From contig NZ_OCNH01000001.1 in the NCBI RefSeq assembly GCF_900230225.1, forward strand, positions 1,612,001 to 1,676,000: a DNA stretch of 64,000 nucleotides. Direction: 5' to 3'. The position numbers were made by a program, and so were the translations under genes. Of this stretch, positions 1 through 64,000 are shown one piece after another. This DNA is from Spirosoma fluviale. GTDB taxonomy: Bacteria > Bacteroidota > Bacteroidia > Cytophagales > Spirosomataceae. Below the pieces are notes generated by a model. The model had not been told where the DNA came from, did not search any database, and was given only the letters and a program-made list of their open reading frames with translations. Within the stretch, counting starts at the first letter, position 1, and the number at the start of each line of letters is the position of its first letter.

Positions 1-555
1 CGGGATGGGCAAATGAACGTGGTGCTGACCGATGGGGAACGGCATTTACTCTACCTGACCCGCAAACTGGCACTGGCAGATTTTGATATCAAACTTGAAT
101 CCGGTCAGATTATCGAAAACCGGCTCAAACTCATTCAGGGTATTCTATCCAGTATGGCCGCTTCCGGCGGTGCCAAAGAGGGCGGGGCACTTCTGGAAGC
201 AAGTCTGACCAACTCCCCGGCGGAAGCAATGGCAATCTACCGCCGATTGAACGAGCAGATTGAGAAAGCCCAGAAGGAATCTCAGGAAATGCAGCAGGCT
301 ATCGCTCAGCAGAACGCACAGATTCAGCTACAGAAGATTCAGCTTGAACTTGAAAAAGAGAAGGAGATCACCAAACGCACGATCATCGTCCAGGACATGA
401 AAAACAAGGCAGCCGCCGATAAGACCGACGCTGACGGCATGAAGGACGATATCGAACGTACAAACCAGCGTGAACAAATGGTGCTCGATGCCGCGCTGGA
501 AGCCCAGCTAGCCAGTAGCCAGCCTCAACAACAGGGGCAACCTCAACTCGCATAA
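1..555 (+). CDS. Portal protein, C-terminal part (partial)
   Basis: The reading frame is open from base 1, so the protein enters from outside the window; the first ATG at 13 is probably internal. About 184 codons are visible. The part up to about residue 85 has the pattern of a phage portal C-terminus (DGERHLLYLTRKL, then a helix ending in a TNSPAEAMAIY segment), followed by a long charged, Q/E/K-rich coiled coil and a Q-rich tail. The portal is the dodecameric head vertex through which DNA is packaged and ejected. Its place upstream of neck and tail-adaptor genes fits. The family call rests on resemblance to Bacteroidetes podovirus portals; a head-completion coiled-coil protein is the main alternative. 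Confidence 0.45.
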   Translation, partial: RDGQMNVVLTDGERHLLYLTRKLALADFDIKLESGQIIENRLKLIQGILSSMAASGGAKEGGALLEASLTNSPAEAMAIYRRLNEQIEKAQKESQEMQQAIAQQNAQIQLQKIQLELEKEKEITKRTIIVQDMKNKAAADKTDADGMKDDIERTNQREQMVLDAALEAQLASSQPQQQGQPQLA

Positions 556-564
556 TCAAAACCA

Positions 565-1197
565 ATGTATATGAATACCATACTTGTAAAAGCCGTAGGC
601 TACCGTGATGGTAACGCAGAAGTAAAAATCATTCGACCCGGGTTCGATCGGGAAATCATGAGCCCGTTTCGTGGGAAACGTCTTGACCGGATTGAGTTAA
701 CGGTTAGTGCCGATACGCTCGCTGATATGGCAACGCTGGGCGACGTGTTAAGCCCTGAGAATGTAGATAAATTCAGCCACCACGTTCGCGACTGCCTGAC
801 AAAAGATAATTCAGTTGGTCAGGTCAGAACGCGAAATTTCGAATACTCGGGCATTGACGAGGTAGCGACAAAGCCGCGCGCTTTGTTTGATACGCGCCGA
901 ATACCGATGGAAGTATTCAAAACCGAAAAGCCCCAGTTCTCCGAACTCGAACTGGAAGTGATTCGCATGGCATTATCGGAGTTGGCTTTTCACAATAAAG
1001 GTTTCCTAACTCCCATTAAGCCCTTTGATGGACACCGGGGACCCGTACCTGCGGCAGTAGCGATGATTCAGGCGGTGATCGGAGAATTACAGAATAAGTT
1101 GGGAAAGGGTTGCGCTGCTCCGAAAGAATACGAACCGGCACCCAGCCCGGTGAACCCGGCTGATTTGTACCGGGGCGATGAGTCCATGACCGAGTAA
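565..1197 (+). CDS. Hypothetical phage protein, 210 aa
   Basis: Not recognised. It starts 10 bp after the portal-like gene (ATG 565, second possible ATG 571) and is followed directly by a strong hairpin terminator. The sequence is soluble, mixed alpha/beta, with no membrane segment or signal peptide; residues about 130-180 look helical and the tail is proline-rich and acidic. Its place between portal and neck genes makes a head or neck accessory role plausible, but no motif supports a function. Codon use matches the neighbouring virion genes. Confidence 0.6.
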   Translation: MYMNTILVKAVGYRDGNAEVKIIRPGFDREIMSPFRGKRLDRIELTVSADTLADMATLGDVLSPENVDKFSHHVRDCLTKDNSVGQVRTRNFEYSGIDEVATKPRALFDTRRIPMEVFKTEKPQFSELELEVIRMALSELAFHNKGFLTPIKPFDGHRGPVPAAVAMIQAVIGELQNKLGKGCAAPKEYEPAPSPVNPADLYRGDESMTE

Positions 1198-1206
1198 TTA
1201 CCCTGC

Positions 1207-1243
1207 CCCAAAAAACGCCGATACTGCCTTGGCGTTTTTTGGG
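1207..1243 (+). terminator. Rho-independent terminator, probably bidirectional
   Basis: A perfect 13-bp inverted repeat (CCCAAAAAACGCC at 1207-1219, complement at 1231-1243) with an 11-nt loop. The A run on one side and T run on the other are inside the stem. It lies 10 bp after the stop of the 210-aa gene and 18 bp before the next start, so it separates portal-end transcription from the neck operon. Confidence 0.8.
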
Positions 1244-1260
1244 CGTCACTTCACGAATAC

Positions 1261-1800
1261 ATGCACATTTTCTATACGCCTGAGCATGGCTTCTCCTGGC
1301 TTCAAACCTTGCTGGGCCGCGACAAAATAAAGGCTGTTCACGATCAGCGCGGGGATGCCGGGGTTTATTACGTGCTGGCTTTTGGGCTGGCTATTTCCCC
1401 TCACAGTTACGAGTTCGAAGAGGATAAACGGGATCAGCTGGTTATTGACGAACTAAAAGTCCGTAAGCTGGGAGAGGGAAAAAGCAAAGGTAAATTCGCT
1501 CCTGGCTTCTATAAGGATTCCATCTGCCAGCAAGCCATCGAACAGGCCAACGAAATGATTTGTACGCCAAGCATGGTCTACAAACTTGAATTAAAACGTC
1601 GGCAGCGGGGCTACGAAAAACAACTCTCGTCGGATGCCTTTTCCAAAGACCCCGATAAACGTGCCAAAGACCTCACGGCCGATACAGCCGCCTTTAAACT
1701 CATTACGGCTTACAGAGCCGAAGAAAGGCTGGAAGAAGTGCATATCAACAAAATGATCAGTCAAACCGGATTGCTGAGCTTGGAAGAACTATTTGATTAA
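1261..1800 (+). CDS. Hypothetical phage protein, 179 aa
   Basis: Not recognised. First gene after the 1207-1243 terminator and the head of a tightly packed set (1261-9629). The protein is basic and helix-rich in its second half (residues about 95-179, many K/R/E), with no membrane segment. The C-terminal half, ending in a LLSLEELFD tail, resembles a small assembly or adaptor protein, but this is a guess from context. The next gene begins 13 bp after its stop. Confidence 0.6.
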   Translation: MHIFYTPEHGFSWLQTLLGRDKIKAVHDQRGDAGVYYVLAFGLAISPHSYEFEEDKRDQLVIDELKVRKLGEGKSKGKFAPGFYKDSICQQAIEQANEMICTPSMVYKLELKRRQRGYEKQLSSDAFSKDPDKRAKDLTADTAAFKLITAYRAEERLEEVHINKMISQTGLLSLEELFD

Positions 1801-1813
1801 TTATCTCCCAAAG

Positions 1814-2146
1814 ATGAACCCCCTATTTGATTCACCCGGTACGCTGGGTCGATGGAAACGGCAGCATGGCGTAGGTAAAGCCACGCCAAACGTGGAGAAA
1901 GTGCCCTCGTATATTCTCCGTAGTCAACTCAAACGTCGCTTAATCGACCAGAAGGATACCATTATGCCCCTGCTCAAAGAAGCGGCACCACATAAATACA
2001 GCAAAATGAATCGGTATGGATTTGATCCTGTAGTTATGAATTTGGGCGAAGATCCATTTAGGCGATTCGTCGAGCTGGTTGAACAAATCGGTTTAGTCGA
2101 TGCCTACATCAAAATCCTGACACCCGGCTTTAATTACAAAAAATGA
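1814..2146 (+). CDS. Hypothetical small phage protein, 110 aa
   Basis: Not recognised. The ATG at 1814 is preferred over an upstream TTG at 1793 that overlaps the previous gene, because the protein then begins MNPLFDSPGTLG and the spacing is normal. It is basic in its middle and has no hydrophobic segment. Its last bases overlap the next start (ATGA at 2143-2146), which indicates translational coupling. Context suggests a neck or head-completion component. Confidence 0.55.
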   Translation: MNPLFDSPGTLGRWKRQHGVGKATPNVEKVPSYILRSQLKRRLIDQKDTIMPLLKEAAPHKYSKMNRYGFDPVVMNLGEDPFRRFVELVEQIGLVDAYIKILTPGFNYKK

Positions 2147-2790
2147 TCATTCACCCGCAATCATTCCGGGCATTGGCCTATGAGGTGTTGAATCACCTCA
2201 ACAATAACTCCGCCAATGATGACAGCCGGATAACGCTGCCCATCATCGAACAGGAACTGCGGCATCAGTTCGGTATCTACCTCAAGGAGACTGACCGGCA
2301 GACCGAACGGCAGGGGATGGACCCCGAAGCCTACCGCGTTGAAACGATGAGTCTCAGCATTGCCGGGGATGATCTGATGCGGGTGGTAGAGGTCGTAGGT
2401 TTGCTAACCTTCAACGGAAAGCCCTATACCTCGTTTGTGGGCATCCAGACCGATACCTACCAGCTTGGATTCGTTCCAGTCGATTACCGATGGCAACTGC
2501 TGGGCATGAGCCAACTGACCCGCCAACCCTGTTTCACCTTGGAAGGCGATAAGATGTATGTACTGCTGACAGCCCAAACGATCGCTGTAGAGGCTATCAC
2601 CCTGACGGGAATACCGGCTGACCCGTTCCCCAAAGCAGGACGCGCCGATGAATGGTACTGGAAACGCGCCTGGTTTTTGGGAGAAGAAGCAAAAGGGAAA
2701 ATCAAAATGCAAACCCTGCGCGTGTTCATGGGTACCCATATCCAGTTGCAGCAACGCGTCGACCAAAAAAATAACGCGACCGAAGGATGA
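2143..2790 (+). CDS. Hypothetical neck/tail protein, 215 aa
   Basis: Not recognised with confidence. Coupled on both sides by ATGA overlaps (2143 and 2787). The sequence is beta-rich in the middle (about residues 70-190) with a helical N-terminus, and carries no membrane segment. Being wedged between a small protein and the probable tail adaptor, it is likely part of the portal-proximal ring or neck, as in short-tailed phages. A function beyond that cannot be read from the sequence. Confidence 0.55.
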   Translation: MIIHPQSFRALAYEVLNHLNNNSANDDSRITLPIIEQELRHQFGIYLKETDRQTERQGMDPEAYRVETMSLSIAGDDLMRVVEVVGLLTFNGKPYTSFVGIQTDTYQLGFVPVDYRWQLLGMSQLTRQPCFTLEGDKMYVLLTAQTIAVEAITLTGIPADPFPKAGRADEWYWKRAWFLGEEAKGKIKMQTLRVFMGTHIQLQQRVDQKNNATEG

Positions 2791-3368
2791 TCTATACCAT
2801 TGATATGCTCCTGAGCGAACTCGGGCAACTGCTTCCCCTGGGTAATGGGGAACGCTACCGGCAACCGGTAAACCGCTACGTCAAGTACGTGCTGGGGAAG
2901 GTTGGTCATAAAAAAACGGCTGACGTATATACGGAGCCGTTCGAGCTACAGGCCGGGCGTGTCGATCCCCTTCCGGAACACATTCTGGACGTACTGGACG
3001 CGGGCTTTACGAAAGATAAAATGAGTGGCGAGAAGTTCAACAACGGCTACTGTTCGGATAATCCACTGGCGTTTATGCTCACTCCGTTTGGCATCATGTT
3101 TGCCAATCTGGAAAATGAAACGGTATTCCTCAACTACCATAGCCTGCCCCTTGGTCCGGATGGTAAAGTAGCGATCGTGGAGGAGGTCTACCAGGCCTGT
3201 CTGGATTACTGTTATGCTAAGCTGATTACGGGCTTTCCGGCGCATCCGCGTTTCTCGATGCAGTTAACGCTGGAAAACGCTGCGCTGGGAAAGATCGACG
3301 AAGCGCGTAGTTCACTCAACAAAAAAGCGCGGCTTGCTCAAAACCGTGTTAACCGTAAGTATCTGTAA
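2787..3368 (+). CDS. Tail tubular / head-to-tail adaptor protein (candidate)
   Basis: 193 aa. It has the general plan of crAss-like tail tubular (P22 gp4/T7 gp11-like) adaptors: a helical N-terminus, a central beta segment ending in a strand of the form VFLNYHSLPLGPDGK (about residues 111-125), then two long C-terminal helices rich in A/K/N/R. Such adaptors bind the portal and seat the tail nozzle. The gene overlaps its neighbours by ATGA (2787) and TAATG (3368) and directly precedes the nozzle-protein gene, the usual order. The assignment is from fold pattern and position rather than from a signature motif. Confidence 0.5.
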   Translation: MIYTIDMLLSELGQLLPLGNGERYRQPVNRYVKYVLGKVGHKKTADVYTEPFELQAGRVDPLPEHILDVLDAGFTKDKMSGEKFNNGYCSDNPLAFMLTPFGIMFANLENETVFLNYHSLPLGPDGKVAIVEEVYQACLDYCYAKLITGFPAHPRFSMQLTLENAALGKIDEARSSLNKKARLAQNRVNRKYL

Positions 3369-6300
3369 TGGCCCAACCCACATTTGAACAAACCTTTCAG
3401 GCGGGTATGGTGCAGGATGTAGATGCCCACCTGCAACCGACCAACACGTTTCGGGATGCCGAAAACGGGCAATTGATGTACAATGGTGACGATGCCGAAC
3501 CCTCAATGGGGCATGGTTTGGCCTTCATGAACGCACCGGGAAACCGCTATGTCATGGAGGTGCCCGCCGGTTACTGGATTATCGGCCAGGAGGAATGCAG
3601 CAAAGGAACGCTGTTGTGCTCGACCAATAATCAGAACTCGGAAATCGGGCTTTGGTACTGGGATTCCAATAACCTCGGCGGCCGGTATATTACCCTCTAC
3701 AATGACGCCAACGACCCCAACCTGCTGAATCAGCCCTACCGGATACGGCGGTTCGGTGAAGCTAAACAGGATCGGTTAAACTGGCTGGCAACCGATAGTA
3801 TGGACCTCAAGGTTACGGTTGAATCCGAACTCATTGAGCGTATCTACTGGACGGATCGGCGTCATGCCATGCATACGTTCAATTTGAATCAGGCTTGGAA
3901 CGCATCGGGTGTCACCTACCATTCGCTGTTAAGTGGTGCCAATCTGTTTTATCCCAAACATCTATCGGTGCATGCCTTCCGGGAACGGTCTGATCTGGTG
4001 TTTCCCCGGCTCAATGTGCTGGGGCGGGGTAAAGGTCGTCTGCTGAGTGGGGTGTATCAGTTTGCGATTCAGTACCGGCATACCAACGGCCATGAATCGG
4101 TCTGGTCAACGCTTACCCGCCGGGTATTTGTTACGACCAATCCCCTCGATGATCAGCTGCCCGTTCGCCAAACGGGCCTGCGCTCCAACCACCACAACCG
4201 GGTTATGCAGCCTTCGGGGCTTATGTCGGGTGAATCGATTCGGCTAGAGCTTCAGAATCTGGATTTACGCTGGGACTCCCTGCGCGTGGCCGTGGTGTAT
4301 TTCGAGTCACCAGATAAACCCTACAAACGGGTAGCCATGAAACCCATTACGATGGGCAGCAGTGGGTCGATGGTGGTTGAAATCACCCAGCTTGACGGTG
4401 AAGAGTTAACGGATTCAGCCCTTAACCAGCGGTATTCAAACGTGGTCAAAGTCGGTACGCTGGAAGTATCGGAAAACATGCTCATCGAAGGACAGATAAG
4501 TTTTCTTGCGCCGGTTTCCATGGATAAGTCGGCGGTCAAGTTTACGCCCAAACTGCGGAACATGAGTGCCGACCGTACCGCTTCGCCAACTTTTGCCAAT
4601 CTCGCCAATCCCATATCGGGGAAGGATGATAACGACCCGTTGACCAACAGCCCTGTCGAAAATCAGTTTATTGATATCTCGGCTTTTGCCGGTCAGGCCG
4701 TCCGCCATTCGGTCGATCAGGATTTTGCCAACTACAAAGGTCAGCTATACGACCACCTGCTGAAAGGTCATTTTCGGGGCGAAACCTACGAATACGGTGT
4801 GGCGGTGCTCGATCGGTCGGGGCAAGTGTTGTTTGTGGAGGATCTGCCCGCCTTTACCTTTCCCGAACAGTATGCGCCTGGGCCCAATGGGGAGAAGGAT
4901 TATTACAGCCTCACCAAACTAAACCCGCAAACCGGCCTTTGGGATTTACAGATAATGGGGGTGACTATATCGGGGCTGGCTCTGCCTGTCGACAAGCTCT
5001 ACGATCAGGATGGCCGGTTGAATGTTTCGGGCTTTATGATCGTGCGCCGAAAGCGAAATGCGCGCATCAAACATCAGGGCGTCGTTTTTCCCGTTTGCCG
5101 TACGCAAGGCTGTTACATCAAGGAAAACCGGGATTTCCTGCTGTTTCCGCTGCCAACGGCTGACAATGGATTCTACCAGCAATCACTGGGGGATGATAAC
5201 TACGGCAGTACCTACGGGACGATGTGTAAACCCGGCAACTTCGGTCAAACCTCAACCCAGGCCTATTTCCTCAACTATCACTCGCCGGATGTGCTGATTG
5301 AAGAAAGCTTCGAAGCGCCCAAACAAACCGACGAGCTGAAACACATCGGCATGGTTGGACCAACCGGCGGCAAAGGGTATACCCAACTGGTGGGAAATAA
5401 TGAGCACATTTACACCAAATCCTACAATACCCGAACGGATTTTCCGCGCGTAGCCAATCTGGTCAAGAATGGCCGACCGAATCTGGGCGATACAACGCGA
5501 ATTGCGCTGGCGCTTCAACATAATCAGGGCTTCGATCAAACCTACAAGGAGTTCGATAAGGACTATTTAAAGCTGACGTTTGAAACCCAGACGCACGTAA
5601 ACATTGCCAAAAGCAATCGTTCGCTTCAACTCGACGGACTGCTGCAGCGCAACGCCGTACTGTTTAAAAGCAGAGACTGGAAATCGGTCGACCTGGCACC
5701 ACTTGAACCCGGATCAGTCGGCAACGGACCGGGGGACTACCAGCGCGGGGCACAGAGTAATTACCGGCTGGTCAACTATACGCAGGCAACACCGGCCAAA
5801 AGCCCGGAAAAAGAACCGTATTTCTCAACCGGACACTTTCAGCCCCTGACAGCGGATATTCTTACACTGGCCAAAGAACGCTATGATGCATCGGGTAAGC
5901 TGACTCACTTCGTATTCGATGAGGTAGAGGTTTGGGGCGGGGATTGCTACGTAAGTCTGTTTGATTTTACGCGTATCTATCCCTTCTGGTCGGATGGCTG
6001 TGAGAAAACCAGTGGCGTACTCCCTGATTATGCCGTTTCGCATATTCTGCCCATTGAGTCAAAATACAACCTGGCTCTGCGGTGGGGGCGTAGCTTTGCG
6101 GCCAACGCAACCAAACCCGAAGCGACAAGCTGTGAGGGTACCCAAAAGCAGTTTAACAACGGCATCACCTCCCAGCAGCCCGAAGATTGGAAGTACAACA
6201 TAGTGCTGAACCTGGAAGAGGCCATTCAGTTTTACAACGTAAAAGATCCCGAACAGGATATTATCACCAACGGGGATAGTGCCTTTCACTGGACACCGGA

Positions 6301-7321
6301 GAAAGCACCTGGTCAACGGCTGGATTCGTGGCGTACGCGCTACGTAGGTGACTATGGACTGGCCGATGCCAGTCTGGGCCCAATTACCAAGCTCAGCTCC
6401 GGTAGCTTCTCCCATATGTACGTCTGGCAGACAAAAGGATTCGGGGCGGCTCCGCTGAATGCTTCCCAGTTTGCCAGCAATGAGGTCGGCGTAATCGTGA
6501 TCAACTCTGGCAAAGTCTTTAACGGCATGGTGTATCTTTCGCGGGAAGCGGGTACACAGCACCCGTCGTCGGTCTGGGTATCCAAAGGGCAAATCGGGGC
6601 ATGGGACGCCCGTAACGGCGTGTTACTGCGGCATTCGCAGGCGGGTCTGGATGAGTTGTCGAATCAGGAAAGTCTTCACGATACGGTTCAGAAACTAACG
6701 GCCAATCTGGGGGCTTCCGACCTCAACACCCTGCGCCAATGGAATGCTGTTTCCGGGGTGAACAGTAACGGCGATGTGCTGACAACGTTCTGGCAAAATA
6801 AACAACCCAAAAAGACGCTCGTATATAGTCCAACGGTAGGTGCTTTTGTGGGCAGTAATACGGGCTATCCCCGCTTGTACGGTAAGCGGGGGCGGTATAT
6901 GTTTGCAACGAATCCGGCTTATCCCAACAAAATCTATCTGTATCATAACGCCCGGCGGGGTGAGTTCTTCGACGTAACCGCCAATACGGTGTTGCGCTTC
7001 ATTGTCAACCCCAATCCGACGAAGACCAAACGCTTTGACAATGGCTATCTGAACCTGAACGTGGCGGGTATTGAACAGATAGTCTCTATTCGTCAGTATA
7101 CGCCCAATGGCGGACCAAAACAGGATCATACGATTCTGGGCACCGATGAGCGCATTGACTGGCGGGATAATATGCTGATCTATCCCATGCATGAAGAAGA
7201 CTGGGACGATACAAAAGACCCGCTGCGCGATCATTACGCGATCGTTGAGATTACGATCAGCAACAAAAACAACATACCAGTCGAACTACTGAGTTTCGGC
7301 TGTTCCTTTCTGACCGTTTAG
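3368..7321 (+). CDS. Tail stabilization (nozzle) protein, crAss-like
   Basis: 1317 aa. The N-terminus follows the pattern seen in tail stabilization proteins of crAss-like podoviruses: a GMVQDVDAHLQP segment at residues 13-24, then NTFRDAENGQL, where the phage nozzle family has G-M-x-x-D-hD and xYxxAxN. The rest is beta-rich with no membrane segment, as expected of a T7 gp12/P22 gp10-like barrel nozzle that extends the portal channel and holds the fibres. It starts in a TAATG overlap with the adaptor gene. At over 1300 residues it is long for the family, so insertion domains are likely in the second half. Confidence 0.6.
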   Translation: MAQPTFEQTFQAGMVQDVDAHLQPTNTFRDAENGQLMYNGDDAEPSMGHGLAFMNAPGNRYVMEVPAGYWIIGQEECSKGTLLCSTNNQNSEIGLWYWDSNNLGGRYITLYNDANDPNLLNQPYRIRRFGEAKQDRLNWLATDSMDLKVTVESELIERIYWTDRRHAMHTFNLNQAWNASGVTYHSLLSGANLFYPKHLSVHAFRERSDLVFPRLNVLGRGKGRLLSGVYQFAIQYRHTNGHESVWSTLTRRVFVTTNPLDDQLPVRQTGLRSNHHNRVMQPSGLMSGESIRLELQNLDLRWDSLRVAVVYFESPDKPYKRVAMKPITMGSSGSMVVEITQLDGEELTDSALNQRYSNVVKVGTLEVSENMLIEGQISFLAPVSMDKSAVKFTPKLRNMSADRTASPTFANLANPISGKDDNDPLTNSPVENQFIDISAFAGQAVRHSVDQDFANYKGQLYDHLLKGHFRGETYEYGVAVLDRSGQVLFVEDLPAFTFPEQYAPGPNGEKDYYSLTKLNPQTGLWDLQIMGVTISGLALPVDKLYDQDGRLNVSGFMIVRRKRNARIKHQGVVFPVCRTQGCYIKENRDFLLFPLPTADNGFYQQSLGDDNYGSTYGTMCKPGNFGQTSTQAYFLNYHSPDVLIEESFEAPKQTDELKHIGMVGPTGGKGYTQLVGNNEHIYTKSYNTRTDFPRVANLVKNGRPNLGDTTRIALALQHNQGFDQTYKEFDKDYLKLTFETQTHVNIAKSNRSLQLDGLLQRNAVLFKSRDWKSVDLAPLEPGSVGNGPGDYQRGAQSNYRLVNYTQATPAKSPEKEPYFSTGHFQPLTADILTLAKERYDASGKLTHFVFDEVEVWGGDCYVSLFDFTRIYPFWSDGCEKTSGVLPDYAVSHILPIESKYNLALRWGRSFAANATKPEATSCEGTQKQFNNGITSQQPEDWKYNIVLNLEEAIQFYNVKDPEQDIITNGDSAFHWTPEKAPGQRLDSWRTRYVGDYGLADASLGPITKLSSGSFSHMYVWQTKGFGAAPLNASQFASNEVGVIVINSGKVFNGMVYLSREAGTQHPSSVWVSKGQIGAWDARNGVLLRHSQAGLDELSNQESLHDTVQKLTANLGASDLNTLRQWNAVSGVNSNGDVLTTFWQNKQPKKTLVYSPTVGAFVGSNTGYPRLYGKRGRYMFATNPAYPNKIYLYHNARRGEFFDVTANTVLRFIVNPNPTKTKRFDNGYLNLNVAGIEQIVSIRQYTPNGGPKQDHTILGTDERIDWRDNMLIYPMHEEDWDDTKDPLRDHYAIVEITISNKNNIPVELLSFGCSFLTV

Positions 7322-7325
7322 TCGT

Positions 7326-9629
7326 ATGGCTGTTTTCACAACAGAGAATCAAACCTCGGCCTATGCCAAAGACCCGTCCTATTATACCGGCTCGGGCTTT
7401 GTGCTGGGGATGCTGGGCTACAAAAAGAACGGGCAAAAGAGCCTGTTCGGCAAAATCAAGGATGTGGCCCTGCCCGTTATCGGCGGTATTGCCGGTACGC
7501 TGGTGGGTGGTCCCGCCGGTGCAGCCATCGGGGCAACCTTGGGGCAAGGCCTGAATGCAGCTTCTAATAAAGTGGCTGCGGGCATCGTCGGCGGGGCGGA
7601 GGATTCAACCACCAACGTCGATGAGGACATGAGCAATACGCTTGCCCGTGGTAATCTGGGGATGAGTCTGGGCAATCTGGCCGGGGGGGTAGCAAATGGT
7701 GTTCAGGCCGGGAACGGTGTGGGGAAAATCCTCAAAGACCTGGCACCAACGGCGCAGAAGGATCTGCCCGGTATCGTATCGGGCATGGCCGGGGCCATCG
7801 GAGCGAATTCAACAACGACTTATCCAGTCCGAAGAAACGTGAAGTATTTTAACGCAGGGGGGGAAGTAAAGCCCCTGACCTACCGATATGCCGGTATGAC
7901 CTTTTCGATTGATCAACCCAAAGATTATAAAATCTATGACAAGGACGATAAATCGGAAGACCTGAGTATTATCGATGAGACTACGGGTATGCACTACGGC
8001 CGTATGCGTATTGGAGAACGGGTCATGGACCAACACAGCAACATGGCCATGAAAGCTATCATGTGTTCGTCGGCTCCCCTCGAAAAGAAAAAAGAAGCGC
8101 TTGGCGAACATCTGTACGAAGAATTGTCAACCCATCGAGACGACTCGGGTTCGCACGAATTTCGGGAAGGTGGTGAAGCCGGTCCCGGCCCAAATCGAAA
8201 GTATGATGCCAAAAAGGTACTGGACGACTTTAGGGCGCATAACCAACGCCTGATTGACAGCTGGTCATCCATTGCCGCCAAGCCCAAAGCCAACCAGCTT
8301 GCCGAAGATCAGAAATACATCGACGATGCGGCTGCTCAGGTACGCATGGCGAAACAGGCTATTTCGGCTCTGGATAGCGGTCAGTTGACCTTTGACGCCA
8401 ATTCCAATAAGATTGTCCACAAGGGTACGGGCGTGGGCTATGCGCTGCCCAAATCACGAACCGGGTATAATTACCATGGCGATGGATTCAATACCCAGAC
8501 CGGGGGGCTTTCGCTATTGCCCGATAGCGGGGGCGTGGGGGCAATGGATTTCACCAAAGCCACCTCGGCCGTCAATACCCAAAAGATGACAGCCCAGCCC
8601 GCTCCGGCAAGCTCGGCTCCGGCGGTTCAGCCTTCGGCCGGATCTTCCCCAAATTCCCAAACGGGAAGATCGGGAACTTCGTCGACGACCCCTGCGCGCG
8701 TTCCCTCGATGGTGCAACGCGGAGCCAGTGCCGGTAAAAAGCCAGCGTCAACGGCTCCACCTGTAGTAACAGCCCAAAGCCGCATTCAGAAAATGACGCA
8801 TGGGCAGCTTGTCAGTACGCTTGGGGGCATTGCCACACCTGATCCGGGTGTTATCGGTACACCGCCACCGGCTCCCGAAGCAGAAAAGCCGGTCGTCAAA
8901 CCCAACACCGACCGCATAGCGGGAGCCCTGGGTCTGGATACTCCGGCAGCAGCCACCAACTACGACCCTAAAGCCAGCGCACCGACCGCCAAAGCACCGG
9001 CGGCTAAAGGGGATGCTGTGGGGAATTTGCTCGATCTGGGGCGTGTGGTTACGGGGGCGGTGATGGCATCCAAAAAAACACCGACCTGGACACCACCGGC
9101 CCGCTTTACCAACTGGCAGTCTCAGGTTGAAGCGAAAGCCAATCAGGGCTATACCCCTCAGGAGTGGAACACCGTCAACGGACAGATCGCCGATAGCTAT
9201 GCGGCTGGCCAGACGGCTATGACAAATTCGCTAGGGTCGGGCGCTACGCCTGGCGTTGTGCTGGCGGGACTTACCCGACTCAATCAGCAACGGGGTCAGC
9301 AGACGCAGGCGGCCGTCATGGGGGACGTATCGCGGAGGGCACAGAATTTCGCGCAGTACGGGGCGATGGTCAATCAGGATCTGCAACTTGACCAGCAGCA
9401 GTTCGACCAGAAACTGAATCAGGTTGTATCCGGTCAGCAGGCAGGCGTACAACTGGCACAGGCCGGTTTACAGAATATCGAACAGCGCAAACTGTATACC
9501 GATAACTACGGCGCTGGCTCGCTCTTTCAGCGATTGATGGGCGCACAGGCCGATGAGGAACAGGAGGCTACCAGTCTGCTAAGAAAGATGCGTGAAAACG
9601 CGATGAAAGCCGGAACAGGCAGTAATTGA
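7326..9629 (+). CDS. Glycine-zipper internal/ejection-type protein
   Basis: 767 aa, starting 4 bp after the nozzle gene. Residues about 45-80 form a glycine-zipper segment (VIGGIAGTLVGGPAGAAIG) able to insert in a membrane; residues about 140-160 hold a second small-residue-rich stretch. The middle (about 420-600) is a low-complexity A/P/S/T linker, and the C-terminus is Q-rich and helical (about 640-767). This architecture is common in proteins packed in the head or tail lumen and ejected to help DNA cross the envelope. That function is inferred; no enzyme motif is visible. It is the last gene before the toxin-antitoxin insertion. Confidence 0.5.
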   Translation: MAVFTTENQTSAYAKDPSYYTGSGFVLGMLGYKKNGQKSLFGKIKDVALPVIGGIAGTLVGGPAGAAIGATLGQGLNAASNKVAAGIVGGAEDSTTNVDEDMSNTLARGNLGMSLGNLAGGVANGVQAGNGVGKILKDLAPTAQKDLPGIVSGMAGAIGANSTTTYPVRRNVKYFNAGGEVKPLTYRYAGMTFSIDQPKDYKIYDKDDKSEDLSIIDETTGMHYGRMRIGERVMDQHSNMAMKAIMCSSAPLEKKKEALGEHLYEELSTHRDDSGSHEFREGGEAGPGPNRKYDAKKVLDDFRAHNQRLIDSWSSIAAKPKANQLAEDQKYIDDAAAQVRMAKQAISALDSGQLTFDANSNKIVHKGTGVGYALPKSRTGYNYHGDGFNTQTGGLSLLPDSGGVGAMDFTKATSAVNTQKMTAQPAPASSAPAVQPSAGSSPNSQTGRSGTSSTTPARVPSMVQRGASAGKKPASTAPPVVTAQSRIQKMTHGQLVSTLGGIATPDPGVIGTPPPAPEAEKPVVKPNTDRIAGALGLDTPAAATNYDPKASAPTAKAPAAKGDAVGNLLDLGRVVTGAVMASKKTPTWTPPARFTNWQSQVEAKANQGYTPQEWNTVNGQIADSYAAGQTAMTNSLGSGATPGVVLAGLTRLNQQRGQQTQAAVMGDVSRRAQNFAQYGAMVNQDLQLDQQQFDQKLNQVVSGQQAGVQLAQAGLQNIEQRKLYTDNYGAGSLFQRLMGAQADEEQEATSLLRKMRENAMKAGTGSN

Positions 9630-9649
9630 AGAAAGAATTATTTTCATAA

Positions 9650-9690
9650 ATAGGTGTCACTTGGTTGCAAAAGTGCCAAATGGCACCTAT
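9650..9690. promoter_or_regulatory. Operator-like inverted repeat of the RES/Xre unit
   Basis: Two 15-bp arms (ATAGGTGTCACTTGG at 9650-9664 and CCAAATGGCACCTAT at 9676-9690) match as an inverted repeat at 13 of 15 positions around an 11-bp spacer. The repeat covers the -33 and the start of the -7 element of the promoter at 9665-9695. This is the layout expected for autorepression by the adjacent Xre-type antitoxin, with or without bound toxin. Binding itself is inferred. Confidence 0.65.
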
Positions 9691-9695
9691 CTTTG
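9665..9695 (+). promoter_or_regulatory. Bacteroidetes-type promoter for the toxin-antitoxin pair
   Basis: TTG at 9665-9667, 20 bp, then TATCTTTG at 9688-9695, matching the Bacteroidetes consensus TTTG-N17-23-TAnnTTTG. Transcription would start near 9702, some 15 bp before the antitoxin ATG at 9717. Because the element lies upstream of that ATG and inside the inverted repeat, the longer reading frame from GTG 9654 cannot be the real start. Confidence 0.65.
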
Positions 9696-9716
9696 CTTAA
9701 GTTAATTGATACGATT

Positions 9717-10658
9717 ATGGGCGTAAGAAGACATAACCACACATTATCTTGGATTGAGCAAATCGTTGAGGCAAATACTCAATTTGTTCACCTGGAGAAA
9801 AAGGTTTGGACGGCTCAGACCAAGGTAATCTCATACTTCCTACAGCAGGGGGTGCAGGTGTCTGCAAGTCATCACAGTTCTCTTAATTTTTTAACTTCTG
9901 ATTATTGTACGAAGAGAAAGAAAGAGAGAGCGGAACCTGAGGAGGATCTTTGTCTGACTTTTCCTAAAATGTATGATTCCTCGCTGCATAATAAAGTCAG
10001 TGAGGAAAATGCTACTAGAAACTGGCTTTCAGAGGAAAGCCCTACGGCTGAATATTTTTCTGTCTTGACAGAAGCTCTACGAAAGTTCAAATGGTTGGAG
10101 CACTACTCTATTGATAAGCCGACTCTATCAGAAGATGAGCAGATTCGTATACTAATAGAGCTGAATAAACAGATAGCACTTTTAGACAGATATTTGTCTG
10201 ATGTGCATACGATACTGGCTGGCATTGCTGAGAAAGAAGCAGATACCCCAGTTGGTCATTTTAATCCATTTGTAAAAAACAATAAGCTACCTGCTCCCTC
10301 CGACGAAGAAAATAAGCGGCAGCGATTGTCCATAAGGTTTGCTGAAGAATTAGCCGAAATGCTCGATTTAACAGATCGGGAAATGGCTCATATTCTCACG
10401 ATTTCCATTCGGACGTATCACCGCTTAAAGCCCGACGGTTTATTGAATCCTGTGGCATCTGAACGCCTTACACTGCTCAACGAGCTGGCAGCGTATGGAT
10501 TGGATGTTTTTGAGAATCAAGATACCTTCAATAAGTGGTTGCGTCTTCCATTGCAAGAATTAAGTAATCTTTCACCGCTTAACTCGCTGGATACCGCCAC
10601 TGGTTTTAATCTTGTCAAAGCCGTTTTGGGACGGATTGACTACGGAGTATACAGTTAG
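9717..10658 (+). CDS. Xre/MbcA/ParS-type antitoxin with long N-terminal extension
   Basis: 313 aa from ATG 9717, chosen because the promoter and operator occupy 9650-9695. The C-terminal 110 residues or so resemble the Xre-MbcA-ParS antitoxin family: a helix-turn-helix-like segment (EMLDLTDREMAHILTISIRTYHRL compressed: two helices around residues 212-240) followed by the toxin-binding region, here ending near KAVLGRIDYGVYS. The first 200 residues have no recognised domain, are charged and partly helical, and make the protein roughly twice the usual antitoxin length. It precedes the RES toxin by 21 bp. Base composition is more AT-rich than the flanking virion genes, which suggests acquisition as a unit. 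Predicted role: neutralise the toxin and repress the promoter. Confidence 0.75.
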   Translation: MGVRRHNHTLSWIEQIVEANTQFVHLEKKVWTAQTKVISYFLQQGVQVSASHHSSLNFLTSDYCTKRKKERAEPEEDLCLTFPKMYDSSLHNKVSEENATRNWLSEESPTAEYFSVLTEALRKFKWLEHYSIDKPTLSEDEQIRILIELNKQIALLDRYLSDVHTILAGIAEKEADTPVGHFNPFVKNNKLPAPSDEENKRQRLSIRFAEELAEMLDLTDREMAHILTISIRTYHRLKPDGLLNPVASERLTLLNELAAYGLDVFENQDTFNKWLRLPLQELSNLSPLNSLDTATGFNLVKAVLGRIDYGVYS

Positions 10659-10679
10659 TTTTGCCTACCCCCTTTGCGG

Positions 10680-11144
10680 ATGGCTATTTGTTATCGCATT
10701 CAAAAGAGTAAACATAATTCAGGAACGCTTTCAGGCATCGGCGCTTCGATAACGGGCGGACGCTGGAACCCGGTCGGTACCCCAATGGTCTACACCTCAA
10801 CAACGGTTTCGCTGTGTGTACTGGAAATTCTGGTACATACTGACAAAAGCTTATTGCCTAATTTTCCCCCTCACAGTTTGATCAAACTCGAAATTCCGGA
10901 TGAGTGTATCCGAGAATTCCATCCCGACGAACTACTGCCGGGTTGGACTAGCATACCACCTACCGATGTTAGTCGATTCTTTTTGATGCCTTATCTGACC
11001 ACTAATAGTAGTTTGGCCTTTAAGGTACCCTCGGCTGTTAATCCTTATGAATACAACATCCTGCTTAATCCGGAGCATCCGGATATTGGCAAGGTTATAG
11101 AATACCCACCCATAGCGTTCAAATTCGATCAGCGGTTCATGTAA
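10680..11144 (+). CDS. RES-domain toxin
   Basis: 154 aa from ATG 10680 (an upstream in-frame TTG at 10674 is less likely). The family's Arg, Glu and Ser are in place: R28 in GGRWNPVG, E49 in VLEILVH and S118 in VPSAVNP. RES toxins act on NAD+ (degradation or phosphorolysis) or ADP-ribosylate host targets such as Prs, causing growth arrest. Length is typical and the frame is intact, so an active toxin is plausible. The antitoxin gene precedes it and a strong terminator follows 10 bp after the stop. In a phage this could be superinfection exclusion or plasmid-like addiction; that is inference. Confidence 0.85.
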   Translation: MAICYRIQKSKHNSGTLSGIGASITGGRWNPVGTPMVYTSTTVSLCVLEILVHTDKSLLPNFPPHSLIKLEIPDECIREFHPDELLPGWTSIPPTDVSRFFLMPYLTTNSSLAFKVPSAVNPYEYNILLNPEHPDIGKVIEYPPIAFKFDQRFM

Positions 11145-11154
11145 TACCAGCATT

Positions 11155-11190
11155 CCGAAAGCCAGCTAAGAGAGCTGGCTTTCGGCTTTT
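11155..11190 (+). terminator. Rho-independent terminator of the toxin-antitoxin unit
   Basis: Perfect 13-bp stem (CCGAAAGCCAGCT at 11155-11167, complement 11173-11185), 5-nt loop, then CTTTT. It closes the RES/Xre unit and isolates it from the downstream virion genes. Confidence 0.85.
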
Positions 11191-11234
11191 AAAGCCACGC
11201 TCGATTAACCGTATAGACCTTAATCGCTCGCTTA

Positions 11235-11275
11235 TATATAAAAGATTTACTATTTTTAGCATATCATTTCATATG
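11235..11275 (+). promoter_or_regulatory. AT-rich promoter region with paired CATAT motifs
   Basis: Between the toxin terminator and the 529-aa gene lies an AT-rich stretch with TATTTTTAG near 11251 and two related sextamers, CATATC at 11260-11265 and CATATG at 11270-11275, one helical turn apart. A CATATG pair two turns apart also sits in the divergent promoter region at 45427-45453. A phage promoter or regulator site is possible; evidence is only the recurrence. Confidence 0.25.
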
Positions 11276-11284
11276 TAAGTGTAT

Positions 11285-12874
11285 ATGCCCCGTCCATACG
11301 CTATCGGTTCCGATGCGCTTATCGCTGGTTTAATGGCTCCTACGACCAATTGGGGTCAGTTAATGGCGGCAAAAGATCAGCAGTTACAACAGCAAACCTA
11401 CGCCACTCAGCTGAGTGAACAGGAGTTGTTGGAGGAACAACAGGCTGCGGCACAGATCGCGGCTTTCAAACAAAAGATTCGCTCGCTTCCGCTTGAGCGG
11501 CCCGATAAAGTACGCGTTTCCAAATGGCTCAAAGGTCAGGAGTCGGCCAATGCCGAACGGCTGGCGAAAGAGTATCAGGGCAATCTATCCCAGTTTATGG
11601 CCGCTGAGGGGCCAGCGTGGATGGAACAAACGTTAGGTGCCCTGGAGCAAAGCGACGAGTACACCACCGGCGTTCATAACCTGGAGCAAATCACGCTGGC
11701 TAAAGAAGCGATGCGGAAGGGTGAAAACCTGATCGGTCAGGTCGTCACCGAAAACGGCAAACAGCGGTATATCCCGGCAACGAATCAATTGCAGGAGTAC
11801 TATAAGGGTCGCTTGCCCAAATTTGATTTCAACGGCTCCTACAAAGATGATGATTCACTTCTGAAACACTTTGGCGAAAAATACCCGACTGGTGTACTGC
11901 CTTATGAGAAAGTGGCTGTAACGGAAGACGATAAGCTGAACTATCTGATGTCGACCGACAAACCGGAGGTTGCCATGGATAAGTACCTGCGGAAGTACCA
12001 GAATACGAAGGTCTACTACAAAACCAAGTCCCTCGACGAATACCAGGACTATATAAACAAGCAACAGGACCAGCGTATGCAGGTGGAGGATCACCGCACC
12101 AAACGCACACTGGACGGTTTGCGGATTCAGGGGGCACAGCTGGGCAATGAACTGAAACGCGCGAAAATTTCCAAGTTATCCGAATCGGGGGATGGTGCCG
12201 ATGGTTCAGGCGCGTATCTGCGCCGGATGATTCCCCAGTCCCAGACTCAGCCTGGTACGACCTATGACCCATCGGGCAATAAGGTACTGCGTCATGCGGG
12301 TTATGATCTGAATGCCTTTGGCGGTAAAGCCACGGGCAAGGTCAGTTTCAATGCGCTGGATATCCTTGATAAGCAATCAGCCGATGCGCTGGGCAATTTG
12401 CTCGGGGCGGAAAAAGTACCGGTATCGAAAACCAATCCAACCGGCTGGCGGGGTGGTAAAGTACTGGAAGGTATCGTTGCCAAAAACGGCTTCAATGCGG
12501 TTGATCTGGCCGGCACTAAACATGAGATTGTTCATGTCGATCCGCGCATCTACACCAACCCGCGTGAGTTCAACCAGAACGGCGCTCCCATTTCTTCCAA
12601 CGGGCCAATGGGCTTTGTCAAGGTGAAGGTCAAGTTTGCCGATAACTCGGAAGCCAAAAAAGCGGGTTTGGTGGAAGGTATGTTCAGTTCGGCTACCCGG
12701 ATGGGGGCGGGGGCGTATGATAAGGATTCGCGCGAAGTGGAGATCTACACCCCTATTGGCAACATCTACAAGAATGCAGCCCTGAACCGCTATCTGTCGA
12801 ATCAGGACGCCGGTACCAAAGTGACAAATGACTTCATGAATCCCTATGCGCTGGGGATTGATGACGATGAATGA
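11285..12874 (+). CDS. Hypothetical virion/cargo protein, 529 aa
   Basis: Not recognised. ATG 11285 is preferred over the GTG at 11279, two codons upstream. The N-terminal half is Q/E/K-rich and helical with coiled-coil character (about residues 20-130 and 245-300); the C-terminal half (about 310-529) is mixed with more beta and glycine. There is no signal peptide or membrane segment. It resembles internal head proteins that precede large cargo proteins in podoviruses, and it lies two genes upstream of the 5180-codon gene in the same orientation. Function remains unassigned. Confidence 0.55.
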   Translation: MPRPYAIGSDALIAGLMAPTTNWGQLMAAKDQQLQQQTYATQLSEQELLEEQQAAAQIAAFKQKIRSLPLERPDKVRVSKWLKGQESANAERLAKEYQGNLSQFMAAEGPAWMEQTLGALEQSDEYTTGVHNLEQITLAKEAMRKGENLIGQVVTENGKQRYIPATNQLQEYYKGRLPKFDFNGSYKDDDSLLKHFGEKYPTGVLPYEKVAVTEDDKLNYLMSTDKPEVAMDKYLRKYQNTKVYYKTKSLDEYQDYINKQQDQRMQVEDHRTKRTLDGLRIQGAQLGNELKRAKISKLSESGDGADGSGAYLRRMIPQSQTQPGTTYDPSGNKVLRHAGYDLNAFGGKATGKVSFNALDILDKQSADALGNLLGAEKVPVSKTNPTGWRGGKVLEGIVAKNGFNAVDLAGTKHEIVHVDPRIYTNPREFNQNGAPISSNGPMGFVKVKVKFADNSEAKKAGLVEGMFSSATRMGAGAYDKDSREVEIYTPIGNIYKNAALNRYLSNQDAGTKVTNDFMNPYALGIDDDE

Positions 12875-12955
12875 CAATCTACAGGAGTACTATTTGCCTT
12901 TTCAACAATGATTTCTTTCCCCAAAAAGTCCGCTAACGAGCCAAAGGGATAAACC

Positions 12956-13603
12956 ATGCTGCTTAATTACACCAATCGCGCCCTGTTGTTTGTCCATCAG
13001 GATAACCTGGTTGCGCGCGGCAACGGCCGTTTTGAGGTCGATAGCCCCACTAATTTGGTCCACCGGGATTTTATCCCCGTAGCCGGTCACGCCCTGCGCG
13101 TTCACGTGCGGATCGAAATTACCTGCCTGAACCACGGCATTCCCGTTGTTCAGGAAATTGTCACGGAGGTTGATCCCATCCCGGAGGGTGACGAACTGCT
13201 AATCGTCAGTAAACAGTATGCCGACGCGTGCCGTCGACTGTGCCGACCTACGCACCGATTGCGGGTTGTCTGCGGTGGCGTATATACACAAGGGTTATCA
13301 TACCCGATTGCGTCAACGGGGTTAGCAATGGTAGAAGCCTGTTTGCCTTATACCATGCCCGAACTCTTCGTGGTTGGGGTTTCCGGTGTGGAGGAAGCAA
13401 CCAAATATATCCGTACCCAACGAATCGAATCCCAGCAGCAGATTGAACAGATGGTGGATGAGCCTAAAGAGGTAGCGGCTAAAGAAGTATTGTATTCCGT
13501 CTCAGACGCGTTAGAGTCCGTTGTTGAGGGATTCAACCCGGGTATTTCGCTGCCTGGCTCGAAGAAGGCTGACGACGATCATCTACCTAATTACTCCTAC
13601 TAA
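12956..13603 (+). CDS. Hypothetical phage protein, 215 aa
   Basis: Not recognised. It starts at ATG 12956 and ends 20 bp before the large polyvalent protein gene. Residues 1-120 are beta-rich with several histidines and cysteines (LNHGIPVV, CRRLCRPTH); residues about 160-215 are acidic and helical. No membrane segment or catalytic motif is evident. Its place directly before the cargo-protein gene suggests a packaging partner or structural helper, which is inference only. Confidence 0.5.
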   Translation: MLLNYTNRALLFVHQDNLVARGNGRFEVDSPTNLVHRDFIPVAGHALRVHVRIEITCLNHGIPVVQEIVTEVDPIPEGDELLIVSKQYADACRRLCRPTHRLRVVCGGVYTQGLSYPIASTGLAMVEACLPYTMPELFVVGVSGVEEATKYIRTQRIESQQQIEQMVDEPKEVAAKEVLYSVSDALESVVEGFNPGISLPGSKKADDDHLPNYSY

Positions 13604-13623
13604 TTTTCTTTTATTCTGACGGT

Positions 13624-16600
13624 ATGTCAAAGCAACCTTCGCCGACTACAGTACCTGACCTATACCCTGAAATTATGTCTCACAAACTTGACGATAAGTT
13701 GGTGTCGGTTCTTCGGCAGCAGGGAAAAAACCCAACGGCTCTGCAAAAAGAACTCGATACCGTTATTGCGTCGGGTGATATGCGCAAGAAAGCGGGCTTG
13801 CTGGAGCATTATGCAGCCCTGACCGATCGCGTACGGGGCAATAGCGCGGCTACCAGTTTCCTTACCTCCCGTCGTCGGTTGCTCGACGTCGAAGATGAAA
13901 ATTCAAAAGGTTCCGTCAGTGGCACCCAGGCGCTGGTGGGTCTGACGGGAAACGGATTTGTTGACCTGGCTGAATCACTGCCCAAGCTGGCCGTCGCGGC
14001 TTATCAGGGTGTGAAGGGTGACAACAAGTCATGGGAGAAGGCCAATAAGAGTGTTGAGAATTTTTTTCAACCCCTGCGTACCTACGTTTCCGACGACTAC
14101 CAGAAAGGCCTGGCTTGGTATGATTCCGAACGGGGACTCGATCTGAACCTCGATGCCAAAAGCCTGATCGGTACGGTGGGCAATCTGGCTGGCTTTATCC
14201 TGCCCGGCTTTCTGACCGCAGGCATGGGTTCGCTGGCTACGATTGGAACGCGAAGTGCGTTGAGGGCGGCTCAGCTGGCGGGGGATACCATGAAGGTAGC
14301 GCAGGCCTCGGCCAAACTGGGCAAGGCCGGTAGCATCGTGGAGAAAGTAACGGGTATTTCCTCGTTTCTACAGATGTTTCCCGGCTACCAGAAAGAAGCC
14401 ATTGAAGCGGGTCTGTCCATGAAAGATGCTACCCTGCTGGCTATACCGATGGCCGGTATCAACGGTTGGATTGAAACGGCCAACATGGGGGCATTGACCA
14501 AAGCCCTGGGGATGTCGGATGATATTGCCAAACAGGCCATCCGGGAAGTAACAACGCAGGAGCTTCGCAGTGCCTTGCAGGGTATGGCCGGAAAGGCACT
14601 CAACCCAACGGCCTTTATGGATGTGGCCGAAGGGGCGGCTAAAGCGGCTCTGGGCAGAATCAGTCGGCCCAAGGAAATGAGTATGGTCGGGCGTATGCTC
14701 GGGGCGGCATCGCGCCGGGTGGGTACGGGTTTCCGTGAGCAGGGTATTACCGAAGGCGGTGAGGAATTCTTTCAATCATTAGTCGAAAATGCATCCAGAC
14801 AGCTCTATAATAATTTTGGCGCGGCAACCAGCGCTACCGAAGGAAACGGAAAATTTAAAGACCCAACCCTGGGTAAGTACCTCTTTGATGGCATCTATGG
14901 TACCTTGCTCGGTACGATCGTCGGTACCGGAATGGGTACAATCGTGCAGTCTAAAAAGCTGGACCCAACGGTTTTTGGCTACATAAACGCCGATGTTCGG
15001 ATGCAGCTTGCCAAAGGGGTTGCCTTCGACGATGTGGTAAATAACCTCAAGATCAATAAAGCCCTCGATGCGGAGGTTGCCGGTGGACGTCTGAAACCGG
15101 AAGAACATCAGGAGCTAAAGCAAACCATCGTGCGGATGGCCGATACGGCCCGTGAGTTTGCGGACGTGGACGGCTTCACCGATTCGGACCGCTATCTGAT
15201 GTTTAAGCTCTCGGAGTCCCGTAATACATCTATAGCGGATTCGGCCAATATCGAAGCGCTGAAAGAAGAATACGGGCAGATAACCTTCCAGTTGCAGTCG
15301 GGTCAACTCTCAACGGCTGATCAGCTGAAAGCTGAACTGCGTAAAAGCGCGGTCGCCAAAGAACTCGGTGGTTTTGTTGCTGACCCCAACGGCAACCCAA
15401 CCCAGATATTTGAAGCCGAAAAGTTTGTCTCTGACCGGGCATCGGACTTTGAAACCATTGCGTCCCAGACGCTGGCGGAGTATGGCAAGGGTACGGACCG
15501 GGCAGGTGTTAAGAATTTCTTTAACAATAATTATTCGACTTGGCAGAAGAAATACGGCAAGCTCAGCCAGTATGAAGACCCCTTTACGCCCCAACAGGTC
15601 GTCGTTGATCCGGCAACGCAGGAATCAATCGGCTTCGATGCGGACAAAAAGTTTTTCCGTATTGTCTCGCCGGTGGGAGGTCAGGTAAAAACCCCGGCTC
15701 ACGTAAACGAGCAAGGTAAGTTTGTGCCTTCGGTTCGTGGCCCCCTGGGCTACGATTATGGGCGGCCGATTGATGACATCAACCGGCATATAGCCCTGAG
15801 CCAAACGCTGGCCGATCCTGCTGACCCGCTGAGCCAATCCGCTACGCCCTTTGAGCCTGCTGATAACAGTCCGGAAGCAAACTGGCTGCGGGACGGTGAA
15901 GAACTGATCAACACCATTACCGTGGGTTCGGCGGCTGGCAAATCGGCCAAAGCGGCCGTTGGTAAGGCAAAACAACTGGCAACGGCTTTTCTGACTGATA
16001 GTGCCTTTCTGGCTAATGATGCAAAATACGGGCAAGCCTATACGCAGATGGCGGCTACCCTACAGGGATTGGTTAGTAGTGCCTCAGCGCAAACGACGGT
16101 TCCCGGAACGCAAACAGGTAGTGCAACCAGTACGGCATCAGCTCCTGTGGCTACGGTACATCAGGCCCAGCTTCCTAAAGACCTGGCTGGGGCCAAACCA
16201 CGTTACGGCTATCAGGGTACTAACTTCCTTGTTCGGTTTGCGTCCGATGTGGACCGGGCTTTATACGTAACCTCTCAAACGGTTCCCTCCAAACGGGATG
16301 CCGAATACCGTCGTTTCCTGACCCGGCTGGGGTATACCAACTCGGAAATTAACCGGGAAGGTGTTGCTGTGCGTAATGCCATTAAGGCCAAAGCCCAAAG
16401 TCAGGTCTTGAACGGGGCTCAATCGGGGGATACCCTGAAAATAAGTCAACCGATCGCGGCTGAACCGGCATCGACCAGACAGACCGCTGATTCAAGCCAA
16501 TTATCCGTCGTTCCAACGACACCCCCGGACGCAAATCAGTCGGCTCCGGTCCAACCTGATACCGTAACTCAACCTACTACAGATGGCCAAACAACCCAGC

Positions 16601-19600
16601 CTGGTAACGCCCCAAGTGTTCAACAGTCTACCCCGGAACCACAAACAATCGACGCTCAGTACGAGGCAGCATTCGAACTCGATGGGTCTATCAAATCTGC
16701 TGCTGACGCAGAAGCAGAATTTGAACAGGCTCTCGACGCAAGCGAACAATCTGTCGCAGATGATGGAATCCCAGTTGTCGGAACCATTGAACAGCTTATC
16801 GACGCGCTTGAACGAACTATTGCAGCAACGGCAGAAGCAACTGGCGCAACAGGAACGGATATTAATGAAGAATCCGTTGACCAGGCAGACACTCCGGATG
16901 CAGGCATCAGCCCAGCCGCGTCCACGGCTGAGGTAGTTCTACCGGAAGGCCCATTAACGCTACAGGACGCCTTAACGGCCCTGCGTGATGCCAGAGGTCA
17001 GGCGGCAGCGGATCAGTTCGAGAATGCGCTAATGAAGCTGTTGCGGTTCCCTAAATTCTTGCAGGATTCGATGTTGTTCTATGCCCTGCCCCCCGAACCG
17101 ACTACGGCAACGGGTAAGGTGTCAACCAAACGTCGTCCGAAAAAAGATATTCGGATGCGCTTGCCGCTGGATTACTTCTATTCGGCAGCTGAGATACTGG
17201 CGGGTCAGCGTAAAGAACAAACCTCACCGGCGGCTAACGAAGTACTGCGTAAATTTCTAGCCGTATTTCTGGAAGGGGGCGTTGAGATTGACGACCGCAC
17301 CACTGGCCAGCGTGCCTATCTGAGTCTGGATGAGCTAGCCGATACGGCGGCTGTCATGGAAGATATGATTCCCGATGGTGTGGAAGATATTCATCCACTG
17401 GCGTATCTGGCGGCCGATGAAATTCTATCGACGCTCAGCGAAGAGGATATTGATGCCATTCTGTCGGTCATCGACGAAATGGAAGGCATTAACCCCGATA
17501 GCTGGTTAGTCGCCCTCAATGATGCCCTTGAAAATGCGTTCCCACCCGTGGCCGATTCGGTACTCAATAGTATCGATGCAATCGTTCAGGAGTACCGGGA
17601 CGCCAATGAATCCATTATATTTGATAATGCAGACGATGCAGACCCCGAGTACCAACGAGTCCTCAGCGAGTACACCACCACCCAGCGCGGCATTCAGTCA
17701 GCTATCGCCAACCGACAAACAGAAAACGCGGTTAGCCCTGGCCTCGATGATTTCGAGTCAGATGGCGCCCTCGAATCAGGGGTCGAAAGCCCTTCAATTC
17801 AAAGCGGACTCGCTGCCGCTGGCGAAGAGTTCCAGCCCGAAACCAGCGAGTTCCGGCCCGAACAGTTCGAATCAGCTGTCAAGGCTGCTGAAGATGCAGG
17901 ACGAGCTGCTATCGAAAAAGCAGGAACTGTTGGCGACGCCACCGACCAAACCAGCCCCCAATCAGCCGACCCGGTTACAGAAACTTTTGAGTCAGCGATC
18001 GCGGCTCTTGAAGATGAAGAAGTAGCCAAACCCCTCGATACCACCTATCCGGACCGGCTCACCAAACTACGGGAGACAGCGGCAAAAATGCTGCATGATC
18101 TGGAAAATGGGATATACAAGGTTCCCAACACATCAACGGCCCTGCGTATTGTAAACGGGGAGGTTGTTGAGTCGGGTAACTCCTCGATGGGCCAATTTCA
18201 GGCTGACTCTCGTTCGATCAAGGATATTCCACGTGACGAACTGGCAGGCTTTACCAAAAAACGGGATGCTCTGCGCGCTCAGGTTGCCAAATTAAACGAA
18301 CCCTGGCTGGAACGTTTGGTTTGGTTTATTGCGGGTAAAAATCCGGAAGAGGCTAAAGCGTTGCTTCGCGGTGCGCCCGAAGACTTCCAGTTGATTGCCC
18401 GCCTCGTTGACCGGGCCTTGCTCGATATTGGCAATTACACCCACGTTCCCCAATTAATGGCCTGGCTGGATGCCAAAGAAGCGGAAACCGCTAATCCAGC
18501 TCCTACTACAGCTGAAAAGGTAGAGCAGCTCCTTGATGCCGTTGAGGAAGCCATTAGTCAGGAAGCCTCCCAGGACCCGATTACGTCTGCGGCCGTCGCG
18601 CCATTGGATATTGAACTGGCTGACCTGAACTTACAGGAAAAACAGCTATCCGACCAGCTAGGCGATGATGATACCCGGAAGGAAATCGAAGCGGTTCAGG
18701 AAAAGAAAAAGACCGTTCGTCGTAAAAAAGCCGATGTGGCTCAGGAGGTCGCTTCTCAGCCCGCTCCGGTCGATACCCTACAACAAAAACTTGACGACCT
18801 CGACGAAGAAGAAATCGCCCTGGCCAAACGCTTAAGTGCCAAACTCAAAGCGATGCGGTCGGGTCTGAACGCGAACCCGTTTGCCGATCCCGAATTAATG
18901 GGCATCGTCGGGGAGTATTTCGCCGTAAAAATCAAGAAAGGTATTTACGGGTTTGCCAAAATTGCGCGTGACTTCGTTCGGGCCAATCAGGAAGCCTTGC
19001 ACCCGGACGACTTCAAAGTACTGCGGGGTGTGTATGGCTACTACCGGGACTCGGCCGATGATGCCGTTTCTGACCAGATGGACGATACCAAAGCGGTACG
19101 TGCTATTACGCTGGAATCCATCAATGAGGTTTTGAGTCCTGCTGCTGAAGTAGTGGAACCGGTTCAAACCAGTTCGGAACCAGTTGAGCAAACCCCTGAT
19201 AATGCCGTTAAGGGTGAGCGTGACCGGTTAGTTAGTCAGGTTAACGAAGCCCTTGATTTGTTGAATCAGGACGCTACCCTACGTGAGTACAACTTTCTGA
19301 ATAAGCAACGAAATGAATTATTCCGCATGGAAACTGCATTTGCTACCAACAGCAATGATATCATGCGGGATCGGGTTGCCCGGGCTGAGGCCAAACTCAA
19401 AGTTGCTCTGGAAGACGTTGAGCCTGTCTTACGTAGTGTAAGGGCGAATGTTGCCGCTACACCCGTTGCTACGAGTACCGCTATCGCGGAGCAGCCGGAC
19501 GTTGAACCTCTCGAAGCAGAACCGGCGGTTGAGCAAACCCCAGTAGGAGAAAGCAACCAGACACAGGAAACCCCAACTCAAAAGACGGTATCGGAAGATG

Positions 19601-22600
19601 TGGCCGAAATCCGTATGCAGGCGCTGACGGAGGCAAAAGCCAAAGTCGATGCGTTGCAGGCAATGTTGGCGAAAGACCCCACCAGTATGCGGATCGAATG
19701 GGAACTGGGTGCGGCAAAGATGGACCTGGATATGGCCCTGGCGAATGCTACCGGCAATGCTAAAAGTTTACCGCCTGCGTTTCGCGAGCAGCTTAACCAG
19801 ATTCAGGCGGAGCTAAACAACATCAACCGGCTGATTGATAAAATTTACGATACGACCGGCGAGACCGAAAAAGACCAGCATGAACTGGGTTCCCTGGCTC
19901 CCGGTCGTAAGTTCAAGGAAGCGCTTAAAAAACTCTCCCGTCAGATGGCGGCCCGGCTGGGCTGGAAGCATGAATACGACGCCAACGGACGTGTGGAGTA
20001 CTCCTGGGTCAATCTGCCACCGGCTGGCGGCTATGGCGGCTTTAAACTTTGGCATCCGTCGTGGAAAATAGGTATCGAAGTTCAGTTTGTGGCCAATAAA
20101 CTCGGCGGCCGTGGTGGTGACTATGGCGATACACTAACTATCGACGATCGGGTACGCTGGCGACTGATTGAACCAGTCGAAAAAAATAGTGTCGGTGAAA
20201 ACCGAATCTATGAACTCAGCGGATCGCCCGCCGTGTTCGGCGATAAGGTTGCCACTGCGGCCAATAACTACCTTTCTTCCTTACCTGACGATGGAACAAG
20301 AGAATCTACCAATACCCTGGATAGCGCGTCTACGGCATCTACGGGATTACAATTCGGATTATTTGAGGGAAATAACGCTGCATCCGCAGGAACTGTTACA
20401 GGATCTGCTGGACGTGGAGGAAAGGTTTCACCGAATCGAACAGGGTCTACTGGGAAAGGGAAGAAGTCTGGCGGAAGCAACGGAAATAGCGCTGGAAACC
20501 TCGGCGGCACCCTCGATGCTGGATCAGGAAGCCCAGCCGATGGAGGAAGCGGAATTTCGGAAGATTCTGGAACTGGTCAAACAGCTCCAGTCGAACTACC
20601 TGCAACCGAATCCAGCAACACCCCAGCCGTAGTTGAAACGGCTCCGGTATTCGTGCCGGCACCCGAAATCAACCTCAACCCAAATCACTTTGTCATCACC
20701 GATGATACAGTCTTGATTCCTCAGGGGCGGGTTGGCAAGATTCGGGCAAACCTGGCGGCTATCAAGCTCATGAAGGAGCTGGTAGAAGCGGGACGCCCGG
20801 CTACGGCTGAAGAAAAAGCGGTGCTCGTTCAGTATACGGGCTGGGGCGGCTTGAAAGCCGTTCTCGATCAGGAAAAGCTGAACCGCTATAAAATGGCGGT
20901 TGAGAACCTTAGCAATATCTCCTACAGTTCCAGCACTTACTGGCTTAAAGTGAAAGGTGAACTGCAAAGCTGGTACGATACCAACGGGAAGTTTGCCGAA
21001 GAAATTTCCGATCTGCTGACCAAAGAGGAGTTTCAGGATGCGGTCAATTCGGTTATCAACGCCCACTATACCGACCGGCCGGTTATCAAGGCCATCTGGA
21101 AGTACGTACAGGCGATGGGCTTCAAAGGCGGCCATACGCTTGAACCGGCAACGGGGGCGGGTCACTTCCTGGGACTCATGCCGGTCGATCTGGTTAAAAA
21201 ATCACAGTGGTGGGGTACCGAACTGGATACGGTTACAGGGAACATTGCCAAGCTGCTGTATCCCGATGCCGATATTCAGGTAAAAGGCTTTGAAGCAGTA
21301 CCGCAAAAATCGCACTTCTACGACCTGGTAATCTCCAACGTGCCGTTTGGTCAGACGGCTCCGTTTGATTCGGCCCATCAGGATTTATCGAAGTTCAACC
21401 TCCACAACTACTTTATCGCTAAATCCATCCGGCTGGCCAAGCCCGGCGGTCTGGTAGCGGTCGTTACCTCGGCCTATACCATGGACTCGACCGATACGAG
21501 CTTCCGGGAGTGGGTGAGCAATAACGGTAACGCGGATCTGGTTGGGGCCATTCGTCTGCCCTCAAATGCATTCCTGGAAAATGCCGGTACTGAAGTGGTT
21601 ACCGATATTCTGTTTTTCCGTAAACGCGACGGCAGCGAAACCGAACCCGGCGAAAGCATGCGTTCGCTTAAACCGCTGTTTGATCAGGAATGGGATACCG
21701 GTCAGCTTGTCAAAGTTAAAATAGATGGGGTCGAACAAAGCGTACCGGACGTTCGGCAGTTAAGCTACCGGGTAAATGAATACTTCGCGCGTAACCCGGA
21801 AAAGATGCTGGGTGAACCCAAGTTCGCATTTGACGCTAAATCAGGAGGACTTTACCGGCCCGATGAAAATACGCTGGAAGCGCCCGAAGGTCAGGATACG
21901 ATGAAGTTGCTCGATGAGCAACTGGACAGCTTACCCAAAAACATCACCGAAACCAAAGGCCTCGACAGCCGGGACGCATCCGGCGGCTATTCGACCAAAC
22001 GCGCTGGTGCGCTGTATCGGAATGCGGCCGGGAAGATTGTCAAATCAGCCGATGGTGTTGAACAGGCGCTGGATCTGAGCTCGACGGTAAAGATTGCCGG
22101 TAAGAAATACACGCTAAAAACCGTTTACGGGGATTACCTCGATCTGAAAGAAGGTGTGCAGCAGCTGCGGGCACTGGAAGCCAAAGCGACCACCGAAGCC
22201 GAAGGAAAAGCGATGACGGAAATGCGTCGTAAACTGCGGCTGGCCTATACGACGTTTGTGGCTAAATACGGAACGCTCAACCGGAATGCCCAACGCATCG
22301 GGTTTCTGGAAGATGCCGACGTGGAATACGCGCAGGTTGCCGGTCTGGAACTGGTGAGCCGTGACCCGGTGACCAATAAATACTCGTTTGCTCCCTCTCA
22401 GATTCTTAACCAGCGGGTACAGTCTCCGCCCAAACTGCCAACCACGGCTGAAAACGTACAGGATGCCTTAACGCTAAGCTTGGCCTATAAAACCAAGATT
22501 GATCTGCCCTGGATGGCGGAGCTGCTAAACCAGCCGGAAAACTCCATACAGGAATCGTTGCTGGTTGATGGGCTGGCGTTTGTCGATCCGGAAACGGGAC

Positions 22601-25600
22601 TGCTCGATGATAAGGAAAACTATCTGTCGGGTAATGTGCGGCACAAGCTGGCTCAGGCGAAAGCAGTGGCCCAGACCGACCAAAGCTACGAACCCAACGT
22701 GGTGGCTTTGGAAGCGGTCATTCCCAAGACAATTCCGATTTCGCTTATCGACTTCCGGATTGGTTCATCGTGGATACCCAGCCAGATATATGAGGACTTC
22801 ATGGCCGCAATCGGCATCAATCAGCCGAAAGTGGCTTACCTGCCCGCTACGCAGTCGTTTTCTATCTCGGGCTGGCCAACGCCACGGGCTGAAACGCTGG
22901 GAACGCCCCGTATCAATGTGGTTGAACTGATTGATAAGGCACTCAACCTAAAGCAGCCGGTGATCATGGACCGCTACAAGGATGAGAACGGCAATAAGAA
23001 GGAGGTCAAGAATATTGCTGATACAGCAGCGGCTCAGGACAAAATGATGGAAGTCATGAACCGGTTTGTCGATTACGTCAAAGATATGCCCTCGCTGGCG
23101 CGTCTGGCAGAATCGGTCTACAACGAGAAGTATAACAGCCTGGTTGCCAAAAAATACATGCAACCGCCGTTTACCTCCTTCCCCGGTGCCAACCCGGCCA
23201 TTCAACTGCGGCAGCACCAAATCAAGGCGGCACAACGGGCATTGGTCGATAGTGTGTTGTTTGCCCACGGGGTCGGTACGGGTAAGACGTTTACGATGAT
23301 CACGGCGGCAATGGAAATGAAGCGGCTCGGTCTGGCCCAAAAGCCAATGATCGTTGTGCAAAACTCCACGTTGGAGAACTTTGCCAATGCCTGGCGCTTC
23401 CTGTATCCGGGTGCCAATATCCTGGTACCAACGGGCAATGATACCGATGCGGAGAACCGCCAACGGTTTCTGCAACGCATGGCCTATAACAACTGGGATG
23501 GTGTCATTATCCCTCAATCGTTTCTGGCCCTGATCCCCGACAATCAGGACCGGGTTGATGCGCTGGTACAAGAACAGATCGATGTGATTCAGAACGCGCT
23601 GAATGATACCGACGAGAAAGAGGAGAGGGCAACGGCTCAAAACCTCAAGGCCCGTCTGAAAGCGCTGGAAAAACAGCGGGATTCGGCGGCTGAGAAAGAA
23701 GCCAAAAAGAAACAGAAGACCGTTGCCGATAAAGCCCGTGAAGCGCTGAAAGTAACCAAGAAGGTAAGCAAGCAGGCTGCCCGACGTACCGATGCGACGA
23801 TGACGTTTGAAGAACTGGGCGTCGATGCGCTGTTCATCGACGAAGCGCACGAATACAAGAAGTTTGGTTTTTACACCAAAATGGGCAACGTCAAAGGTAT
23901 TGATACGGCATCCTCCCAAAAAGCTCTTTCGGCCATGCTGAAAGTGAAGTGGGTTCAGGAGCGTAACAAAGGCCGTAACGTCGTACTGGCAACGGGTACG
24001 CCCATTTCCAATACGATGGCCGAACTCTGGACCATGCTCAAATACGTGGCCCCTCAACTGGTGAAGGACTTCGGCATTGACAACTTCGATGAGTTTGCCG
24101 CCAACTTCGGTTCGGTTGATCCTTCGCTGGAGTTTACGGCAGCGGGTAAGTTCAAGATTGTCGATCGGTTTAAGCGCTATATCAATATGCCGGAACTGAA
24201 TGCGCTCTTTAAACAGAACGTCGATGTGGTGCTGGGCGATGAGGTATTTAAAAAGGGTGACAATACCCTGCCTGAATTGAAAGACGGCAAATTCACCTTC
24301 ATTGAGTTGGATATGTCGCCGGAGCTGAAGAACTACATGGATTATGTGAAGCGGACACTGACGGCCTGGGAAAAACTCGAAGGGGCCGAAAAACGCAAGC
24401 TCAAACATATTCCGCTGGTTATGTTCACGCGTGCCAAACAGGCCGCTATTGATGTACGGCTGGTCGATCCGGCGATGAAAACGGAAAATTCCAAAGTGCA
24501 TGCCGTCGCCAAAGAAGTGCTGCAGCGTTACAAACAAACGGCATCCTACAAAGGAACACAGTTGATCTTCTCCAACTCGATCGCTTCGGCTGAGGCAAAG
24601 GATAAGTACCTGGATGAAGAAATGACGATGATCAATCCGTTGTACGGAAAAGATCAGTTCAACCTCTACGATGCCATTGTCGATGAGCTGGTAAGTGGCG
24701 GTATTCCCAGAGCGGAAATTGCGATTGTTCCGGAAGATGCCAAGAAACGGGAAGCTGTTTTCCTTAAAGTGCGCTCGGGTGAAATTCGGGTGGTACTGGG
24801 CTCGACCGAACGACTCGGCGTAGGGGTCAATATTCAGGACCGGATTCAGGCGGTTCACCACGTCGATGCGCCGGTACGACCGATGGACTTTGAACAGCGG
24901 AACGGCCGGATTCTGCGGCAGGGCAATCTTCATGCGGAATGGGGCTTGCCGGTAGAGATCGTTACCTACGGGGTAAAGAAAACCCTCGATGCAACGGCTT
25001 ATCAGCGATTAGCCTTTAAACAGGAATTCATCAACCAGATTCTAAAAGGAGATTCGACCGAACGGAGTCAGAATGATGAAGCTGACGAAGATGATGCGTC
25101 CTCGATGGGCTTTCAGGAAATGATGGCTTCGCTGTCGGGTTCGCAGTACGTACAACTCCAGCAGCAGCGTAAGTTCGAACTCAACAAGGTCAAAATGGCG
25201 CTCTCCAACTGGGAGCGTGGTCAGATTGAAGCGCGGCAGATGATTGAGAGTGCGGAACGTTCGGTAGCCAAGTATACGGCCCTGATACCTCAACTCGAAC
25301 TCCAGATCGGTGCGGTGCAAAAAGCGTTTCCCGACGGGAAGGTTGAGGTCAATACGATACAGGTTGAAAACGGGGATATCATCGAAGGCGAAAAGGCGAA
25401 AGATGCCCTGGCCGAAGTGATGAGCGGCTTACTGGCTGATGCGGTGCAAAAACTGCCTTCCAGCCGGTTTGTCAAAATCAACGGGTTCGGCGTAAAGATG
25501 GGTTGGACGATTGCCTTTGACCATGATCGGGGCAGGGATGGCGTGTCGATCTATTATGAGAAGGGGGAAAACTTCAAAGGCCTGGCCACTAAAGTTGACG

Positions 25601-28600
25601 GCTTGCTAACGTCGATGCGGGCAGCACTCAAACGCGTTGAGTCGGCTCCCTCCATCGCCCGCTCGAACATGGAAAAGAGTCAGGAAACCATTGAAGCCTT
25701 TACCCAGGAGTTAAAACGTCCGTTTAAGGATACGGCGAAACTGGCGGCTCTGGAAGCCGAAGTAGCGGATCTGGAAGAAAAGATGCAGGCGGAGTTCGAA
25801 GCGGAAAGTGCTGAACTCGAAAACGGTATCGAAGAGGGTGAATTCGATCTGGACAATGATTTGGGCTTCCAGTTGCAGCAACCTTCGCAACCGGCCAACC
25901 CGGCCACGGATGCGCTGGTAAACCGGATTGCACAAGCCTTCCCCAGTACGCAGGTAGTAAGCAATCCGGCGGCTTACGAAAGTGCGCTGATTGAGTCAGG
26001 GGCGTCGGATTTGCTGGGTAATCAACGGCCGCTGGGTTTTGTGTGGAATAACCGGGTATTCTTATCGCCCGATGCAACGGAAAATACGGTGCTGCATGAA
26101 TTCGGTCACATCTGGACCAACATCGTTAAAACGCAAAATCCCGCCTTCTATCAACAGGGTATCGCCCTGGTCGCCAATTCGCCGTATATGGCGCGGGTGA
26201 AAGCTGACTCGTATTATTCGACCCTGAGCGAAGAACAGCAGTTAGATGAAGCGCTGGCCATGGCAATTGGGGATGAGGGCGTAGGCTTTCTGCAACCGGC
26301 GGGACGGATGAGCTTTGGCGAATGGCTGATGAACCTATGGAATCAGTTGAAGCAGGCTTTTGGGCTGGGGACTGACCCGGCGAAGATGACACTGCGTGAT
26401 TTTGTGGGTCAGGTCGTGGGACAAATGACGCCGGGAACGCCTGTGGCTGGGACTAGTTTGGATGGGGCTGCGGCTGATGCGTCACAATCGAGCGTAAATT
26501 CGGTACCGCAATTCCAGCTGCCTACCGGTGTGGTACCGCAAACGATCGCGGAAATGAAGACCGATGCCGAAAGCCGGTTCCAATCCATTCCGGTACTGGC
26601 CATTGGGGCGGGTGTGAATCCTGATCTGTGGGATACGCCTGTTAGAGAGTGGACCAAAGAGGACAAAGCCTACGTTAAAAATATCAAACAGCTAACGGGC
26701 TGGGAATTGAGTGGGCCGGAAACGCTGAAATACACGCGGCCGGGTGATCTGTTCTACCTGGCCGATGGCTCGGCAGTTCGGATGGAAGGTTATCAGCTGA
26801 CGCAAATCCTGCGGGATGGCTTTCAGGCGGCTTACGAAAGTGATACAGGCCGTGGCCGTTTGTTCCGTACCGTTGTCGACCGGATGAAGTCATGGACCAA
26901 CCTGGAAACGTTTCTGGATATGATCGACGACGCGGCCGGTAGTATCGCTGGTCTGATGAAAGACCTTAAACGGACGTCGGCCCGGCGGGCTTCGTATGCG
27001 CAGGTTATTCTGGAACCACTGCGGCAGGATGCCGAAAAGAAACTGGCCGATTTCTCGCTGCGGACGGGTAACAGTCTGGAAACGGTAAAGACCATGACCG
27101 TGACGACCTATGACTACGACGAAACGGGCGCGGTTGTCGACCGGGATGTTGAAATACCGGTAGCGGTGGGAATGGAGCTGGCCTTGCTGGCCGAAACCCA
27201 AATCGAAACCTACGGGCAGGCCTCGCATATCGTTGACGGAATGCCCACGCTTGCCCAGTTGTACCGTACCAATCCGGACGGGTCGCGTACCCGCTGGAAA
27301 AAAGGCGCTGTGTATTATGATCAGGACAACGATACGACGCATTATCTGTTGATGCCGACCCAACAGCTTAACGCCCTGCGTGAACGCTTTGAAACGGGCA
27401 ACGGAGCCTACGAAGGGGAAGCCGACGCGTATACGGCCTTGAAAACCTACTACAACCAGGCCGAAGTGGTGAAGCTGCTCAAGGAAGAAAACGGGTATCT
27501 AAATCCGGATCGTGAGTTTGAAGAGGTTCAGGATTACTACCCGATTCGTACCTACAACAACCAGCAGGATGCCCGGACACAAAGCCGGGGCTTCTCCCGG
27601 ACGCTGGATGAATCGCGCCAACTCATTGCCCGTCAAAATGCGGCTGATGCGGTGCTCGTGCGTGACCCCATTACCACGATGAACGATTACGAAGGTTCGG
27701 TTGTGGATATTCTGGAACATGGCCGGTTGGTGGAAAACCTCAACGCGCTTAAAAACGGAATCGAATCGGATTATACGGGCCCAAAGAAACAGTACCTCAT
27801 CACCACGATTGAGAAACAGCGGGACGTTCTGCAGAATCACCGCAAGAAACGGGCTGAGGCTTATGAGCAACGGGGCTTCGTCCACTGGCTTGAATCGTCG
27901 ATGCGTCGGTATACGCAGTCGGTCTTCTCGCTCAACGTGGGTTTGCCGCTGAAACAAACGGGTACCTACGCTGCGGCTCTTGGTCAGGGTATCATTGCAG
28001 ACGAATTTTTGCACTCGGGTGAAGCGTGTGGCGTACTGACGCAACTGACGGCCGGTGCCTATCGGGACTGGGAAGCTCCCTCTACCGTTATCAACGGAAT
28101 GGAGCATGGCTACCGGGGCAGTCTTTCTGGGATGGATACGCAGGAGCGGCCGTTGATGGAAGAAATATTTGGGGTAGGCATGACCGATGAGCTGACCAAA
28201 TCCCGGCAGATACAGCGTTTCGCTACCATCCTCGACCGGATGACGCACTCCCAGACATTGTTTACCGGCGATGTGGAGTGGAGTGATTTGGGACTCAACA
28301 GCCGGACGCTGACCAACGGCCAAAAGGCCTTGCGGCAATTCGACGAGTGGAATACCGAATACGGGCTGGCGGCCATGAAGCGGGCTGACCGGGCTGTAAT
28401 TCTGGCCTACTATACGGCGGCTAAATTACAGGCGAATAGCGAAGGCCTGGCCGAAGGGAGTGACCAGTACTGGGACCGGGTTGCTGATCTGACCGAACGG
28501 ACGCTGTATGCCACCAACCAGATGTCGAATCTGGCCGAACAAACGCCGATGCAAACCTCAACGGATTTCGTGGCCAAGATTCTGGGGCTGTATTCGGGCC

Positions 28601-29166
28601 AGCAGCAGAAGTTGTTAAACACCGTATTGCAGTCGCTGAACCGCTACGTCAAAACGGGTGAGGGGTCGTCGGAGGCTAAAGCCGCGCTGGTGCAGATGGC
28701 AAAAACCTTCGGCTGGGCGGTGGTCTTCAACGCGGCCTGGGTAGCGGGTATCTCGGCGGGTTCGGCGGCACTGATGGCGATTTTGTCGGGCGATGAACCC
28801 AAATCATGGGAGGAAACCAAACGCCGGATTGGGTTTGACTTCGTGCGTAACATTGCCGGAACGGTTCCGGGCCTTGGTCAACAAGCGGTTGAATATTACC
28901 TGAGCCAGATGGATGACAGACCAGGTACGGACCCTCTACTTCAAATTACGGCCGCTGAAAATCTACAGACGGGTTTAGATATACTAAGCGGGATGGGTAA
29001 ATATTTAATGGAAGAAGATGAGCAAAGACGCGATAAGGCACTGGACTCTGTTATTTATGATACAACTGACTTTATGACCAAAGCGAGTGGCACACCTGCT
29101 AGTGTAACCAAACTTGTTAGGGAGTGGATCACGACTGATGCCGATGATTTAGAAGATAATGAATGA
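13624..29166 (+). CDS. Large polyvalent protein: DarB-like methylase-helicase plus zincin
   Basis: 5180 aa in a single frame, exceptionally long. Order: helical, partly hydrophobic region (residues about 1-450); linkers rich in A/E/Q (about 800-2050); a compact domain near 2085-2220; then a DarB-like core. The core holds an N6-adenine methylase with the YTGWGGLKA signature, AdoMet motif EPATGAGHF at 2507-2515 and catalytic-type NVPF at 2572-2575, then an SF2/SNF2-like helicase with Walker A GVGTGKT 3216-3222, DEAH 3406-3409 and motif VI-like QRNGRILRQG near 3758. A zincin follows: HEFGH 4158-4162 with candidate third ligand E4209. The helical C-terminus has a hydrophobic stretch near 5022-5055. 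P1 DarB, with the same methylase-helicase order, is a head protein injected to protect DNA from restriction; the same role is inferred here. The last 170 bp or so differ in base use from the rest (see findings). Confidence 0.85.
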   Translation: MSKQPSPTTVPDLYPEIMSHKLDDKLVSVLRQQGKNPTALQKELDTVIASGDMRKKAGLLEHYAALTDRVRGNSAATSFLTSRRRLLDVEDENSKGSVSGTQALVGLTGNGFVDLAESLPKLAVAAYQGVKGDNKSWEKANKSVENFFQPLRTYVSDDYQKGLAWYDSERGLDLNLDAKSLIGTVGNLAGFILPGFLTAGMGSLATIGTRSALRAAQLAGDTMKVAQASAKLGKAGSIVEKVTGISSFLQMFPGYQKEAIEAGLSMKDATLLAIPMAGINGWIETANMGALTKALGMSDDIAKQAIREVTTQELRSALQGMAGKALNPTAFMDVAEGAAKAALGRISRPKEMSMVGRMLGAASRRVGTGFREQGITEGGEEFFQSLVENASRQLYNNFGAATSATEGNGKFKDPTLGKYLFDGIYGTLLGTIVGTGMGTIVQSKKLDPTVFGYINADVRMQLAKGVAFDDVVNNLKINKALDAEVAGGRLKPEEHQELKQTIVRMADTAREFADVDGFTDSDRYLMFKLSESRNTSIADSANIEALKEEYGQITFQLQSGQLSTADQLKAELRKSAVAKELGGFVADPNGNPTQIFEAEKFVSDRASDFETIASQTLAEYGKGTDRAGVKNFFNNNYSTWQKKYGKLSQYEDPFTPQQVVVDPATQESIGFDADKKFFRIVSPVGGQVKTPAHVNEQGKFVPSVRGPLGYDYGRPIDDINRHIALSQTLADPADPLSQSATPFEPADNSPEANWLRDGEELINTITVGSAAGKSAKAAVGKAKQLATAFLTDSAFLANDAKYGQAYTQMAATLQGLVSSASAQTTVPGTQTGSATSTASAPVATVHQAQLPKDLAGAKPRYGYQGTNFLVRFASDVDRALYVTSQTVPSKRDAEYRRFLTRLGYTNSEINREGVAVRNAIKAKAQSQVLNGAQSGDTLKISQPIAAEPASTRQTADSSQLSVVPTTPPDANQSAPVQPDTVTQPTTDGQTTQPGNAPSVQQSTPEPQTIDAQYEAAFELDGSIKSAADAEAEFEQALDASEQSVADDGIPVVGTIEQLIDALERTIAATAEATGATGTDINEESVDQADTPDAGISPAASTAEVVLPEGPLTLQDALTALRDARGQAAADQFENALMKLLRFPKFLQDSMLFYALPPEPTTATGKVSTKRRPKKDIRMRLPLDYFYSAAEILAGQRKEQTSPAANEVLRKFLAVFLEGGVEIDDRTTGQRAYLSLDELADTAAVMEDMIPDGVEDIHPLAYLAADEILSTLSEEDIDAILSVIDEMEGINPDSWLVALNDALENAFPPVADSVLNSIDAIVQEYRDANESIIFDNADDADPEYQRVLSEYTTTQRGIQSAIANRQTENAVSPGLDDFESDGALESGVESPSIQSGLAAAGEEFQPETSEFRPEQFESAVKAAEDAGRAAIEKAGTVGDATDQTSPQSADPVTETFESAIAALEDEEVAKPLDTTYPDRLTKLRETAAKMLHDLENGIYKVPNTSTALRIVNGEVVESGNSSMGQFQADSRSIKDIPRDELAGFTKKRDALRAQVAKLNEPWLERLVWFIAGKNPEEAKALLRGAPEDFQLIARLVDRALLDIGNYTHVPQLMAWLDAKEAETANPAPTTAEKVEQLLDAVEEAISQEASQDPITSAAVAPLDIELADLNLQEKQLSDQLGDDDTRKEIEAVQEKKKTVRRKKADVAQEVASQPAPVDTLQQKLDDLDEEEIALAKRLSAKLKAMRSGLNANPFADPELMGIVGEYFAVKIKKGIYGFAKIARDFVRANQEALHPDDFKVLRGVYGYYRDSADDAVSDQMDDTKAVRAITLESINEVLSPAAEVVEPVQTSSEPVEQTPDNAVKGERDRLVSQVNEALDLLNQDATLREYNFLNKQRNELFRMETAFATNSNDIMRDRVARAEAKLKVALEDVEPVLRSVRANVAATPVATSTAIAEQPDVEPLEAEPAVEQTPVGESNQTQETPTQKTVSEDVAEIRMQALTEAKAKVDALQAMLAKDPTSMRIEWELGAAKMDLDMALANATGNAKSLPPAFREQLNQIQAELNNINRLIDKIYDTTGETEKDQHELGSLAPGRKFKEALKKLSRQMAARLGWKHEYDANGRVEYSWVNLPPAGGYGGFKLWHPSWKIGIEVQFVANKLGGRGGDYGDTLTIDDRVRWRLIEPVEKNSVGENRIYELSGSPAVFGDKVATAANNYLSSLPDDGTRESTNTLDSASTASTGLQFGLFEGNNAASAGTVTGSAGRGGKVSPNRTGSTGKGKKSGGSNGNSAGNLGGTLDAGSGSPADGGSGISEDSGTGQTAPVELPATESSNTPAVVETAPVFVPAPEINLNPNHFVITDDTVLIPQGRVGKIRANLAAIKLMKELVEAGRPATAEEKAVLVQYTGWGGLKAVLDQEKLNRYKMAVENLSNISYSSSTYWLKVKGELQSWYDTNGKFAEEISDLLTKEEFQDAVNSVINAHYTDRPVIKAIWKYVQAMGFKGGHTLEPATGAGHFLGLMPVDLVKKSQWWGTELDTVTGNIAKLLYPDADIQVKGFEAVPQKSHFYDLVISNVPFGQTAPFDSAHQDLSKFNLHNYFIAKSIRLAKPGGLVAVVTSAYTMDSTDTSFREWVSNNGNADLVGAIRLPSNAFLENAGTEVVTDILFFRKRDGSETEPGESMRSLKPLFDQEWDTGQLVKVKIDGVEQSVPDVRQLSYRVNEYFARNPEKMLGEPKFAFDAKSGGLYRPDENTLEAPEGQDTMKLLDEQLDSLPKNITETKGLDSRDASGGYSTKRAGALYRNAAGKIVKSADGVEQALDLSSTVKIAGKKYTLKTVYGDYLDLKEGVQQLRALEAKATTEAEGKAMTEMRRKLRLAYTTFVAKYGTLNRNAQRIGFLEDADVEYAQVAGLELVSRDPVTNKYSFAPSQILNQRVQSPPKLPTTAENVQDALTLSLAYKTKIDLPWMAELLNQPENSIQESLLVDGLAFVDPETGLLDDKENYLSGNVRHKLAQAKAVAQTDQSYEPNVVALEAVIPKTIPISLIDFRIGSSWIPSQIYEDFMAAIGINQPKVAYLPATQSFSISGWPTPRAETLGTPRINVVELIDKALNLKQPVIMDRYKDENGNKKEVKNIADTAAAQDKMMEVMNRFVDYVKDMPSLARLAESVYNEKYNSLVAKKYMQPPFTSFPGANPAIQLRQHQIKAAQRALVDSVLFAHGVGTGKTFTMITAAMEMKRLGLAQKPMIVVQNSTLENFANAWRFLYPGANILVPTGNDTDAENRQRFLQRMAYNNWDGVIIPQSFLALIPDNQDRVDALVQEQIDVIQNALNDTDEKEERATAQNLKARLKALEKQRDSAAEKEAKKKQKTVADKAREALKVTKKVSKQAARRTDATMTFEELGVDALFIDEAHEYKKFGFYTKMGNVKGIDTASSQKALSAMLKVKWVQERNKGRNVVLATGTPISNTMAELWTMLKYVAPQLVKDFGIDNFDEFAANFGSVDPSLEFTAAGKFKIVDRFKRYINMPELNALFKQNVDVVLGDEVFKKGDNTLPELKDGKFTFIELDMSPELKNYMDYVKRTLTAWEKLEGAEKRKLKHIPLVMFTRAKQAAIDVRLVDPAMKTENSKVHAVAKEVLQRYKQTASYKGTQLIFSNSIASAEAKDKYLDEEMTMINPLYGKDQFNLYDAIVDELVSGGIPRAEIAIVPEDAKKREAVFLKVRSGEIRVVLGSTERLGVGVNIQDRIQAVHHVDAPVRPMDFEQRNGRILRQGNLHAEWGLPVEIVTYGVKKTLDATAYQRLAFKQEFINQILKGDSTERSQNDEADEDDASSMGFQEMMASLSGSQYVQLQQQRKFELNKVKMALSNWERGQIEARQMIESAERSVAKYTALIPQLELQIGAVQKAFPDGKVEVNTIQVENGDIIEGEKAKDALAEVMSGLLADAVQKLPSSRFVKINGFGVKMGWTIAFDHDRGRDGVSIYYEKGENFKGLATKVDGLLTSMRAALKRVESAPSIARSNMEKSQETIEAFTQELKRPFKDTAKLAALEAEVADLEEKMQAEFEAESAELENGIEEGEFDLDNDLGFQLQQPSQPANPATDALVNRIAQAFPSTQVVSNPAAYESALIESGASDLLGNQRPLGFVWNNRVFLSPDATENTVLHEFGHIWTNIVKTQNPAFYQQGIALVANSPYMARVKADSYYSTLSEEQQLDEALAMAIGDEGVGFLQPAGRMSFGEWLMNLWNQLKQAFGLGTDPAKMTLRDFVGQVVGQMTPGTPVAGTSLDGAAADASQSSVNSVPQFQLPTGVVPQTIAEMKTDAESRFQSIPVLAIGAGVNPDLWDTPVREWTKEDKAYVKNIKQLTGWELSGPETLKYTRPGDLFYLADGSAVRMEGYQLTQILRDGFQAAYESDTGRGRLFRTVVDRMKSWTNLETFLDMIDDAAGSIAGLMKDLKRTSARRASYAQVILEPLRQDAEKKLADFSLRTGNSLETVKTMTVTTYDYDETGAVVDRDVEIPVAVGMELALLAETQIETYGQASHIVDGMPTLAQLYRTNPDGSRTRWKKGAVYYDQDNDTTHYLLMPTQQLNALRERFETGNGAYEGEADAYTALKTYYNQAEVVKLLKEENGYLNPDREFEEVQDYYPIRTYNNQQDARTQSRGFSRTLDESRQLIARQNAADAVLVRDPITTMNDYEGSVVDILEHGRLVENLNALKNGIESDYTGPKKQYLITTIEKQRDVLQNHRKKRAEAYEQRGFVHWLESSMRRYTQSVFSLNVGLPLKQTGTYAAALGQGIIADEFLHSGEACGVLTQLTAGAYRDWEAPSTVINGMEHGYRGSLSGMDTQERPLMEEIFGVGMTDELTKSRQIQRFATILDRMTHSQTLFTGDVEWSDLGLNSRTLTNGQKALRQFDEWNTEYGLAAMKRADRAVILAYYTAAKLQANSEGLAEGSDQYWDRVADLTERTLYATNQMSNLAEQTPMQTSTDFVAKILGLYSGQQQKLLNTVLQSLNRYVKTGEGSSEAKAALVQMAKTFGWAVVFNAAWVAGISAGSAALMAILSGDEPKSWEETKRRIGFDFVRNIAGTVPGLGQQAVEYYLSQMDDRPGTDPLLQITAAENLQTGLDILSGMGKYLMEEDEQRRDKALDSVIYDTTDFMTKASGTPASVTKLVREWITTDADDLEDNE
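16583..16936 (+). CDS. Nested +1-frame reading frame A (doubtful)
   Basis: 117 codons in the +1 frame relative to the large polyvalent protein, within one of its low-complexity linkers. The product would be Q/N/L-rich with coiled-coil character (about residues 40-95). Codons are closer to local preference (CTG, CAG, TCG) than in the main frame, where GCA and GAC are frequent. However the main frame here also looks real: it has I/F-E-Q-L/A-hD-A type helices found again elsewhere in the protein. It may therefore be a shadow. Listed because two similar +1 frames (17606-18025, 20291-20632) occur in the same gene. Confidence 0.2.
   Translation: MAKQPSLVTPQVFNSLPRNHKQSTLSTRQHSNSMGLSNLLLTQKQNLNRLSTQANNLSQMMESQLSEPLNSLSTRLNELLQQRQKQLAQQERILMKNPLTRQTLRMQASAQPRPRLR
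17606..18025 (+). CDS. Nested +1-frame reading frame B (doubtful)
   Basis: 139 codons from ATG 17606, +1 relative to the large protein, again over a linker. The product is S/P/Q-rich with a basic, helical C-terminus (QLSRLLKMQDELLSKKQELL type segment near residues 92-111). It uses CTG, CAG, CCG and TCG codons typical of the neighbourhood while the main frame here uses CTC, GCT and TCA more. As for frame A, the main frame retains repeated FESA-type helices, so both frames could be under selection or this one may be fortuitous. Confidence 0.25.
   Translation: MNPLYLIMQTMQTPSTNESSASTPPPSAAFSQLSPTDKQKTRLALASMISSQMAPSNQGSKALQFKADSLPLAKSSSPKPASSGPNSSNQLSRLLKMQDELLSKKQELLATPPTKPAPNQPTRLQKLLSQRSRLLKMKK
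20291..20632 (+). CDS. Nested +1-frame gene C within the large protein gene (candidate)
   Basis: 113 aa from ATG 20291, +1 relative to the 5180-codon frame. It reads as an ordinary helical soluble protein (starts MEQENLPIPWIARLRHL, then HPQELLQDLLDVEERFHRIE, then EEAEFRKILELVKQLQ), with local codon preferences (CTG, GAA, CAG, GCG). The main frame over exactly this stretch is a G/S/T/A-rich filler with many GGA codons that are uncommon elsewhere in the gene. The frame opens where the preceding folded domain ends (about residue 2220) and stops just before the methylase domain begins. This suggests either an overprinted small gene or a former separate cistron now bridged out of frame. Expression is unproven. 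Confidence 0.45.
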   Translation: MEQENLPIPWIARLRHLRDYNSDYLREITLHPQELLQDLLDVEERFHRIEQGLLGKGRSLAEATEIALETSAAPSMLDQEAQPMEEAEFRKILELVKQLQSNYLQPNPATPQP

Positions 29167-29169
29167 TTA

Positions 29170-29197
29170 AACGGCCCTGATTTCAGGGCCGTTTTTT
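29170..29197 (+). terminator. Rho-independent terminator after the large protein gene
   Basis: Perfect 11-bp stem AACGGCCCTGA at 29170-29180 and its complement at 29183-29193, a 2-nt loop (or TTT/ATT tetraloop-like closure) and a T run. It begins 3 bp after the stop codon and ends the rightward cargo-protein transcript just before the endonuclease-like pseudogene. Confidence 0.85.
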
Positions 29198-29213
29198 GTA
29201 TTTTTGTTATTGG

Positions 29214-30175
29214 ATGAGACGATTAACCCGCGCAGAATTTATTGATAAATCAAGGCTTGTTCATGGCAATAAGTATGATTACTCTCAGGTAGAATACGTT
29301 GATTGGGTAACAAAGATTAAGATAGGCTGTTCAACTCATGGCCTGTTTGAGCAGACGCCCAACAATCATCAGCGTAAACATGGATGCCCAATCTGTGCAT
29401 TTGAGAAAAATAGCGCTGAAAAGAAAGTAAGGACGGCAGTAGTTATTAAAGAGCGTTGTCGGAAAATGCATCCGGATTTAGATTTTTCGGAAAGCATATT
29501 TACTGACTATGATTCCAGTGTTCTCGTTCGTTGCTCTAAACATGGACAATCCAGTAAAACAATTTATCATTTGCTCAAAGGCAGTGGTTGCACTGCATGC
29601 CTGTATGATAAAAATTCGATAACGGATAGTGGCTGGATGAGAAGACTTACCGCTAAGTTTGGCTCCTAATATAAATATTTAATAGACCTTTCAGCTATTT
29701 ATAAATCCAAAGATGCTATTGAGGTTGTTTGCCCAAATCACGGGAAATTTAGTATTCGGCTGTCCCGTCATTTAAATGAGGGTAGGGGATGTCAGAGGTG
29801 TGCTAAAGAAGCTGCTCAGTTAAAAATAAAGTATATAGCCGTTCTGAATGGGTAGGCATTCAAAATGAGAGAATGGCTAGACTTTATCTAATCCATTGTG
29901 TTGCAAATGGGGAATATTTTTATAAAATTGGGATTACTTACCTTGCGATAAAACGTCGATTCCGGTTAAAGAAAATAGGCTATGAGTTTGAGCTTATGCA
30001 TTTTATCGAATCATATAATGCCGAATATATTTATGATCTGGAAAAAGCATTAGCTCGTCGATTAAAGGACTTTGCTTACTTGACGACAAAAGATTTTACT
30101 GGTAGAACGGAATGCTATAAATTTGACAGTATTAGTGTATTTATGGAGGCATTAATAGTGGTTACTAACAAATAA
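29214..30175 (+). pseudogene. Broken homing-endonuclease-like gene (zinc-ribbon repeats + GIY-YIG/T5orf172-like)
   Basis: From ATG 29214 the first 152 residues carry two modules of the HGxKYDYSxVEY...CxxHGxFxQ...GCPxC type found in free-standing phage endonucleases. A TAA at 29667 interrupts it; the same frame then continues for 62 codons with a third CPNHGKF...GCQRC module and stops at 29856. A shift of frame leads into YSRSEWVGIQNER and then a 100-aa C-terminus beginning MARLYLIHC with FYKIGIT, a GIY-YIG/T5orf172-like nuclease start. The three pieces add up to one ancestral protein broken by a nonsense change and a frameshift near 29830-29850. It is AT-rich, unlike the gene it follows by 48 bp. 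Free-standing genes of this type spread by cutting at nearby targets and being copied in during repair. Confidence 0.7.
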
Positions 30176-30653
30176 GGGATTTCTATTTCTGTATCGTTTT
30201 GGGTATCGTGTTTTAATTGCACTTACAAACGTATTCTTTGAGTTCAAGACATGAACGAAGTTCGCGCTTGTCATATTTGGCTTCCTGTGCCTTTACACAC
30301 TCATCAGGATGTGCTGTAAGTTTTTAATGGAATGATAACGAGTAAAAACATACAGCTTGTCGGGGGTTTGTTCGCCAGAACACGGTGGTGGTTGGGCTGC
30401 AAAGCCTCCTGCAGGACGTGCTTCCTGTCGCACGGGAGGTGGAGTTCGGAGAGTTCTTTTTACCTCCCATTAAAAACAAACTACCACCTCCCAAAGCACC
30501 CGTCATTACTCCCGATTTGGGGGAGGTGGTGGTGGAAGTTTGTCCTTAACAGGGGGAACAGATGCTTTCTCTTTGTTCGTGCCCGGATCAGGTCGAGTTT
30601 CTGGTCTTTGCATGGGTCTTGGTCTATCTTGGTCTGGCATAGCATTAATTGGT
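30176..30653. repeat. Intergenic block with GC-rich repeat copy E
   Basis: No convincing gene on either strand. At about 30330-30425 lies a copy of a block repeated at about 35505-35605: both run from a TTTTTAATGGA...TGATAA lead through AAACATACAGCTT, CGGGGG, GTTCGCCAGAAC and GGTGGTGGTTGGGCTGCAA, ending in a TTC.TGTC core. Further right, paired GGGAGGTGG and CCACCTCCC tracts (about 30437-30535) can pair in RNA. The minus-strand proline-rich tail of the next gene's ancestral frame also lies here (30506-30700). Confidence 0.5.
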
Positions 30654-31160
30654 TTATTGTTGGAGATAACGTTGCATATAAGCACTGGTTTCTTTGTCAG
30701 CTTTTCGGTTTACCGAGAAGATAATCCAGATTTTGATTCTGGAGTCGCTCTTTTCAATTTCCTTTTTCCTTTCTTTAATCTGCTTGAATCGCTCAGATGC
30801 TTCTTTTTGGGTGATACTTATCCGATAATCAATCCAAAGCGATTCAAGTAAATCAAGGTAATCACACCATTTATCTCGTAGCTCTGCTACGTCTTCCATG
30901 TACTCGTCGTTGGCAATGAATTTGTCCTGAAGCAATTCTAACAATTTGACAAAAGTGGCTAATCCTGCACTGACGCCTGTCCAAACAGCCCCTTTGTCTG
31001 ACAACCAGACGATAAAACCAGAGGAGGTCAAAAGGATAGTAGTAATTTCAAAGTACTTCTTGATTGACTTGAGGAATGCGAGGTATTTGATTAGATAAAC
31101 AGTGTGTTTTTTAACATCATACAATTCATCCCACAAGATGCTATTCATAAATTTTATCAA
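30654..31160 (-). CDS. SLATT-like two-helix membrane protein (possibly frameshifted)
   Basis: 168 aa. Two adjacent membrane helices at about residues 39-54 and 58-74, then a long charged helical region, the layout of SLATT-domain proteins, which are thought to form effector pores next to nucleotide-signalling or nuclease defence genes. Alone here, with no recognised partner beside it. Near the C-terminus, another frame on the same strand continues past the stop as a proline-rich tail (TEKLTKKPV... to PPPPPPNRE, stop at 30506-30508), so a one-base frameshift near 30700 may have removed the natural end. The first 145 residues or so are intact. Confidence 0.5.
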   Translation of the reverse strand: MIKFMNSILWDELYDVKKHTVYLIKYLAFLKSIKKYFEITTILLTSSGFIVWLSDKGAVWTGVSAGLATFVKLLELLQDKFIANDEYMEDVAELRDKWCDYLDLLESLWIDYRISITQKEASERFKQIKERKKEIEKSDSRIKIWIIFSVNRKADKETSAYMQRYLQQ

Positions 31161-31312
31161 ATACGGTTTGTCAGACGCGACCGCCCTTTTTTACTTAGCT
31201 TAACTTACTCAGGCGTACCATCTGTCGCCCACAACCCGACAACCGACCAGATTTGAAATACGCTCAAGTGCCCTTTGTCACACGGAAGCTGGCCACGGAA
31301 AGGCATAGACTG

Positions 31313-31376
31313 CACCCAACGACTGCAGGGGTTAATGGCGACGTAGGAGCCTTTATACACCTGCAGTCGTTGGGCT
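31313..31376. repeat. attC-like hairpin 1
   Basis: Perfect 15-bp arms (CCCAACGACTGCAGG at 31315-31329, complement 31360-31374) around a 30-nt centre. The outer ends fit the integron attC core consensus: ACCCAAC against RYYYAAC and GTTGGGC against GTTRRRY. Total length about 64 bp is within the attC range. It lies between two minus-strand genes, as cassette recombination sites do. No integrase gene is in the window. Confidence 0.5.
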
Positions 31377-31464
31377 GAAACGCTAACCTCGTGGCCTGCT
31401 GCCTGTCGTCCGACAAACTGCCCGCACGGAGCTTAACGACGCACTTTGCACTTTTTTGCACCCT

Positions 31465-31595
31465 CAACGGTTTGTGTATTGGCGAAAGCAGAGTATTAGA
31501 ACTCCGTCAGCCGAAATTAAGCACGAATGTTGATAGAAGTACAAATGTTCAAATACTTCCGTCTGCCGTGCTTTTGCCAATACCTTGTTACCTGC
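31465..31595. repeat. Degenerate attC-like hairpin 2
   Basis: Arms GTATTGGCGAAAGCA (31476-31490) and TGCTTTTGCCAATAC (31569-31583) pair at 14 of 15 positions; inner AGTATT/AATACT boxes can extend the stem. The outer boxes (CCTCAAC and GTTACCT) fit the attC core only partly. It lies just downstream of the stop of the minus-strand 191-aa gene, the position of an attC in a cassette. Confidence 0.3.
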
Positions 31596-31622
31596 CGTAC
31601 TTCCTTTTGTCGCAGCGTTTCT

Positions 31623-32198
31623 CTATTTAATTATTTCATTAAATAAATCAACTGTTTCTTTGTCAACCAATGTTGAAATAATCTCAGGTTTGTAGCGAAA
31701 TACAGCGTATAGCGTTCCTGCGTTTCTACCTTTACCTGCAACTGTCATATTAAGTCCTGCTGATGAGCCGTCTGCGGCAACTGTCGTCCCTTTATCTGTC
31801 CCTTCAACTCTAATCCAATCAGTTCGTGTATACATATTACCGTTTGGTGCGTATACGTATTTATAACCGCACTTTTTTACTCCACCACTACTGCCGCTTG
31901 TACAGCTATTTTCAACGGATAATTCAACAGTTTTAGATTGATATTCTGCTTTTCGTCCTGACCTAAACTCTTCTTTCAACTTACTCATTTCACTTTCATA
32001 AAGGACTAATTTTTGAGAAATTGTCAAGTCAGTCCTATCTTCTATTGCTTTTAAAATTATTCTATGTTTGTCCTTGTAAGGCTGTAAAAAGTCCGATAAA
32101 GGTTTTACAGAGTAGTCTTGTGCTGAAACATAAATCGTGCTTGTCAAGATGAAAGCAAGTACCGCAAACGTTTTTTTGATGATTGTTTTTGTTCTCAT
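31623..32198 (-). CDS. Secreted protein of unknown function, 191 aa
   Basis: Not recognised. A Sec signal peptide spans residues 1-26 (basic start, hydrophobic core, IYVSA|QD cleavage). The mature part has a helical first half (about 30-80), a CTSGSSGGVKKCG loop with two cysteines that may pair, and a beta-rich second half. In a Bacteroidetes host it would be periplasmic or surface exposed. It lies between attC-like hairpins and GC-rich repeat clusters, so it looks like a single-gene cassette. AT-rich like the rest of the island. Confidence 0.55.
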   Translation of the reverse strand: MRTKTIIKKTFAVLAFILTSTIYVSAQDYSVKPLSDFLQPYKDKHRIILKAIEDRTDLTISQKLVLYESEMSKLKEEFRSGRKAEYQSKTVELSVENSCTSGSSGGVKKCGYKYVYAPNGNMYTRTDWIRVEGTDKGTTVAADGSSAGLNMTVAGKGRNAGTLYAVFRYKPEIISTLVDKETVDLFNEIIK

Positions 32199-32309
32199 TT
32201 TATTTTATTTAATTGTTAATTGTTGTAGTCTGTTGGTATGGCAGGTAACTCGCCGATTGACGCATTTTCAATATAAAATATGCACTTCGTATTTTGTATT
32301 GCTGTATTT

Positions 32310-32630
32310 TTCAAGCCTGCCTATCGGGGCATTCGCTTTGTCGTAAGGACGCTGCCCGGCAAACGTAAACCTGCCTAACCGAGGCGTTCGACTTGTCGAC
32401 AGGAACCCGAAAATGTAAGATAAGACCTGACTTCTGCGGCCTGCAACCTGTCGCCGGAGCGATGCCTTGGAAGCACATTTTAGACGAACACTCAACGCCC
32501 GCGAGGGCTGATGGTGGGCAAGCAAATATACTGAACTAAAGCCACTTATACCTTTACACCCTCGTTTGGTTAGGCTGCCCCGCTTTCCCTCGGGACGTGC
32601 ATCCTATCGGCGGAAAGCTGCCCTATGCAA
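32310..32630. repeat. Cluster of GC-rich TGTCG-core repeats
   Basis: A gene-free stretch holding at least four imperfect copies of a 35-50 bp unit of the form CCTGCCTAACCGAGGCGTT, CGACTTGTCGACAGGAACCC. Copies are near 32318, 32369, 32424 and 32575. The set includes GCCTAACC (about 32373) and GGTTAGGC (about 32567), which are inverted relative to each other. The blocks stand out as GC-rich in AT-rich surroundings. Confidence 0.5.
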
Positions 32631-32635
32631 AGCGA

Positions 32636-33253
32636 CTAATCGTAGCTTTTCCCTTTGACATCTTCTAATCGTAAAGCTTCGCCCTCTACTTCATACAGCC
32701 CATTGATGTCAAATTCAAATAGGGTTTCATCACTCGTGCAAGTGGACGTATAAACGTTTCCATGCACATCATAATATTTTGCTCTCCATTGATAAACACT
32801 AATTCGCCAATCAATTTCAAATGGCTCACCTGACATAAGGGAATACACTTTAACCGGGTTTTCCCAATTAACAGAAGTGCCTCCTTTATAGGCAATCATT
32901 GCATTTATTGCAGTTCCTTCTCCAACGTTTTTGCAAATCCATTTACCTCCTATATCTTTGAATATCAGTATTGGACGTGTTTTAGCGGACTCTAAAATAT
33001 CTTTTTCGGTATCTCTATGGCGTTCTGATTTATGAATGACAAAAGTTAATACGCCAAAAATTACAAGATTAGCTATCGAAATAAATACATTCAAGAAATC
33101 ACCAAATTGTCCCCAAACCTCAGTTTTTTCGGATTTGTGAGTACCAAACTGAAACCTATAGATTATTACTGCAATTATTGGTATCAGTATAGCTATTACA
33201 GCTGCACCAACTAGCCAATAAGAGTAATTATACTGTTTTGAATTCTTATTCAT
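32636..33253 (-). CDS. Two-helix membrane protein, phage-abortive-infection-like
   Basis: 205 aa. Membrane helices at about 12-32 and 55-74. Just before the second helix is WGQFGDFLN (47-55), close to the WGxFGDF motif of the putative phage abortive infection membrane family. The C-terminal 120 residues are soluble and beta-rich. Members of that family are suspected superinfection or abortive-infection factors, without a proven mechanism. It stands alone on the minus strand between a repeat cluster and a 137-bp gap. The family call rests on one motif and topology. Confidence 0.45.
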   Translation of the reverse strand: MNKNSKQYNYSYWLVGAAVIAILIPIIAVIIYRFQFGTHKSEKTEVWGQFGDFLNVFISIANLVIFGVLTFVIHKSERHRDTEKDILESAKTRPILIFKDIGGKWICKNVGEGTAINAMIAYKGGTSVNWENPVKVYSLMSGEPFEIDWRISVYQWRAKYYDVHGNVYTSTCTSDETLFEFDINGLYEVEGEALRLEDVKGKSYD

Positions 33254-33390
33254 TATTTCTATGTAGCAAACTTATTGACATCATTAGGTATCACAAGTAC
33301 ATAAATCAATGCCTTATCATACAAGCGTGTTAATCTATTATCCTCCTTTAATTTTACAATAAATCTATACTAGTAGATTTATGCATTTTC

Positions 33391-34668
33391 TTATGTGTTT
33401 GCAAGTTCAACGAACCATTTTTCGTGTGAAAATCCCCGTCTATCTAATTTTAATAACAAATTTTTGATAAAGTTCTCATCTAATATTTGTTTTATAAATG
33501 GCCTTAATAGTGATGATTTCTTTACACTCACGAACTCGTCAATATTTTTGAGTGTATACTCAGATGAAAGACGAAAATTATCTGGAAATGATACTCTTGT
33601 TTCATATTTTGACAATAACTCTTTAGGGAGTCTGATAGGAGGGCATATAAAAGGTACTATATCATCTTCACGATCTAAGCCGTACTGTGTTTTCAACTCT
33701 GCATTGGCCAAATCATAAATCTTCTTGCGTTCAAGATCAAAATCACTATAACTTGCATTTGAATCATAAATCCTAAAACAAATAGCCTTTTTTAATTTCA
33801 AGTATTCATGTATTTCATCCGTTATACTGAAGTTACGGTTATGATATAAGTCACTGTAAAAATTACGAATATCTGTGTAAAACTCACCATCTCTTCCTCT
33901 AGAGCCACTTTGCCGATAATTAAATAAACATAACTCTTCAAGTTTATCTTCAAAACTTATTAAATCTTCCAAACTTATTGATTTGCAAGACGTTACAGGA
34001 AGTGAGTGGCAGGCATAATAAGAATCAAAATATGCTTCTCTATTACTGCTCAATTCCTCAAACATATGCCGTAAGCTATCGTATAGGCCTCTGAAGTGGT
34101 TTCTTAATGGATATTGAGTTCCTATTGGTTTCTTATAGGGTTCGGGGCCACCATAAGGCCCCTTAAATATATGATCAAATTCTCCAGAATAATCATTTAC
34201 CGAATGTGGCATAATATGATCAACTAAGTATAGTAAATTTTGATTATCCCAATATACAAATCTCTCTAAATCTGGGTAAATAATCTGAAAAGCAGAAAAT
34301 TGCGATAATGAAGTCCATTCACAAAGGCAAGTAATTTTATCACTATGATAAGAAATTAAATCAAGTACCTGTTTAGCGATTTCTAAATTTTTGACATCGA
34401 AGTAGTCTACATATTTCCCATCCTTATATCTGCATAGTTCTTTTTCTTGGGCTATATCCTCATTGTGATAACGTATAGTTTTTCCATTGTATCCTTGCTT
34501 CAATTGTTTGTAAATGGAGATGATTGAATCGTCATCATTTATTAAGAATACTAATCTTATTGGGCAGTTTTTCCTTATAATTGACAGCAGAGGTACGTAA
34601 TAGTCAGGATGAGCTAAAATAAAATCCCGTATTAGGATTTCTTGATAAATTACTTCTTGCTCTAACAT
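33391..34668 (-). CDS. Protein of unknown function, 425 aa
   Basis: Not recognised. Soluble, with no signal peptide or membrane segment, mildly acidic, and very AT-rich. The N-terminal 110 residues alternate helix and strand (PIRLVFLINDDDSIISIYKQ), which could be a Rossmann-like or nuclease-type fold; there is an FYTDIRNFYSDLY segment near 270-282. Two clusters of acidic residues are present, but no catalytic signature was identified. Flanked by GC-rich repeat clusters, it looks like a stand-alone cassette. In such islands single large soluble proteins are often defence effectors; that is a guess here. Confidence 0.5.
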   Translation of the reverse strand: MLEQEVIYQEILIRDFILAHPDYYVPLLSIIRKNCPIRLVFLINDDDSIISIYKQLKQGYNGKTIRYHNEDIAQEKELCRYKDGKYVDYFDVKNLEIAKQVLDLISYHSDKITCLCEWTSLSQFSAFQIIYPDLERFVYWDNQNLLYLVDHIMPHSVNDYSGEFDHIFKGPYGGPEPYKKPIGTQYPLRNHFRGLYDSLRHMFEELSSNREAYFDSYYACHSLPVTSCKSISLEDLISFEDKLEELCLFNYRQSGSRGRDGEFYTDIRNFYSDLYHNRNFSITDEIHEYLKLKKAICFRIYDSNASYSDFDLERKKIYDLANAELKTQYGLDREDDIVPFICPPIRLPKELLSKYETRVSFPDNFRLSSEYTLKNIDEFVSVKKSSLLRPFIKQILDENFIKNLLLKLDRRGFSHEKWFVELANT

Positions 34669-34682
34669 AAAAAACTAACTTT

Positions 34683-34860
34683 TTATACCTGCCTAACCGG
34701 GGCGTTTACTCTATCAGCCGGAACCCGCCCAACGAGCAATAAACCTGACCGCTGCGACCTGTCGACCGAAACGCTGAAATGGAAACCCAAACCTGACCAC
34801 GTGGGGCGGTCAAATTGTCGCACGAAACCCACCCTGCAAGCACTTGATGGACGGGCCACC
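34683..34860. repeat. Cluster of GC-rich TGTCG-core repeats
   Basis: Three imperfect copies in tandem (about 34688, 34748, 34793), each a CCTG(C/A)C lead, a GGGCGTT-like centre and a (C/T)TRTCR(G/A)CCG(G/A)AA core. They match copies near 32369, 37536 and 37610. They directly precede the 510-bp direct repeat. Confidence 0.5.
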
Positions 34861-35366
34861 CAACAAGTTATTGTATGCAATTACGCTAAATATCAAACTA
34901 CTGTATAAAAGCTGGTTAACATTTAGCGTTGTTTTAAATAGTACTGTTTAATCTGTCATTAATCTATAAGAGAATGCATGCAACGCTAACCATTTTTGTC
35001 CAAACTTACATGCACTTGATCGTTAAAGTCATTCTAAGTAAATTCTAATTTATTTATCGGTAGAAAAGGCTTTAATATTCTATAAGATTACTTGGATGGT
35101 CAAAATATAGTATAAATTTCAATAGTCAATGACACAAGATTGTAGTTATAAGCGGTTGATTATGAGTAAATTTTCAATCAGAAGGGATCTAGTTGATGAA
35201 GGGTAAATACCTTACGGCTGAAGATGATGCCAAACGGGACAAAGCGTTGGACTCGGTTATTTACGACGTAACAGACTTTACCAGTAAAGCAACGGGAACT
35301 CCGGCGAGCGTGGTTAAACTTGTACGAGAGTGGATTACAACCGATAAAGATGACCTGGAAGACTAA
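34857..35366. repeat. Long direct repeat, copy 1
   Basis: About 510 bp, nearly identical to 39706-40221 apart from scattered substitutions. It begins at CACCCAACAAG and ends with a copy of the last 50-60 codons of the large polyvalent protein. Inside are TTAGCGTTG (34923-34931) and CAACGCTAA (34981-34989), an inverted pair. No complete gene of ordinary length is within it. Confidence 0.85.
35196..35366 (+). pseudogene. Displaced 3' end of the large polyvalent protein gene, copy 2
   Basis: Fifty-six codons from ATG 35196 to TAA 35364. The product matches the last 54-57 residues of the 5180-aa protein (shared RDKALDSVIYD, then GTPASV, KLVREWITTD and DDLED). Homology starts at the same codon (GKY) as in copy 3, and codons are GC-rich in the style of the phage arms. 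It could be read as a tiny protein but is best seen as the old gene end displaced by an insertion. Confidence 0.8.
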
Positions 35367-35799
35367 GATTAGTGATTCGTCTAAAAAGTTTGTGCTTTGA
35401 TGAAGCTTTGTCCTATTAAGTTAGCCAGCAATGTACCTTTTATATTATAGGCTAACTTAATAGGACCCCTTACACACCTGTTTGGATGTGTTGTGTGTTT
35501 TTAATGGACTGATAATCAATAGAAAAAAACATACAGCTTTCGGGGGTTGGTTCGCCAGAACGCGGTGGTGGTTGGGCTGCAACCTTCTTGCGGGACGGGC
35601 TTCTTGTCAGCGGAAACCTTCCCACGCGGAGCGCACAACTATGTACCTTCCATATTTATGACAAGCCTGCCAACTTCTGACTTGTCGAATTAGGCGGCTT
35701 TTCACTGGAAGTTCTTTCGCAAGTATTGAACTTGACTGAATGAGAAGCATCAGCCTCCTTGCTAGGACATGTAGCGGTGGGTTTTTCTCACACAAAAAT
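35367..35799. repeat. Intergenic block with GC-rich repeat copy F
   Basis: No gene seen. About 35505-35605 repeats the block at 30330-30425 (AAACATACAGCTT, GTTCGCCAGAACGCGG, GGTTGGGCTGCAA). An inverted pair AAGTTAGCC and GGCTAACTT with flanking TAATAGGA/TCCTATTA runs over 35410-35465: TCCTATTAAGTTAGCC (from 35411) pairs with GGCTAACTTAATAGGA (to 35465), a 16-bp perfect stem. Two more TGTCG-core units are near 35590 and 35670. Confidence 0.55.
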
Positions 35800-36915
35800 T
35801 TACTTCTTGCTAAGCTTTTCATTTCCAGTACTAAATCCCCAATTTACTCCTAACAGTGATACTAAGTTATTTGTACTTCCAAAGTTTTTACCAAATGCTC
35901 CTGTTATATACAAGTTGTCTTGTACTTTATACTTAATGAGTCCTGTTGAGCGATGAGTTTTTATTTCTTTATTTGCTCTCGAAATATACTCATAGCCAAA
36001 TGATAATTTTTTAAACTCAAATTCGAACTTGCCGCCAATATCAAAGAAATTTTGAATTTCATACTTATCCTGATTGTTCTTTTTGGTCCCATCTGAGAGA
36101 TAACGACCAACCACATACAAGTTCAAATAATTATTTTTTTCATTATCTTCTTTATCTAAACTCTGGGAGTAGTTTAAAGTCAACCAAGTGCCGAAACGAC
36201 CAAAACGATTTGTAGAAAAATCATTGTTAAAAAAAACTGTATTATAGGCTATAGCAAAATCTAAAGCTATTAGTGGCCTAAGATTAACAGCTTTTTTTAT
36301 TGATGAAACGGAATCTTTCTTAGCTATTAGATTTAAAACCCGTGTTTCTATTGCTTTGTATTCATCAGGCTTAATTACTTTAAGTGCAACTGTAGCGCCT
36401 TCCGCATTTAAAGTAGAGTCTACATATTTCAGGTGATTGACAGTTCTAAAATAAGCGTCGTATATGTCTTTACGTTGCTTTGAAGTATATAATTTCAATA
36501 AATTAGTTCTAGCGCCAAACGCAATATTATTAATAGGTTTATTTGTAAGGGTATCATCCTTGTTCACGTAGGCTACCGATAATGATACCGTTTTTAGAGC
36601 GGTTGTCAATTTTCCATTTTGAATACCTATATATTTTAATGCGCTCATATTTTTACCGTGCTTAAAAAACCAAAATGGTGTAATTTCAATGGCATAATTC
36701 TTGGGAAAACCGTTGCTTTCACCAAAAGAGTTAAACGCACCAACTGTAAATGCTTTGACAGAGTTAGGTCGCTCTATACTTGTTGGAGCTTGGTCGAGTA
36801 AAATAAAGCCAGGAGAATTTGGAATTTCTAAATCTTTAAGGGTCAAACTGTCCTTATCTTGTGCAAAACATAGATTAACACAAAAGAAGATAATCAGAGT
36901 TATGAAGCTTTTCAT
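35800..36915 (-). CDS. Outer-membrane beta-barrel-like secreted protein, 371 aa
   Basis: Signal peptide at 1-18 (ends CFA|QD). The mature protein alternates short strands with aromatic residues (SLSVAYVN, FGRFGTWLTLNYSQ, YLNLYVVGRYL, KLSFGYEYISR, NLYITGAFG) and closes with LLGVNWGFS, as in outer-membrane barrels. No transporter or receptor signature was seen. Its start overlaps the stop of the 143-aa gene upstream (ATGA at 36912-36915), so the two are coupled. A surface change that alters phage adsorption is one possible role; that is inference. Confidence 0.55.
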   Translation of the reverse strand: MKSFITLIIFFCVNLCFAQDKDSLTLKDLEIPNSPGFILLDQAPTSIERPNSVKAFTVGAFNSFGESNGFPKNYAIEITPFWFFKHGKNMSALKYIGIQNGKLTTALKTVSLSVAYVNKDDTLTNKPINNIAFGARTNLLKLYTSKQRKDIYDAYFRTVNHLKYVDSTLNAEGATVALKVIKPDEYKAIETRVLNLIAKKDSVSSIKKAVNLRPLIALDFAIAYNTVFFNNDFSTNRFGRFGTWLTLNYSQSLDKEDNEKNNYLNLYVVGRYLSDGTKKNNQDKYEIQNFFDIGGKFEFEFKKLSFGYEYISRANKEIKTHRSTGLIKYKVQDNLYITGAFGKNFGSTNNLVSLLGVNWGFSTGNEKLSKK

Positions 36916-37343
36916 ATCATTTCTACTGGTTTAGTAATAGAAACCATTTTATAATCTGGAGAAACAGTTATATCATCATTATCAAAATTATAAACCTGAT
37001 TATCCGAAAAACCACCAGAGAAACTATAATCTATACGAATTAATTCGACCTCTCTTTTTCGAAGGTCATCGTCTAAATGAGACATATTAATCAATGTTCT
37101 AACAACAATATAGCTTTTTCGCACTTTGGAAGCCAACCCAATAGGAAGAGTGAGAATATCACCATTAGCAGGTTTTTCTGGATTAGGGTTATTACGTTGG
37201 CTAGTAGATTCGTCAATTAAGTTGAATTGGCCACCGCTTCTAAGCAGATAAACTGCGGAATAGGCCGCCCCAGCAGTAATCACGTTTACAGCCGTCGATA
37301 ACTGGTTGTTGTCGACTAAACCTGTGTCGTATACTCTTTTCAT
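36912..37343 (-). CDS. Small protein coupled to the barrel gene, 143 aa
   Basis: Not recognised. No signal peptide; a short hydrophobic segment (NVITAGAAYSAVYLL, about residues 20-34) could be a membrane helix. The rest is beta-rich and charged. It is the first gene of a two-gene minus-strand unit with the barrel protein and overlaps it by 4 bp. Likely functions with its partner, but nothing in the sequence defines how. Confidence 0.5.
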   Translation of the reverse strand: MKRVYDTGLVDNNQLSTAVNVITAGAAYSAVYLLRSGGQFNLIDESTSQRNNPNPEKPANGDILTLPIGLASKVRKSYIVVRTLINMSHLDDDLRKREVELIRIDYSFSGGFSDNQVYNFDNDDITVSPDYKMVSITKPVEMI

Positions 37344-37489
37344 AATTATGTTTTTTTATTGAAAAAACAGAGATTTTTAATATGAAGTTTTTCTGATACT
37401 CGCAATTAGTAATGCTTTGGGAGTAGTTTTTAAAATCATACAAAGTTATTGATACATACGAATCGTGAATAGGGTGTTTTCCCCGTATT

Positions 37490-37645
37490 CTATGGGGCGT
37501 TTACCCTGTCGCATGGAGCTGCCCCGCAAATGAAAACCTGCCCAACTAGGGCGGTTTAACTTGTCAGCCACAACCCGCCGAACGGGCAAAGACTTAGCCT
37601 ATGCGGCCTGCAACCTGTCGCCATAATCCGCCCCGCAAGCACTGC
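37490..37645. repeat. Cluster of GC-rich TGTCG-core repeats
   Basis: Three imperfect copies (about 37492, 37536, 37585-37635), the last with GCGGCCTGCAACCTGTCGCC identical to the copy near 32440. They precede the second clear attC-like hairpin. The stretch 37344-37654 has no gene. Confidence 0.5.
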
Positions 37646-37654
37646 TTGTTGCTA

Positions 37655-37752
37655 TGCACCCAACGCCTTGAAGTGTTGATGCTACGGGGCATAAACCAAC
37701 TGAACATACACAAGCTGTTCCGTAGTTTTCACACTTCAAGGCGTTGGGTGCA
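37655..37752. repeat. attC-like hairpin 3
   Basis: Perfect 22-bp arms (TGCACCCAACGCCTTGAAGT plus GT at 37655-37676, complement at 37731-37752), with an unpaired step and then an inner CTACGG/CCGTAG box. The outer boxes fit attC: ACCCAAC against RYYYAAC and GTTGGGT against GTTRRRY. The nested two-box stem and length near 98 bp are typical of attC. Of all sites in the island this one fits best. Confidence 0.55.
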
Positions 37753-37810
37753 ATTACTCCGCATACTCGCCCCGCTGGCTATCGGATTTACTCTAAAAAA
37801 GACAAAGACT

Positions 37811-38008
37811 ATGACTAATACACAAAACCCTTCCGCCCGCACCAAGCTGGCATGTGAGCTTGAACAGCTACCCCCTTATCTATTTACCCCTATGACGAAA
37901 GAAGGGTACGAACGTAACATGGATATTTATGAGAAGGTATTGGGGATGTGTTTAGGGAATAAAAAAAGCCCCTCCGAGCGAAGGGGCTTTAATGATTGTA
38001 AAGACTGA
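37811..38008 (+). CDS. Small plus-strand protein, 65 aa (candidate)
   Basis: From ATG 37811 it reads MTNTQNPSARTKLACELEQL and continues as a small soluble protein with a YERNMDIYEKVLGMC helix. It is the only plus-strand gene candidate of the cassette region and directly follows attC-like hairpin 3. Its last codons run through the terminator hairpin at 37961-37990 and overlap the end of the minus-strand toxin gene by 20 bp, which weakens the case. No function suggested. Confidence 0.35.
   Translation: MTNTQNPSARTKLACELEQLPPYLFTPMTKEGYERNMDIYEKVLGMCLGNKKSPSERRGFNDCKD
37961..37990 (-). terminator. Terminator of the Panacea-type toxin-antitoxin unit
   Basis: On the minus strand: AAAGCCCCT, 8-nt loop, AGGGGCTTT, then four further T. 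It ends at the stop codon region of the minus-strand 134-aa gene. The flanking A and T runs make it potentially bidirectional, serving also the small plus-strand gene. Confidence 0.75.
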
Positions 38009-38393
38009 ATTTGTTATCTATCCAAAGGATATGGAACACAATACCCTTTTTATAGCCCAGAAAGGGTTTTTTTCCTAAAAATCGCCAAGCCAAAAAAAAT
38101 TTCACATCATCTGTTACTACTTGGTGTATTTTCCCTTTTACCGATCCCCTGTTAATTTTTTCGGTGCCCATTGCATGTCTGCCGGACCCTCTAATATCAT
38201 CCCAAGTTAATTGACTCAACTTGTGAAGCTGCTTAGTAAATGCAACTATTTCATCTTTGTCACATTCGTCTAAATCATACCCCTTCGTTAAATAGCGAAA
38301 ACAGAAAATAGGGTGTTTTATCTCAGAGCTTAACGAATCTATGGTAATCTTTACATTTGGACCCTCAGTAACAGGAGGTCGTTTGATTCCCAT
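37989..38393 (-). CDS. Probable toxin paired with Panacea antitoxin, 134 aa
   Basis: Second gene of a two-gene minus-strand unit, starting 8 bp after the antitoxin stop. Small, basic, soluble. The C-terminus has the pattern of compact RNase or nuclease-like toxins of this kind (DVKFFLAWRFLGKKPFLGY, then VFHILWIDNKFSLYNH), but the fold is not identified. Panacea antitoxins pair with many unrelated toxins, so the toxin call rests on position. AT-rich, frame intact. Confidence 0.55.
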   Translation of the reverse strand: MGIKRPPVTEGPNVKITIDSLSSEIKHPIFCFRYLTKGYDLDECDKDEIVAFTKQLHKLSQLTWDDIRGSGRHAMGTEKINRGSVKGKIHQVVTDDVKFFLAWRFLGKKPFLGYKKGIVFHILWIDNKFSLYNH

Positions 38394-38401
38394 CAGCTTT
38401 A

Positions 38402-38845
38402 CTAGTTGATGTGTTGTTTAAAGAATATCCTCATTGACTCTTGGCTTATATCTGCTTTTCCATTTTCATTCGCATCTCGCCAAGGTGACTCTTGGTGGGT
38501 CATATCCCGAAGCTTCCAAGCAGAAAATTGACCATAAACATTAAAGACTTCTTTAATTAAACTCTCTTGCTCCTCAGTAAAAGCAACAGAAAATTCATAA
38601 TCAGGTGTTGGCGATATAGGTAAGCCAGCATTTTCTTTGTAGGTGTGGTAAAGTTCAGGCACTACTGGTCCATATGTCCAAGGTGCTATTCCATCCGGGA
38701 AAATAGCATCGTCGTGTAATGCTAAGTGGAATCCCTGAACATAATAGACTAACTTTTGAAGTTTAAGATTGGTGACATCGTTATCGCCAACCTCTGTATC
38801 TGCCAGCCTTAAAATATACTCAGCTACATCTCTTGCAGTTGCCAT
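38402..38845 (-). CDS. Panacea (SocA/DUF4065-like) antitoxin
   Basis: 147 aa. The family signature is clear: a start like MATARDVAEYIL, then NLKLQKLVYYVQGFHLALHD (about residues 25-44), AWTYGPVVPELYHTYK as PWTYGPVVPELYHTYK (about 52-67) and a C-terminal helix region. The Panacea domain acts as a general antitoxin for many toxin folds and is also in SocA and GepA-type proteins. It leads the operon with the 134-aa toxin candidate. No own DNA-binding domain was seen, so regulation may be indirect. Confidence 0.85.
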   Translation of the reverse strand: MATARDVAEYILRLADTEVGDNDVTNLKLQKLVYYVQGFHLALHDDAIFPDGIAPWTYGPVVPELYHTYKENAGLPISPTPDYEFSVAFTEEQESLIKEVFNVYGQFSAWKLRDMTHQESPWRDANENGKADISQESMRIFFKQHIN

Positions 38846-39008
38846 ATTGAATGTCGATTAATTATTAGGGACGCAAAGGTAAGGTTAATATACGAAATAT
38901 TCTACTATATATAACACAAGTAGAGTATAATATATTTAAACAATATTAGTGCCAATTATGTCTTAATGATTATTTCTGTTTGATTTTGTTCAAAAATGTG
39001 CAATACTA

Positions 39009-39485
39009 CTAGGATAGTAGCTTGGATATAGTAAAGCCTATACCAATGCCGCCAATTAGGGCACTGAATAACCAAAAAATAAATTGAGCCGTGGACATCT
39101 TCACTTCGTGCGTAGCAATTGGTTTCTCGTTTTGGCTGGGACTAGTTTCGGGTTGGATTTGGGGTAAGACCTCAAAGTCTTGACCTATGTTGTTTCCAGA
39201 ATTATGGTTGCCAAAAATAGAGTTATCAATCTTCACCATTGGGATTTTTGATTCAGACTCTCGCTTGGCTATTAAATCTTTCCATTTTTCGAAACTACCA
39301 GATTCGATAGCTTCATAGCCCTTATCTGTTAAATCATATGTATTGCCGCGTGGGACTATAAGACCAATGGCCTTCATCTTGCTGACTGCCCTTCTGTACA
39401 AATCGGGCGTATCATTACTTATGCCTATATAGTTTCCCTGGGAAACATATAATAAGATTTCATCAATCTGCTCTGATAGGGTCAT
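39009..39485 (-). CDS. Winged-helix protein with C-terminal membrane anchor, 158 aa
   Basis: Residues 1-65 look like a winged helix (helix, GISNDTPDLYRRAVSKMKA recognition-type helix, then GLIVPRGNTYDLTDKGYEA wing). A flexible N/S/P-rich linker with FGNHNSGNNIGQDF follows, and a single membrane helix at about 131-156 ends the protein. Membrane-tethered winged-helix proteins of this sort occur in defence islands with effector-associated roles. The target is unknown. Flanked by empty AT-rich spacers. Confidence 0.5.
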   Translation of the reverse strand: MTLSEQIDEILLYVSQGNYIGISNDTPDLYRRAVSKMKAIGLIVPRGNTYDLTDKGYEAIESGSFEKWKDLIAKRESESKIPMVKIDNSIFGNHNSGNNIGQDFEVLPQIQPETSPSQNEKPIATHEVKMSTAQFIFWLFSALIGGIGIGFTISKLLS

Positions 39486-39705
39486 GCAAGTATAATTTTG
39501 GCGGAAATACTCATTTGTTGTAACACAGCTCTACTCGCCCGTGCCAATCCTGATAAGTAACTCTATTCCCTAAGAGACATAGAGCAACCGGACACGTAGC
39601 ACATAGAGTGACTCAACACCGCTTAACGCCAACGTGGCAGATGGAGTAGTGCCCTGCAAAACGTAGCTGGGTCATAGACTTGCATCGCGTAGCATGTTGG
39701 GACTT
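39486..39705. repeat. Gene-free spacer with divergent cassette-boundary repeats
   Basis: No gene seen. Contains a short direct pair CACGTAGCACATAGAG / ACATAGAGCAACCGGACACG style repeats (about 39574-39615) and GCTTAACGCCAACGTGG near 39630. It ends at AACAAG, where direct repeat copy 2 begins, in the same position as the GC-rich cluster before copy 1. Confidence 0.3.
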
Positions 39706-40221
39706 CACCCAACAAGATATTGTATGCAATTACGCAAAATGTCCAACTACTGTATAAAAGCTGATTTATATTTAGCGTTGTTTTAAATAGTACTGTTTAA
39801 TCTGTCATTAATCTATAAGAGAATGCATGCAACGCTAGCCATTTTTGTCCAAACTTACATGCACTTGATCGTTAAAGTCATTCTAAGTAAATTCTAATTT
39901 ATTTATCGGTAGAAAAGGCTTTAATATTCTATAAGATTACTTGGGTGGTCAAAATATAGTATAAATTTCAATAGTCAATGACACAAGATTGTAGTTATAA
40001 GCGGTTGATTATGAGTAAATTTTTAATCAGAAGGGATCTACTTGAAGAAGGGTAAATACCTTACGGCTGAAGATGATGCCAAACGGGACAAAGCGCTGGA
40101 CTCGGTTATTTACGACGTGACGGATATTGCCAGTAAAGCAACGGGAACCCCGGTGAGCGTGGTTAAATTAATGCGTGAATGGATTACTGGCGATAAAAAA
40201 GATTTGGAGGACAATGGTTAA
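39706..40221. repeat. Long direct repeat, copy 2
   Basis: Nearly identical to 34857-35366, same order: CACCCAACAAG start, the TTAGCGTTG/CAACGCTAG inverted pair, an AT-rich centre and a terminal copy of the large gene's 3' end. One arm base differs in the inverted pair (GCTAGCC against GCTAACC). The two copies bracket 34.86-40.22 kb. Confidence 0.85.
40042..40221 (+). pseudogene. Displaced 3' end of the large polyvalent protein gene, copy 3
   Basis: Readable from TTG 40042 to TAA 40219 (59 codons); the product shares RDKALDSVIYD, ATGTP, REWIT and DLEDN with the end of the 5180-aa protein. It keeps the DLEDN end that copy 2 has lost. GC-rich codon choice resembles the phage arms, not the island. 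It has no normal ATG start, which supports a relic. Confidence 0.8.
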
Positions 40222-40579
40222 TTATAGGTGAGTATGTCCATTAAAGGTCGTACTTGGCTTGCAGCCCAAACTCATAAAGTGAGATAGTAAACAGTAGAGT
40301 AAAACTTTATTTTCACTAGGTTTCCAAAGAAGGACATAGGCTCTTCTATTGTCTCTGAGATACTGAATAGTTGACAACAATGTATTTTATGCGCATGTTA
40401 GCAGACAATTTGCAAATTCTACTTAACGTACGTGTTGACTGACTAATAATGAGAAATTTAATTTACCGAACATGCCTTTGTGATCTCACCCTCGTTTGAC
40501 TACAAATCTGCATTCATGGACGAACAACTATTCCTCGATAACTCGCCCAAGTGGAGAGAATATAACTAGTCAGTAAGTG
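40222..40579. other. Gene-free AT-rich spacer
   Basis: No gene, hairpin of note or repeat copy was seen in this stretch. It separates the last copy of the large gene's 3' end from the next minus-strand gene and lacks the E/F-type block found after the other two 3' ends. Confidence 0.5.
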
Positions 40580-41413
40580 TTATCGAATTAATTTAAGCGT
40601 ATATGAATCAATTGGAACTGTTGTATTGCATTCCCAAATTGAACTGAATGAGTGCATATATTTTTTAATGACTTCACTGTTGCTGTTCTTGATTTTAAAA
40701 GCTGGTAGGTCAGAACTGTTATGCTTGTAAAGGAAATGAACAAAATAACTATATTTTTTAACATCATTAGGGTCGATAATATAGGCCCTGACTCTAGGTA
40801 TATAATTGTATAGCCTTATTTCTAAGCTTCCACTTGTAATCGCGTTTTTTGACGATTTAATCATGTTCCATTCCTCTTTTAATTCTTTTAACGCCTTTAT
40901 TGTTGTTTCGCAATCAATCAGAAATTCTCTGGTTGTATCATTGAAATCTTCTAAAACAATATCTCGTCTGAAACTGTCCGGATTAAAAATTAAGTACTTT
41001 ATGTTAGCGCCGTTCCTGAGCTTATCTAAAAGGATATTTTTGTGCTCTTTGACCGAAATGTAAAAATTGCCAGCCCAAAAAATAGCCTCTCTGTCTATAC
41101 TTGAATAGATGTTCTTGAATTCTTGTTGAATTAGTCTACTTTCAGAAAAAACTTGAATAAGCGTTTCTTCAGTTTTTTCTTTAAAAAAAGGGAAAGCTAG
41201 AAGAGATAAAACTATACCTAATAATGATAAGATCCAGCTATTTTCGAAATTTCCACCCAATTTTACGGATGCAATTTCTATGTTTGGAACTATTGAAATA
41301 ACTATAAGTGCAAACCCTGCTCCTGCAACAGTGTTAATTAGAGTTTCTGAATAATTAAGTTTAGCTAACAGGCTTATTCGCTTAGTATTCATTTTTATAG
41401 AGTTTATATTCAA
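40580..41413 (-). CDS. Two-helix membrane protein with PLD-like soluble domain, 277 aa
   Basis: Membrane helices at about 26-43 and 59-77. The soluble part starts near 108 with EAIFWAGNFYISVKEHKN and GANIKYLIFNPDS, resembling the phospholipase D-like sensor folds in which a catalytic HKD motif has been lost; IPRVRAYIIDPND follows near 225. No intact HKD motif is visible, so catalysis is doubtful. The plan of membrane anchor plus sensor or effector domain is common among suspected defence proteins. The fold call is from pattern only. Confidence 0.45.
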   Translation of the reverse strand: MNINSIKMNTKRISLLAKLNYSETLINTVAGAGFALIVISIVPNIEIASVKLGGNFENSWILSLLGIVLSLLAFPFFKEKTEETLIQVFSESRLIQQEFKNIYSSIDREAIFWAGNFYISVKEHKNILLDKLRNGANIKYLIFNPDSFRRDIVLEDFNDTTREFLIDCETTIKALKELKEEWNMIKSSKNAITSGSLEIRLYNYIPRVRAYIIDPNDVKKYSYFVHFLYKHNSSDLPAFKIKNSNSEVIKKYMHSFSSIWECNTTVPIDSYTLKLIR

Positions 41414-41715
41414 TTGCCTTGATTAAATCTAAGTTTTAAATTACTAGTTGGATCACACCAGACATACTCACGGGCAAAGGCCTGTCTGTCAAGAAGCACA
41501 ACTTATTCGTATGAACCAGAAATTAAGCCAATTCATACACTCTCGCCCAACAAACCTGAATGTTGTTGGAGGGAAAAGCTAGATGCTTGGATATTAAACC
41601 AATTACAAACTCAATACAGTCCTATTGTTGTGCTGAAAATTCACCTTTGAAACGTCCATCTTGCCTTTGGTATCGTACCCAAGCGAAGTGAAAAAATTCA
41701 ATTAGTTTAAGACTA

Positions 41716-42579
41716 CTATCTAATGATATGGTCTACATTCTTAGATAATACGCTTGAAATAAACTTATTAACGGTAGTCTGTCCACCTCCCAAATTATTG
41801 TAAAATCCTACAATTCTAGGATTTAGTTGGGTACTATCATCGTAAATTTTAGCTTTGATTGTTGCAATAGCCATTATTGCATTTTGAATTGTGGTTGTGT
41901 TTAGCTGGCTTGGTATTGGAATCAGACTTGAGATATCTTTCCCACTAATTCCAAGTGTTTGAACTATTAATGTCCCTGTAATTTGTTTAGCTTCTGCTGC
42001 AATACCTAATGCAAATAGGTTACCCAAATCAACACTGCCTTCGTTCACTTTTATAGTAGCCGAGAATCTTAGACCAACACCTACATAAACAGGTATCACT
42101 CCATCGGGATTAAAGCCATTTGAACTTCCATCAGGATTATTTATCAAAGTGTAAGGGATAAAATCTTTGATGTTATTTAAAGAATCTACCTTTATCATTA
42201 CCGGAAAAGACTTGGTGTCAAACTTGATGTAGTCTATTACAACCACATAACTATTTCCAGCATACCCAATTTTTGCTGGTCCGAAGCTAGCATTTCCTTT
42301 TCCATCTGCTTGCCCAATCGCTAATCTCATAGTTTCGTCGGGTAGTGACCCCATCAAACGATTATTTGGGATCTGAATAACACCACCATAATAATATGCT
42401 GAGTCTAACTTTCGGTCGAAAAAACGTGGATTAACAGGTAATGGATCTAAAGGCTGATACCCAAATGTTTGGGCGTTTTGCGGGTCCCCCAGTGAAGTTG
42501 TTTTTGAGAGCAGTTTGGAAGGAGAACAACCCAATGCTATTATTAATAAAGCCAAGATATATAAGAGAAATTTATCCAT
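41716..42579 (-). CDS. Lipoprotein of unknown function, 287 aa
   Basis: Lipoprotein signal with lipobox LIIALGC (Cys18). The mature protein is beta-rich, with several repeats of strand-turn patterns, a long region of small residues near 175-215 and a GGGQTTVNKF segment near the end. Not recognised as a known binding protein. In Bacteroidetes such proteins usually reach the outer membrane. A lysogenic-conversion or receptor-masking role is possible but not shown. Last gene of the island before the tRNA region. Confidence 0.55.
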   Translation of the reverse strand: MDKFLLYILALLIIALGCSPSKLLSKTTSLGDPQNAQTFGYQPLDPLPVNPRFFDRKLDSAYYYGGVIQIPNNRLMGSLPDETMRLAIGQADGKGNASFGPAKIGYAGNSYVVVIDYIKFDTKSFPVMIKVDSLNNIKDFIPYTLINNPDGSSNGFNPDGVIPVYVGVGLRFSATIKVNEGSVDLGNLFALGIAAEAKQITGTLIVQTLGISGKDISSLIPIPSQLNTTTIQNAIMAIATIKAKIYDDSTQLNPRIVGFYNNLGGGQTTVNKFISSVLSKNVDHIIR

Positions 42580-43007
42580 TAGTAAAGATTTATTTGGGAA
42601 AATATTGAATTAATGAAGTTTAACTGCCAAAATGTTCTCTTTATCTAAAGTGTACTGATTTGTATAATCTAGTGTTAGATTAAAGGAGAGTTTCATTATG
42701 ATTAAAGTCTCAAAATAACCCCCAAAAAATTAGTATATTATGTTATAGAGATATCGTTCTGAAATCTGGATTGGAAAACCTGAACTTAGTTCAGGAACAT
42801 GAATCTTCTCGCTAAGACACTCACTTTTCAACTTGTAAATTTAATACGGCCAGAAAAGGATTGGTAGGGTATTTTTCCCGTATTCTGGGTGGATGGCATA
42901 GCTTAAATATAGGTTAAAGGATAATTGTCTTTTTAGCTATTGTCCAATTAATGCCAAATTGATCCGGATAATTGATTCAGATATATGTATAATAGGTTAC
43001 CCTTATG
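42580..43007. other. Gene-free spacer before the RNA region
   Basis: No gene was seen on either strand. It holds a second AGATATATGTATA-like element (about 42979) that recurs near 44060 and 60378, possibly a phage promoter feature, and GTATTTTTCCCGTATTCTGG near 42867, similar to TTTTCCCCGTATTCTATGG at 37477. Confidence 0.35.
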
Positions 43008-43113
43008 CTTCCTGCTAGAGTTTGCCAAACTGGGAGCGGCTCGTATAGACCGGGCGAATGCAGTTTGGAGAAAGCAATTTAAATCGAATCAGCTTTCTTT
43101 TTTAAGCAGGAGG
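43008..43113 (+). ncRNA. Structured RNA candidate (three-way junction)
   Basis: Three nested helices can form: an outer one CTTCCTGCT (43008-43016) with AGCAGGAGG (43105-43113), 8 of 9 paired; inside it CCAAACTG (43025-43032) with CAGTTTGG (43061-43068) and AGAAAGC (43069-43075) with GCTTTCT (43092-43098). The last is followed by a T run that could end transcription if the outer helix is not used. It lies beside two tRNA genes. No known riboswitch or RNA family was recognised, and the strand is chosen from the T run. Confidence 0.35.
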
Positions 43114-43192
43114 TATTCTGTGAGGCCAACCAGTACTAAATAGACAATCCAATGTTCACACACCCTCAACGGGTTGTCCCCGTTTAGCGACC

Positions 43193-43280
43193 TGGCAGAG
43201 AGGGCGGGATTTTAACTCGCGAGACAATTAAGCCTGACACCTCAGTAGGGTGTTGGTTTCAGCCACTTACCAACCACTCT
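43193..43280 (-). tRNA. tRNA-Ser-like, anticodon apparently ACU, CCA encoded
   Basis: On the minus strand the 88-nt sequence folds as a class II tRNA: acceptor AGAGTGG/CCTCTCT (6 of 7 pairs), G discriminator and encoded CCA (43193-43195), D stem GTTGG/CCAAC, a perfect anticodon stem ACACC/GGTGT with loop CTACTGA, a long variable arm, and a T arm GCGAG/CCCGC with one mismatch and an unusual TTAAAAT loop. Class II form plus G73 point to serine; the anticodon ACT would read AGU. The T loop lacks the usual TTC, so it may be decayed. Confidence 0.5.
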
Positions 43281-43470
43281 ATATAGTTTATTTAAGTCAA
43301 ACTATCGCTGAGTATCTCTTTTGGGGCCTGGGTAGTAGAGCCCCTGCATTTGACTTTTTAAGCTGACCGGATAGCATTTGGCACACCAGTTAGTTTGGCG
43401 ATTTCATTTCTCTTACGTAGGGGCCACACTAACAGCGCCACCAACGCAAACTCTCCCACAATCAACTTAG

Positions 43471-43544
43471 AGCGGAGGGATGGACTCGAACCACCGACCT
43501 ACGAACCTTTCAATCCGTCACTCTGCCACCTGAGCTACCTCCGC
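43471..43544 (-). tRNA. tRNA-Phe-like with 8-nt anticodon loop
   Basis: A complete cloverleaf on the minus strand: acceptor GCGGAGG/CCTCCGC perfect, D stem GCTC/GAGT, T stem GGTGG/CCATC with loop TTCGAGT, variable AGGTC. The anticodon stem ACGGA/TTCGT encloses TTGAAAGG, eight bases instead of seven; after the universal T the anticodon is GAA (phenylalanine). CCA is not encoded and the discriminator is T rather than A. Either a functional odd tRNA (the eight-base loop recalls +1 frameshift suppressors) or a copy with a one-base insertion. Confidence 0.7.
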
Positions 43545-43717
43545 TTTTTTAGTAGTTTACGGGCACTTTTATACGTCATCCGTTGAGCCTTGTATTGAGT
43601 TCGTTGAATACATCACTGGAAACGGAGTTATCGGCTGCTGGTCGGAGGTGAAGGGTAAGCCAGTCTACTGCCAGCATAGTCACAAGGAAAAGTAAGTCGA
43701 GCATACGCGTACTAAAT

Positions 43718-43975
43718 TCAGGCCTGAGCCCGGGATGAAACTTTCTCAAACGTTACCCTGTACTCGTCGCCGGGTTCAAACAGGCCAAACGCGTCGGGGT
43801 TGGTAATGGTCAGGGCGATCTGTCCCTGGGGCGTGAAATTGGAAAACACCCTGTTTTCAGGTTTGGTCGCACTGGGGGTAACGGCAGAGAACTGTAAAAT
43901 TTCTGAACCGCTTTTGGTCGACAGCACGCTATCGACTTCAAAACGGGTTACAATACCTACTGGCGAGGTGGACAT
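43718..43975 (-). CDS. Small phage protein, 85 aa
   Basis: Not recognised. Beta-rich throughout with no helix of note: alternating V/F/I strands and a SNFTPQGQIALTITNP turn-strand in the middle, then YRVTFEKV. This resembles small beta-sandwich or regulatory domains of phages, but no family was identified. GC content returns to phage level here, so it marks the right boundary of the island. Minus strand, alone, 131 bp beyond the next gene of the same strand. Confidence 0.45.
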   Translation of the reverse strand: MSTSPVGIVTRFEVDSVLSTKSGSEILQFSAVTPSATKPENRVFSNFTPQGQIALTITNPDAFGLFEPGDEYRVTFEKVSSRAQA

Positions 43976-44106
43976 AAAAGTTACGGTTAAATACGGAATC
44001 GTTAGTCTCTTGTCAAGAGAGACCGCTAAGATAATGAAAAAGAATAAATAGTAAATAGTATATATGTATAGTTTGCTATTTCTTGAGGAGCCCTGTAAGG
44101 TGCGGC

Positions 44107-44577
44107 TCAGGCGTCGAAACTATCGGGTAGGTCTGGAAGCGCCGGGATAGGCCGGATAACCCATTCATATCGGTCAGAATTGAACAGATATCGTTTTTTG
44201 CCGCGCCGGTCCTTTACCGTGACAATCTTGTTTTTAAGTTCAAGGAACTCGGCAAAGAGAATCTTTTCGGTACCGGTTTCTTTGTCTCCCTGATTACAGA
44301 CAACCTTCTGACCCACGTTGAGGGAGGTTTTAGGCGGGGTGGCTGGCAAATTCAGGTTCGAGCCGTCGTTGGGGTAGGGCACCTTTGGGGCGACTTTATA
44401 GCCCTGAATCCGATCGGGGCGTATGCCGGTATCGAAGTGATTGAGCGAATCCCGGAACCCGCTCAGATTGGCAGCCAGTTGAAGCTGCTCGTTGAACTCG
44501 GCGGATTCGCCCTGCTCGTCGGCCAAATCCAGCATTTTCATGACGGCTTTCAGCCGGTTATTCTCCTGTACGTTCAT
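44107..44577 (-). CDS. Hypothetical phage protein, 156 aa
   Basis: Not recognised. Helical N-terminus (about 1-50), proline-rich linker (about 65-85), then a small beta domain near 85-140 (VGQKVVCNQGDKE, KIVTVKDRRGKKRYLF) that looks like an SH3-like or KOW-like barrel. Last gene of the four-gene minus-strand unit starting at 45382, 9 bp after the 60-aa gene. A nucleic-acid or regulatory role is a guess from the barrel pattern. Confidence 0.5.
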   Translation of the reverse strand: MNVQENNRLKAVMKMLDLADEQGESAEFNEQLQLAANLSGFRDSLNHFDTGIRPDRIQGYKVAPKVPYPNDGSNLNLPATPPKTSLNVGQKVVCNQGDKETGTEKILFAEFLELKNKIVTVKDRRGKKRYLFNSDRYEWVIRPIPALPDLPDSFDA

Positions 44578-44586
44578 TTATATACG

Positions 44587-44769
44587 TTAATTTAATTGAA
44601 TCGGGTAACCCATCATGTAGACCGTGTGGGGTCTATCGGGGCTGGGGTTTAACTCGCTGGGCGCATGCAGTATCGGATCGTAGAGTTCGTCATCCTCCTC
44701 GACGGTAATGGAGTAGTCGCCCCAGCCGGTATAGTTAGCCAGCGCACGGGCATCCTCTACGTGTTTCAC
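44587..44769 (-). CDS. Small phage protein, 60 aa
   Basis: Not recognised. Starts at GTG 44769, overlapping the stop of the 24-codon gene upstream (GTGA). Soluble and acidic (EEDDELYDP), with no membrane segment. Kept as real because it is tightly coupled within the minus-strand operon and has phage-like codons. Confidence 0.45.
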   Translation of the reverse strand: MKHVEDARALANYTGWGDYSITVEEDDELYDPILHAPSELNPSPDRPHTVYMMGYPIQLN

Positions 44770-44840
44770 ATAGCCCCATTTTCAGAGAAAATAACCTGTC
44801 CATCGGGATACTGTCGAATAATGAAGTTGATAATTCTCAT
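44766..44840 (-). CDS. Very small coupled gene, 24 aa
   Basis: ATG at 44838-44840 overlaps the stop of the 181-aa gene (ATGA) and its own TGA overlaps the GTG of the 60-aa gene. The product starts MRIINFIIRQYPDGQ and ends SENGAM. Overlaps on both sides make it a likely translational link or microprotein; function unknown. Confidence 0.4.
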   Translation of the reverse strand: MRIINFIIRQYPDGQVIFSENGAM

Positions 44841-45382
44841 GCGGCAAGGTCAAGTTCCTCAGAAACGATGTCGAAATTCACATTCATCCGCGCGGCTTGC
44901 TGAATGACAGTTTTCAGTAAATGACGCCATTGCGCAGCACAGGCGTGGTTTTGGTTGTCGTAAATCTCTTCAATGAAGTTTCCCGCTTCCCGGAAGTGAC
45001 GGGTTTGGACCCAAGTGTAGGAGGTGTTCATCTGGGCGTAGGTAATCAGGGGCGTTAGCTGGCGCACAAGGGCAACAAACCAGATGCGGGCATCGTCGAT
45101 GAGGTGTTCCCGTTTGATCTGTTCCAGCGGCCTTCGGCCTGCCCGGCGCTTATCGCCCCGGCCGATCAACTGGTTTTGGGTAATGCCGTATTCGCTGACG
45201 ATGGCGTTGGCGATGGCTTCGAACAAGGTGTGCTCACCGATTCGGGCAAAGTGCTGACGTAAATGATACTGCTCAACAGCATCCTGTAGCTGCTGATGAC
45301 TGTGTTCAAGTCGGGCAAAATTGGCTTCGATTAGGCGTAGTTGTCCTTGTAGCTGCTCGATTGCAAGCTCAGTAGGAGTCAT
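44837..45382 (-). CDS. DnaA domain IV-like DNA-binding protein, 181 aa
   Basis: N-terminal coiled coil (about residues 5-45), then a helical domain with the outline of DnaA domain IV: IVSEYGITQNQLIGRGDKRR, IWFVALVRQLT, then a TWVQTRHFREA helix where DnaA has its GRDHTTV-type signature. There is no AAA+ ATPase domain. It could bind DNA as a replication or transcription regulator of the phage. First gene of a coupled minus-strand unit and divergent from the capsid operon, with a paired CATATG site between them. Confidence 0.5.
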   Translation of the reverse strand: MTPTELAIEQLQGQLRLIEANFARLEHSHQQLQDAVEQYHLRQHFARIGEHTLFEAIANAIVSEYGITQNQLIGRGDKRRAGRRPLEQIKREHLIDDARIWFVALVRQLTPLITYAQMNTSYTWVQTRHFREAGNFIEEIYDNQNHACAAQWRHLLKTVIQQAARMNVNFDIVSEELDLAA

Positions 45383-45426
45383 TCAGAAATTGATTTTGAT
45401 TCTGGCAATTCAAATATATAATCTTC

Positions 45427-45453
45427 CATATGTAATTGCTATTATTTCATATG
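45427..45453. promoter_or_regulatory. Paired CATATG sites between divergent operons
   Basis: CATATG at 45427-45432 and 45448-45453 share wider similarity (CATATG(T/A)A) and are 21 bp apart, two helical turns, in the 123-bp gap between the DnaA-like gene and the capsid operon. A regulator site is plausible; the neighbouring DNA-binding protein is a candidate ligand. Confidence 0.35.
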
Positions 45454-45505
45454 AATAATTAAGCATGCGTCCTTCACTTTTGGGGAAAAATGAACCTCTC
45501 CCAAA

Positions 45506-46432
45506 ATGATTCCAGGTTTTGACGAAGCTCAATTGAATGAGGATGCAGGATTAAGCCAGTCCTCGATCAAATTAGACGTGACGTCTGACGGCTCGTTTGC
45601 CATGAATCCCGATGATAAGTCGGCTATGGAAAAGATTGCGGCCCAGACACCGACCGGCATTTCGACACCCGCGCCCCCGGCGCTGCCTGCCGTTCCGGAA
45701 TACCTCTCTACCCACATGCCCGCTCCTGATGCGGCTCCTGCGTCGCGGGAATCCATCGACTGGGGCCAACGCTGGCAGGAAACCTTCGGGGCGGCTCCCG
45801 AAGCGGAAACGGAAATTAACCGGGACAGTTTTGAAGCGGCCGTTGTCAAGCGTGACAGCTACGAGGAATTTCTGGCGGCAAAGCCCGAAGTACCCGTTTT
45901 GCGGGAAATTGTCAGCGGTAGCCTATCGGAAGTAGAACTGGTTCAGCAGGCCGTCAAAGGCGAACTGCAACGCAATGGCATTCGGTCCACGGCGGTCTAC
46001 GATCAGGAGATGCAACTGTATCTCGATGAGAATGGCCAGCTGACTCAGGCGGGCAAGGAACGGGCCAGTCAGGAAAAACAACAGGCGACTCGTCAGCTGA
46101 CCCAGATTGAAACCGCTGCCAGTCAGCACGCCGATGATGCCGTAAGCGGGCTGAGCAACTTTTACCAGGTGCTCGATACGACGGCGACCAATTTTAAGCC
46201 CTTCGGTATTGAACTGCCTGAAACGACGGTAGCCGATATGAAGGAAGACATTCGATCAGGCCGCGTTGATGCCTGGCTCGATAGCAGTAAAACATCGCAA
46301 GAAGCTGCCCATAAGATGTTCCTGCTCTCACTGATTTCTGATCAAACCCGACTGGCTGAATTTATTCGGCTGGCGGATCTGCGTGGTCAGGAGTACGGGG
46401 CGAATCGTCGGCTGGCTTCCCAACTCTCCTAA
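45506..46432 (+). CDS. Scaffold / capsid assembly protein candidate, 308 aa
   Basis: Lies 21 bp before the major capsid gene, the usual place of the scaffold. The N-terminal 80 residues are acidic, A/P-rich and probably disordered; the remainder is mainly helical and Q/E-rich (long helices near 105-215 and 230-305), as scaffolds are. No protease motif was seen, so a fused prohead protease is unlikely. The start ATG 45506 begins MIPGFDEAQL. The call depends on position and composition. Confidence 0.55.
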   Translation: MIPGFDEAQLNEDAGLSQSSIKLDVTSDGSFAMNPDDKSAMEKIAAQTPTGISTPAPPALPAVPEYLSTHMPAPDAAPASRESIDWGQRWQETFGAAPEAETEINRDSFEAAVVKRDSYEEFLAAKPEVPVLREIVSGSLSEVELVQQAVKGELQRNGIRSTAVYDQEMQLYLDENGQLTQAGKERASQEKQQATRQLTQIETAASQHADDAVSGLSNFYQVLDTTATNFKPFGIELPETTVADMKEDIRSGRVDAWLDSSKTSQEAAHKMFLLSLISDQTRLAEFIRLADLRGQEYGANRRLASQLS

Positions 46433-46453
46433 CGTTTAAAACTAGTTTAGCAC

Positions 46454-48010
46454 ATGCCACCAGTACATCCGCTGAAAGTGACTGAGGTTACCCGTAAGCA
46501 ACGTCGCTTAGTCGGTGATATGGAAGCGCGTAACGATCTCTTTTACGACAAAGAGATTTATACGCAGATTGTCCATGCCGAAAACCCGATGAGTCCCTAC
46601 TTCTTCTTCTCGAAGGTGTTAGGGGGTCAGGGTGGGGCTCTCGACGAAATGTTCGAGCCTGTTACCCACGGTATCGGAGCCGAGTTTATTAAAATTCTGG
46701 AAGAAAGCGATTTCCAGGAACACGCCCGTATTCTAGACATCAGCCGGGTTCCCGATCGTCTGTATGCCGGTGTGAACTTTGATGTATCGCTCGACCGCGC
46801 TATCGCTGACGGTGACGAAACGCTGATGGGCCGCGATGAAGAAACGCTGTTCCGCGTGGAAGCGCGTCGTCCGGGTACCAACGGTACGGACTTCACCTTG
46901 CAGTACATCGGCATTCCCGGTACCTACGTATCAGGTGCGTTTCTGCGGGTGAATGATATTCTGCACGTTGGCTACGGTAACTCGAAAGGGCAGGGGTCGA
47001 TGAACTCCAACACCCTTGTCGATGATCTGACCAAACGGACGACGTTCTACAATATGTCGAACATCATCCGCTACGGGTATACCGAAACGGGAGGGTACCT
47101 CTCCGACGAGGTGTATCAGTTCGCCGTAACCAAAGCGATGGACGGTTCGTCGACCGATCCGGTCCGTACCGACCTGCCGGTTAAAGTAATGCGTCGTATC
47201 CTCAAGTCAGTGGATAATGCCCTGATGTACAACACGCCTAACTTTGACCCACGGACGCGTAAGATTGCCAACCAATCGGCCAACGGTCGCTGGCACGAAC
47301 GCCCTTACTTCGCGGGTATGTACTGGATGCTCGATCAGTGTCCATGGAAGTGGCGGCATTCGAAATACGCGTCGTTGGACGAAGGCGTTCAGAAACTCGA
47401 TTACATCCTCCAATTCCTTTACAACAAGCTGGGCAAGAAAAACACCGTTTACGCCATGGCGGAAGGTGCGGGTCTGGAATGGTTGCGTAAAGTGATTCTG
47501 CAAGGGGGTCTCAAAAAATACGGCGTCAACATCTGGCAGCAGGTGACGGGCGGTGACGTGCTGAAGATCGGCTTCGAAGCTGACCAGTACATTACCTCAC
47601 ACGGCCGTATCATCATCTACGACATTGGCCGGGCAATGGACCGTTGGGGTTCGTTCGACAAAACCAGCTTCGGCGGGGTATCGTACCGTAAACGCTCGAA
47701 CCACATCTACCTGATTCCTGGTGCGGTGAAGGGGGCGAACGGGGTGATGAAGAAACCCGCGCACATCTACTTCAAGGAAGGTAACGGGTTCTCACGGGCC
47801 TTCACCTTCGGCTATATGAACGGCATCACCGGCGACAAAGGCTTTACGGCCGATCAGTTGCTGAACATGCAGGATCAGTTCATCAAAAACAGCGTATCCA
47901 ATGATCGCTACCGGCTCGATTCGCCGGTCGATGGCCGGGAGATGCACGTATTGATGCAACTGGTACCCTACATGGATGTGCGCAACGTAGCACGTCTGGA
48001 ATTATTCTAA
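46454..48010 (+). CDS. Major capsid protein
   Basis: 518 aa, mixed alpha/beta with few low-complexity segments, and the most strongly biased codons in the window, as for a highly expressed gene. Size and layout agree with HK97-fold capsid proteins of Bacteroidetes podoviruses: an N-arm (about 1-45), FEPVTHGIGAEFI-type E-loop region, a spine-helix region near 300-350 (KLDYILQFLYNKLGKK) and a beta-rich C-terminus. It follows the scaffold candidate and is closed by a strong terminator. Fold assignment is inferred from size, position and composition. Confidence 0.75.
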   Translation: MPPVHPLKVTEVTRKQRRLVGDMEARNDLFYDKEIYTQIVHAENPMSPYFFFSKVLGGQGGALDEMFEPVTHGIGAEFIKILEESDFQEHARILDISRVPDRLYAGVNFDVSLDRAIADGDETLMGRDEETLFRVEARRPGTNGTDFTLQYIGIPGTYVSGAFLRVNDILHVGYGNSKGQGSMNSNTLVDDLTKRTTFYNMSNIIRYGYTETGGYLSDEVYQFAVTKAMDGSSTDPVRTDLPVKVMRRILKSVDNALMYNTPNFDPRTRKIANQSANGRWHERPYFAGMYWMLDQCPWKWRHSKYASLDEGVQKLDYILQFLYNKLGKKNTVYAMAEGAGLEWLRKVILQGGLKKYGVNIWQQVTGGDVLKIGFEADQYITSHGRIIIYDIGRAMDRWGSFDKTSFGGVSYRKRSNHIYLIPGAVKGANGVMKKPAHIYFKEGNGFSRAFTFGYMNGITGDKGFTADQLLNMQDQFIKNSVSNDRYRLDSPVDGREMHVLMQLVPYMDVRNVARLELF

Positions 48011-48012
48011 CC

Positions 48013-48054
48013 AAAAAAAGGGTCAGGGCTCAAGCCATGCCTGACCCTTTTTTT
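48013..48054 (+). terminator. Rho-independent terminator after the capsid gene
   Basis: Perfect 15-bp stem AAAAAAAGGGTCAGG (48013-48027) and its complement (48040-48054), 12-nt loop, with a T run in the right arm. It starts 2 bp after the capsid stop and would keep capsid transcript levels separate from the downstream virion genes. Confidence 0.9.
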
Positions 48055-48105
48055 ATCCCTCCCTTTTTTGGCTGACTCTGATACTGAATTTTCTCTGTTA
48101 CCAAA

Positions 48106-49134
48106 ATGCAATCAACCGAAGTAATCGCTACCCTGCTTTCTGATAATCCCCTTAAGATTGGCTACGACACAACCGGCAGTCCGGTGTTGGGTCTGGATGG
48201 CTGGAAAGAAGTCATTGCGGGGGAACCCGTCTTTTTTAAATACCTCAACGACGCCGGGGTTCCCGAGTCGTTCATGATTGAGGGTCAACGCACGTTTGAT
48301 CTGAGCAACCCGATTCACAAGCGCAACTGGAATACGCTCAAAGCGGATATCAAGATGCACCCTGATCTGGCTAGCCAAATCAAGCTGATTGATCCCCAGG
48401 AGGACGCTGAAAACGAAATGAAAGCGGCCCGTCGCCTGAAAAAGCTGTTGGACATCCTGATGGACCACGAAGCAGACGGCAACTGGCTGGCTAAAGTATA
48501 TCGTCTGGTGATCGGGACGGCAAGCGGCCTGACGACTCAGGTACTTTTCCGGGCACTCTGGGAGAAGGCCAAAACCGAACCCGATAAATTCGGGACAACC
48601 AAATGGGTTTTTGAGGGGGAATACTTCGAAACCGAAGCCCTTATCGCCCTGGCCTGCGAACGGGGTGTGATCATCAAGGATGGGGAGTTTTACAAGCGCG
48701 CCGACGGATCGGTATTTGCCGAATCGCTGGCCAAAGCGCGCTACTTCATCGACAATGATGCGGCCTACAAAAACTTTATTCAGAATGCCGTATCGGTCAA
48801 GGTTGAGGATAAAGCCCCGGAATTGAGCTGGACCGTAGAGGCCTCCGACGAATTGCTTGAACTGGTTAATCAGGTGGGCGAAAAATCCGAACTGATTCCG
48901 GTCAATGCGGACGGTTCGGTCGATCAGTCGGGGGATGCCGACAAACGGCAGGTTGAACTGGAAACCCTGATAGAAACCCTGCTCAACGGCGGTCTTTTGG
49001 ATGAGCACGCCGATGGTCATATCACGGGTCATGATTTCAACGTCGACGTAGCCAGCCGCGCCGAACTGATCGGGCTACTGAAAGGACAACCCGAACTGGA
49101 AAAGCAATTTAAAGAGTACGCTTCCCTGAATTAA
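48106..49134 (+). CDS. Hypothetical virion-region protein, 342 aa
   Basis: Not recognised. Helical and charged with recurrent glutamate-rich patches; residues 1-60 are more beta-like. No membrane segment. The start (ATG 48106) follows the capsid terminator by 51 bp, so it opens the next transcript with the tail-region genes. Position suggests a head-completion or decoration role, without sequence support. Confidence 0.5.
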   Translation: MQSTEVIATLLSDNPLKIGYDTTGSPVLGLDGWKEVIAGEPVFFKYLNDAGVPESFMIEGQRTFDLSNPIHKRNWNTLKADIKMHPDLASQIKLIDPQEDAENEMKAARRLKKLLDILMDHEADGNWLAKVYRLVIGTASGLTTQVLFRALWEKAKTEPDKFGTTKWVFEGEYFETEALIALACERGVIIKDGEFYKRADGSVFAESLAKARYFIDNDAAYKNFIQNAVSVKVEDKAPELSWTVEASDELLELVNQVGEKSELIPVNADGSVDQSGDADKRQVELETLIETLLNGGLLDEHADGHITGHDFNVDVASRAELIGLLKGQPELEKQFKEYASLN

Positions 49135-49139
49135 ATCGC

Positions 49140-49754
49140 GTGAGAGCTCAGGAACTATACCGGACGTACCAGACGCTGGCCGATACGGCGGCTCAGGCGC
49201 ACTTGAAGCCCGCGAGGTTTGCTCGGTTGTATTGGGTCTGTGCCATCGACTGGCTGCTTCAGCTCACACGTGAACCCAAAAGCGAGCGCGTTAACCGGGC
49301 TATGCAGCCTTTCAAGCGAAGCTATACCGGGGCGGGAAAGCTCATTCTCTATAAAAATATCAGTCCGCCCTGTCTGGCTATCCGGGCGGTACGGGCTGAT
49401 TTCCCCCATGAACGGACGGATATGCCGGTGAGTCCGATTGATTCGGATGAACTGGGAACGGCTCAACAGGACCCCTTTCGGCGGGCTACCGACGATGAGC
49501 CCAAATACACCGAAGAAAACGATGTGTATCTGGAAATTCTGGCTGACTCGGTTCCCCTCTCCGTGCGGGTGGTATATCTGACCTTTCCGCGCGAACTGGA
49601 TATGACGGCCAATAACGAGCCGATGGAAACGGAGGTTGATCAACTGGCCATCCTTCGGCGCGTGATTGCGGAAAAAGACCTGATTGACGAGCGATACAAC
49701 CGCTATCAGCTACTGGCGAGCCGGGTTATTCCGACCGCCGAACAACCAACTTAA
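49140..49754 (+). CDS. Hypothetical virion-region protein, 204 aa
   Basis: Not recognised. GTG start at 49140, 5 bp after the previous stop; no nearby ATG gives a better fit. Basic and helical N-terminus (about 1-60), mixed centre and an acidic helical C-terminus. A neck or head-completion role is suggested only by its place between capsid and packaging genes. Frame intact and codon use typical of the phage arms. Confidence 0.5.
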   Translation: MRAQELYRTYQTLADTAAQAHLKPARFARLYWVCAIDWLLQLTREPKSERVNRAMQPFKRSYTGAGKLILYKNISPPCLAIRAVRADFPHERTDMPVSPIDSDELGTAQQDPFRRATDDEPKYTEENDVYLEILADSVPLSVRVVYLTFPRELDMTANNEPMETEVDQLAILRRVIAEKDLIDERYNRYQLLASRVIPTAEQPT

Positions 49755-49766
49755 TTTTTTCTCAGG

Positions 49767-51026
49767 ATGTCCAAACAGAGTTCTTCCTTTATCGGCTATC
49801 GTCAACCCGGCGATTGCCGCCCCAACGCTGATATCGTCGTGTATTTCCCCGGTACGACGGCTGACCTACCCCTGATTGAGGCCAGCAACCTGGTCTTCAA
49901 AGGCGGGATTGCCAATGTGCCCAATCAGGGTATTGCCTTCAACGGTTTCGGAGCAGGCGACTACAAAATTGATTTTGACAGCATCAAGCCCGGTGGCGCT
50001 GGTGTCAAGTTGCGGTGTGCCACGACTGAGCTCAAACAGCGTATCCGCTTCAACGTGGCCCGTAGCTCGTCATGTGGGGAGTACATGACCAACGTGATCG
50101 CCCTGGAGCTAAAGCCGGTCGAAACCTGCGCCCAGGCGTATGAGTTCGATGAGGAATTACCGCTGAATCTCTTCAAGCGCTGTTCGACGCTGGAAACCGA
50201 CTGTCAGGTTACCGAATCGCTGGCGCGTCAGTTCAACGCCAACTACGCCCATCTGGGTACGGCTTATCAGGTTATCGAAAGCGTAGAGGGTGCCAACCGC
50301 TATGCCGTTGATATCGAAATCAAAAATCCGGGCGATTACTTCCAGGTTGAACAGCACGAAGGACTTTCCCGGCCGCGCGTGATTATTCCGTCCAACAAAC
50401 GGACTTATACCCGTTCGTTGGTTCAGGACTGGTTCAACACGGCACCGAATGCGCCGTTGATCTTCTCGGGTGTGGATGCTACGCTGAACGTGATCGAGTT
50501 GTTTATCACTATCGACGTCAATACAACGATGTCCGGTATTGCGACCTCGGATCTGGCCAGCGATACGAACACGACGACGAAGGTACCGGTAACGGTGACG
50601 GTGCTCTTTGAGCAGAACAGCAACGGGGATGCGGCTTTTGCCAAGCTCAAAGCCCTTCTGAAAGGACCCGGATCGGGCAACGGGGCGGCTCCTTACATCT
50701 CCAGGATGATCGACGATACCTGCGCTGATAACGTATTGTTTCCCTACACGCTGGTTCGGGCAGATTCGGGGGATGGTGCGGCCTTTGCTGCCATTAAAGC
50801 CGACTACCCCGATATCAAGACCGCGTTCATGGTGGGCTACATCGGCGGTAAATCCTACTACGAAATCTATACCGGCTCAGACGGCCTGCCAGTGCCTAGC
50901 TCGGCCAAACCAAACGATGTGCTGACCAAAGGCGGTAATCAGGTGCCCGCACCCTATACCGTGTCGGCTTGTCCGGCGGGTACGGCCTGTGGTGACTGTC
51001 CGCCCTCGCCGGGGGCTCCGATTTAA
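49767..51026 (+). CDS. Structural protein candidate, beta-rich, 419 aa
   Basis: Largely beta, with cysteines spread along the chain (CRPNAD, RCATTE, SSCGEY, ETCAQ, RCSTLETDC, ending ACPAGTACGDC), many of which could pair or bind metal. No signal peptide or membrane segment. Glycine-rich patches and a PVPSS linker fit an extracellular virion surface or tail-side protein. It follows the 204-aa gene by 12 bp. A tail-sheath or tail-tube identity cannot be supported from the sequence. Confidence 0.5.
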   Translation: MSKQSSSFIGYRQPGDCRPNADIVVYFPGTTADLPLIEASNLVFKGGIANVPNQGIAFNGFGAGDYKIDFDSIKPGGAGVKLRCATTELKQRIRFNVARSSSCGEYMTNVIALELKPVETCAQAYEFDEELPLNLFKRCSTLETDCQVTESLARQFNANYAHLGTAYQVIESVEGANRYAVDIEIKNPGDYFQVEQHEGLSRPRVIIPSNKRTYTRSLVQDWFNTAPNAPLIFSGVDATLNVIELFITIDVNTTMSGIATSDLASDTNTTTKVPVTVTVLFEQNSNGDAAFAKLKALLKGPGSGNGAAPYISRMIDDTCADNVLFPYTLVRADSGDGAAFAAIKADYPDIKTAFMVGYIGGKSYYEIYTGSDGLPVPSSAKPNDVLTKGGNQVPAPYTVSACPAGTACGDCPPSPGAPI

Positions 51027-51035
51027 CGTTTAGTC

Positions 51036-51380
51036 ATGACCGTTAGACAGGCTATTGCCCATCTTTACGCCCAGCCGGAAGATGCCTTCTATTACTGGCA
51101 AGGCATCTTCCGGTATTGGATTTACAGACGGTCGGCTTTACGCTGGCTCCTGCGCTGGCACATCCGTCGCCAGTACGAGTTCAGAAAAGTGGCGGCTCAG
51201 GACTGCTATTACGCCGGTGAATGCCGGTGCTGCGGGTGTCGAACGCCCGAACTGTTTATGGCCGATAAAGCCTGCGGGGCGGGCAGGAAGCAATACCCCC
51301 GCTGTGTGGGACAATCGCCCTGTTATCCCAACATGATGAACCGGACCCAGTGGTACCGGTATAAACTCAACCAACGCTGA
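51036..51380 (+). CDS. Cys-rich small protein, 114 aa
   Basis: Basic N-terminus (many R/W/Y, about 20-50), then a cysteine cluster CYYAGECRCCGC at about 63-74 followed by CGAGRKQYPRC and CVGQSPC. Nine cysteines or so in a short segment suggest a zinc-binding or disulfide knuckle. It overlaps none of its neighbours but is 9 bp from the previous gene and 2 bp from the next. Function unknown; a packaging or DNA-binding accessory is possible because TerL is two genes downstream. Confidence 0.5.
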   Translation: MTVRQAIAHLYAQPEDAFYYWQGIFRYWIYRRSALRWLLRWHIRRQYEFRKVAAQDCYYAGECRCCGCRTPELFMADKACGAGRKQYPRCVGQSPCYPNMMNRTQWYRYKLNQR

Positions 51381-51382
51381 TT

Positions 51383-51736
51383 ATGGAATTCAGCCCTACA
51401 ACCTACCCCCTGGGTGACGTTGCCGTCACCGAAACGGCCGAAGCCGTCTTCAAACGTGCCGAAGGTGGCAAAGCCATTTCGCGGGTCGATTCATCCTGCG
51501 GCTGCGCGGTCATTGACGGCCGGGTAAAGCCCGATCAAACGGACATCAAAATAACATTCTCGGCGGGGTATCTGCCCGAAGGGGTCAAGGCTTCGGGTAA
51601 AACGGAATACCTGGCCAATAAGTACGTCACGGTGGTCTACGCCGATGATACGTTTGATACCCTCTTTATCACGGCCCGCGTCTACGAACCCCAGCCTGCA
51701 CAACCCGCCGAAGTCGTGCCCGATTCTGAGGCCTAA
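51383..51736 (+). CDS. DUF1573-like beta-sandwich protein, 117 aa
   Basis: A small Ig-like beta protein with the SSCGCAV motif (about residues 37-43) and strand pattern of DUF1573, a family common in Bacteroidetes secreted proteins. Here there is no signal peptide, so it would stay in the cytoplasm or be part of the virion. The proline-rich tail is disordered. It sits directly before the terminase gene (3 bp), an odd context for this family. Confidence 0.55.
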   Translation: MEFSPTTYPLGDVAVTETAEAVFKRAEGGKAISRVDSSCGCAVIDGRVKPDQTDIKITFSAGYLPEGVKASGKTEYLANKYVTVVYADDTFDTLFITARVYEPQPAQPAEVVPDSEA

Positions 51737-51739
51737 TTT

Positions 51740-53767
51740 ATGATCGATATTCCATTAGAGACACAAGCCAGCGTGTCGGTACAGGATTTGTACCGGCCTG
51801 TTGCGCTTATGTCGCGACTGCCCGATATGCCGCTGCAGCGGGGCGATAAGGCGTGGATCTGGTGGAAGGAACAAATTAAGCGTTGCCGCTACGGCTGGTG
51901 GGCTCCCGATGGTCATTACCTCAACGGCTATCAGTACTTCTACCTCAACTTCATGCAGATTCCGGTTCAGGATGAAAAGCTGAACATTGCGGAATGGCGG
52001 CAGCCGTGGTACCGGGATAATGACGAAACGATTTTCGGCTATCTGTGGCGAAATACATCCCGCTCGCTGGCTAACGGGAAGGCAATACCGGCCAAAAATC
52101 ACATTGAAGCGAAATGCCGTTCGATTGGCTGGACGCAGATTACTCTGCTGGGCGTTGCCATGTGGACGTTCATCTTCCGGCCTGACCGCGCCATCGGCAT
52201 GGGCTATTCGGACGATGAGGTAATTGGCATCGAGCGGTTGTGGTTTCAGGAAAGCTGGGCCAAACTGCATCCGATGTTCCGGACCTGGAAAGGTCAGCTG
52301 CTGGAGCCGTTGTATAACAACAAAGACACCTTCACGGTCGGCTACAAGGACAAGAAGAACCCCAAGATTATCAAAGAACACAACAACGTTCAGTTCAAGA
52401 TCATCGCCGATAAGGCCGGGGTATTCAAAGGGCAGCGGTTAAACCTGATTATTGCCATTGAAGCGGGTAAGTGGAAGGGTGACAGTCTGAAGAACTTTTA
52501 CAACGAAAACCTTGACTGTCTGGAAATGGGTAGCTACAAATGGGGAATGTTCCTCATTGGCGGTACCTCCAACGTCATCATAAACAAATCCACCAACTAC
52601 AAAGACATCTATTTCAATTACCAGGCTTACAACGCGACGCGGCACTTTACGTCCAAGTCGATGGTGTTGTCTGGTTTCTATGATCTGAAAACGGGTATCT
52701 CCGACCAGGCAGCGGCCATGCAGCATATTCTGGCCACGCGTAAATCCAGGGAAGGAGACCCCCAGTCGTACCAGCAATACCTGATTGAAAATCCGCTGAC
52801 TGATCAGGAATGCTTTACGCCGAACGAATCCTTTGCCTATGATGCGGCCCGCATTAACCAGCAGGTCGCCTTTCTGAAAGCCAACGGCTTTGATACGCTC
52901 TGGCGTCGGGGGCGGCTCGATTACGAAAAGGATTATACCAATAACCGCCGGACGGGACGCATCAAGTTTTACGAAGACCCCAACGGCAAATGGCTCATTA
53001 ACCTCGAAGGCCTGCCCAATGCCCGGTATAAGAACCTGCATATCGCGGCCGTCGATGATACCTATAAAGGGGCTGACGAAGAGAAACTGCGGGCGCGGGA
53101 TTCGCGCAACTGTATGGTGATCTACCGGCAGCCGACCTCCCATAACATCAAAAGTGATATGCCGGTGGCGGTGTTTCTGCATCAGACGCCGGAAATGGAT
53201 GATATCTACGAAGAGTTTTTAAAAGGCCTCAAATACTACGATGTCAACCAGTGTCTGTACGAATACAACCATGACGGTTTCGTAAAATATCTGCGGCAGG
53301 CGGGTGAACTGCGGAGACTCTATTACGTGGGCGGCAATCCGGGTTTGTCGGTGAAGGGCAAGGTAAAAACCGAATTGACCTACCTGGGCAATATGTTCTT
53401 CCGGGATGGGCGGTTCCAGAACATTACCAGTCTGGAAATCCTGCACGCGCTTTCGGTCTGGGGTACGAAGGAAAACACGGATATCGGTTCGGCCTTCCAC
53501 CTGATTCTATATCTTCTCGATGCGACAAAAGAGAGGGAGGTAACGCTGAAAAACGGTGAGACTGACATGGCCGATAAGGGGATGCCTTCTCAGCGCGTGG
53601 TGCTGGGTGTGCGGCCTGTGGAGACCCCGAAACCGGCTCTGGTAGCCAGTGGGGGCGATAACCGGCCGGGGGCTGATCTGCGCGGGGCTGAACGGAAAAT
53701 TATCAAACTGGGACCTCAACCGTCGACAAGTACGCGGCTGAACTACCCACGAACTCAATACGCCTGA
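51740..53767 (+). CDS. Terminase large subunit (TerL)
   Basis: 675 aa: N-terminal ATPase and C-terminal nuclease of the DNA-packaging motor. A Walker A-like segment CRSIGWTQIT lies near residue 127 (the canonical Lys is not obvious, as in many Bacteroidetes phage terminases); a Walker B-like IIAIEAGKW near 237; nuclease acidic motifs AAVDDTYKG near 437, YEYNHDGF near 507 and NTDIGSAFH near 580. Length and order fit TerL. The last 60 residues are basic and disordered. No small subunit was found beside it, and the next gene starts in overlap (53767). Confidence 0.75.
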   Translation: MIDIPLETQASVSVQDLYRPVALMSRLPDMPLQRGDKAWIWWKEQIKRCRYGWWAPDGHYLNGYQYFYLNFMQIPVQDEKLNIAEWRQPWYRDNDETIFGYLWRNTSRSLANGKAIPAKNHIEAKCRSIGWTQITLLGVAMWTFIFRPDRAIGMGYSDDEVIGIERLWFQESWAKLHPMFRTWKGQLLEPLYNNKDTFTVGYKDKKNPKIIKEHNNVQFKIIADKAGVFKGQRLNLIIAIEAGKWKGDSLKNFYNENLDCLEMGSYKWGMFLIGGTSNVIINKSTNYKDIYFNYQAYNATRHFTSKSMVLSGFYDLKTGISDQAAAMQHILATRKSREGDPQSYQQYLIENPLTDQECFTPNESFAYDAARINQQVAFLKANGFDTLWRRGRLDYEKDYTNNRRTGRIKFYEDPNGKWLINLEGLPNARYKNLHIAAVDDTYKGADEEKLRARDSRNCMVIYRQPTSHNIKSDMPVAVFLHQTPEMDDIYEEFLKGLKYYDVNQCLYEYNHDGFVKYLRQAGELRRLYYVGGNPGLSVKGKVKTELTYLGNMFFRDGRFQNITSLEILHALSVWGTKENTDIGSAFHLILYLLDATKEREVTLKNGETDMADKGMPSQRVVLGVRPVETPKPALVASGGDNRPGADLRGAERKIIKLGPQPSTSTRLNYPRTQYA

Positions 53768-54663
53768 TGGCAACTGTCGACTTACAAATTGCGCTTGAAT
53801 TACTCACGCCGGGAACCCTGCGGATCTGGGACAAAACCCCGGCTTCGGCCTGGGGCGGTAGCAATCCGGCGCGTTCGTCGGTGAGCAAATACCGGGTGTA
53901 TCTGGGCTATCCCGAACAGGCGGGCTACAGCTGGGAAGTCGATGCGAGTTTGACCGGACCGATCGCTACGGGCATCTACCGCAAAACGGCGGGTGAGCTG
54001 ATGGCGGCTCTGGGTGCGGCTGATTTTATCAATAACAAGCTGGCGTTCCGGTCTGGCTTGCTGGAAGTGCGGATTCAGGCAGTGTCCACTCAGACCGTAC
54101 TGCGGCTGCGGAGTAACTACCTGGTTCGGCTTCCCGCTGATCTACCCGCCGGTGCGCTGGTGTGGGTCAAAAAGGAAGGTGTCTGGGAAGATATTACGGC
54201 CTACGGCTCAGTGGTAAATGGTGCCTGGCAGTGGTCCTGTCTGGATTCGGTCGACCTGTTTACGCACTGGAAATTATTGATAAGCGGCAAAGAGATTACT
54301 TGCGGAACGGCACTGGTCGAGAAGCTGACGGATGAAGCCACTCAGCGAACCATTATGGTGGTGCTGGGGGAATATATCCAGCAACTCTTTTTGGTAGGTG
54401 CTGAACGGCAGCAGTGGTCTGATCTGGTGCTGCAATGGCTGAATGAACAGGTCGATGGCTGTCAGCCGCATCAATATCCCAAAGAATGGAAGTGGGGCAG
54501 CTACAACGAATGCAAACTATCTCTGCTGGGTCAGTTGCTCGACCGGCTGGAAGATGCGGGTAAACCGATTCTGGCGGGCGGTGTGCCCTTGGACGTACCC
54601 ACGGCTACGATTATTCTCAAACGCGTGCAAGCTGAACTCAAGACATGGAAACGACTGCCTTAA
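53767..54663 (+). CDS. Hypothetical virion protein, 298 aa
   Basis: Not recognised. It overlaps the terminase stop by one base. The N-terminal half is beta-rich with W/Y residues (VYLGYPEQAGYSWEV), like receptor- or capsid-binding sandwich domains; the C-terminal third is helical. No membrane segment. Probably part of the tail or adsorption module that begins here. Confidence 0.5.
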   Translation: MATVDLQIALELLTPGTLRIWDKTPASAWGGSNPARSSVSKYRVYLGYPEQAGYSWEVDASLTGPIATGIYRKTAGELMAALGAADFINNKLAFRSGLLEVRIQAVSTQTVLRLRSNYLVRLPADLPAGALVWVKKEGVWEDITAYGSVVNGAWQWSCLDSVDLFTHWKLLISGKEITCGTALVEKLTDEATQRTIMVVLGEYIQQLFLVGAERQQWSDLVLQWLNEQVDGCQPHQYPKEWKWGSYNECKLSLLGQLLDRLEDAGKPILAGGVPLDVPTATIILKRVQAELKTWKRLP

Positions 54664-54872
54664 ATGCGTATGGTGATTTCCAGGAGGTGATCGGTCGGAT
54701 TGAAGGCGATCAACTGACGGCTTACGGCCAGGCCATGCGTCAGGGCAAAACAACGGATGCCATTGAGCTTCGGCTTCAACGGCTGAATCTGATCCGGAAG
54801 GCGGCTGCCTACTGGTCGCCGGAAGGCATTCAGAAAGCAACTATCTACTTGAAACTATTCGCCAATGTGTAA
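54645..54872 (+). CDS. Small phage protein, 75 aa
   Basis: Not recognised. Overlaps the preceding gene by 19 bp (ATG 54645) and the following gene by 8 bp. Mostly helical and charged, without a hydrophobic segment. Overlaps on both sides and typical codons support a real gene; role unknown. Confidence 0.5.
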   Translation: METTALNAYGDFQEVIGRIEGDQLTAYGQAMRQGKTTDAIELRLQRLNLIRKAAAYWSPEGIQKATIYLKLFANV

Positions 54873-57800
54873 CTGTTCCTGTCCGCCCCCGATCGCTACA
54901 GAACCTGCACCCGTCCCGGCGTGCCCTGCGCCCGTGGTTCAGCCTTGCGGCCCTTGCTGTGTGCACACGACCCACCCGGCCGGTATTGGTGGTACTAACC
55001 AATTTGCCAACGACCCGCTAAATCCGCTGGGTTTGTCGACCGGCAACGTGCTGGATATGATCAAAGACATTGTTGAGCAGTCCGGTAATAATCCCTTTTG
55101 CGGAAGCGGGACTACGGGCCATTCGACGGCAACGCAGAGCGAGAATCCGACGGGCGGCTGTTCGCTGTCGGGCTATCTGATCAGTCAGGTTGTTGTTAGT
55201 GCTGAATCCCGGCAAGTGACTGTCGGGGTACTGGGAGCTACGCAGGCCGTTGAATACAGCCTGGATAATAAGCTGTGGCAACCCAGTCCGGTCCTAACGG
55301 TTCCCCGCGCGGTCTCCTCGATAATCTACGTGCGAACGCCGGGTTGTCTGACGTTTGTGAGTGTGCCGGGTAGTGGAACCCAGCTTAGTGGCGTCACCGT
55401 CATTGCGATTCGCTATCAGGGTCAGATTTCGATTATTAAACTCTCCAGCGGGGCGTGCTATCTGGCTCCCACCGGATGGTCAGGCCGTGTTGATTCAGTT
55501 GTTGAGACAAATGCTCTGCTTGCCCAGGGTTTTGTTCTTGATGCGGGCTGCGTGCTGTTCAATTCCGGTTCCCTCGAACCCAACGGCGGAACGGCTACGG
55601 CTACAGCGACAGCTACCGGAACCGGGACTGGAACTGGAACTGGAACGGGTAGTGATAGCGGTACGGGATGCCATATGTATGGGCTGAGTGCCGGGTTTAT
55701 GAAGCCTATCGCGGAGGGTGTGGGGCTGCTGTGGGAGTTTGCTTCTTCGGCCGTTGGTCCGGTAATCTTTGAGCTGGTGCGTACCGATACCAATGCCGTT
55801 GTCTTTTCGGAAGAGCGCACCCTTTCCTTTACGGGCGGGCAGGCGGGTCAATTGTTCTGGACAAATGCGGATATGTCTTTGCCGGTGCGGCTAGATGTGC
55901 GGTCGCTGTTCCGAACCAATTGCGTGATTAGTTACGATTTCGGTTCAGCAACACCCACGGCTACGCCGACCAGTGAGAAGAAACCCGCGCTGGTCTGCGG
56001 CTTTGGTGATATTACCATCTTCGGCGGACCCAATCAGTTCCGCAACTTCGTCATCCCGGCCAATACCTTCTCGGGTGGCGGGCTGCGCTATGCGCTCTAT
56101 AACGAAACGACAGGGGAGGATTATACGGGTTATCTGGGGCTGCATAAACCGGGCTTGCAGAACTATAATACCGTCGCGACTGATCCCGCATCGGAACTCT
56201 ATGCGACCCTGTTTCTCAATGAAATTACGGTGGGTACGCTCAATCTCAAGCTGAGGGCCTACAACTCACTGGGAGAAGCGTTCTATTCCTTTAAACTGTT
56301 TGCGCTGGCTGATCCGGTTTTAGCGAAAATTCAGCTTGCCATCAGCCAGCATAAACCTGGTATATCCGGGGTTGCCGCCTTTATGCTAAAGCTGAAATCG
56401 GATGAACCAACCACGGCAACGCTGACTCCTCAGGGGGATTGTGCGACGGCGGGTGCCAGGCGGGGCGATACGAGCGGTCCAGAAAATGAATTGCTCTTCG
56501 AGGATGTGCCACCGGGCATTTATGACCTGACGGTTCAGACGGCGAAAGGCTCAGGCCGTGTAGCGGTTTCGGTGCCTTCGCTCAGTGAAATGCAAATCGT
56601 TGTTCCCAAGCCGGGAACCGCTAACCTAACGTGTCCCTGTCCGGAGCCAACGCCAACCCAAACCACGACGCCGACACCGACTGAAACATCAACCTCAACG
56701 CCAACGACGACGGGAACACCGACTGATACCACAACACCGACACCAACGGGCTACAAACCGGTTGGCGAGCCGATTGATGTTGATTTGACGCCGGGTTCGT
56801 CGGGCTACTTTCCGGTTGGTGAACCCGTTGACCTGGAAGCCTTCCCCGTTCCCACGCCAACCACAACGCCTACGAGTAGTCCGACACCTACCTTTGAGCG
56901 GTATCTGGAAGTGATCGGGGCTTCATCGGTAACTGATCCTTCGCAGACCCAATATCAGGCCATTCTGCATCAATTAGACGGTACGACCGTGGATGCGACG
57001 GCGCAGTCAAGCTGGGGCGTTACCAATTCCCGCTTGCCGGGGGGGGGATCTACGCCTGGCTGGGTGATTGATACGGCCGGGGGTAAGCTGAGCGTGTCTG
57101 CCGGTTCGCTGAATGCCATTCCGGTAACGCTGATTGATTTTGTGGCAGAATTCGACGGACTGCGGGGTACCAAGACCGTAACGATGACCGATAACACGCT
57201 CTACGTGGAGCCCACGCCAACCACTAGCCCAACAACGAGTCCAACCAGTTCGGTCATCCCGGCAGATCAGGTGGGGTCGGCTGCGCTTAACATCGTGACC
57301 CTGAACGGTACGGTGGGGGGCACCTCGCAGGGGGCAGCTGAATGTTCGGTAGTACTGACCACGCCGGGGCTGTCGATTACGGGCGTTGAGTGGGCTGCCG
57401 TTGCCGATACGGCCCGTTGTTTTCTGGGCGGTAGCAGCGTTGAGACGGCGTATGCGGTGGCGACCTTCGGACATGTCGCGCCGGTCGCTCCGGCGGTCAT
57501 CGGCAACTACAGCTTCGGCTTCAACGTCAAGAAACTCCGTACGGATTTCTCTTCGGTGAGTCGTCTGAGCTTCGATGTTCAGGTCGATCCGCTTCAAACC
57601 AGTACGTATACGGTCAACCGGGTCAACTACAGTCACCACGCGTCGGCGGGTCTGTCCTCGACATGTCCGGATTCCTCGAATCCCTGTCGTCCGTCCTATT
57701 ATGGCTACGCCAGTATGGGTCAATCGGTGGGGGGCTACTGGCACTATTCATCGGATCAGTCGGGTTCGCGCAACGGCTCGGTATCGCTGGCCAGTCAGTT

Positions 57801-57894
57801 TACCATCACGGCGGGAGCCAAGAAAAAGATCGGAGTGATGACGCTCGATCTGACAACGGGTATCGCTGAGTTTGTTCCAATCAATTATCCATAG
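54865..57894 (+). CDS. Cys-rich, PTPT-linked adhesin/tail-spike protein, 1009 aa
   Basis: The N-terminus (residues 1-35) is strikingly cysteine/proline-rich (MCNCSCPPP, PCGPCC). Beta-sandwich-like blocks are joined by low-complexity linkers: a TATATATGTGTGTGTG run near 245-265 built on a hexameric ACTGGA-type DNA repeat, and TPTPTETSTSTPT stretches near 590-625 and 670-680 and 775. Such linkers are typical of Bacteroidetes surface and phage adhesin proteins. No glycosidase or lyase motif was seen. Tail-spike or fibre role inferred from position after the terminase and from the linkers. Confidence 0.6.
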   Translation: MCNCSCPPPIATEPAPVPACPAPVVQPCGPCCVHTTHPAGIGGTNQFANDPLNPLGLSTGNVLDMIKDIVEQSGNNPFCGSGTTGHSTATQSENPTGGCSLSGYLISQVVVSAESRQVTVGVLGATQAVEYSLDNKLWQPSPVLTVPRAVSSIIYVRTPGCLTFVSVPGSGTQLSGVTVIAIRYQGQISIIKLSSGACYLAPTGWSGRVDSVVETNALLAQGFVLDAGCVLFNSGSLEPNGGTATATATATGTGTGTGTGTGSDSGTGCHMYGLSAGFMKPIAEGVGLLWEFASSAVGPVIFELVRTDTNAVVFSEERTLSFTGGQAGQLFWTNADMSLPVRLDVRSLFRTNCVISYDFGSATPTATPTSEKKPALVCGFGDITIFGGPNQFRNFVIPANTFSGGGLRYALYNETTGEDYTGYLGLHKPGLQNYNTVATDPASELYATLFLNEITVGTLNLKLRAYNSLGEAFYSFKLFALADPVLAKIQLAISQHKPGISGVAAFMLKLKSDEPTTATLTPQGDCATAGARRGDTSGPENELLFEDVPPGIYDLTVQTAKGSGRVAVSVPSLSEMQIVVPKPGTANLTCPCPEPTPTQTTTPTPTETSTSTPTTTGTPTDTTTPTPTGYKPVGEPIDVDLTPGSSGYFPVGEPVDLEAFPVPTPTTTPTSSPTPTFERYLEVIGASSVTDPSQTQYQAILHQLDGTTVDATAQSSWGVTNSRLPGGGSTPGWVIDTAGGKLSVSAGSLNAIPVTLIDFVAEFDGLRGTKTVTMTDNTLYVEPTPTTSPTTSPTSSVIPADQVGSAALNIVTLNGTVGGTSQGAAECSVVLTTPGLSITGVEWAAVADTARCFLGGSSVETAYAVATFGHVAPVAPAVIGNYSFGFNVKKLRTDFSSVSRLSFDVQVDPLQTSTYTVNRVNYSHHASAGLSSTCPDSSNPCRPSYYGYASMGQSVGGYWHYSSDQSGSRNGSVSLASQFTITAGAKKKIGVMTLDLTTGIAEFVPINYP

Positions 57895-57962
57895 GGAATA
57901 CCCCGTAAGGCGTAGGCGAGTACGATTTCTGAAAAAACATAGTATCATAATTTCAATCATAG

Positions 57963-60314
57963 ATGGCGCCTAGACGTTATTTTACACTCAATACGGTAAG
58001 TGGGGTATCTGAAACGGACCCCTCGAATGTGATCATTGACGGGCCGGTTTCCGAAACCAAAGAACAGGCCGCTTCCCGGCTGATGGCCAACCCCTCAACC
58101 ACGAAGCTGTCCGGTATTCCCGGACCGGCAAACATGAGTCTGGAAGTAGACTGTAATGTAAGTGCCCGAACGATTCTCTTCAAGGGGTATGTACCCGATG
58201 GTACCACCTTACGGATTGAAACCGTATCGGGTAATACCTACCAACTGGCCAACGCCCAGAACCCAACTTTGAATATGGGTGTGGATTATCCCTTTGGCCC
58301 GTATAGTGTGGCCGGTTCGGAACTGAATGCCAACTGGGCTTTCGGGCCAAAGGAGGGTGTATCGAACTCTGGTGTTCCCAGTGAACGGTTGTTCATTACC
58401 CTTAAAGACAGCAGCGGCAACAAGCTCGTTACGGTAGCCTTTACGCCCTCGACGGTAACGGGGAAAAAGTTGTTCACAAAATCGGCTTCGTCAACACCAA
58501 CGCAAACGACAGCCTTGTTTACCAGTACCAACGGTTTCAATTCGATTTATTCCTACAAATCCGGACAAAACGGCGGTCAATTACAGATTCTGGGTTCGGG
58601 TTCCGGTGCCTACGAACTGAGTTTTGAAGGGGTGGACCAAAGCCTGGTATTATCGAATAACGATAGCCCCACGCCCGGTTCAATTCCGACCAACACGTTT
58701 TTGGCCAATGGCCCTTCGGGCAATCCGACTTATTCCTATGACTGGTCACTGTATGGGGTTACGCCGGGGGTTCCGCTGCGGGTTAAGGTTCGCAAGGATG
58801 GCGGTTCGCCGGATACGTTTATGTTCACGCCCAGTAATGCCAGCAACCAGGCGTTTACCAGTGCTGGTTTGTCGAACCCAACGCCAACCCAGACGGCTAG
58901 CCCAACAGCAACCACTACGGGGATTCCTACCGTTACGCTGAAAGATGCAGAAGGCTTTCTGATCTATTCCGATCAGGGCTGGTCGGGAGCTGACGAGAAG
59001 CAGATTGAGAATGGCCAGATGCTGATGAAGTTCAAGCGATCGGTCGGAGCCTGCCCAACGTGGGTGTCGCTCAAATCCGATGGCCTCAACCTCTGTAATG
59101 ATGAACAGACCGGACCCAGCGGAGCGCGCTTTTCGGATAAAGGGTGCCAGTGGCAATTTAGTGCCTATAGCTCGCCGGTTGCCTTTGCCGCGCCGTATGT
59201 CATTGGTGGCCGGGGCGAAATGGGAACCGGTGCCAACCCGGTACAGGGCGGCTCGACGGCTCCCTACTATGGCGTTTCGCCGGTCGAAAAGTCGGCCATC
59301 GTCAACGATCCGGAACGCGGAGTGGTCTTCTGCGCCCGGGTTCGCGGTCTGATCTGGAATTTCCCCTACGAACCCGGTCATATTCCGGTCGATTTCGAAT
59401 ACTGGTTCATGCCCGATCAAACCATTGGTTTCCGCTGCCGAAGCAACGTGGAGGATCGCGGCAGCCGGGTTCCTGAACAGCGTACCTGGCAGGCGATCTC
59501 CCAGGAGCTTCCCTGCCTGTATAACATCGGTGATCTGAACTTGCACCGGTCCAAACTCAACGGGCAGGAACTCGATCTTCGGGCGGGTACGCCGATGGGC
59601 CAACAAGGCCGGGATTACTTTACCGATGGGTGCTGGTCGGGTTCGTATACACAGGACCGTTCGAAGGGTGTCACCCTCTATACACCTCAGAATGCGATTC
59701 ATCGTTCGTGGCAGAAACACGCTGAACAAGGTCAGTGGATGGATACGGCCTCTGGCTACATTAACGCTGGGCCCAAGAGAAACTTTGATATTCCGGGTAG
59801 GTATATCGATTACGGGTATATCATTCTGGGGGGCTATAATTTCGCGCAAAACCGACTGGCAACCCTGCCTGCCATCAGTCAGGAGTTCGATTTTGATTTC
59901 TCCCAGTCGAATAACAGCTGGTGGAATGAAGATTCGCGGTTGCAGCGTGATCCGGGTACGGGTTTGATGAAGTGGTTTTTGGGCGATGAGAAAGTTGACG
60001 GCGGTACCTACAACTACGGTCGCTTCCTTTCTCCCGTACGCGCCTGGAAAGCCAGCGAGTTCCGCTGTATCGAAATTACCATGGCCGTACACGGAACCAA
60101 CCGGCTGAACCTTAAATACGCGCGGCCCGGTGAGTTCGATAGTGTCAACTCGCTCAGTCAGATTAGTGTCAACGGGGATGGTGTCGAGCGGGCCTATACC
60201 TTCGATGTGCCCTGGGGGGCTGACAACAGCCTGATTTCCTACGTGGGTATGACGGCTATTACGCCAACACCTTCCAACGCCTACGCGATCGTGCGCCGGA
60301 TTCGGAAAGTGTAG
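57963..60314 (+). CDS. Tail fibre / glycan-binding protein candidate, 783 aa
   Basis: The N-terminal third is beta-rich with G/S/T-rich turns; a PTQTASPTATTTGIPT linker at about 308-323 leads to a C-terminal domain of 460 residues. That domain has many W/Y/F residues (DQGWSGAD, WQFSAYSSP, WNFPYEPGH, SNNSWWNED) and a jelly-roll-like strand pattern near its end, suggesting a carbohydrate-binding or lyase-type beta fold. Not assignable to a family from the sequence alone. It shares its linker style with the 1009-aa gene before it. Confidence 0.55.
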   Translation: MAPRRYFTLNTVSGVSETDPSNVIIDGPVSETKEQAASRLMANPSTTKLSGIPGPANMSLEVDCNVSARTILFKGYVPDGTTLRIETVSGNTYQLANAQNPTLNMGVDYPFGPYSVAGSELNANWAFGPKEGVSNSGVPSERLFITLKDSSGNKLVTVAFTPSTVTGKKLFTKSASSTPTQTTALFTSTNGFNSIYSYKSGQNGGQLQILGSGSGAYELSFEGVDQSLVLSNNDSPTPGSIPTNTFLANGPSGNPTYSYDWSLYGVTPGVPLRVKVRKDGGSPDTFMFTPSNASNQAFTSAGLSNPTPTQTASPTATTTGIPTVTLKDAEGFLIYSDQGWSGADEKQIENGQMLMKFKRSVGACPTWVSLKSDGLNLCNDEQTGPSGARFSDKGCQWQFSAYSSPVAFAAPYVIGGRGEMGTGANPVQGGSTAPYYGVSPVEKSAIVNDPERGVVFCARVRGLIWNFPYEPGHIPVDFEYWFMPDQTIGFRCRSNVEDRGSRVPEQRTWQAISQELPCLYNIGDLNLHRSKLNGQELDLRAGTPMGQQGRDYFTDGCWSGSYTQDRSKGVTLYTPQNAIHRSWQKHAEQGQWMDTASGYINAGPKRNFDIPGRYIDYGYIILGGYNFAQNRLATLPAISQEFDFDFSQSNNSWWNEDSRLQRDPGTGLMKWFLGDEKVDGGTYNYGRFLSPVRAWKASEFRCIEITMAVHGTNRLNLKYARPGEFDSVNSLSQISVNGDGVERAYTFDVPWGADNSLISYVGMTAITPTPSNAYAIVRRIRKV

Positions 60315-60322
60315 TACGAAAG

Positions 60323-60375
60323 AGGGAAGTAGTTGACAGTTGCGGGAAAACCTAAAGATTTTCGACTACTTCCCT
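60323..60375. terminator. Hairpin after the fibre gene, possible terminator
   Basis: Perfect 11-bp arms AGGGAAGTAGT (60323-60333) and ACTACTTCCCT (60365-60375) around a 31-nt loop, 8 bp after the fibre stop. No T run follows on the plus strand, so termination is uncertain. The AT-rich stretch 60376-60420 beyond it, with TATATATGTATAAATCATCA, may hold the promoter of the lysis cassette. Confidence 0.4.
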
Positions 60376-60516
60376 TATATATGTATAAATCATCATACAT
60401 AATTTTCTTACTTTTATCGGGTAGTTAGGCTTAGCAGGTTTGGCTTTGAGCCATCCTTGCCCAATTGGTAAGCTACCTGACCCAACCCCTCAGGCTGGGT
60501 TTAATTCGCACAGAAA

Positions 60517-61251
60517 ATGCCCTCTTTACTATCTGGTTTATTGCCGCGCGTGCTGCTGCTGGTTGCCATCGTCGGGGGGCTGGTGTGGCTTGTGGTTGAT
60601 TACCTGGGCCGGGGTACGACCATCACGGAACTAACGGCTACGCTTTTTGATACGCGGGACAGCCTGCGGGTTGAACGCAGACATCGCAGGCAGCTTCAGG
60701 TTGACTCAACGATACTGGAGAACCAGTTCCTTAAGGCTGACAACGAACGGTTGAGTCTGCGGACGCAAATGGCCGAGGCTCAAACCAGCGTCGAGCAGAT
60801 GCAGGCGGGGCTACAGAAAGCCAATGACCGGTCTGACCGGGCGGTTGATCAAATGAGTGCCCTGGAGAAAAAGCACGCGGCCGATATAGGCGTACTGGCG
60901 ACCAAAGTAGCGCTGGGACTTCCGACCACCGAGCGCGATACGGCCGTCAATGCGATCATCGCCAAACAGTCGCGGAAGATCAAACGCTATGAAGATACGG
61001 TGATTGCCGATTTGAACCGGGCGAATGCATATCTGAAGGTGGACAACGACCGGCTGAAAGGGGAGGTGTCGGATTTGGAAACCGAACTCAACGGGGCCGT
61101 TCGTTCCAGTCTGCAAGCCGAAGATAGCTGGCTGAAAGAAAGTCAAACCCACCGGTTCGGGGATTTGCGGGGTAAGGCCCGCCGGAAGAATGCAATGGAG
61201 AAGGCCGATGCTGTACGCCTGATCCGGGAGGGTAAATCCGTAACGCCCTAA
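60517..61251 (+). CDS. Inner-membrane spanin-like (Rz-type) protein, 244 aa
   Basis: One N-terminal membrane helix (about 9-29) followed by a long coiled coil (about 40-215), the plan of i-spanins that span the periplasm to disrupt the outer membrane at the end of lysis. It opens the lysis cassette, ahead of holin-like and endolysin genes. No clear o-spanin lipoprotein overlaps it, so a unimolecular spanin or a structural coiled-coil protein are alternatives. Begins at ATG 60517. Confidence 0.55.
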   Translation: MPSLLSGLLPRVLLLVAIVGGLVWLVVDYLGRGTTITELTATLFDTRDSLRVERRHRRQLQVDSTILENQFLKADNERLSLRTQMAEAQTSVEQMQAGLQKANDRSDRAVDQMSALEKKHAADIGVLATKVALGLPTTERDTAVNAIIAKQSRKIKRYEDTVIADLNRANAYLKVDNDRLKGEVSDLETELNGAVRSSLQAEDSWLKESQTHRFGDLRGKARRKNAMEKADAVRLIREGKSVTP

Positions 61252-61276
61252 TCTATTAACTCAATTCTCCTCTAGG

Positions 61277-61723
61277 ATGTCTCTGCATATTCAAGTATTC
61301 AAGATGCTCTTTGTTGGCCTTTTCTTTATGGCCGGGAGCATAAGCGCCGATGCGGTGGGCGAATGGCTGGCCGACCGGGTAATTAACGGGGTCGTCATTC
61401 TGTGCATTCTGGTGGGGTCGATCTATGCTTCGGTCAACAGCGATTCCAATAAAACGCTGAGTCTGACCAAACGCTACGTATCTCAGTTTACGTCCGTCTT
61501 TCTGATGGGACTCATTTCGGGCTATCTCATTGATACCCTTCAATGGAACCCCTACGTCTTCTGTATTCTGGGTCTGGCCCTGGGGATCGGTTCGGATTTC
61601 TGTTTGCGCTGGATACTGGCCTGGTTCCAGAACTCAGATGGTTTTGTTACCCTGTTTACCCGTATCTCCGAGGTTGCCAGGGCCGCTTACTCGGCCTGGA
61701 ACTCGGTCAACAATAAACCCTAA
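61277..61723 (+). CDS. Holin-like membrane protein, 148 aa
   Basis: Four predicted membrane helices (about 6-22, 36-52, 70-86, 92-110), a short charged C-terminal tail, and a position between spanin-like and endolysin genes. Holins open the inner membrane so that endolysin reaches the peptidoglycan. Holins have no conserved motif; the call is from topology and place. The following gene also has membrane helices, so either could be the holin or its antiholin. Confidence 0.5.
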   Translation: MSLHIQVFKMLFVGLFFMAGSISADAVGEWLADRVINGVVILCILVGSIYASVNSDSNKTLSLTKRYVSQFTSVFLMGLISGYLIDTLQWNPYVFCILGLALGIGSDFCLRWILAWFQNSDGFVTLFTRISEVARAAYSAWNSVNNKP

Positions 61724-61741
61724 TTCTAACCTTCTACCCGG

Positions 61742-62563
61742 ATGGACACGCAAGCACGAATCAAGGTTATCACCTTCGCTGTGTTGATACTGGCCTCAAT
61801 CGTACTTTGGGGCACAATGATGATCGCTACGCACCGCAAGGCATCGTGGCACAATGGTTTACTGGTCTGTATGCTCACAACGGGCATAGCCGCCTTCGGC
61901 ATTTTCAGTGAGCAAATGCAACGCTACAGTTTACTGGTTACCGGAATCGGTATGCTGGTTATGTTTCTGGTTGTGTTTTTTACCTATCAGAAAGACCAGC
62001 CCTTATCGGGTGAAGCCATCCGGTATTCGCGGACTGTCCTGCGCTGGATGGGGATGCTGACTGGGGGCGGGGCTCTGCTGACGATGGGGGCTACCTGGTT
62101 TGTGATGCATCAGGCCGACCAGAAAGAATTAATCGAATCGAATCAGGATGTGGCTTTGGCCGTCAGGGGGCTTTCCCGGCAGGTCTATGGTCTGGATTAC
62201 CGGGTAGCCAATCTGGAATCCAGCCAGGCCGAAGATCGGGCCTTTAAGGTGCAGATTCTAACGGAACTGGGCTACTCCCGCCAAAACCAGACGGCCCTGC
62301 TGAAAGGCCGGAATAAAAATGCATTGGTTCCCCAGCGGGTTACGCTTCCCCACATACAACCGCTCTCCCCCAGACAACCCGCCAAGCTACAGCAATCTCA
62401 ACCCGCGCAGACCCTGCCGGATACCATCCGGCAGGGAAAACCAAAAAAGGGGGTATTCAACTGGCTCAAAGGCTTGATCTCCGTCCGGGACACGTCGGCT
62501 TATCCCGACTCGACTTACATGGTTCAGGTTCAAAATTTCTCCCATTCCTATGAGCAAAAGTAA
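61742..62563 (+). CDS. Four-helix membrane protein of the lysis cassette, 273 aa
   Basis: Membrane helices at about 9-28, 38-54, 62-81 and 102-121, then a coiled-coil stretch (about 125-180) and a Q/P/R-rich tail ending in a basic motif. It overlaps the endolysin gene by 14 bp. It could be a second holin, an antiholin, or an envelope component; the large soluble tail is unusual for a holin. Confidence 0.45.
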   Translation: MDTQARIKVITFAVLILASIVLWGTMMIATHRKASWHNGLLVCMLTTGIAAFGIFSEQMQRYSLLVTGIGMLVMFLVVFFTYQKDQPLSGEAIRYSRTVLRWMGMLTGGGALLTMGATWFVMHQADQKELIESNQDVALAVRGLSRQVYGLDYRVANLESSQAEDRAFKVQILTELGYSRQNQTALLKGRNKNALVPQRVTLPHIQPLSPRQPAKLQQSQPAQTLPDTIRQGKPKKGVFNWLKGLISVRDTSAYPDSTYMVQVQNFSHSYEQK

Positions 62564-63278
62564 TGCACCGGCCAGCGTTGCCGAACAAATCCGGCGACTG
62601 CGGCAGTTAGGCTGGGCCGTATGCGATACGCCCGGCTATACCCTAACCGACACACTACTTCGGTTTCAGCATGCTTCAGTCACTCCGGAGGGTAAACGAC
62701 TGACGGTAGATGGCGAGTACGGTCCGCAAACACAGTCTGCTCTATTCGACGTATACGCGCCTTCGTTAGCTGAGAAGCTCCCTCAGCGAGTGCTGGTTGT
62801 GGCGGCTTCGCAAGTGGGTGTATCGGAGGTTCCGGTCGGGTCCAACGCCGGACCACAGATTGATATGGTGCTCTCGTCGGTGGGGCTGGGTCGTGGCTAT
62901 CCCTGGTGCGCGGCTTTTGTGTACTGGTGTTTTGGGCAGGCATCGCGTCAGCTGGGGGTAAAGAATCCTTGTCCGAAAACAGCGGGGGTTTTGAATTTAT
63001 GGGATTTGGCGGGCTACCGGTCAACGGGCCTGAGACGGATCACGGCTGCCCAGGCGCAGGCGAATCCCGCGCTGGTCAAGCCCGGTATGCAGTTTCTGCT
63101 GAAGCTGGGCTCCACATCAGGGCATACCGGTTTGGTGGAGCGGGTGGGGGCGGGTGGCCAGCTAATCACCCTGGAAGGAAACACCAATCAGGCGCTGTCG
63201 CGGGAAGGGACGGGGGTATTTCGACTGAGCCGGCGAACGGTCAAGTCGGTCAACCTGGGATTTATTGAGTACGCTTAA
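62550..63278 (+). CDS. CHAP-domain endolysin, 242 aa
   Basis: N-terminal peptidoglycan-binding-like segment (about 8-68, with TLLRFQHASV and VDGEYGPQTQSALFD), then a CHAP amidase/endopeptidase domain: nucleophile C120 in PWCAAFVYWCF, H192 in SGHTGLVE, and E209/N211/N213 in LEGNTN. It would cut cell-wall peptide bonds when released by the holin. It overlaps the gene before it by 14 bp. The catalytic set is intact. No signal peptide, so it depends on the holin. Confidence 0.85.
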   Translation: MSKSNAPASVAEQIRRLRQLGWAVCDTPGYTLTDTLLRFQHASVTPEGKRLTVDGEYGPQTQSALFDVYAPSLAEKLPQRVLVVAASQVGVSEVPVGSNAGPQIDMVLSSVGLGRGYPWCAAFVYWCFGQASRQLGVKNPCPKTAGVLNLWDLAGYRSTGLRRITAAQAQANPALVKPGMQFLLKLGSTSGHTGLVERVGAGGQLITLEGNTNQALSREGTGVFRLSRRTVKSVNLGFIEYA

Positions 63279-63294
63279 CTTTCCTTTTCCTATC

Positions 63295-63735
63295 GTGAGA
63301 CAGATTCTTTTCCTCTTTATCGGGCTGAACATCAGCCTAACGGGCTTTGCTCAGATCAATACAAAGTCTGATGTTACTTTCAAGTATATAGATGGTGTTC
63401 TCAAGTTTCAGCTGGGAACAAAGACCTACGTGCCGGTCTCTCCGGTGAAAGCCGTGGGGGCTGGTCTGCGACTGGACCCCGACGGAAACTTGTCGGCCGA
63501 TCCGTTGTCGTCAGGTGTCGATGCGGCTACCTTAAACGCCCAGCTTGTCGAGAAAAAGTCTTGGAGGGCCGTCGCTACCTACCAGGAGCTTAAGAACCTG
63601 GTCCCGGTGGCCAATACGCTGCTTGAAATATTTGTGCGGGCGGATGAAAAACGCGGGGGTGGGCCAACGACCTACAACCTGATGCCCAATGGTGACTGTT
63701 ACCTGACTTCCTTTTTAGTAATCAAAGACAATTAA
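63295..63735 (+). CDS. Secreted small protein, 146 aa
   Basis: GTG 63295 is preferred over TTG 63265 because it gives a standard signal peptide (MRQILFLFIGLNISLTGFAQ) and avoids overlap with the endolysin. The mature part has a strand-rich start and a V/A/S/D-rich helical centre. Resembles small phage tail-tip or collagen-binding-like proteins with a signal, but no family was recognised. Signal peptides are rare on phage virion proteins, so it may alter the host surface. Confidence 0.5.
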   Translation: MRQILFLFIGLNISLTGFAQINTKSDVTFKYIDGVLKFQLGTKTYVPVSPVKAVGAGLRLDPDGNLSADPLSSGVDAATLNAQLVEKKSWRAVATYQELKNLVPVANTLLEIFVRADEKRGGGPTTYNLMPNGDCYLTSFLVIKDN

Positions 63736-63740
63736 TACGC

Positions 63741-64000
63741 GTGAAAAAAATACTCTTTCTTGTTTTTTCCCTGATTACCGCTTTCGTACAGGGTCAGTCA
63801 TTGCCAGCGACAACCATTGGGGAAGTTGCTGATCAGGTTTTCCGTCAGCAACCCAACTCGCCAGGTTTGTCTCCCAGACATTACCGGAATGAGGACAGTA
63901 CGAAATTGGCGGTGATTGCTCAGGTTGGAGGCCGCAATCTACTTGACAAAAGCCTGATTGTGCCAGGCCAGTACTCGAATGTGAATGGCTTTTTTGCAAC
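63741..64000 (+). CDS. Secreted protein, N-terminal part (runs off the window)
   Basis: GTG start at 63741 with a clear signal peptide (KKILFLVFSLITAFVQGQ, then SLPATT). About 86 codons are visible and the frame is still open at the end of the window. Nothing more can be said about its function. It follows the 146-aa secreted protein by 5 bp, so the two may act together. Confidence 0.6.
   Translation, partial: MKKILFLVFSLITAFVQGQSLPATTIGEVADQVFRQQPNSPGLSPRHYRNEDSTKLAVIAQVGGRNLLDKSLIVPGQYSNVNGFFA

Follow-up and report, generated by a model that had tools for sequence, protein, structure and literature searches.

Two putative integron-type cassette arrays without an integrase beside a giant phage gene in a Spirosoma fluviale prophage

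A textbook integron consists of an integrase, an attI site and cassettes that together form one unit. In complex class 1 integrons whose conserved segments are duplicated, added arrays lie between direct copies of a flanking segment. With integrative elements located at gene 3' ends, the gene stays open by means of an alternative end and relics of the gene lie at the far side of the element. An attI-headed array without an integrase is already known from one Shewanella prophage, M16-3, where, in the published account, the integrase-less cassette cluster lies among tail, capsid and terminase genes and the same prophage also holds a complete integron with its integrase (Qi et al. 2023, PMC9892861). 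The island described here is a variant on that theme.

The analysis covers a 64,000-nt window of Spirosoma fluviale contig NZ_OCNH01000001.1 (assembly GCF_900230225.1, forward strand 1,612,001–1,676,000), and all coordinates refer to this window. Judging from its sequence, a prophage of this bacterium appears to carry two integrase-less, attI-headed cassette arrays of the host's integron type just 3' of a giant LPP gene. The arrangement is like that of Shewanella M16-3 in that attI heads an integrase-less array inside a prophage, but in the present case the integrase lies on a different contig, two tandem modules are split by copies of a phage gene end, and the host belongs to the Bacteroidota. 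As in complex class 1 integrons a direct repeat brackets added arrays, although here a phage gene's end is part of the repeated segment. As in gene-3'-end elements the LPP gene is open and relics lie at the far side, whereas no integrase was found in the island and the gene end shows no defined att core. We consider it probable that the island consists of two tandem arrays of the host's integron type without an integrase of their own, and that the copied LPP ends probably represent scars left by homologous recombination, through which each array was joined to the LPP 3' end.

The LPP gene (13624–29166, plus strand), recognized as an ORF with methylase- and helicase-like Pfam domains, is open across its full length of 5180 codons, as are the prophage's frames for terminase and endolysin. 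According to the earlier note, the 3' end of this gene is present three times with homology starting at the same codon, GKY, and the alignments confirm both points. The live end A (28996–29166), relic end B (35202–35366) and relic end C (40051–40221) are all on the plus strand; the recurrence of the last 55–60 codons stands, and the lengths are corrected to 54 codons plus stop for B and 56 plus stop for C. Ends A and B align at 28992–29156 and 35198–35362 with 70% identity over 166 columns (E 3e-16), and their breakpoint at GKY is sharp because identity in the 30 bases 5' of GKY is at chance level (7/30). In the live gene, the final 57 codons have the lowest GC (0.40) among 90 such windows, which suggests that the island may carry a replacement end. 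Since GC is also low in the first 45 nt, end A gives no clear crossover; the low-GC zone extends to about 43 kb.

Past the LPP stop lie remnants of an endonuclease-like gene (29196–30175, plus strand) with open pieces at 29196–29669 (treble-clef-like) and 29873–30175 (GIY-YIG-like); Pfam matches were DUF4379 below the cut-off and T5orf172 at 21 bits (cut-off 20). The island comprises two arrays, both on the reverse strand; it has three full attC sites and two half sites, one half site being the last attC of each array. Array 1 begins distally with a half attC cut in the loop (30290–30397; repeat families D3/D4 and matches to chromosomal attC variants). This is followed by a cassette gene of 168 aa whose match to a 2TM defence effector is weak (30654–31160), an attC site (31314–31375; covariance model 44.9 bits, E 4e-10) that folds (z -8.0), a 191-aa cassette gene without a confident family (31623–32198), an attC site (32490–32575; 67.6 bits, E 7.7e-17) whose single-strand fold is no better than that of shuffles (z 0.25), a 205-aa gene without a Pfam family (32636–33253) and, closest to attI, a 425-aa gene without a confident family (33391–34668). 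The attI-like site B (34857–34898, minus strand), with core TTGTTGGGTG, was recognized by matrix and by pattern match. Beyond relic end B, a 26-bp hairpin between convergent frames (35410–35466) is probably a terminator; the hairpins that follow relic ends, in S. oryzae as well as in the window, were considered as special features and set aside, as they lie between convergent frames and are probably terminators.

Array 2 opens with a half attC (35467–35577) cut at the same point as that of array 1, and continues with cassette genes of 371 aa (35800–36915, no Pfam family) and 143 aa (36912–37343), an attC site (37658–37749; 45.3 bits, E 3e-10) that folds (z -7.8), a 134-aa gene with a MAG6450-like match below the cut-off (37989–38393), which adjoins a SocA/Panacea antitoxin-like gene (38402–38845; PF13274, E 6.6e-21), and a 158-aa gene closest to attI (39009–39485). 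The attI-like site C (39706–39747, minus strand) is weaker than site B. Apart from the repeats the two arrays have no genes in common. Segment 38965–39714 shares 81% identity with the first cassette of the chromosomal array on contig C17, and cassettes common to the island and chromosomal arrays are 74–82% identical. An island with cassette-like cargo, repeated at the 3' end of a phage gene, had been proposed before; the attI and attC matches identify this cargo as integron cassettes. The Rfam search gave tRNA as its sole match, and tRNA-targeted insertion was rejected as the two tRNA genes, at 43.2–43.5 kb, lie outside the repeats.

The attI matrix was built from 22 integrase-linked sites. 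It scores the sites in the repeats at 38.6 (B) and 28.8 (C) bits, and the next best place in the window reaches 5.6; among 20 random 64-kb sequences there was one peak of 19.5 and all others were 8.0 or less. Site C is degenerate. Both arrays thus appear to be headed by attI, in that the sites of both repeats match integrase-linked attI. A covariance model built from 15 chromosomal attC sites finds three full sites in the window, two of which are also found with a strict G/TTRRRY-core motif; it finds no site in seven loci of six LPP relatives or in two 20-kb flanks. The island frames searched yielded no integrase or recombinase, and hence no integrase beside attI as in an integron. With its three attC sites the island falls within the definition of a CALIN, and its attI-like heads set it apart from a plain one. 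The exact attI and attC patterns gave 0 matches each in viral contigs, and so no second phage, in scans that may omit records near this genome.

Ends B and C lie within an ungapped direct repeat (34857–35371 and 39706–40220) with 478 of 515 positions identical (93%). The near-identical 510-bp repeats of the earlier note are therefore real, and they measure 515 bp and are mosaic rather than uniform: there are 7 differences in columns 1–64, 5 in columns 65–390 and 25 in columns 391–515, with GKY at column 346. Both copies start at the attI-like core. The spacer from the attI-like site to the LPP end (34923–35201 before end B, 39772–40050 before end C) is 98.5% identical between the copies and has no other occurrence among 222 family genomes. 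The first 15 end codons are identical, so that the identical tract continues 45 nt beyond GKY before the first difference; codons 16–25 agree at 26 of 30 nt and the remainder at 70 of 90. Past the first 15 codons divergence is 20%, with 12 synonymous versus 6 nonsynonymous codon changes (p 9e-5). A shared spacer and 15 codons followed by mostly synonymous divergence fit homologous recombination of modules into the LPP ends of different phages, and not a site-specific cut at GKY. We do not claim a promoter in the spacer, where a lone TAnnTTTG match lacks a clear partner. The repeat is unlikely to be an assembly duplicate: its copies show 7% divergence and lie within a 2.6-Mb contig, and the two arrays contain different genes.

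In 390 genomes of the order, LPP matches occur in three, all within Spirosoma; as a single query LPP finds no relative in viral contigs, and as an alignment it finds two there and two in genome contigs. Forms without the island, which the earlier note had proposed to look for, do occur. The distance from the LPP stop to the frame preceding the next shared phage gene is 4.3 kb in S. sordidisoli (G201), and that to the homologue of window 45506–46432 is 1.2 kb in G087, from another genus; no attI or attC was found in either region. S. oryzae has a different version with two ends, in which the relic starts about 13–16 codons further on than GKY. A tRNA-like stretch seen by eye before this relic was discarded, as ARAGORN finds no tRNA gene there.

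The earlier note explained the island by an element that targets the LPP 3' end site-specifically at GKY, brings a replacement end, and was inserted twice or duplicated. The abrupt onset of homology at one and the same codon in both relics and the low GC of the live end would agree with this, but the island frames searched hold no recombinase, and the combination of an own integrase with matching att cores at both ends that would mark such an element was not found. Moreover, B and C share one join of spacer and GKY and remain identical for 45 nt past it, the S. oryzae relic starts elsewhere, and the site-specific sites that were found, attI and attC, are at the other side of the repeat; we regard this explanation as unlikely. 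Another account assumes that a free-standing homing endonuclease encoded by LPP's neighbour cut the LPP 3' end, and that faulty one-sided repair copied flanking DNA and left the old end. An endonuclease-like gene does lie about 30 bp past the LPP stop in the window, where it is broken, and beside the LPP end in S. sordidisoli, where an intact 319-aa homologue is found in opposite orientation (L026:13122-14081). However, the GIY-YIG match is weak (E 5e-4), the intact homologue gave a zinc-finger match only (E 8e-4), and S. oryzae and G087 showed no gene of this type past LPP; this course of events is distinctly unlikely. A simple tandem duplication of one unit with its array, and subsequent decay into an inactive relic, would account for the half attC sites, the weaker second attI and the broken endonuclease gene, but appears very unlikely given that the B and C ends diverge about tenfold more than the spacer, mostly at synonymous positions, that the two arrays have different genes, and that the long phage frames are open.

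Under the preferred reading, recombination between LPP ends, a module made up of array, attI, spacer and the opening codons of an LPP end would be taken up through a single crossover between such ends. It could stem, for example, from a circle that recombination between two ends had set free, or from another phage genome. After the crossover the final codons of the resident would stand on the right and those of the incoming end on the left, and two such events would yield three ends with LPP kept open. The origin of the first join of spacer and GKY lies outside this account. Points that weigh against the preferred reading are the degenerate site C together with the random peak of 19.5, the attC at 32490–32575 with its fold no better than that of shuffles, the half attC that closes each array, the lack of a clear crossover in end A, and the empty pattern scans of viral contigs. 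Duplication of a neighbouring gene's end was considered as a general rule of attI modules and rejected: it is weak at one chromosomal locus, C8 (25 nt, 84%, E 0.002–0.012), and absent at C4, C6 and C17.

The genome contains one integrase of this kind, on C17, adjoining its own attI and array. A whole-genome pattern scan finds six attI-like sites (reversed control 0), and three further chromosomal loci with attI and array are also without an integrase. This system is like a sedentary chromosomal integron in its attI, its one-orientation array of attC-bounded genes of mostly unassigned function and its antitoxin-like cassette; unlike one, it has a single integrase with several attI platforms, the integrase 3' end faces attI, and the IntI-specific additional domain is missing (TIGR02249 positions 178–236, IntI4 residues 181–245). 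The C17 integrase may work in trans on both attI-like sites of the prophage and on the attC sites, so that cassettes would move between chromosome and prophage. As described in PMC7790495, integron integrases gained an extra helix-bearing insert for single-strand attC recombination, and the case for action in trans is weakened because the C17 enzyme misses this domain thought necessary for attC work.

One integrase with several attI-headed arrays scattered over the genome, two of them in a prophage, means that platform and integrase are uncoupled and that platforms could travel. We tentatively propose, as a possibility somewhat short of even, a distributed integron in Spirosoma. A single patch-less Xer-type recombinase, facing in reverse, would act in trans for as many as six attI platforms in each genome, and not cassettes alone but entire platform modules would hop from locus to locus and onto phages, taking along a copy of the end of the gene next to them. 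If this is true, the C17 enzyme would be a living intermediate in the transition from Xer recombinases to integron integrases, a transition that would become directly testable if the patch-less integrase is active, and the phage would be a vehicle for whole platforms. The duplicated phage-gene ends offer a readable record of how arrays could pass between phages, and as the host integrase would likely shuffle the prophage cassettes, the phage could carry exchangeable genes from one bacterium to another.

We regard the 64 kb, part of a 2.6-Mb contig (C4) in a 7.8-Mb genome, as a tailed-phage region because terminase, virion structural and endolysin matches are found within it. Its 5180-codon gene (LPP, 13624-29166 on the forward strand) contains methylase- and helicase-like domains, and between 29 and 43 kb the GC content is reduced to 0.34-0.42 from a level of about 0.53. 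The threefold presence of the LPP 3' end, claimed in the earlier note, was recovered as the live end A (28996-29166) and the copies B (35202-35366) and C (40051-40221), and a 166-column alignment of A and B reaches 70% (E 3e-16). Homology begins abruptly at the GKY codons, as had been described, with only 7 of the 30 bases upstream matching between A and B. The near-identical direct repeats also proved real: B and C lie inside a 515-bp ungapped repeat (34857-35371 and 39706-40220) identical at 478 of 515 positions. The island itself consists of two reverse-strand cassette arrays lying after A.

Four further sites in the genome, on contigs C17, C6, C8 and C4, also carry repeats of the island. 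The C17 array terminates at CACCCAAC, beyond which come an inverted-repeat stretch, then a frame of 87 aa and then a tyrosine recombinase of 390 aa (L062:18424-19596) that adjoins the attI and the attC array; genome G203 is laid out in the same way. Of 30 integrase loci fetched, 22 have the core GTTGGGTG 500-570 nt past the HxLRH motif; in the remaining 8, some of them incomplete, it was not found at that distance. A matrix trained on the 22 integrase-linked sites, which themselves score 38.3-56.6 bits, gave 38.6 and 28.8 bits on the two window repeats and 5.6 at the next best place in the window; among 20 random 64-kb sequences one peaked at 19.5 and the others at 8.0 or less. From these scores we conclude that each 515-bp repeat opens with an attI-like site where a cassette array attaches. 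Six matches to the attI-like pattern exist in the genome, the prophage having two and contigs C4, C6, C8 and C17 one apiece. The pattern is present in 24 of 36 genomes of the genus, at most six times in any of them; the reversed pattern occurred nowhere in this genome and once across all 36. In G203, two oppositely oriented attI-like sites about 3.2 kb apart surround attC sites (C1:5480117 and 5483337).

Further chromosomal attI-like sites with arrays lie at L063:17075-17116, L064:12216-12257 (C8) and L065:7414-7455, with no integrase beside any of the three within the fetched 20 kb. Comparison with 11 relatives fetched at that site shows the C8 module to be an insertion: the attI side is shared by 2 of them, in 8 the flanking genes are separated by 12-621 bp, and the last has a different gap, of about 1.3 kb. 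This module seems to be flanked (L064:9062-9086 and 12449-12473) by a copied piece of the neighbouring gene's start (25 nt, 84%), a weak parallel of the copied LPP ends.

The attC sites on C17 and C6 consist of GCCCAAC, spacer, arm, loop, matching arm, spacer and GTTGGGT. Under this strict definition there are 6 on C17, 9 on C6, 2 in the window and none on C8 or C4. A covariance model built from the 15 C17 and C6 sites also matches on C8 and C4 and detects three sites in the window, at 32490-32575 (67.6 bits), 37658-37749 (45.3 bits) and 31314-31375 (44.9 bits), all scoring best on the minus strand, the same as the cassette genes. When their folding as single-stranded DNA was compared with that of shuffled sequences, two of the sites did better (z -8.0 and -7.8) and 32490-32575 did not (z 0.25). 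The seven loci from six LPP relatives, and the two window flanks of 20 kb each, gave no match to the model up to E 1. With the limit at E 1e-5, one match or more is obtained in 35 of the 36 genomes of the genus, and 24 in this genome. The distal end of each window array is a half attC (30290-30397 and 35467-35577) cut at the same point in both. At these two places, and also at L062:7276 and 11454, L063:7678 and L064:9591, the attC is of a long type in which about 95 additional bases separate L' from R'. Past end C, 40222-43190 is AT-rich, contains two minus-strand genes without known function and no detected attC, and may be an older eroded array. Nearby are a tRNA-Ser gene (43193-43280) and a tRNA gene (43470-43544, reverse strand) whose anticodon ARAGORN gives as the four bases gaaa, making an anticodon loop of 8 nt.

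At E 1e-60 the genome encodes a single such integrase, and relatives pass that threshold in 49 of 222 family genomes. The XerA, integron-integrase, XerC and XerD models match the C17 protein with similar scores, all below their cut-offs. Positions 178-236 of TIGR02249 are missing from it and residues 181-245 of IntI4 have no partner; the IntI-specific insert is therefore absent, and the protein is possibly a patch-less integron integrase. The 3' end of its gene faces attI. The integrase gene occurs in 25 genomes of the genus, at least 18 of which have an attC, among the matches listed, within 3.5 kb on that side. To judge by its position, this integrase would act on these sites. An 87-aa gene starting MAKKV, with no NCBIfam family, lies between attI and integrase (L055:1666-1929, L062:18186-18449) and by sequence is also beside attI in genomes G191 and G136.

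Simple duplication does not account for B and C. Their differences along the 515 bp number 7 in columns 1-64, 5 in columns 65-390 and 25 in columns 391-515, GKY being column 346; the first 15 end codons are the same in both, and agreement then falls to 26 of 30 bases in codons 16-25 and 70 of 90 in the remainder. The codon changes comprise 12 synonymous and 6 nonsynonymous ones (expected synonymous 23%, p 9e-5 by a simple count uncorrected for double hits), and one further differing pair involves the stop of B. From this mosaic and the mostly synonymous changes, the distal ends therefore look as if they diverged as working genes of different phage lineages, with the spacer behind the attI-like site (34923-35201 in B, 39772-40050 in C) and the first codons in common. 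Such a mosaic is the pattern that a single crossover within the LPP end would leave. An incoming module would supply the spacer and the first end codons, and the last codons would be those of the resident; by the same logic the live end A should carry the last codons of the incoming module. The 57 codons of A have a GC of 0.40, the lowest among 90 windows (mean 0.53), which lends this weak support, since the first 45 nt of A are also low (0.38) and the S. sordidisoli LPP end (0.46) is likewise below its gene body.

LPP relatives occur in 9 of 222 family genomes, this one counted, and the island-free forms sought among them exist. Downstream of the S. sordidisoli homologue (45% across the 888 aa searched) come a convergent endonuclease-like gene and then the homologue of 46454-48010; the LPP stop there lies 4.3 kb from the frame just before the latter (L026:8900-9817), the counterpart distance in the window, to 45506, being 16.3 kb. 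This region is also in IMG/VR, within a 95.8-kb viral contig. In G087, of another genus, the homologue of 45506-46432 begins 1.2 kb past the LPP stop. Neither locus has an attI by the matrix or an attC by the covariance model. In S. oryzae LPP is broken and followed by 4.7 kb of other cargo and a decayed second end (L024:14425-14541) that starts about 13-16 codons past the GKY position; EAD1, GAP1-N1 and double-GTPase conflict genes (L024:14628-19808) come directly after it. The LPP 3' end is thus a recurrent landing place, with no single fixed base. The earlier reading of insertion at the 3' end is partly supported, as to the place and not as to a fixed base.

Cassettes also recur elsewhere. 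The first C17 cassette matches the stretch 38965-39714 at 81% identity, the match ending at the core, and 240 bp at 37726-37966 recur on C17 (77%) and C6 (74%). In G189, about 1.5 kb off an attI-like site, there is a 74% match to the antitoxin-like gene and part of its neighbour, and S. oryzae has the pair (68%). At E 1e-20, and with this genome counted both times, array 2 is matched in 4 of the 36 genomes of the genus and array 1 in 18, in the latter case mostly around the attC at 32490-32575. Defence models gave weak matches for 4 of 10 proteins searched (E 2e-4 to 0.008), and a clear cargo role is limited to the antitoxin-like gene.

Titles and abstract openings in the open-licence literature yielded nothing on an integron in Spirosoma or on integrons and attC in Cytophagales, nor, by title, on an integron system like this one more widely. 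Two sources bear on the setting: a 2008 list of intI genes from the Bacteroidetes/Chlorobi group selected them by the additional domain (PMC2426708), and integrons and attC clusters are already known in phages, among them Shewanella prophage M16-3, with a complete integron plus an integrase-less, attI-headed cluster (PMC9892861). The present island resembles the latter in being an attI-headed cassette cluster without integrase inside a prophage. It probably serves as two cassette platforms carried by the phage and dependent on the host integrase, and represents a variant form of phage-borne integron in an unusual many-platform integron system.
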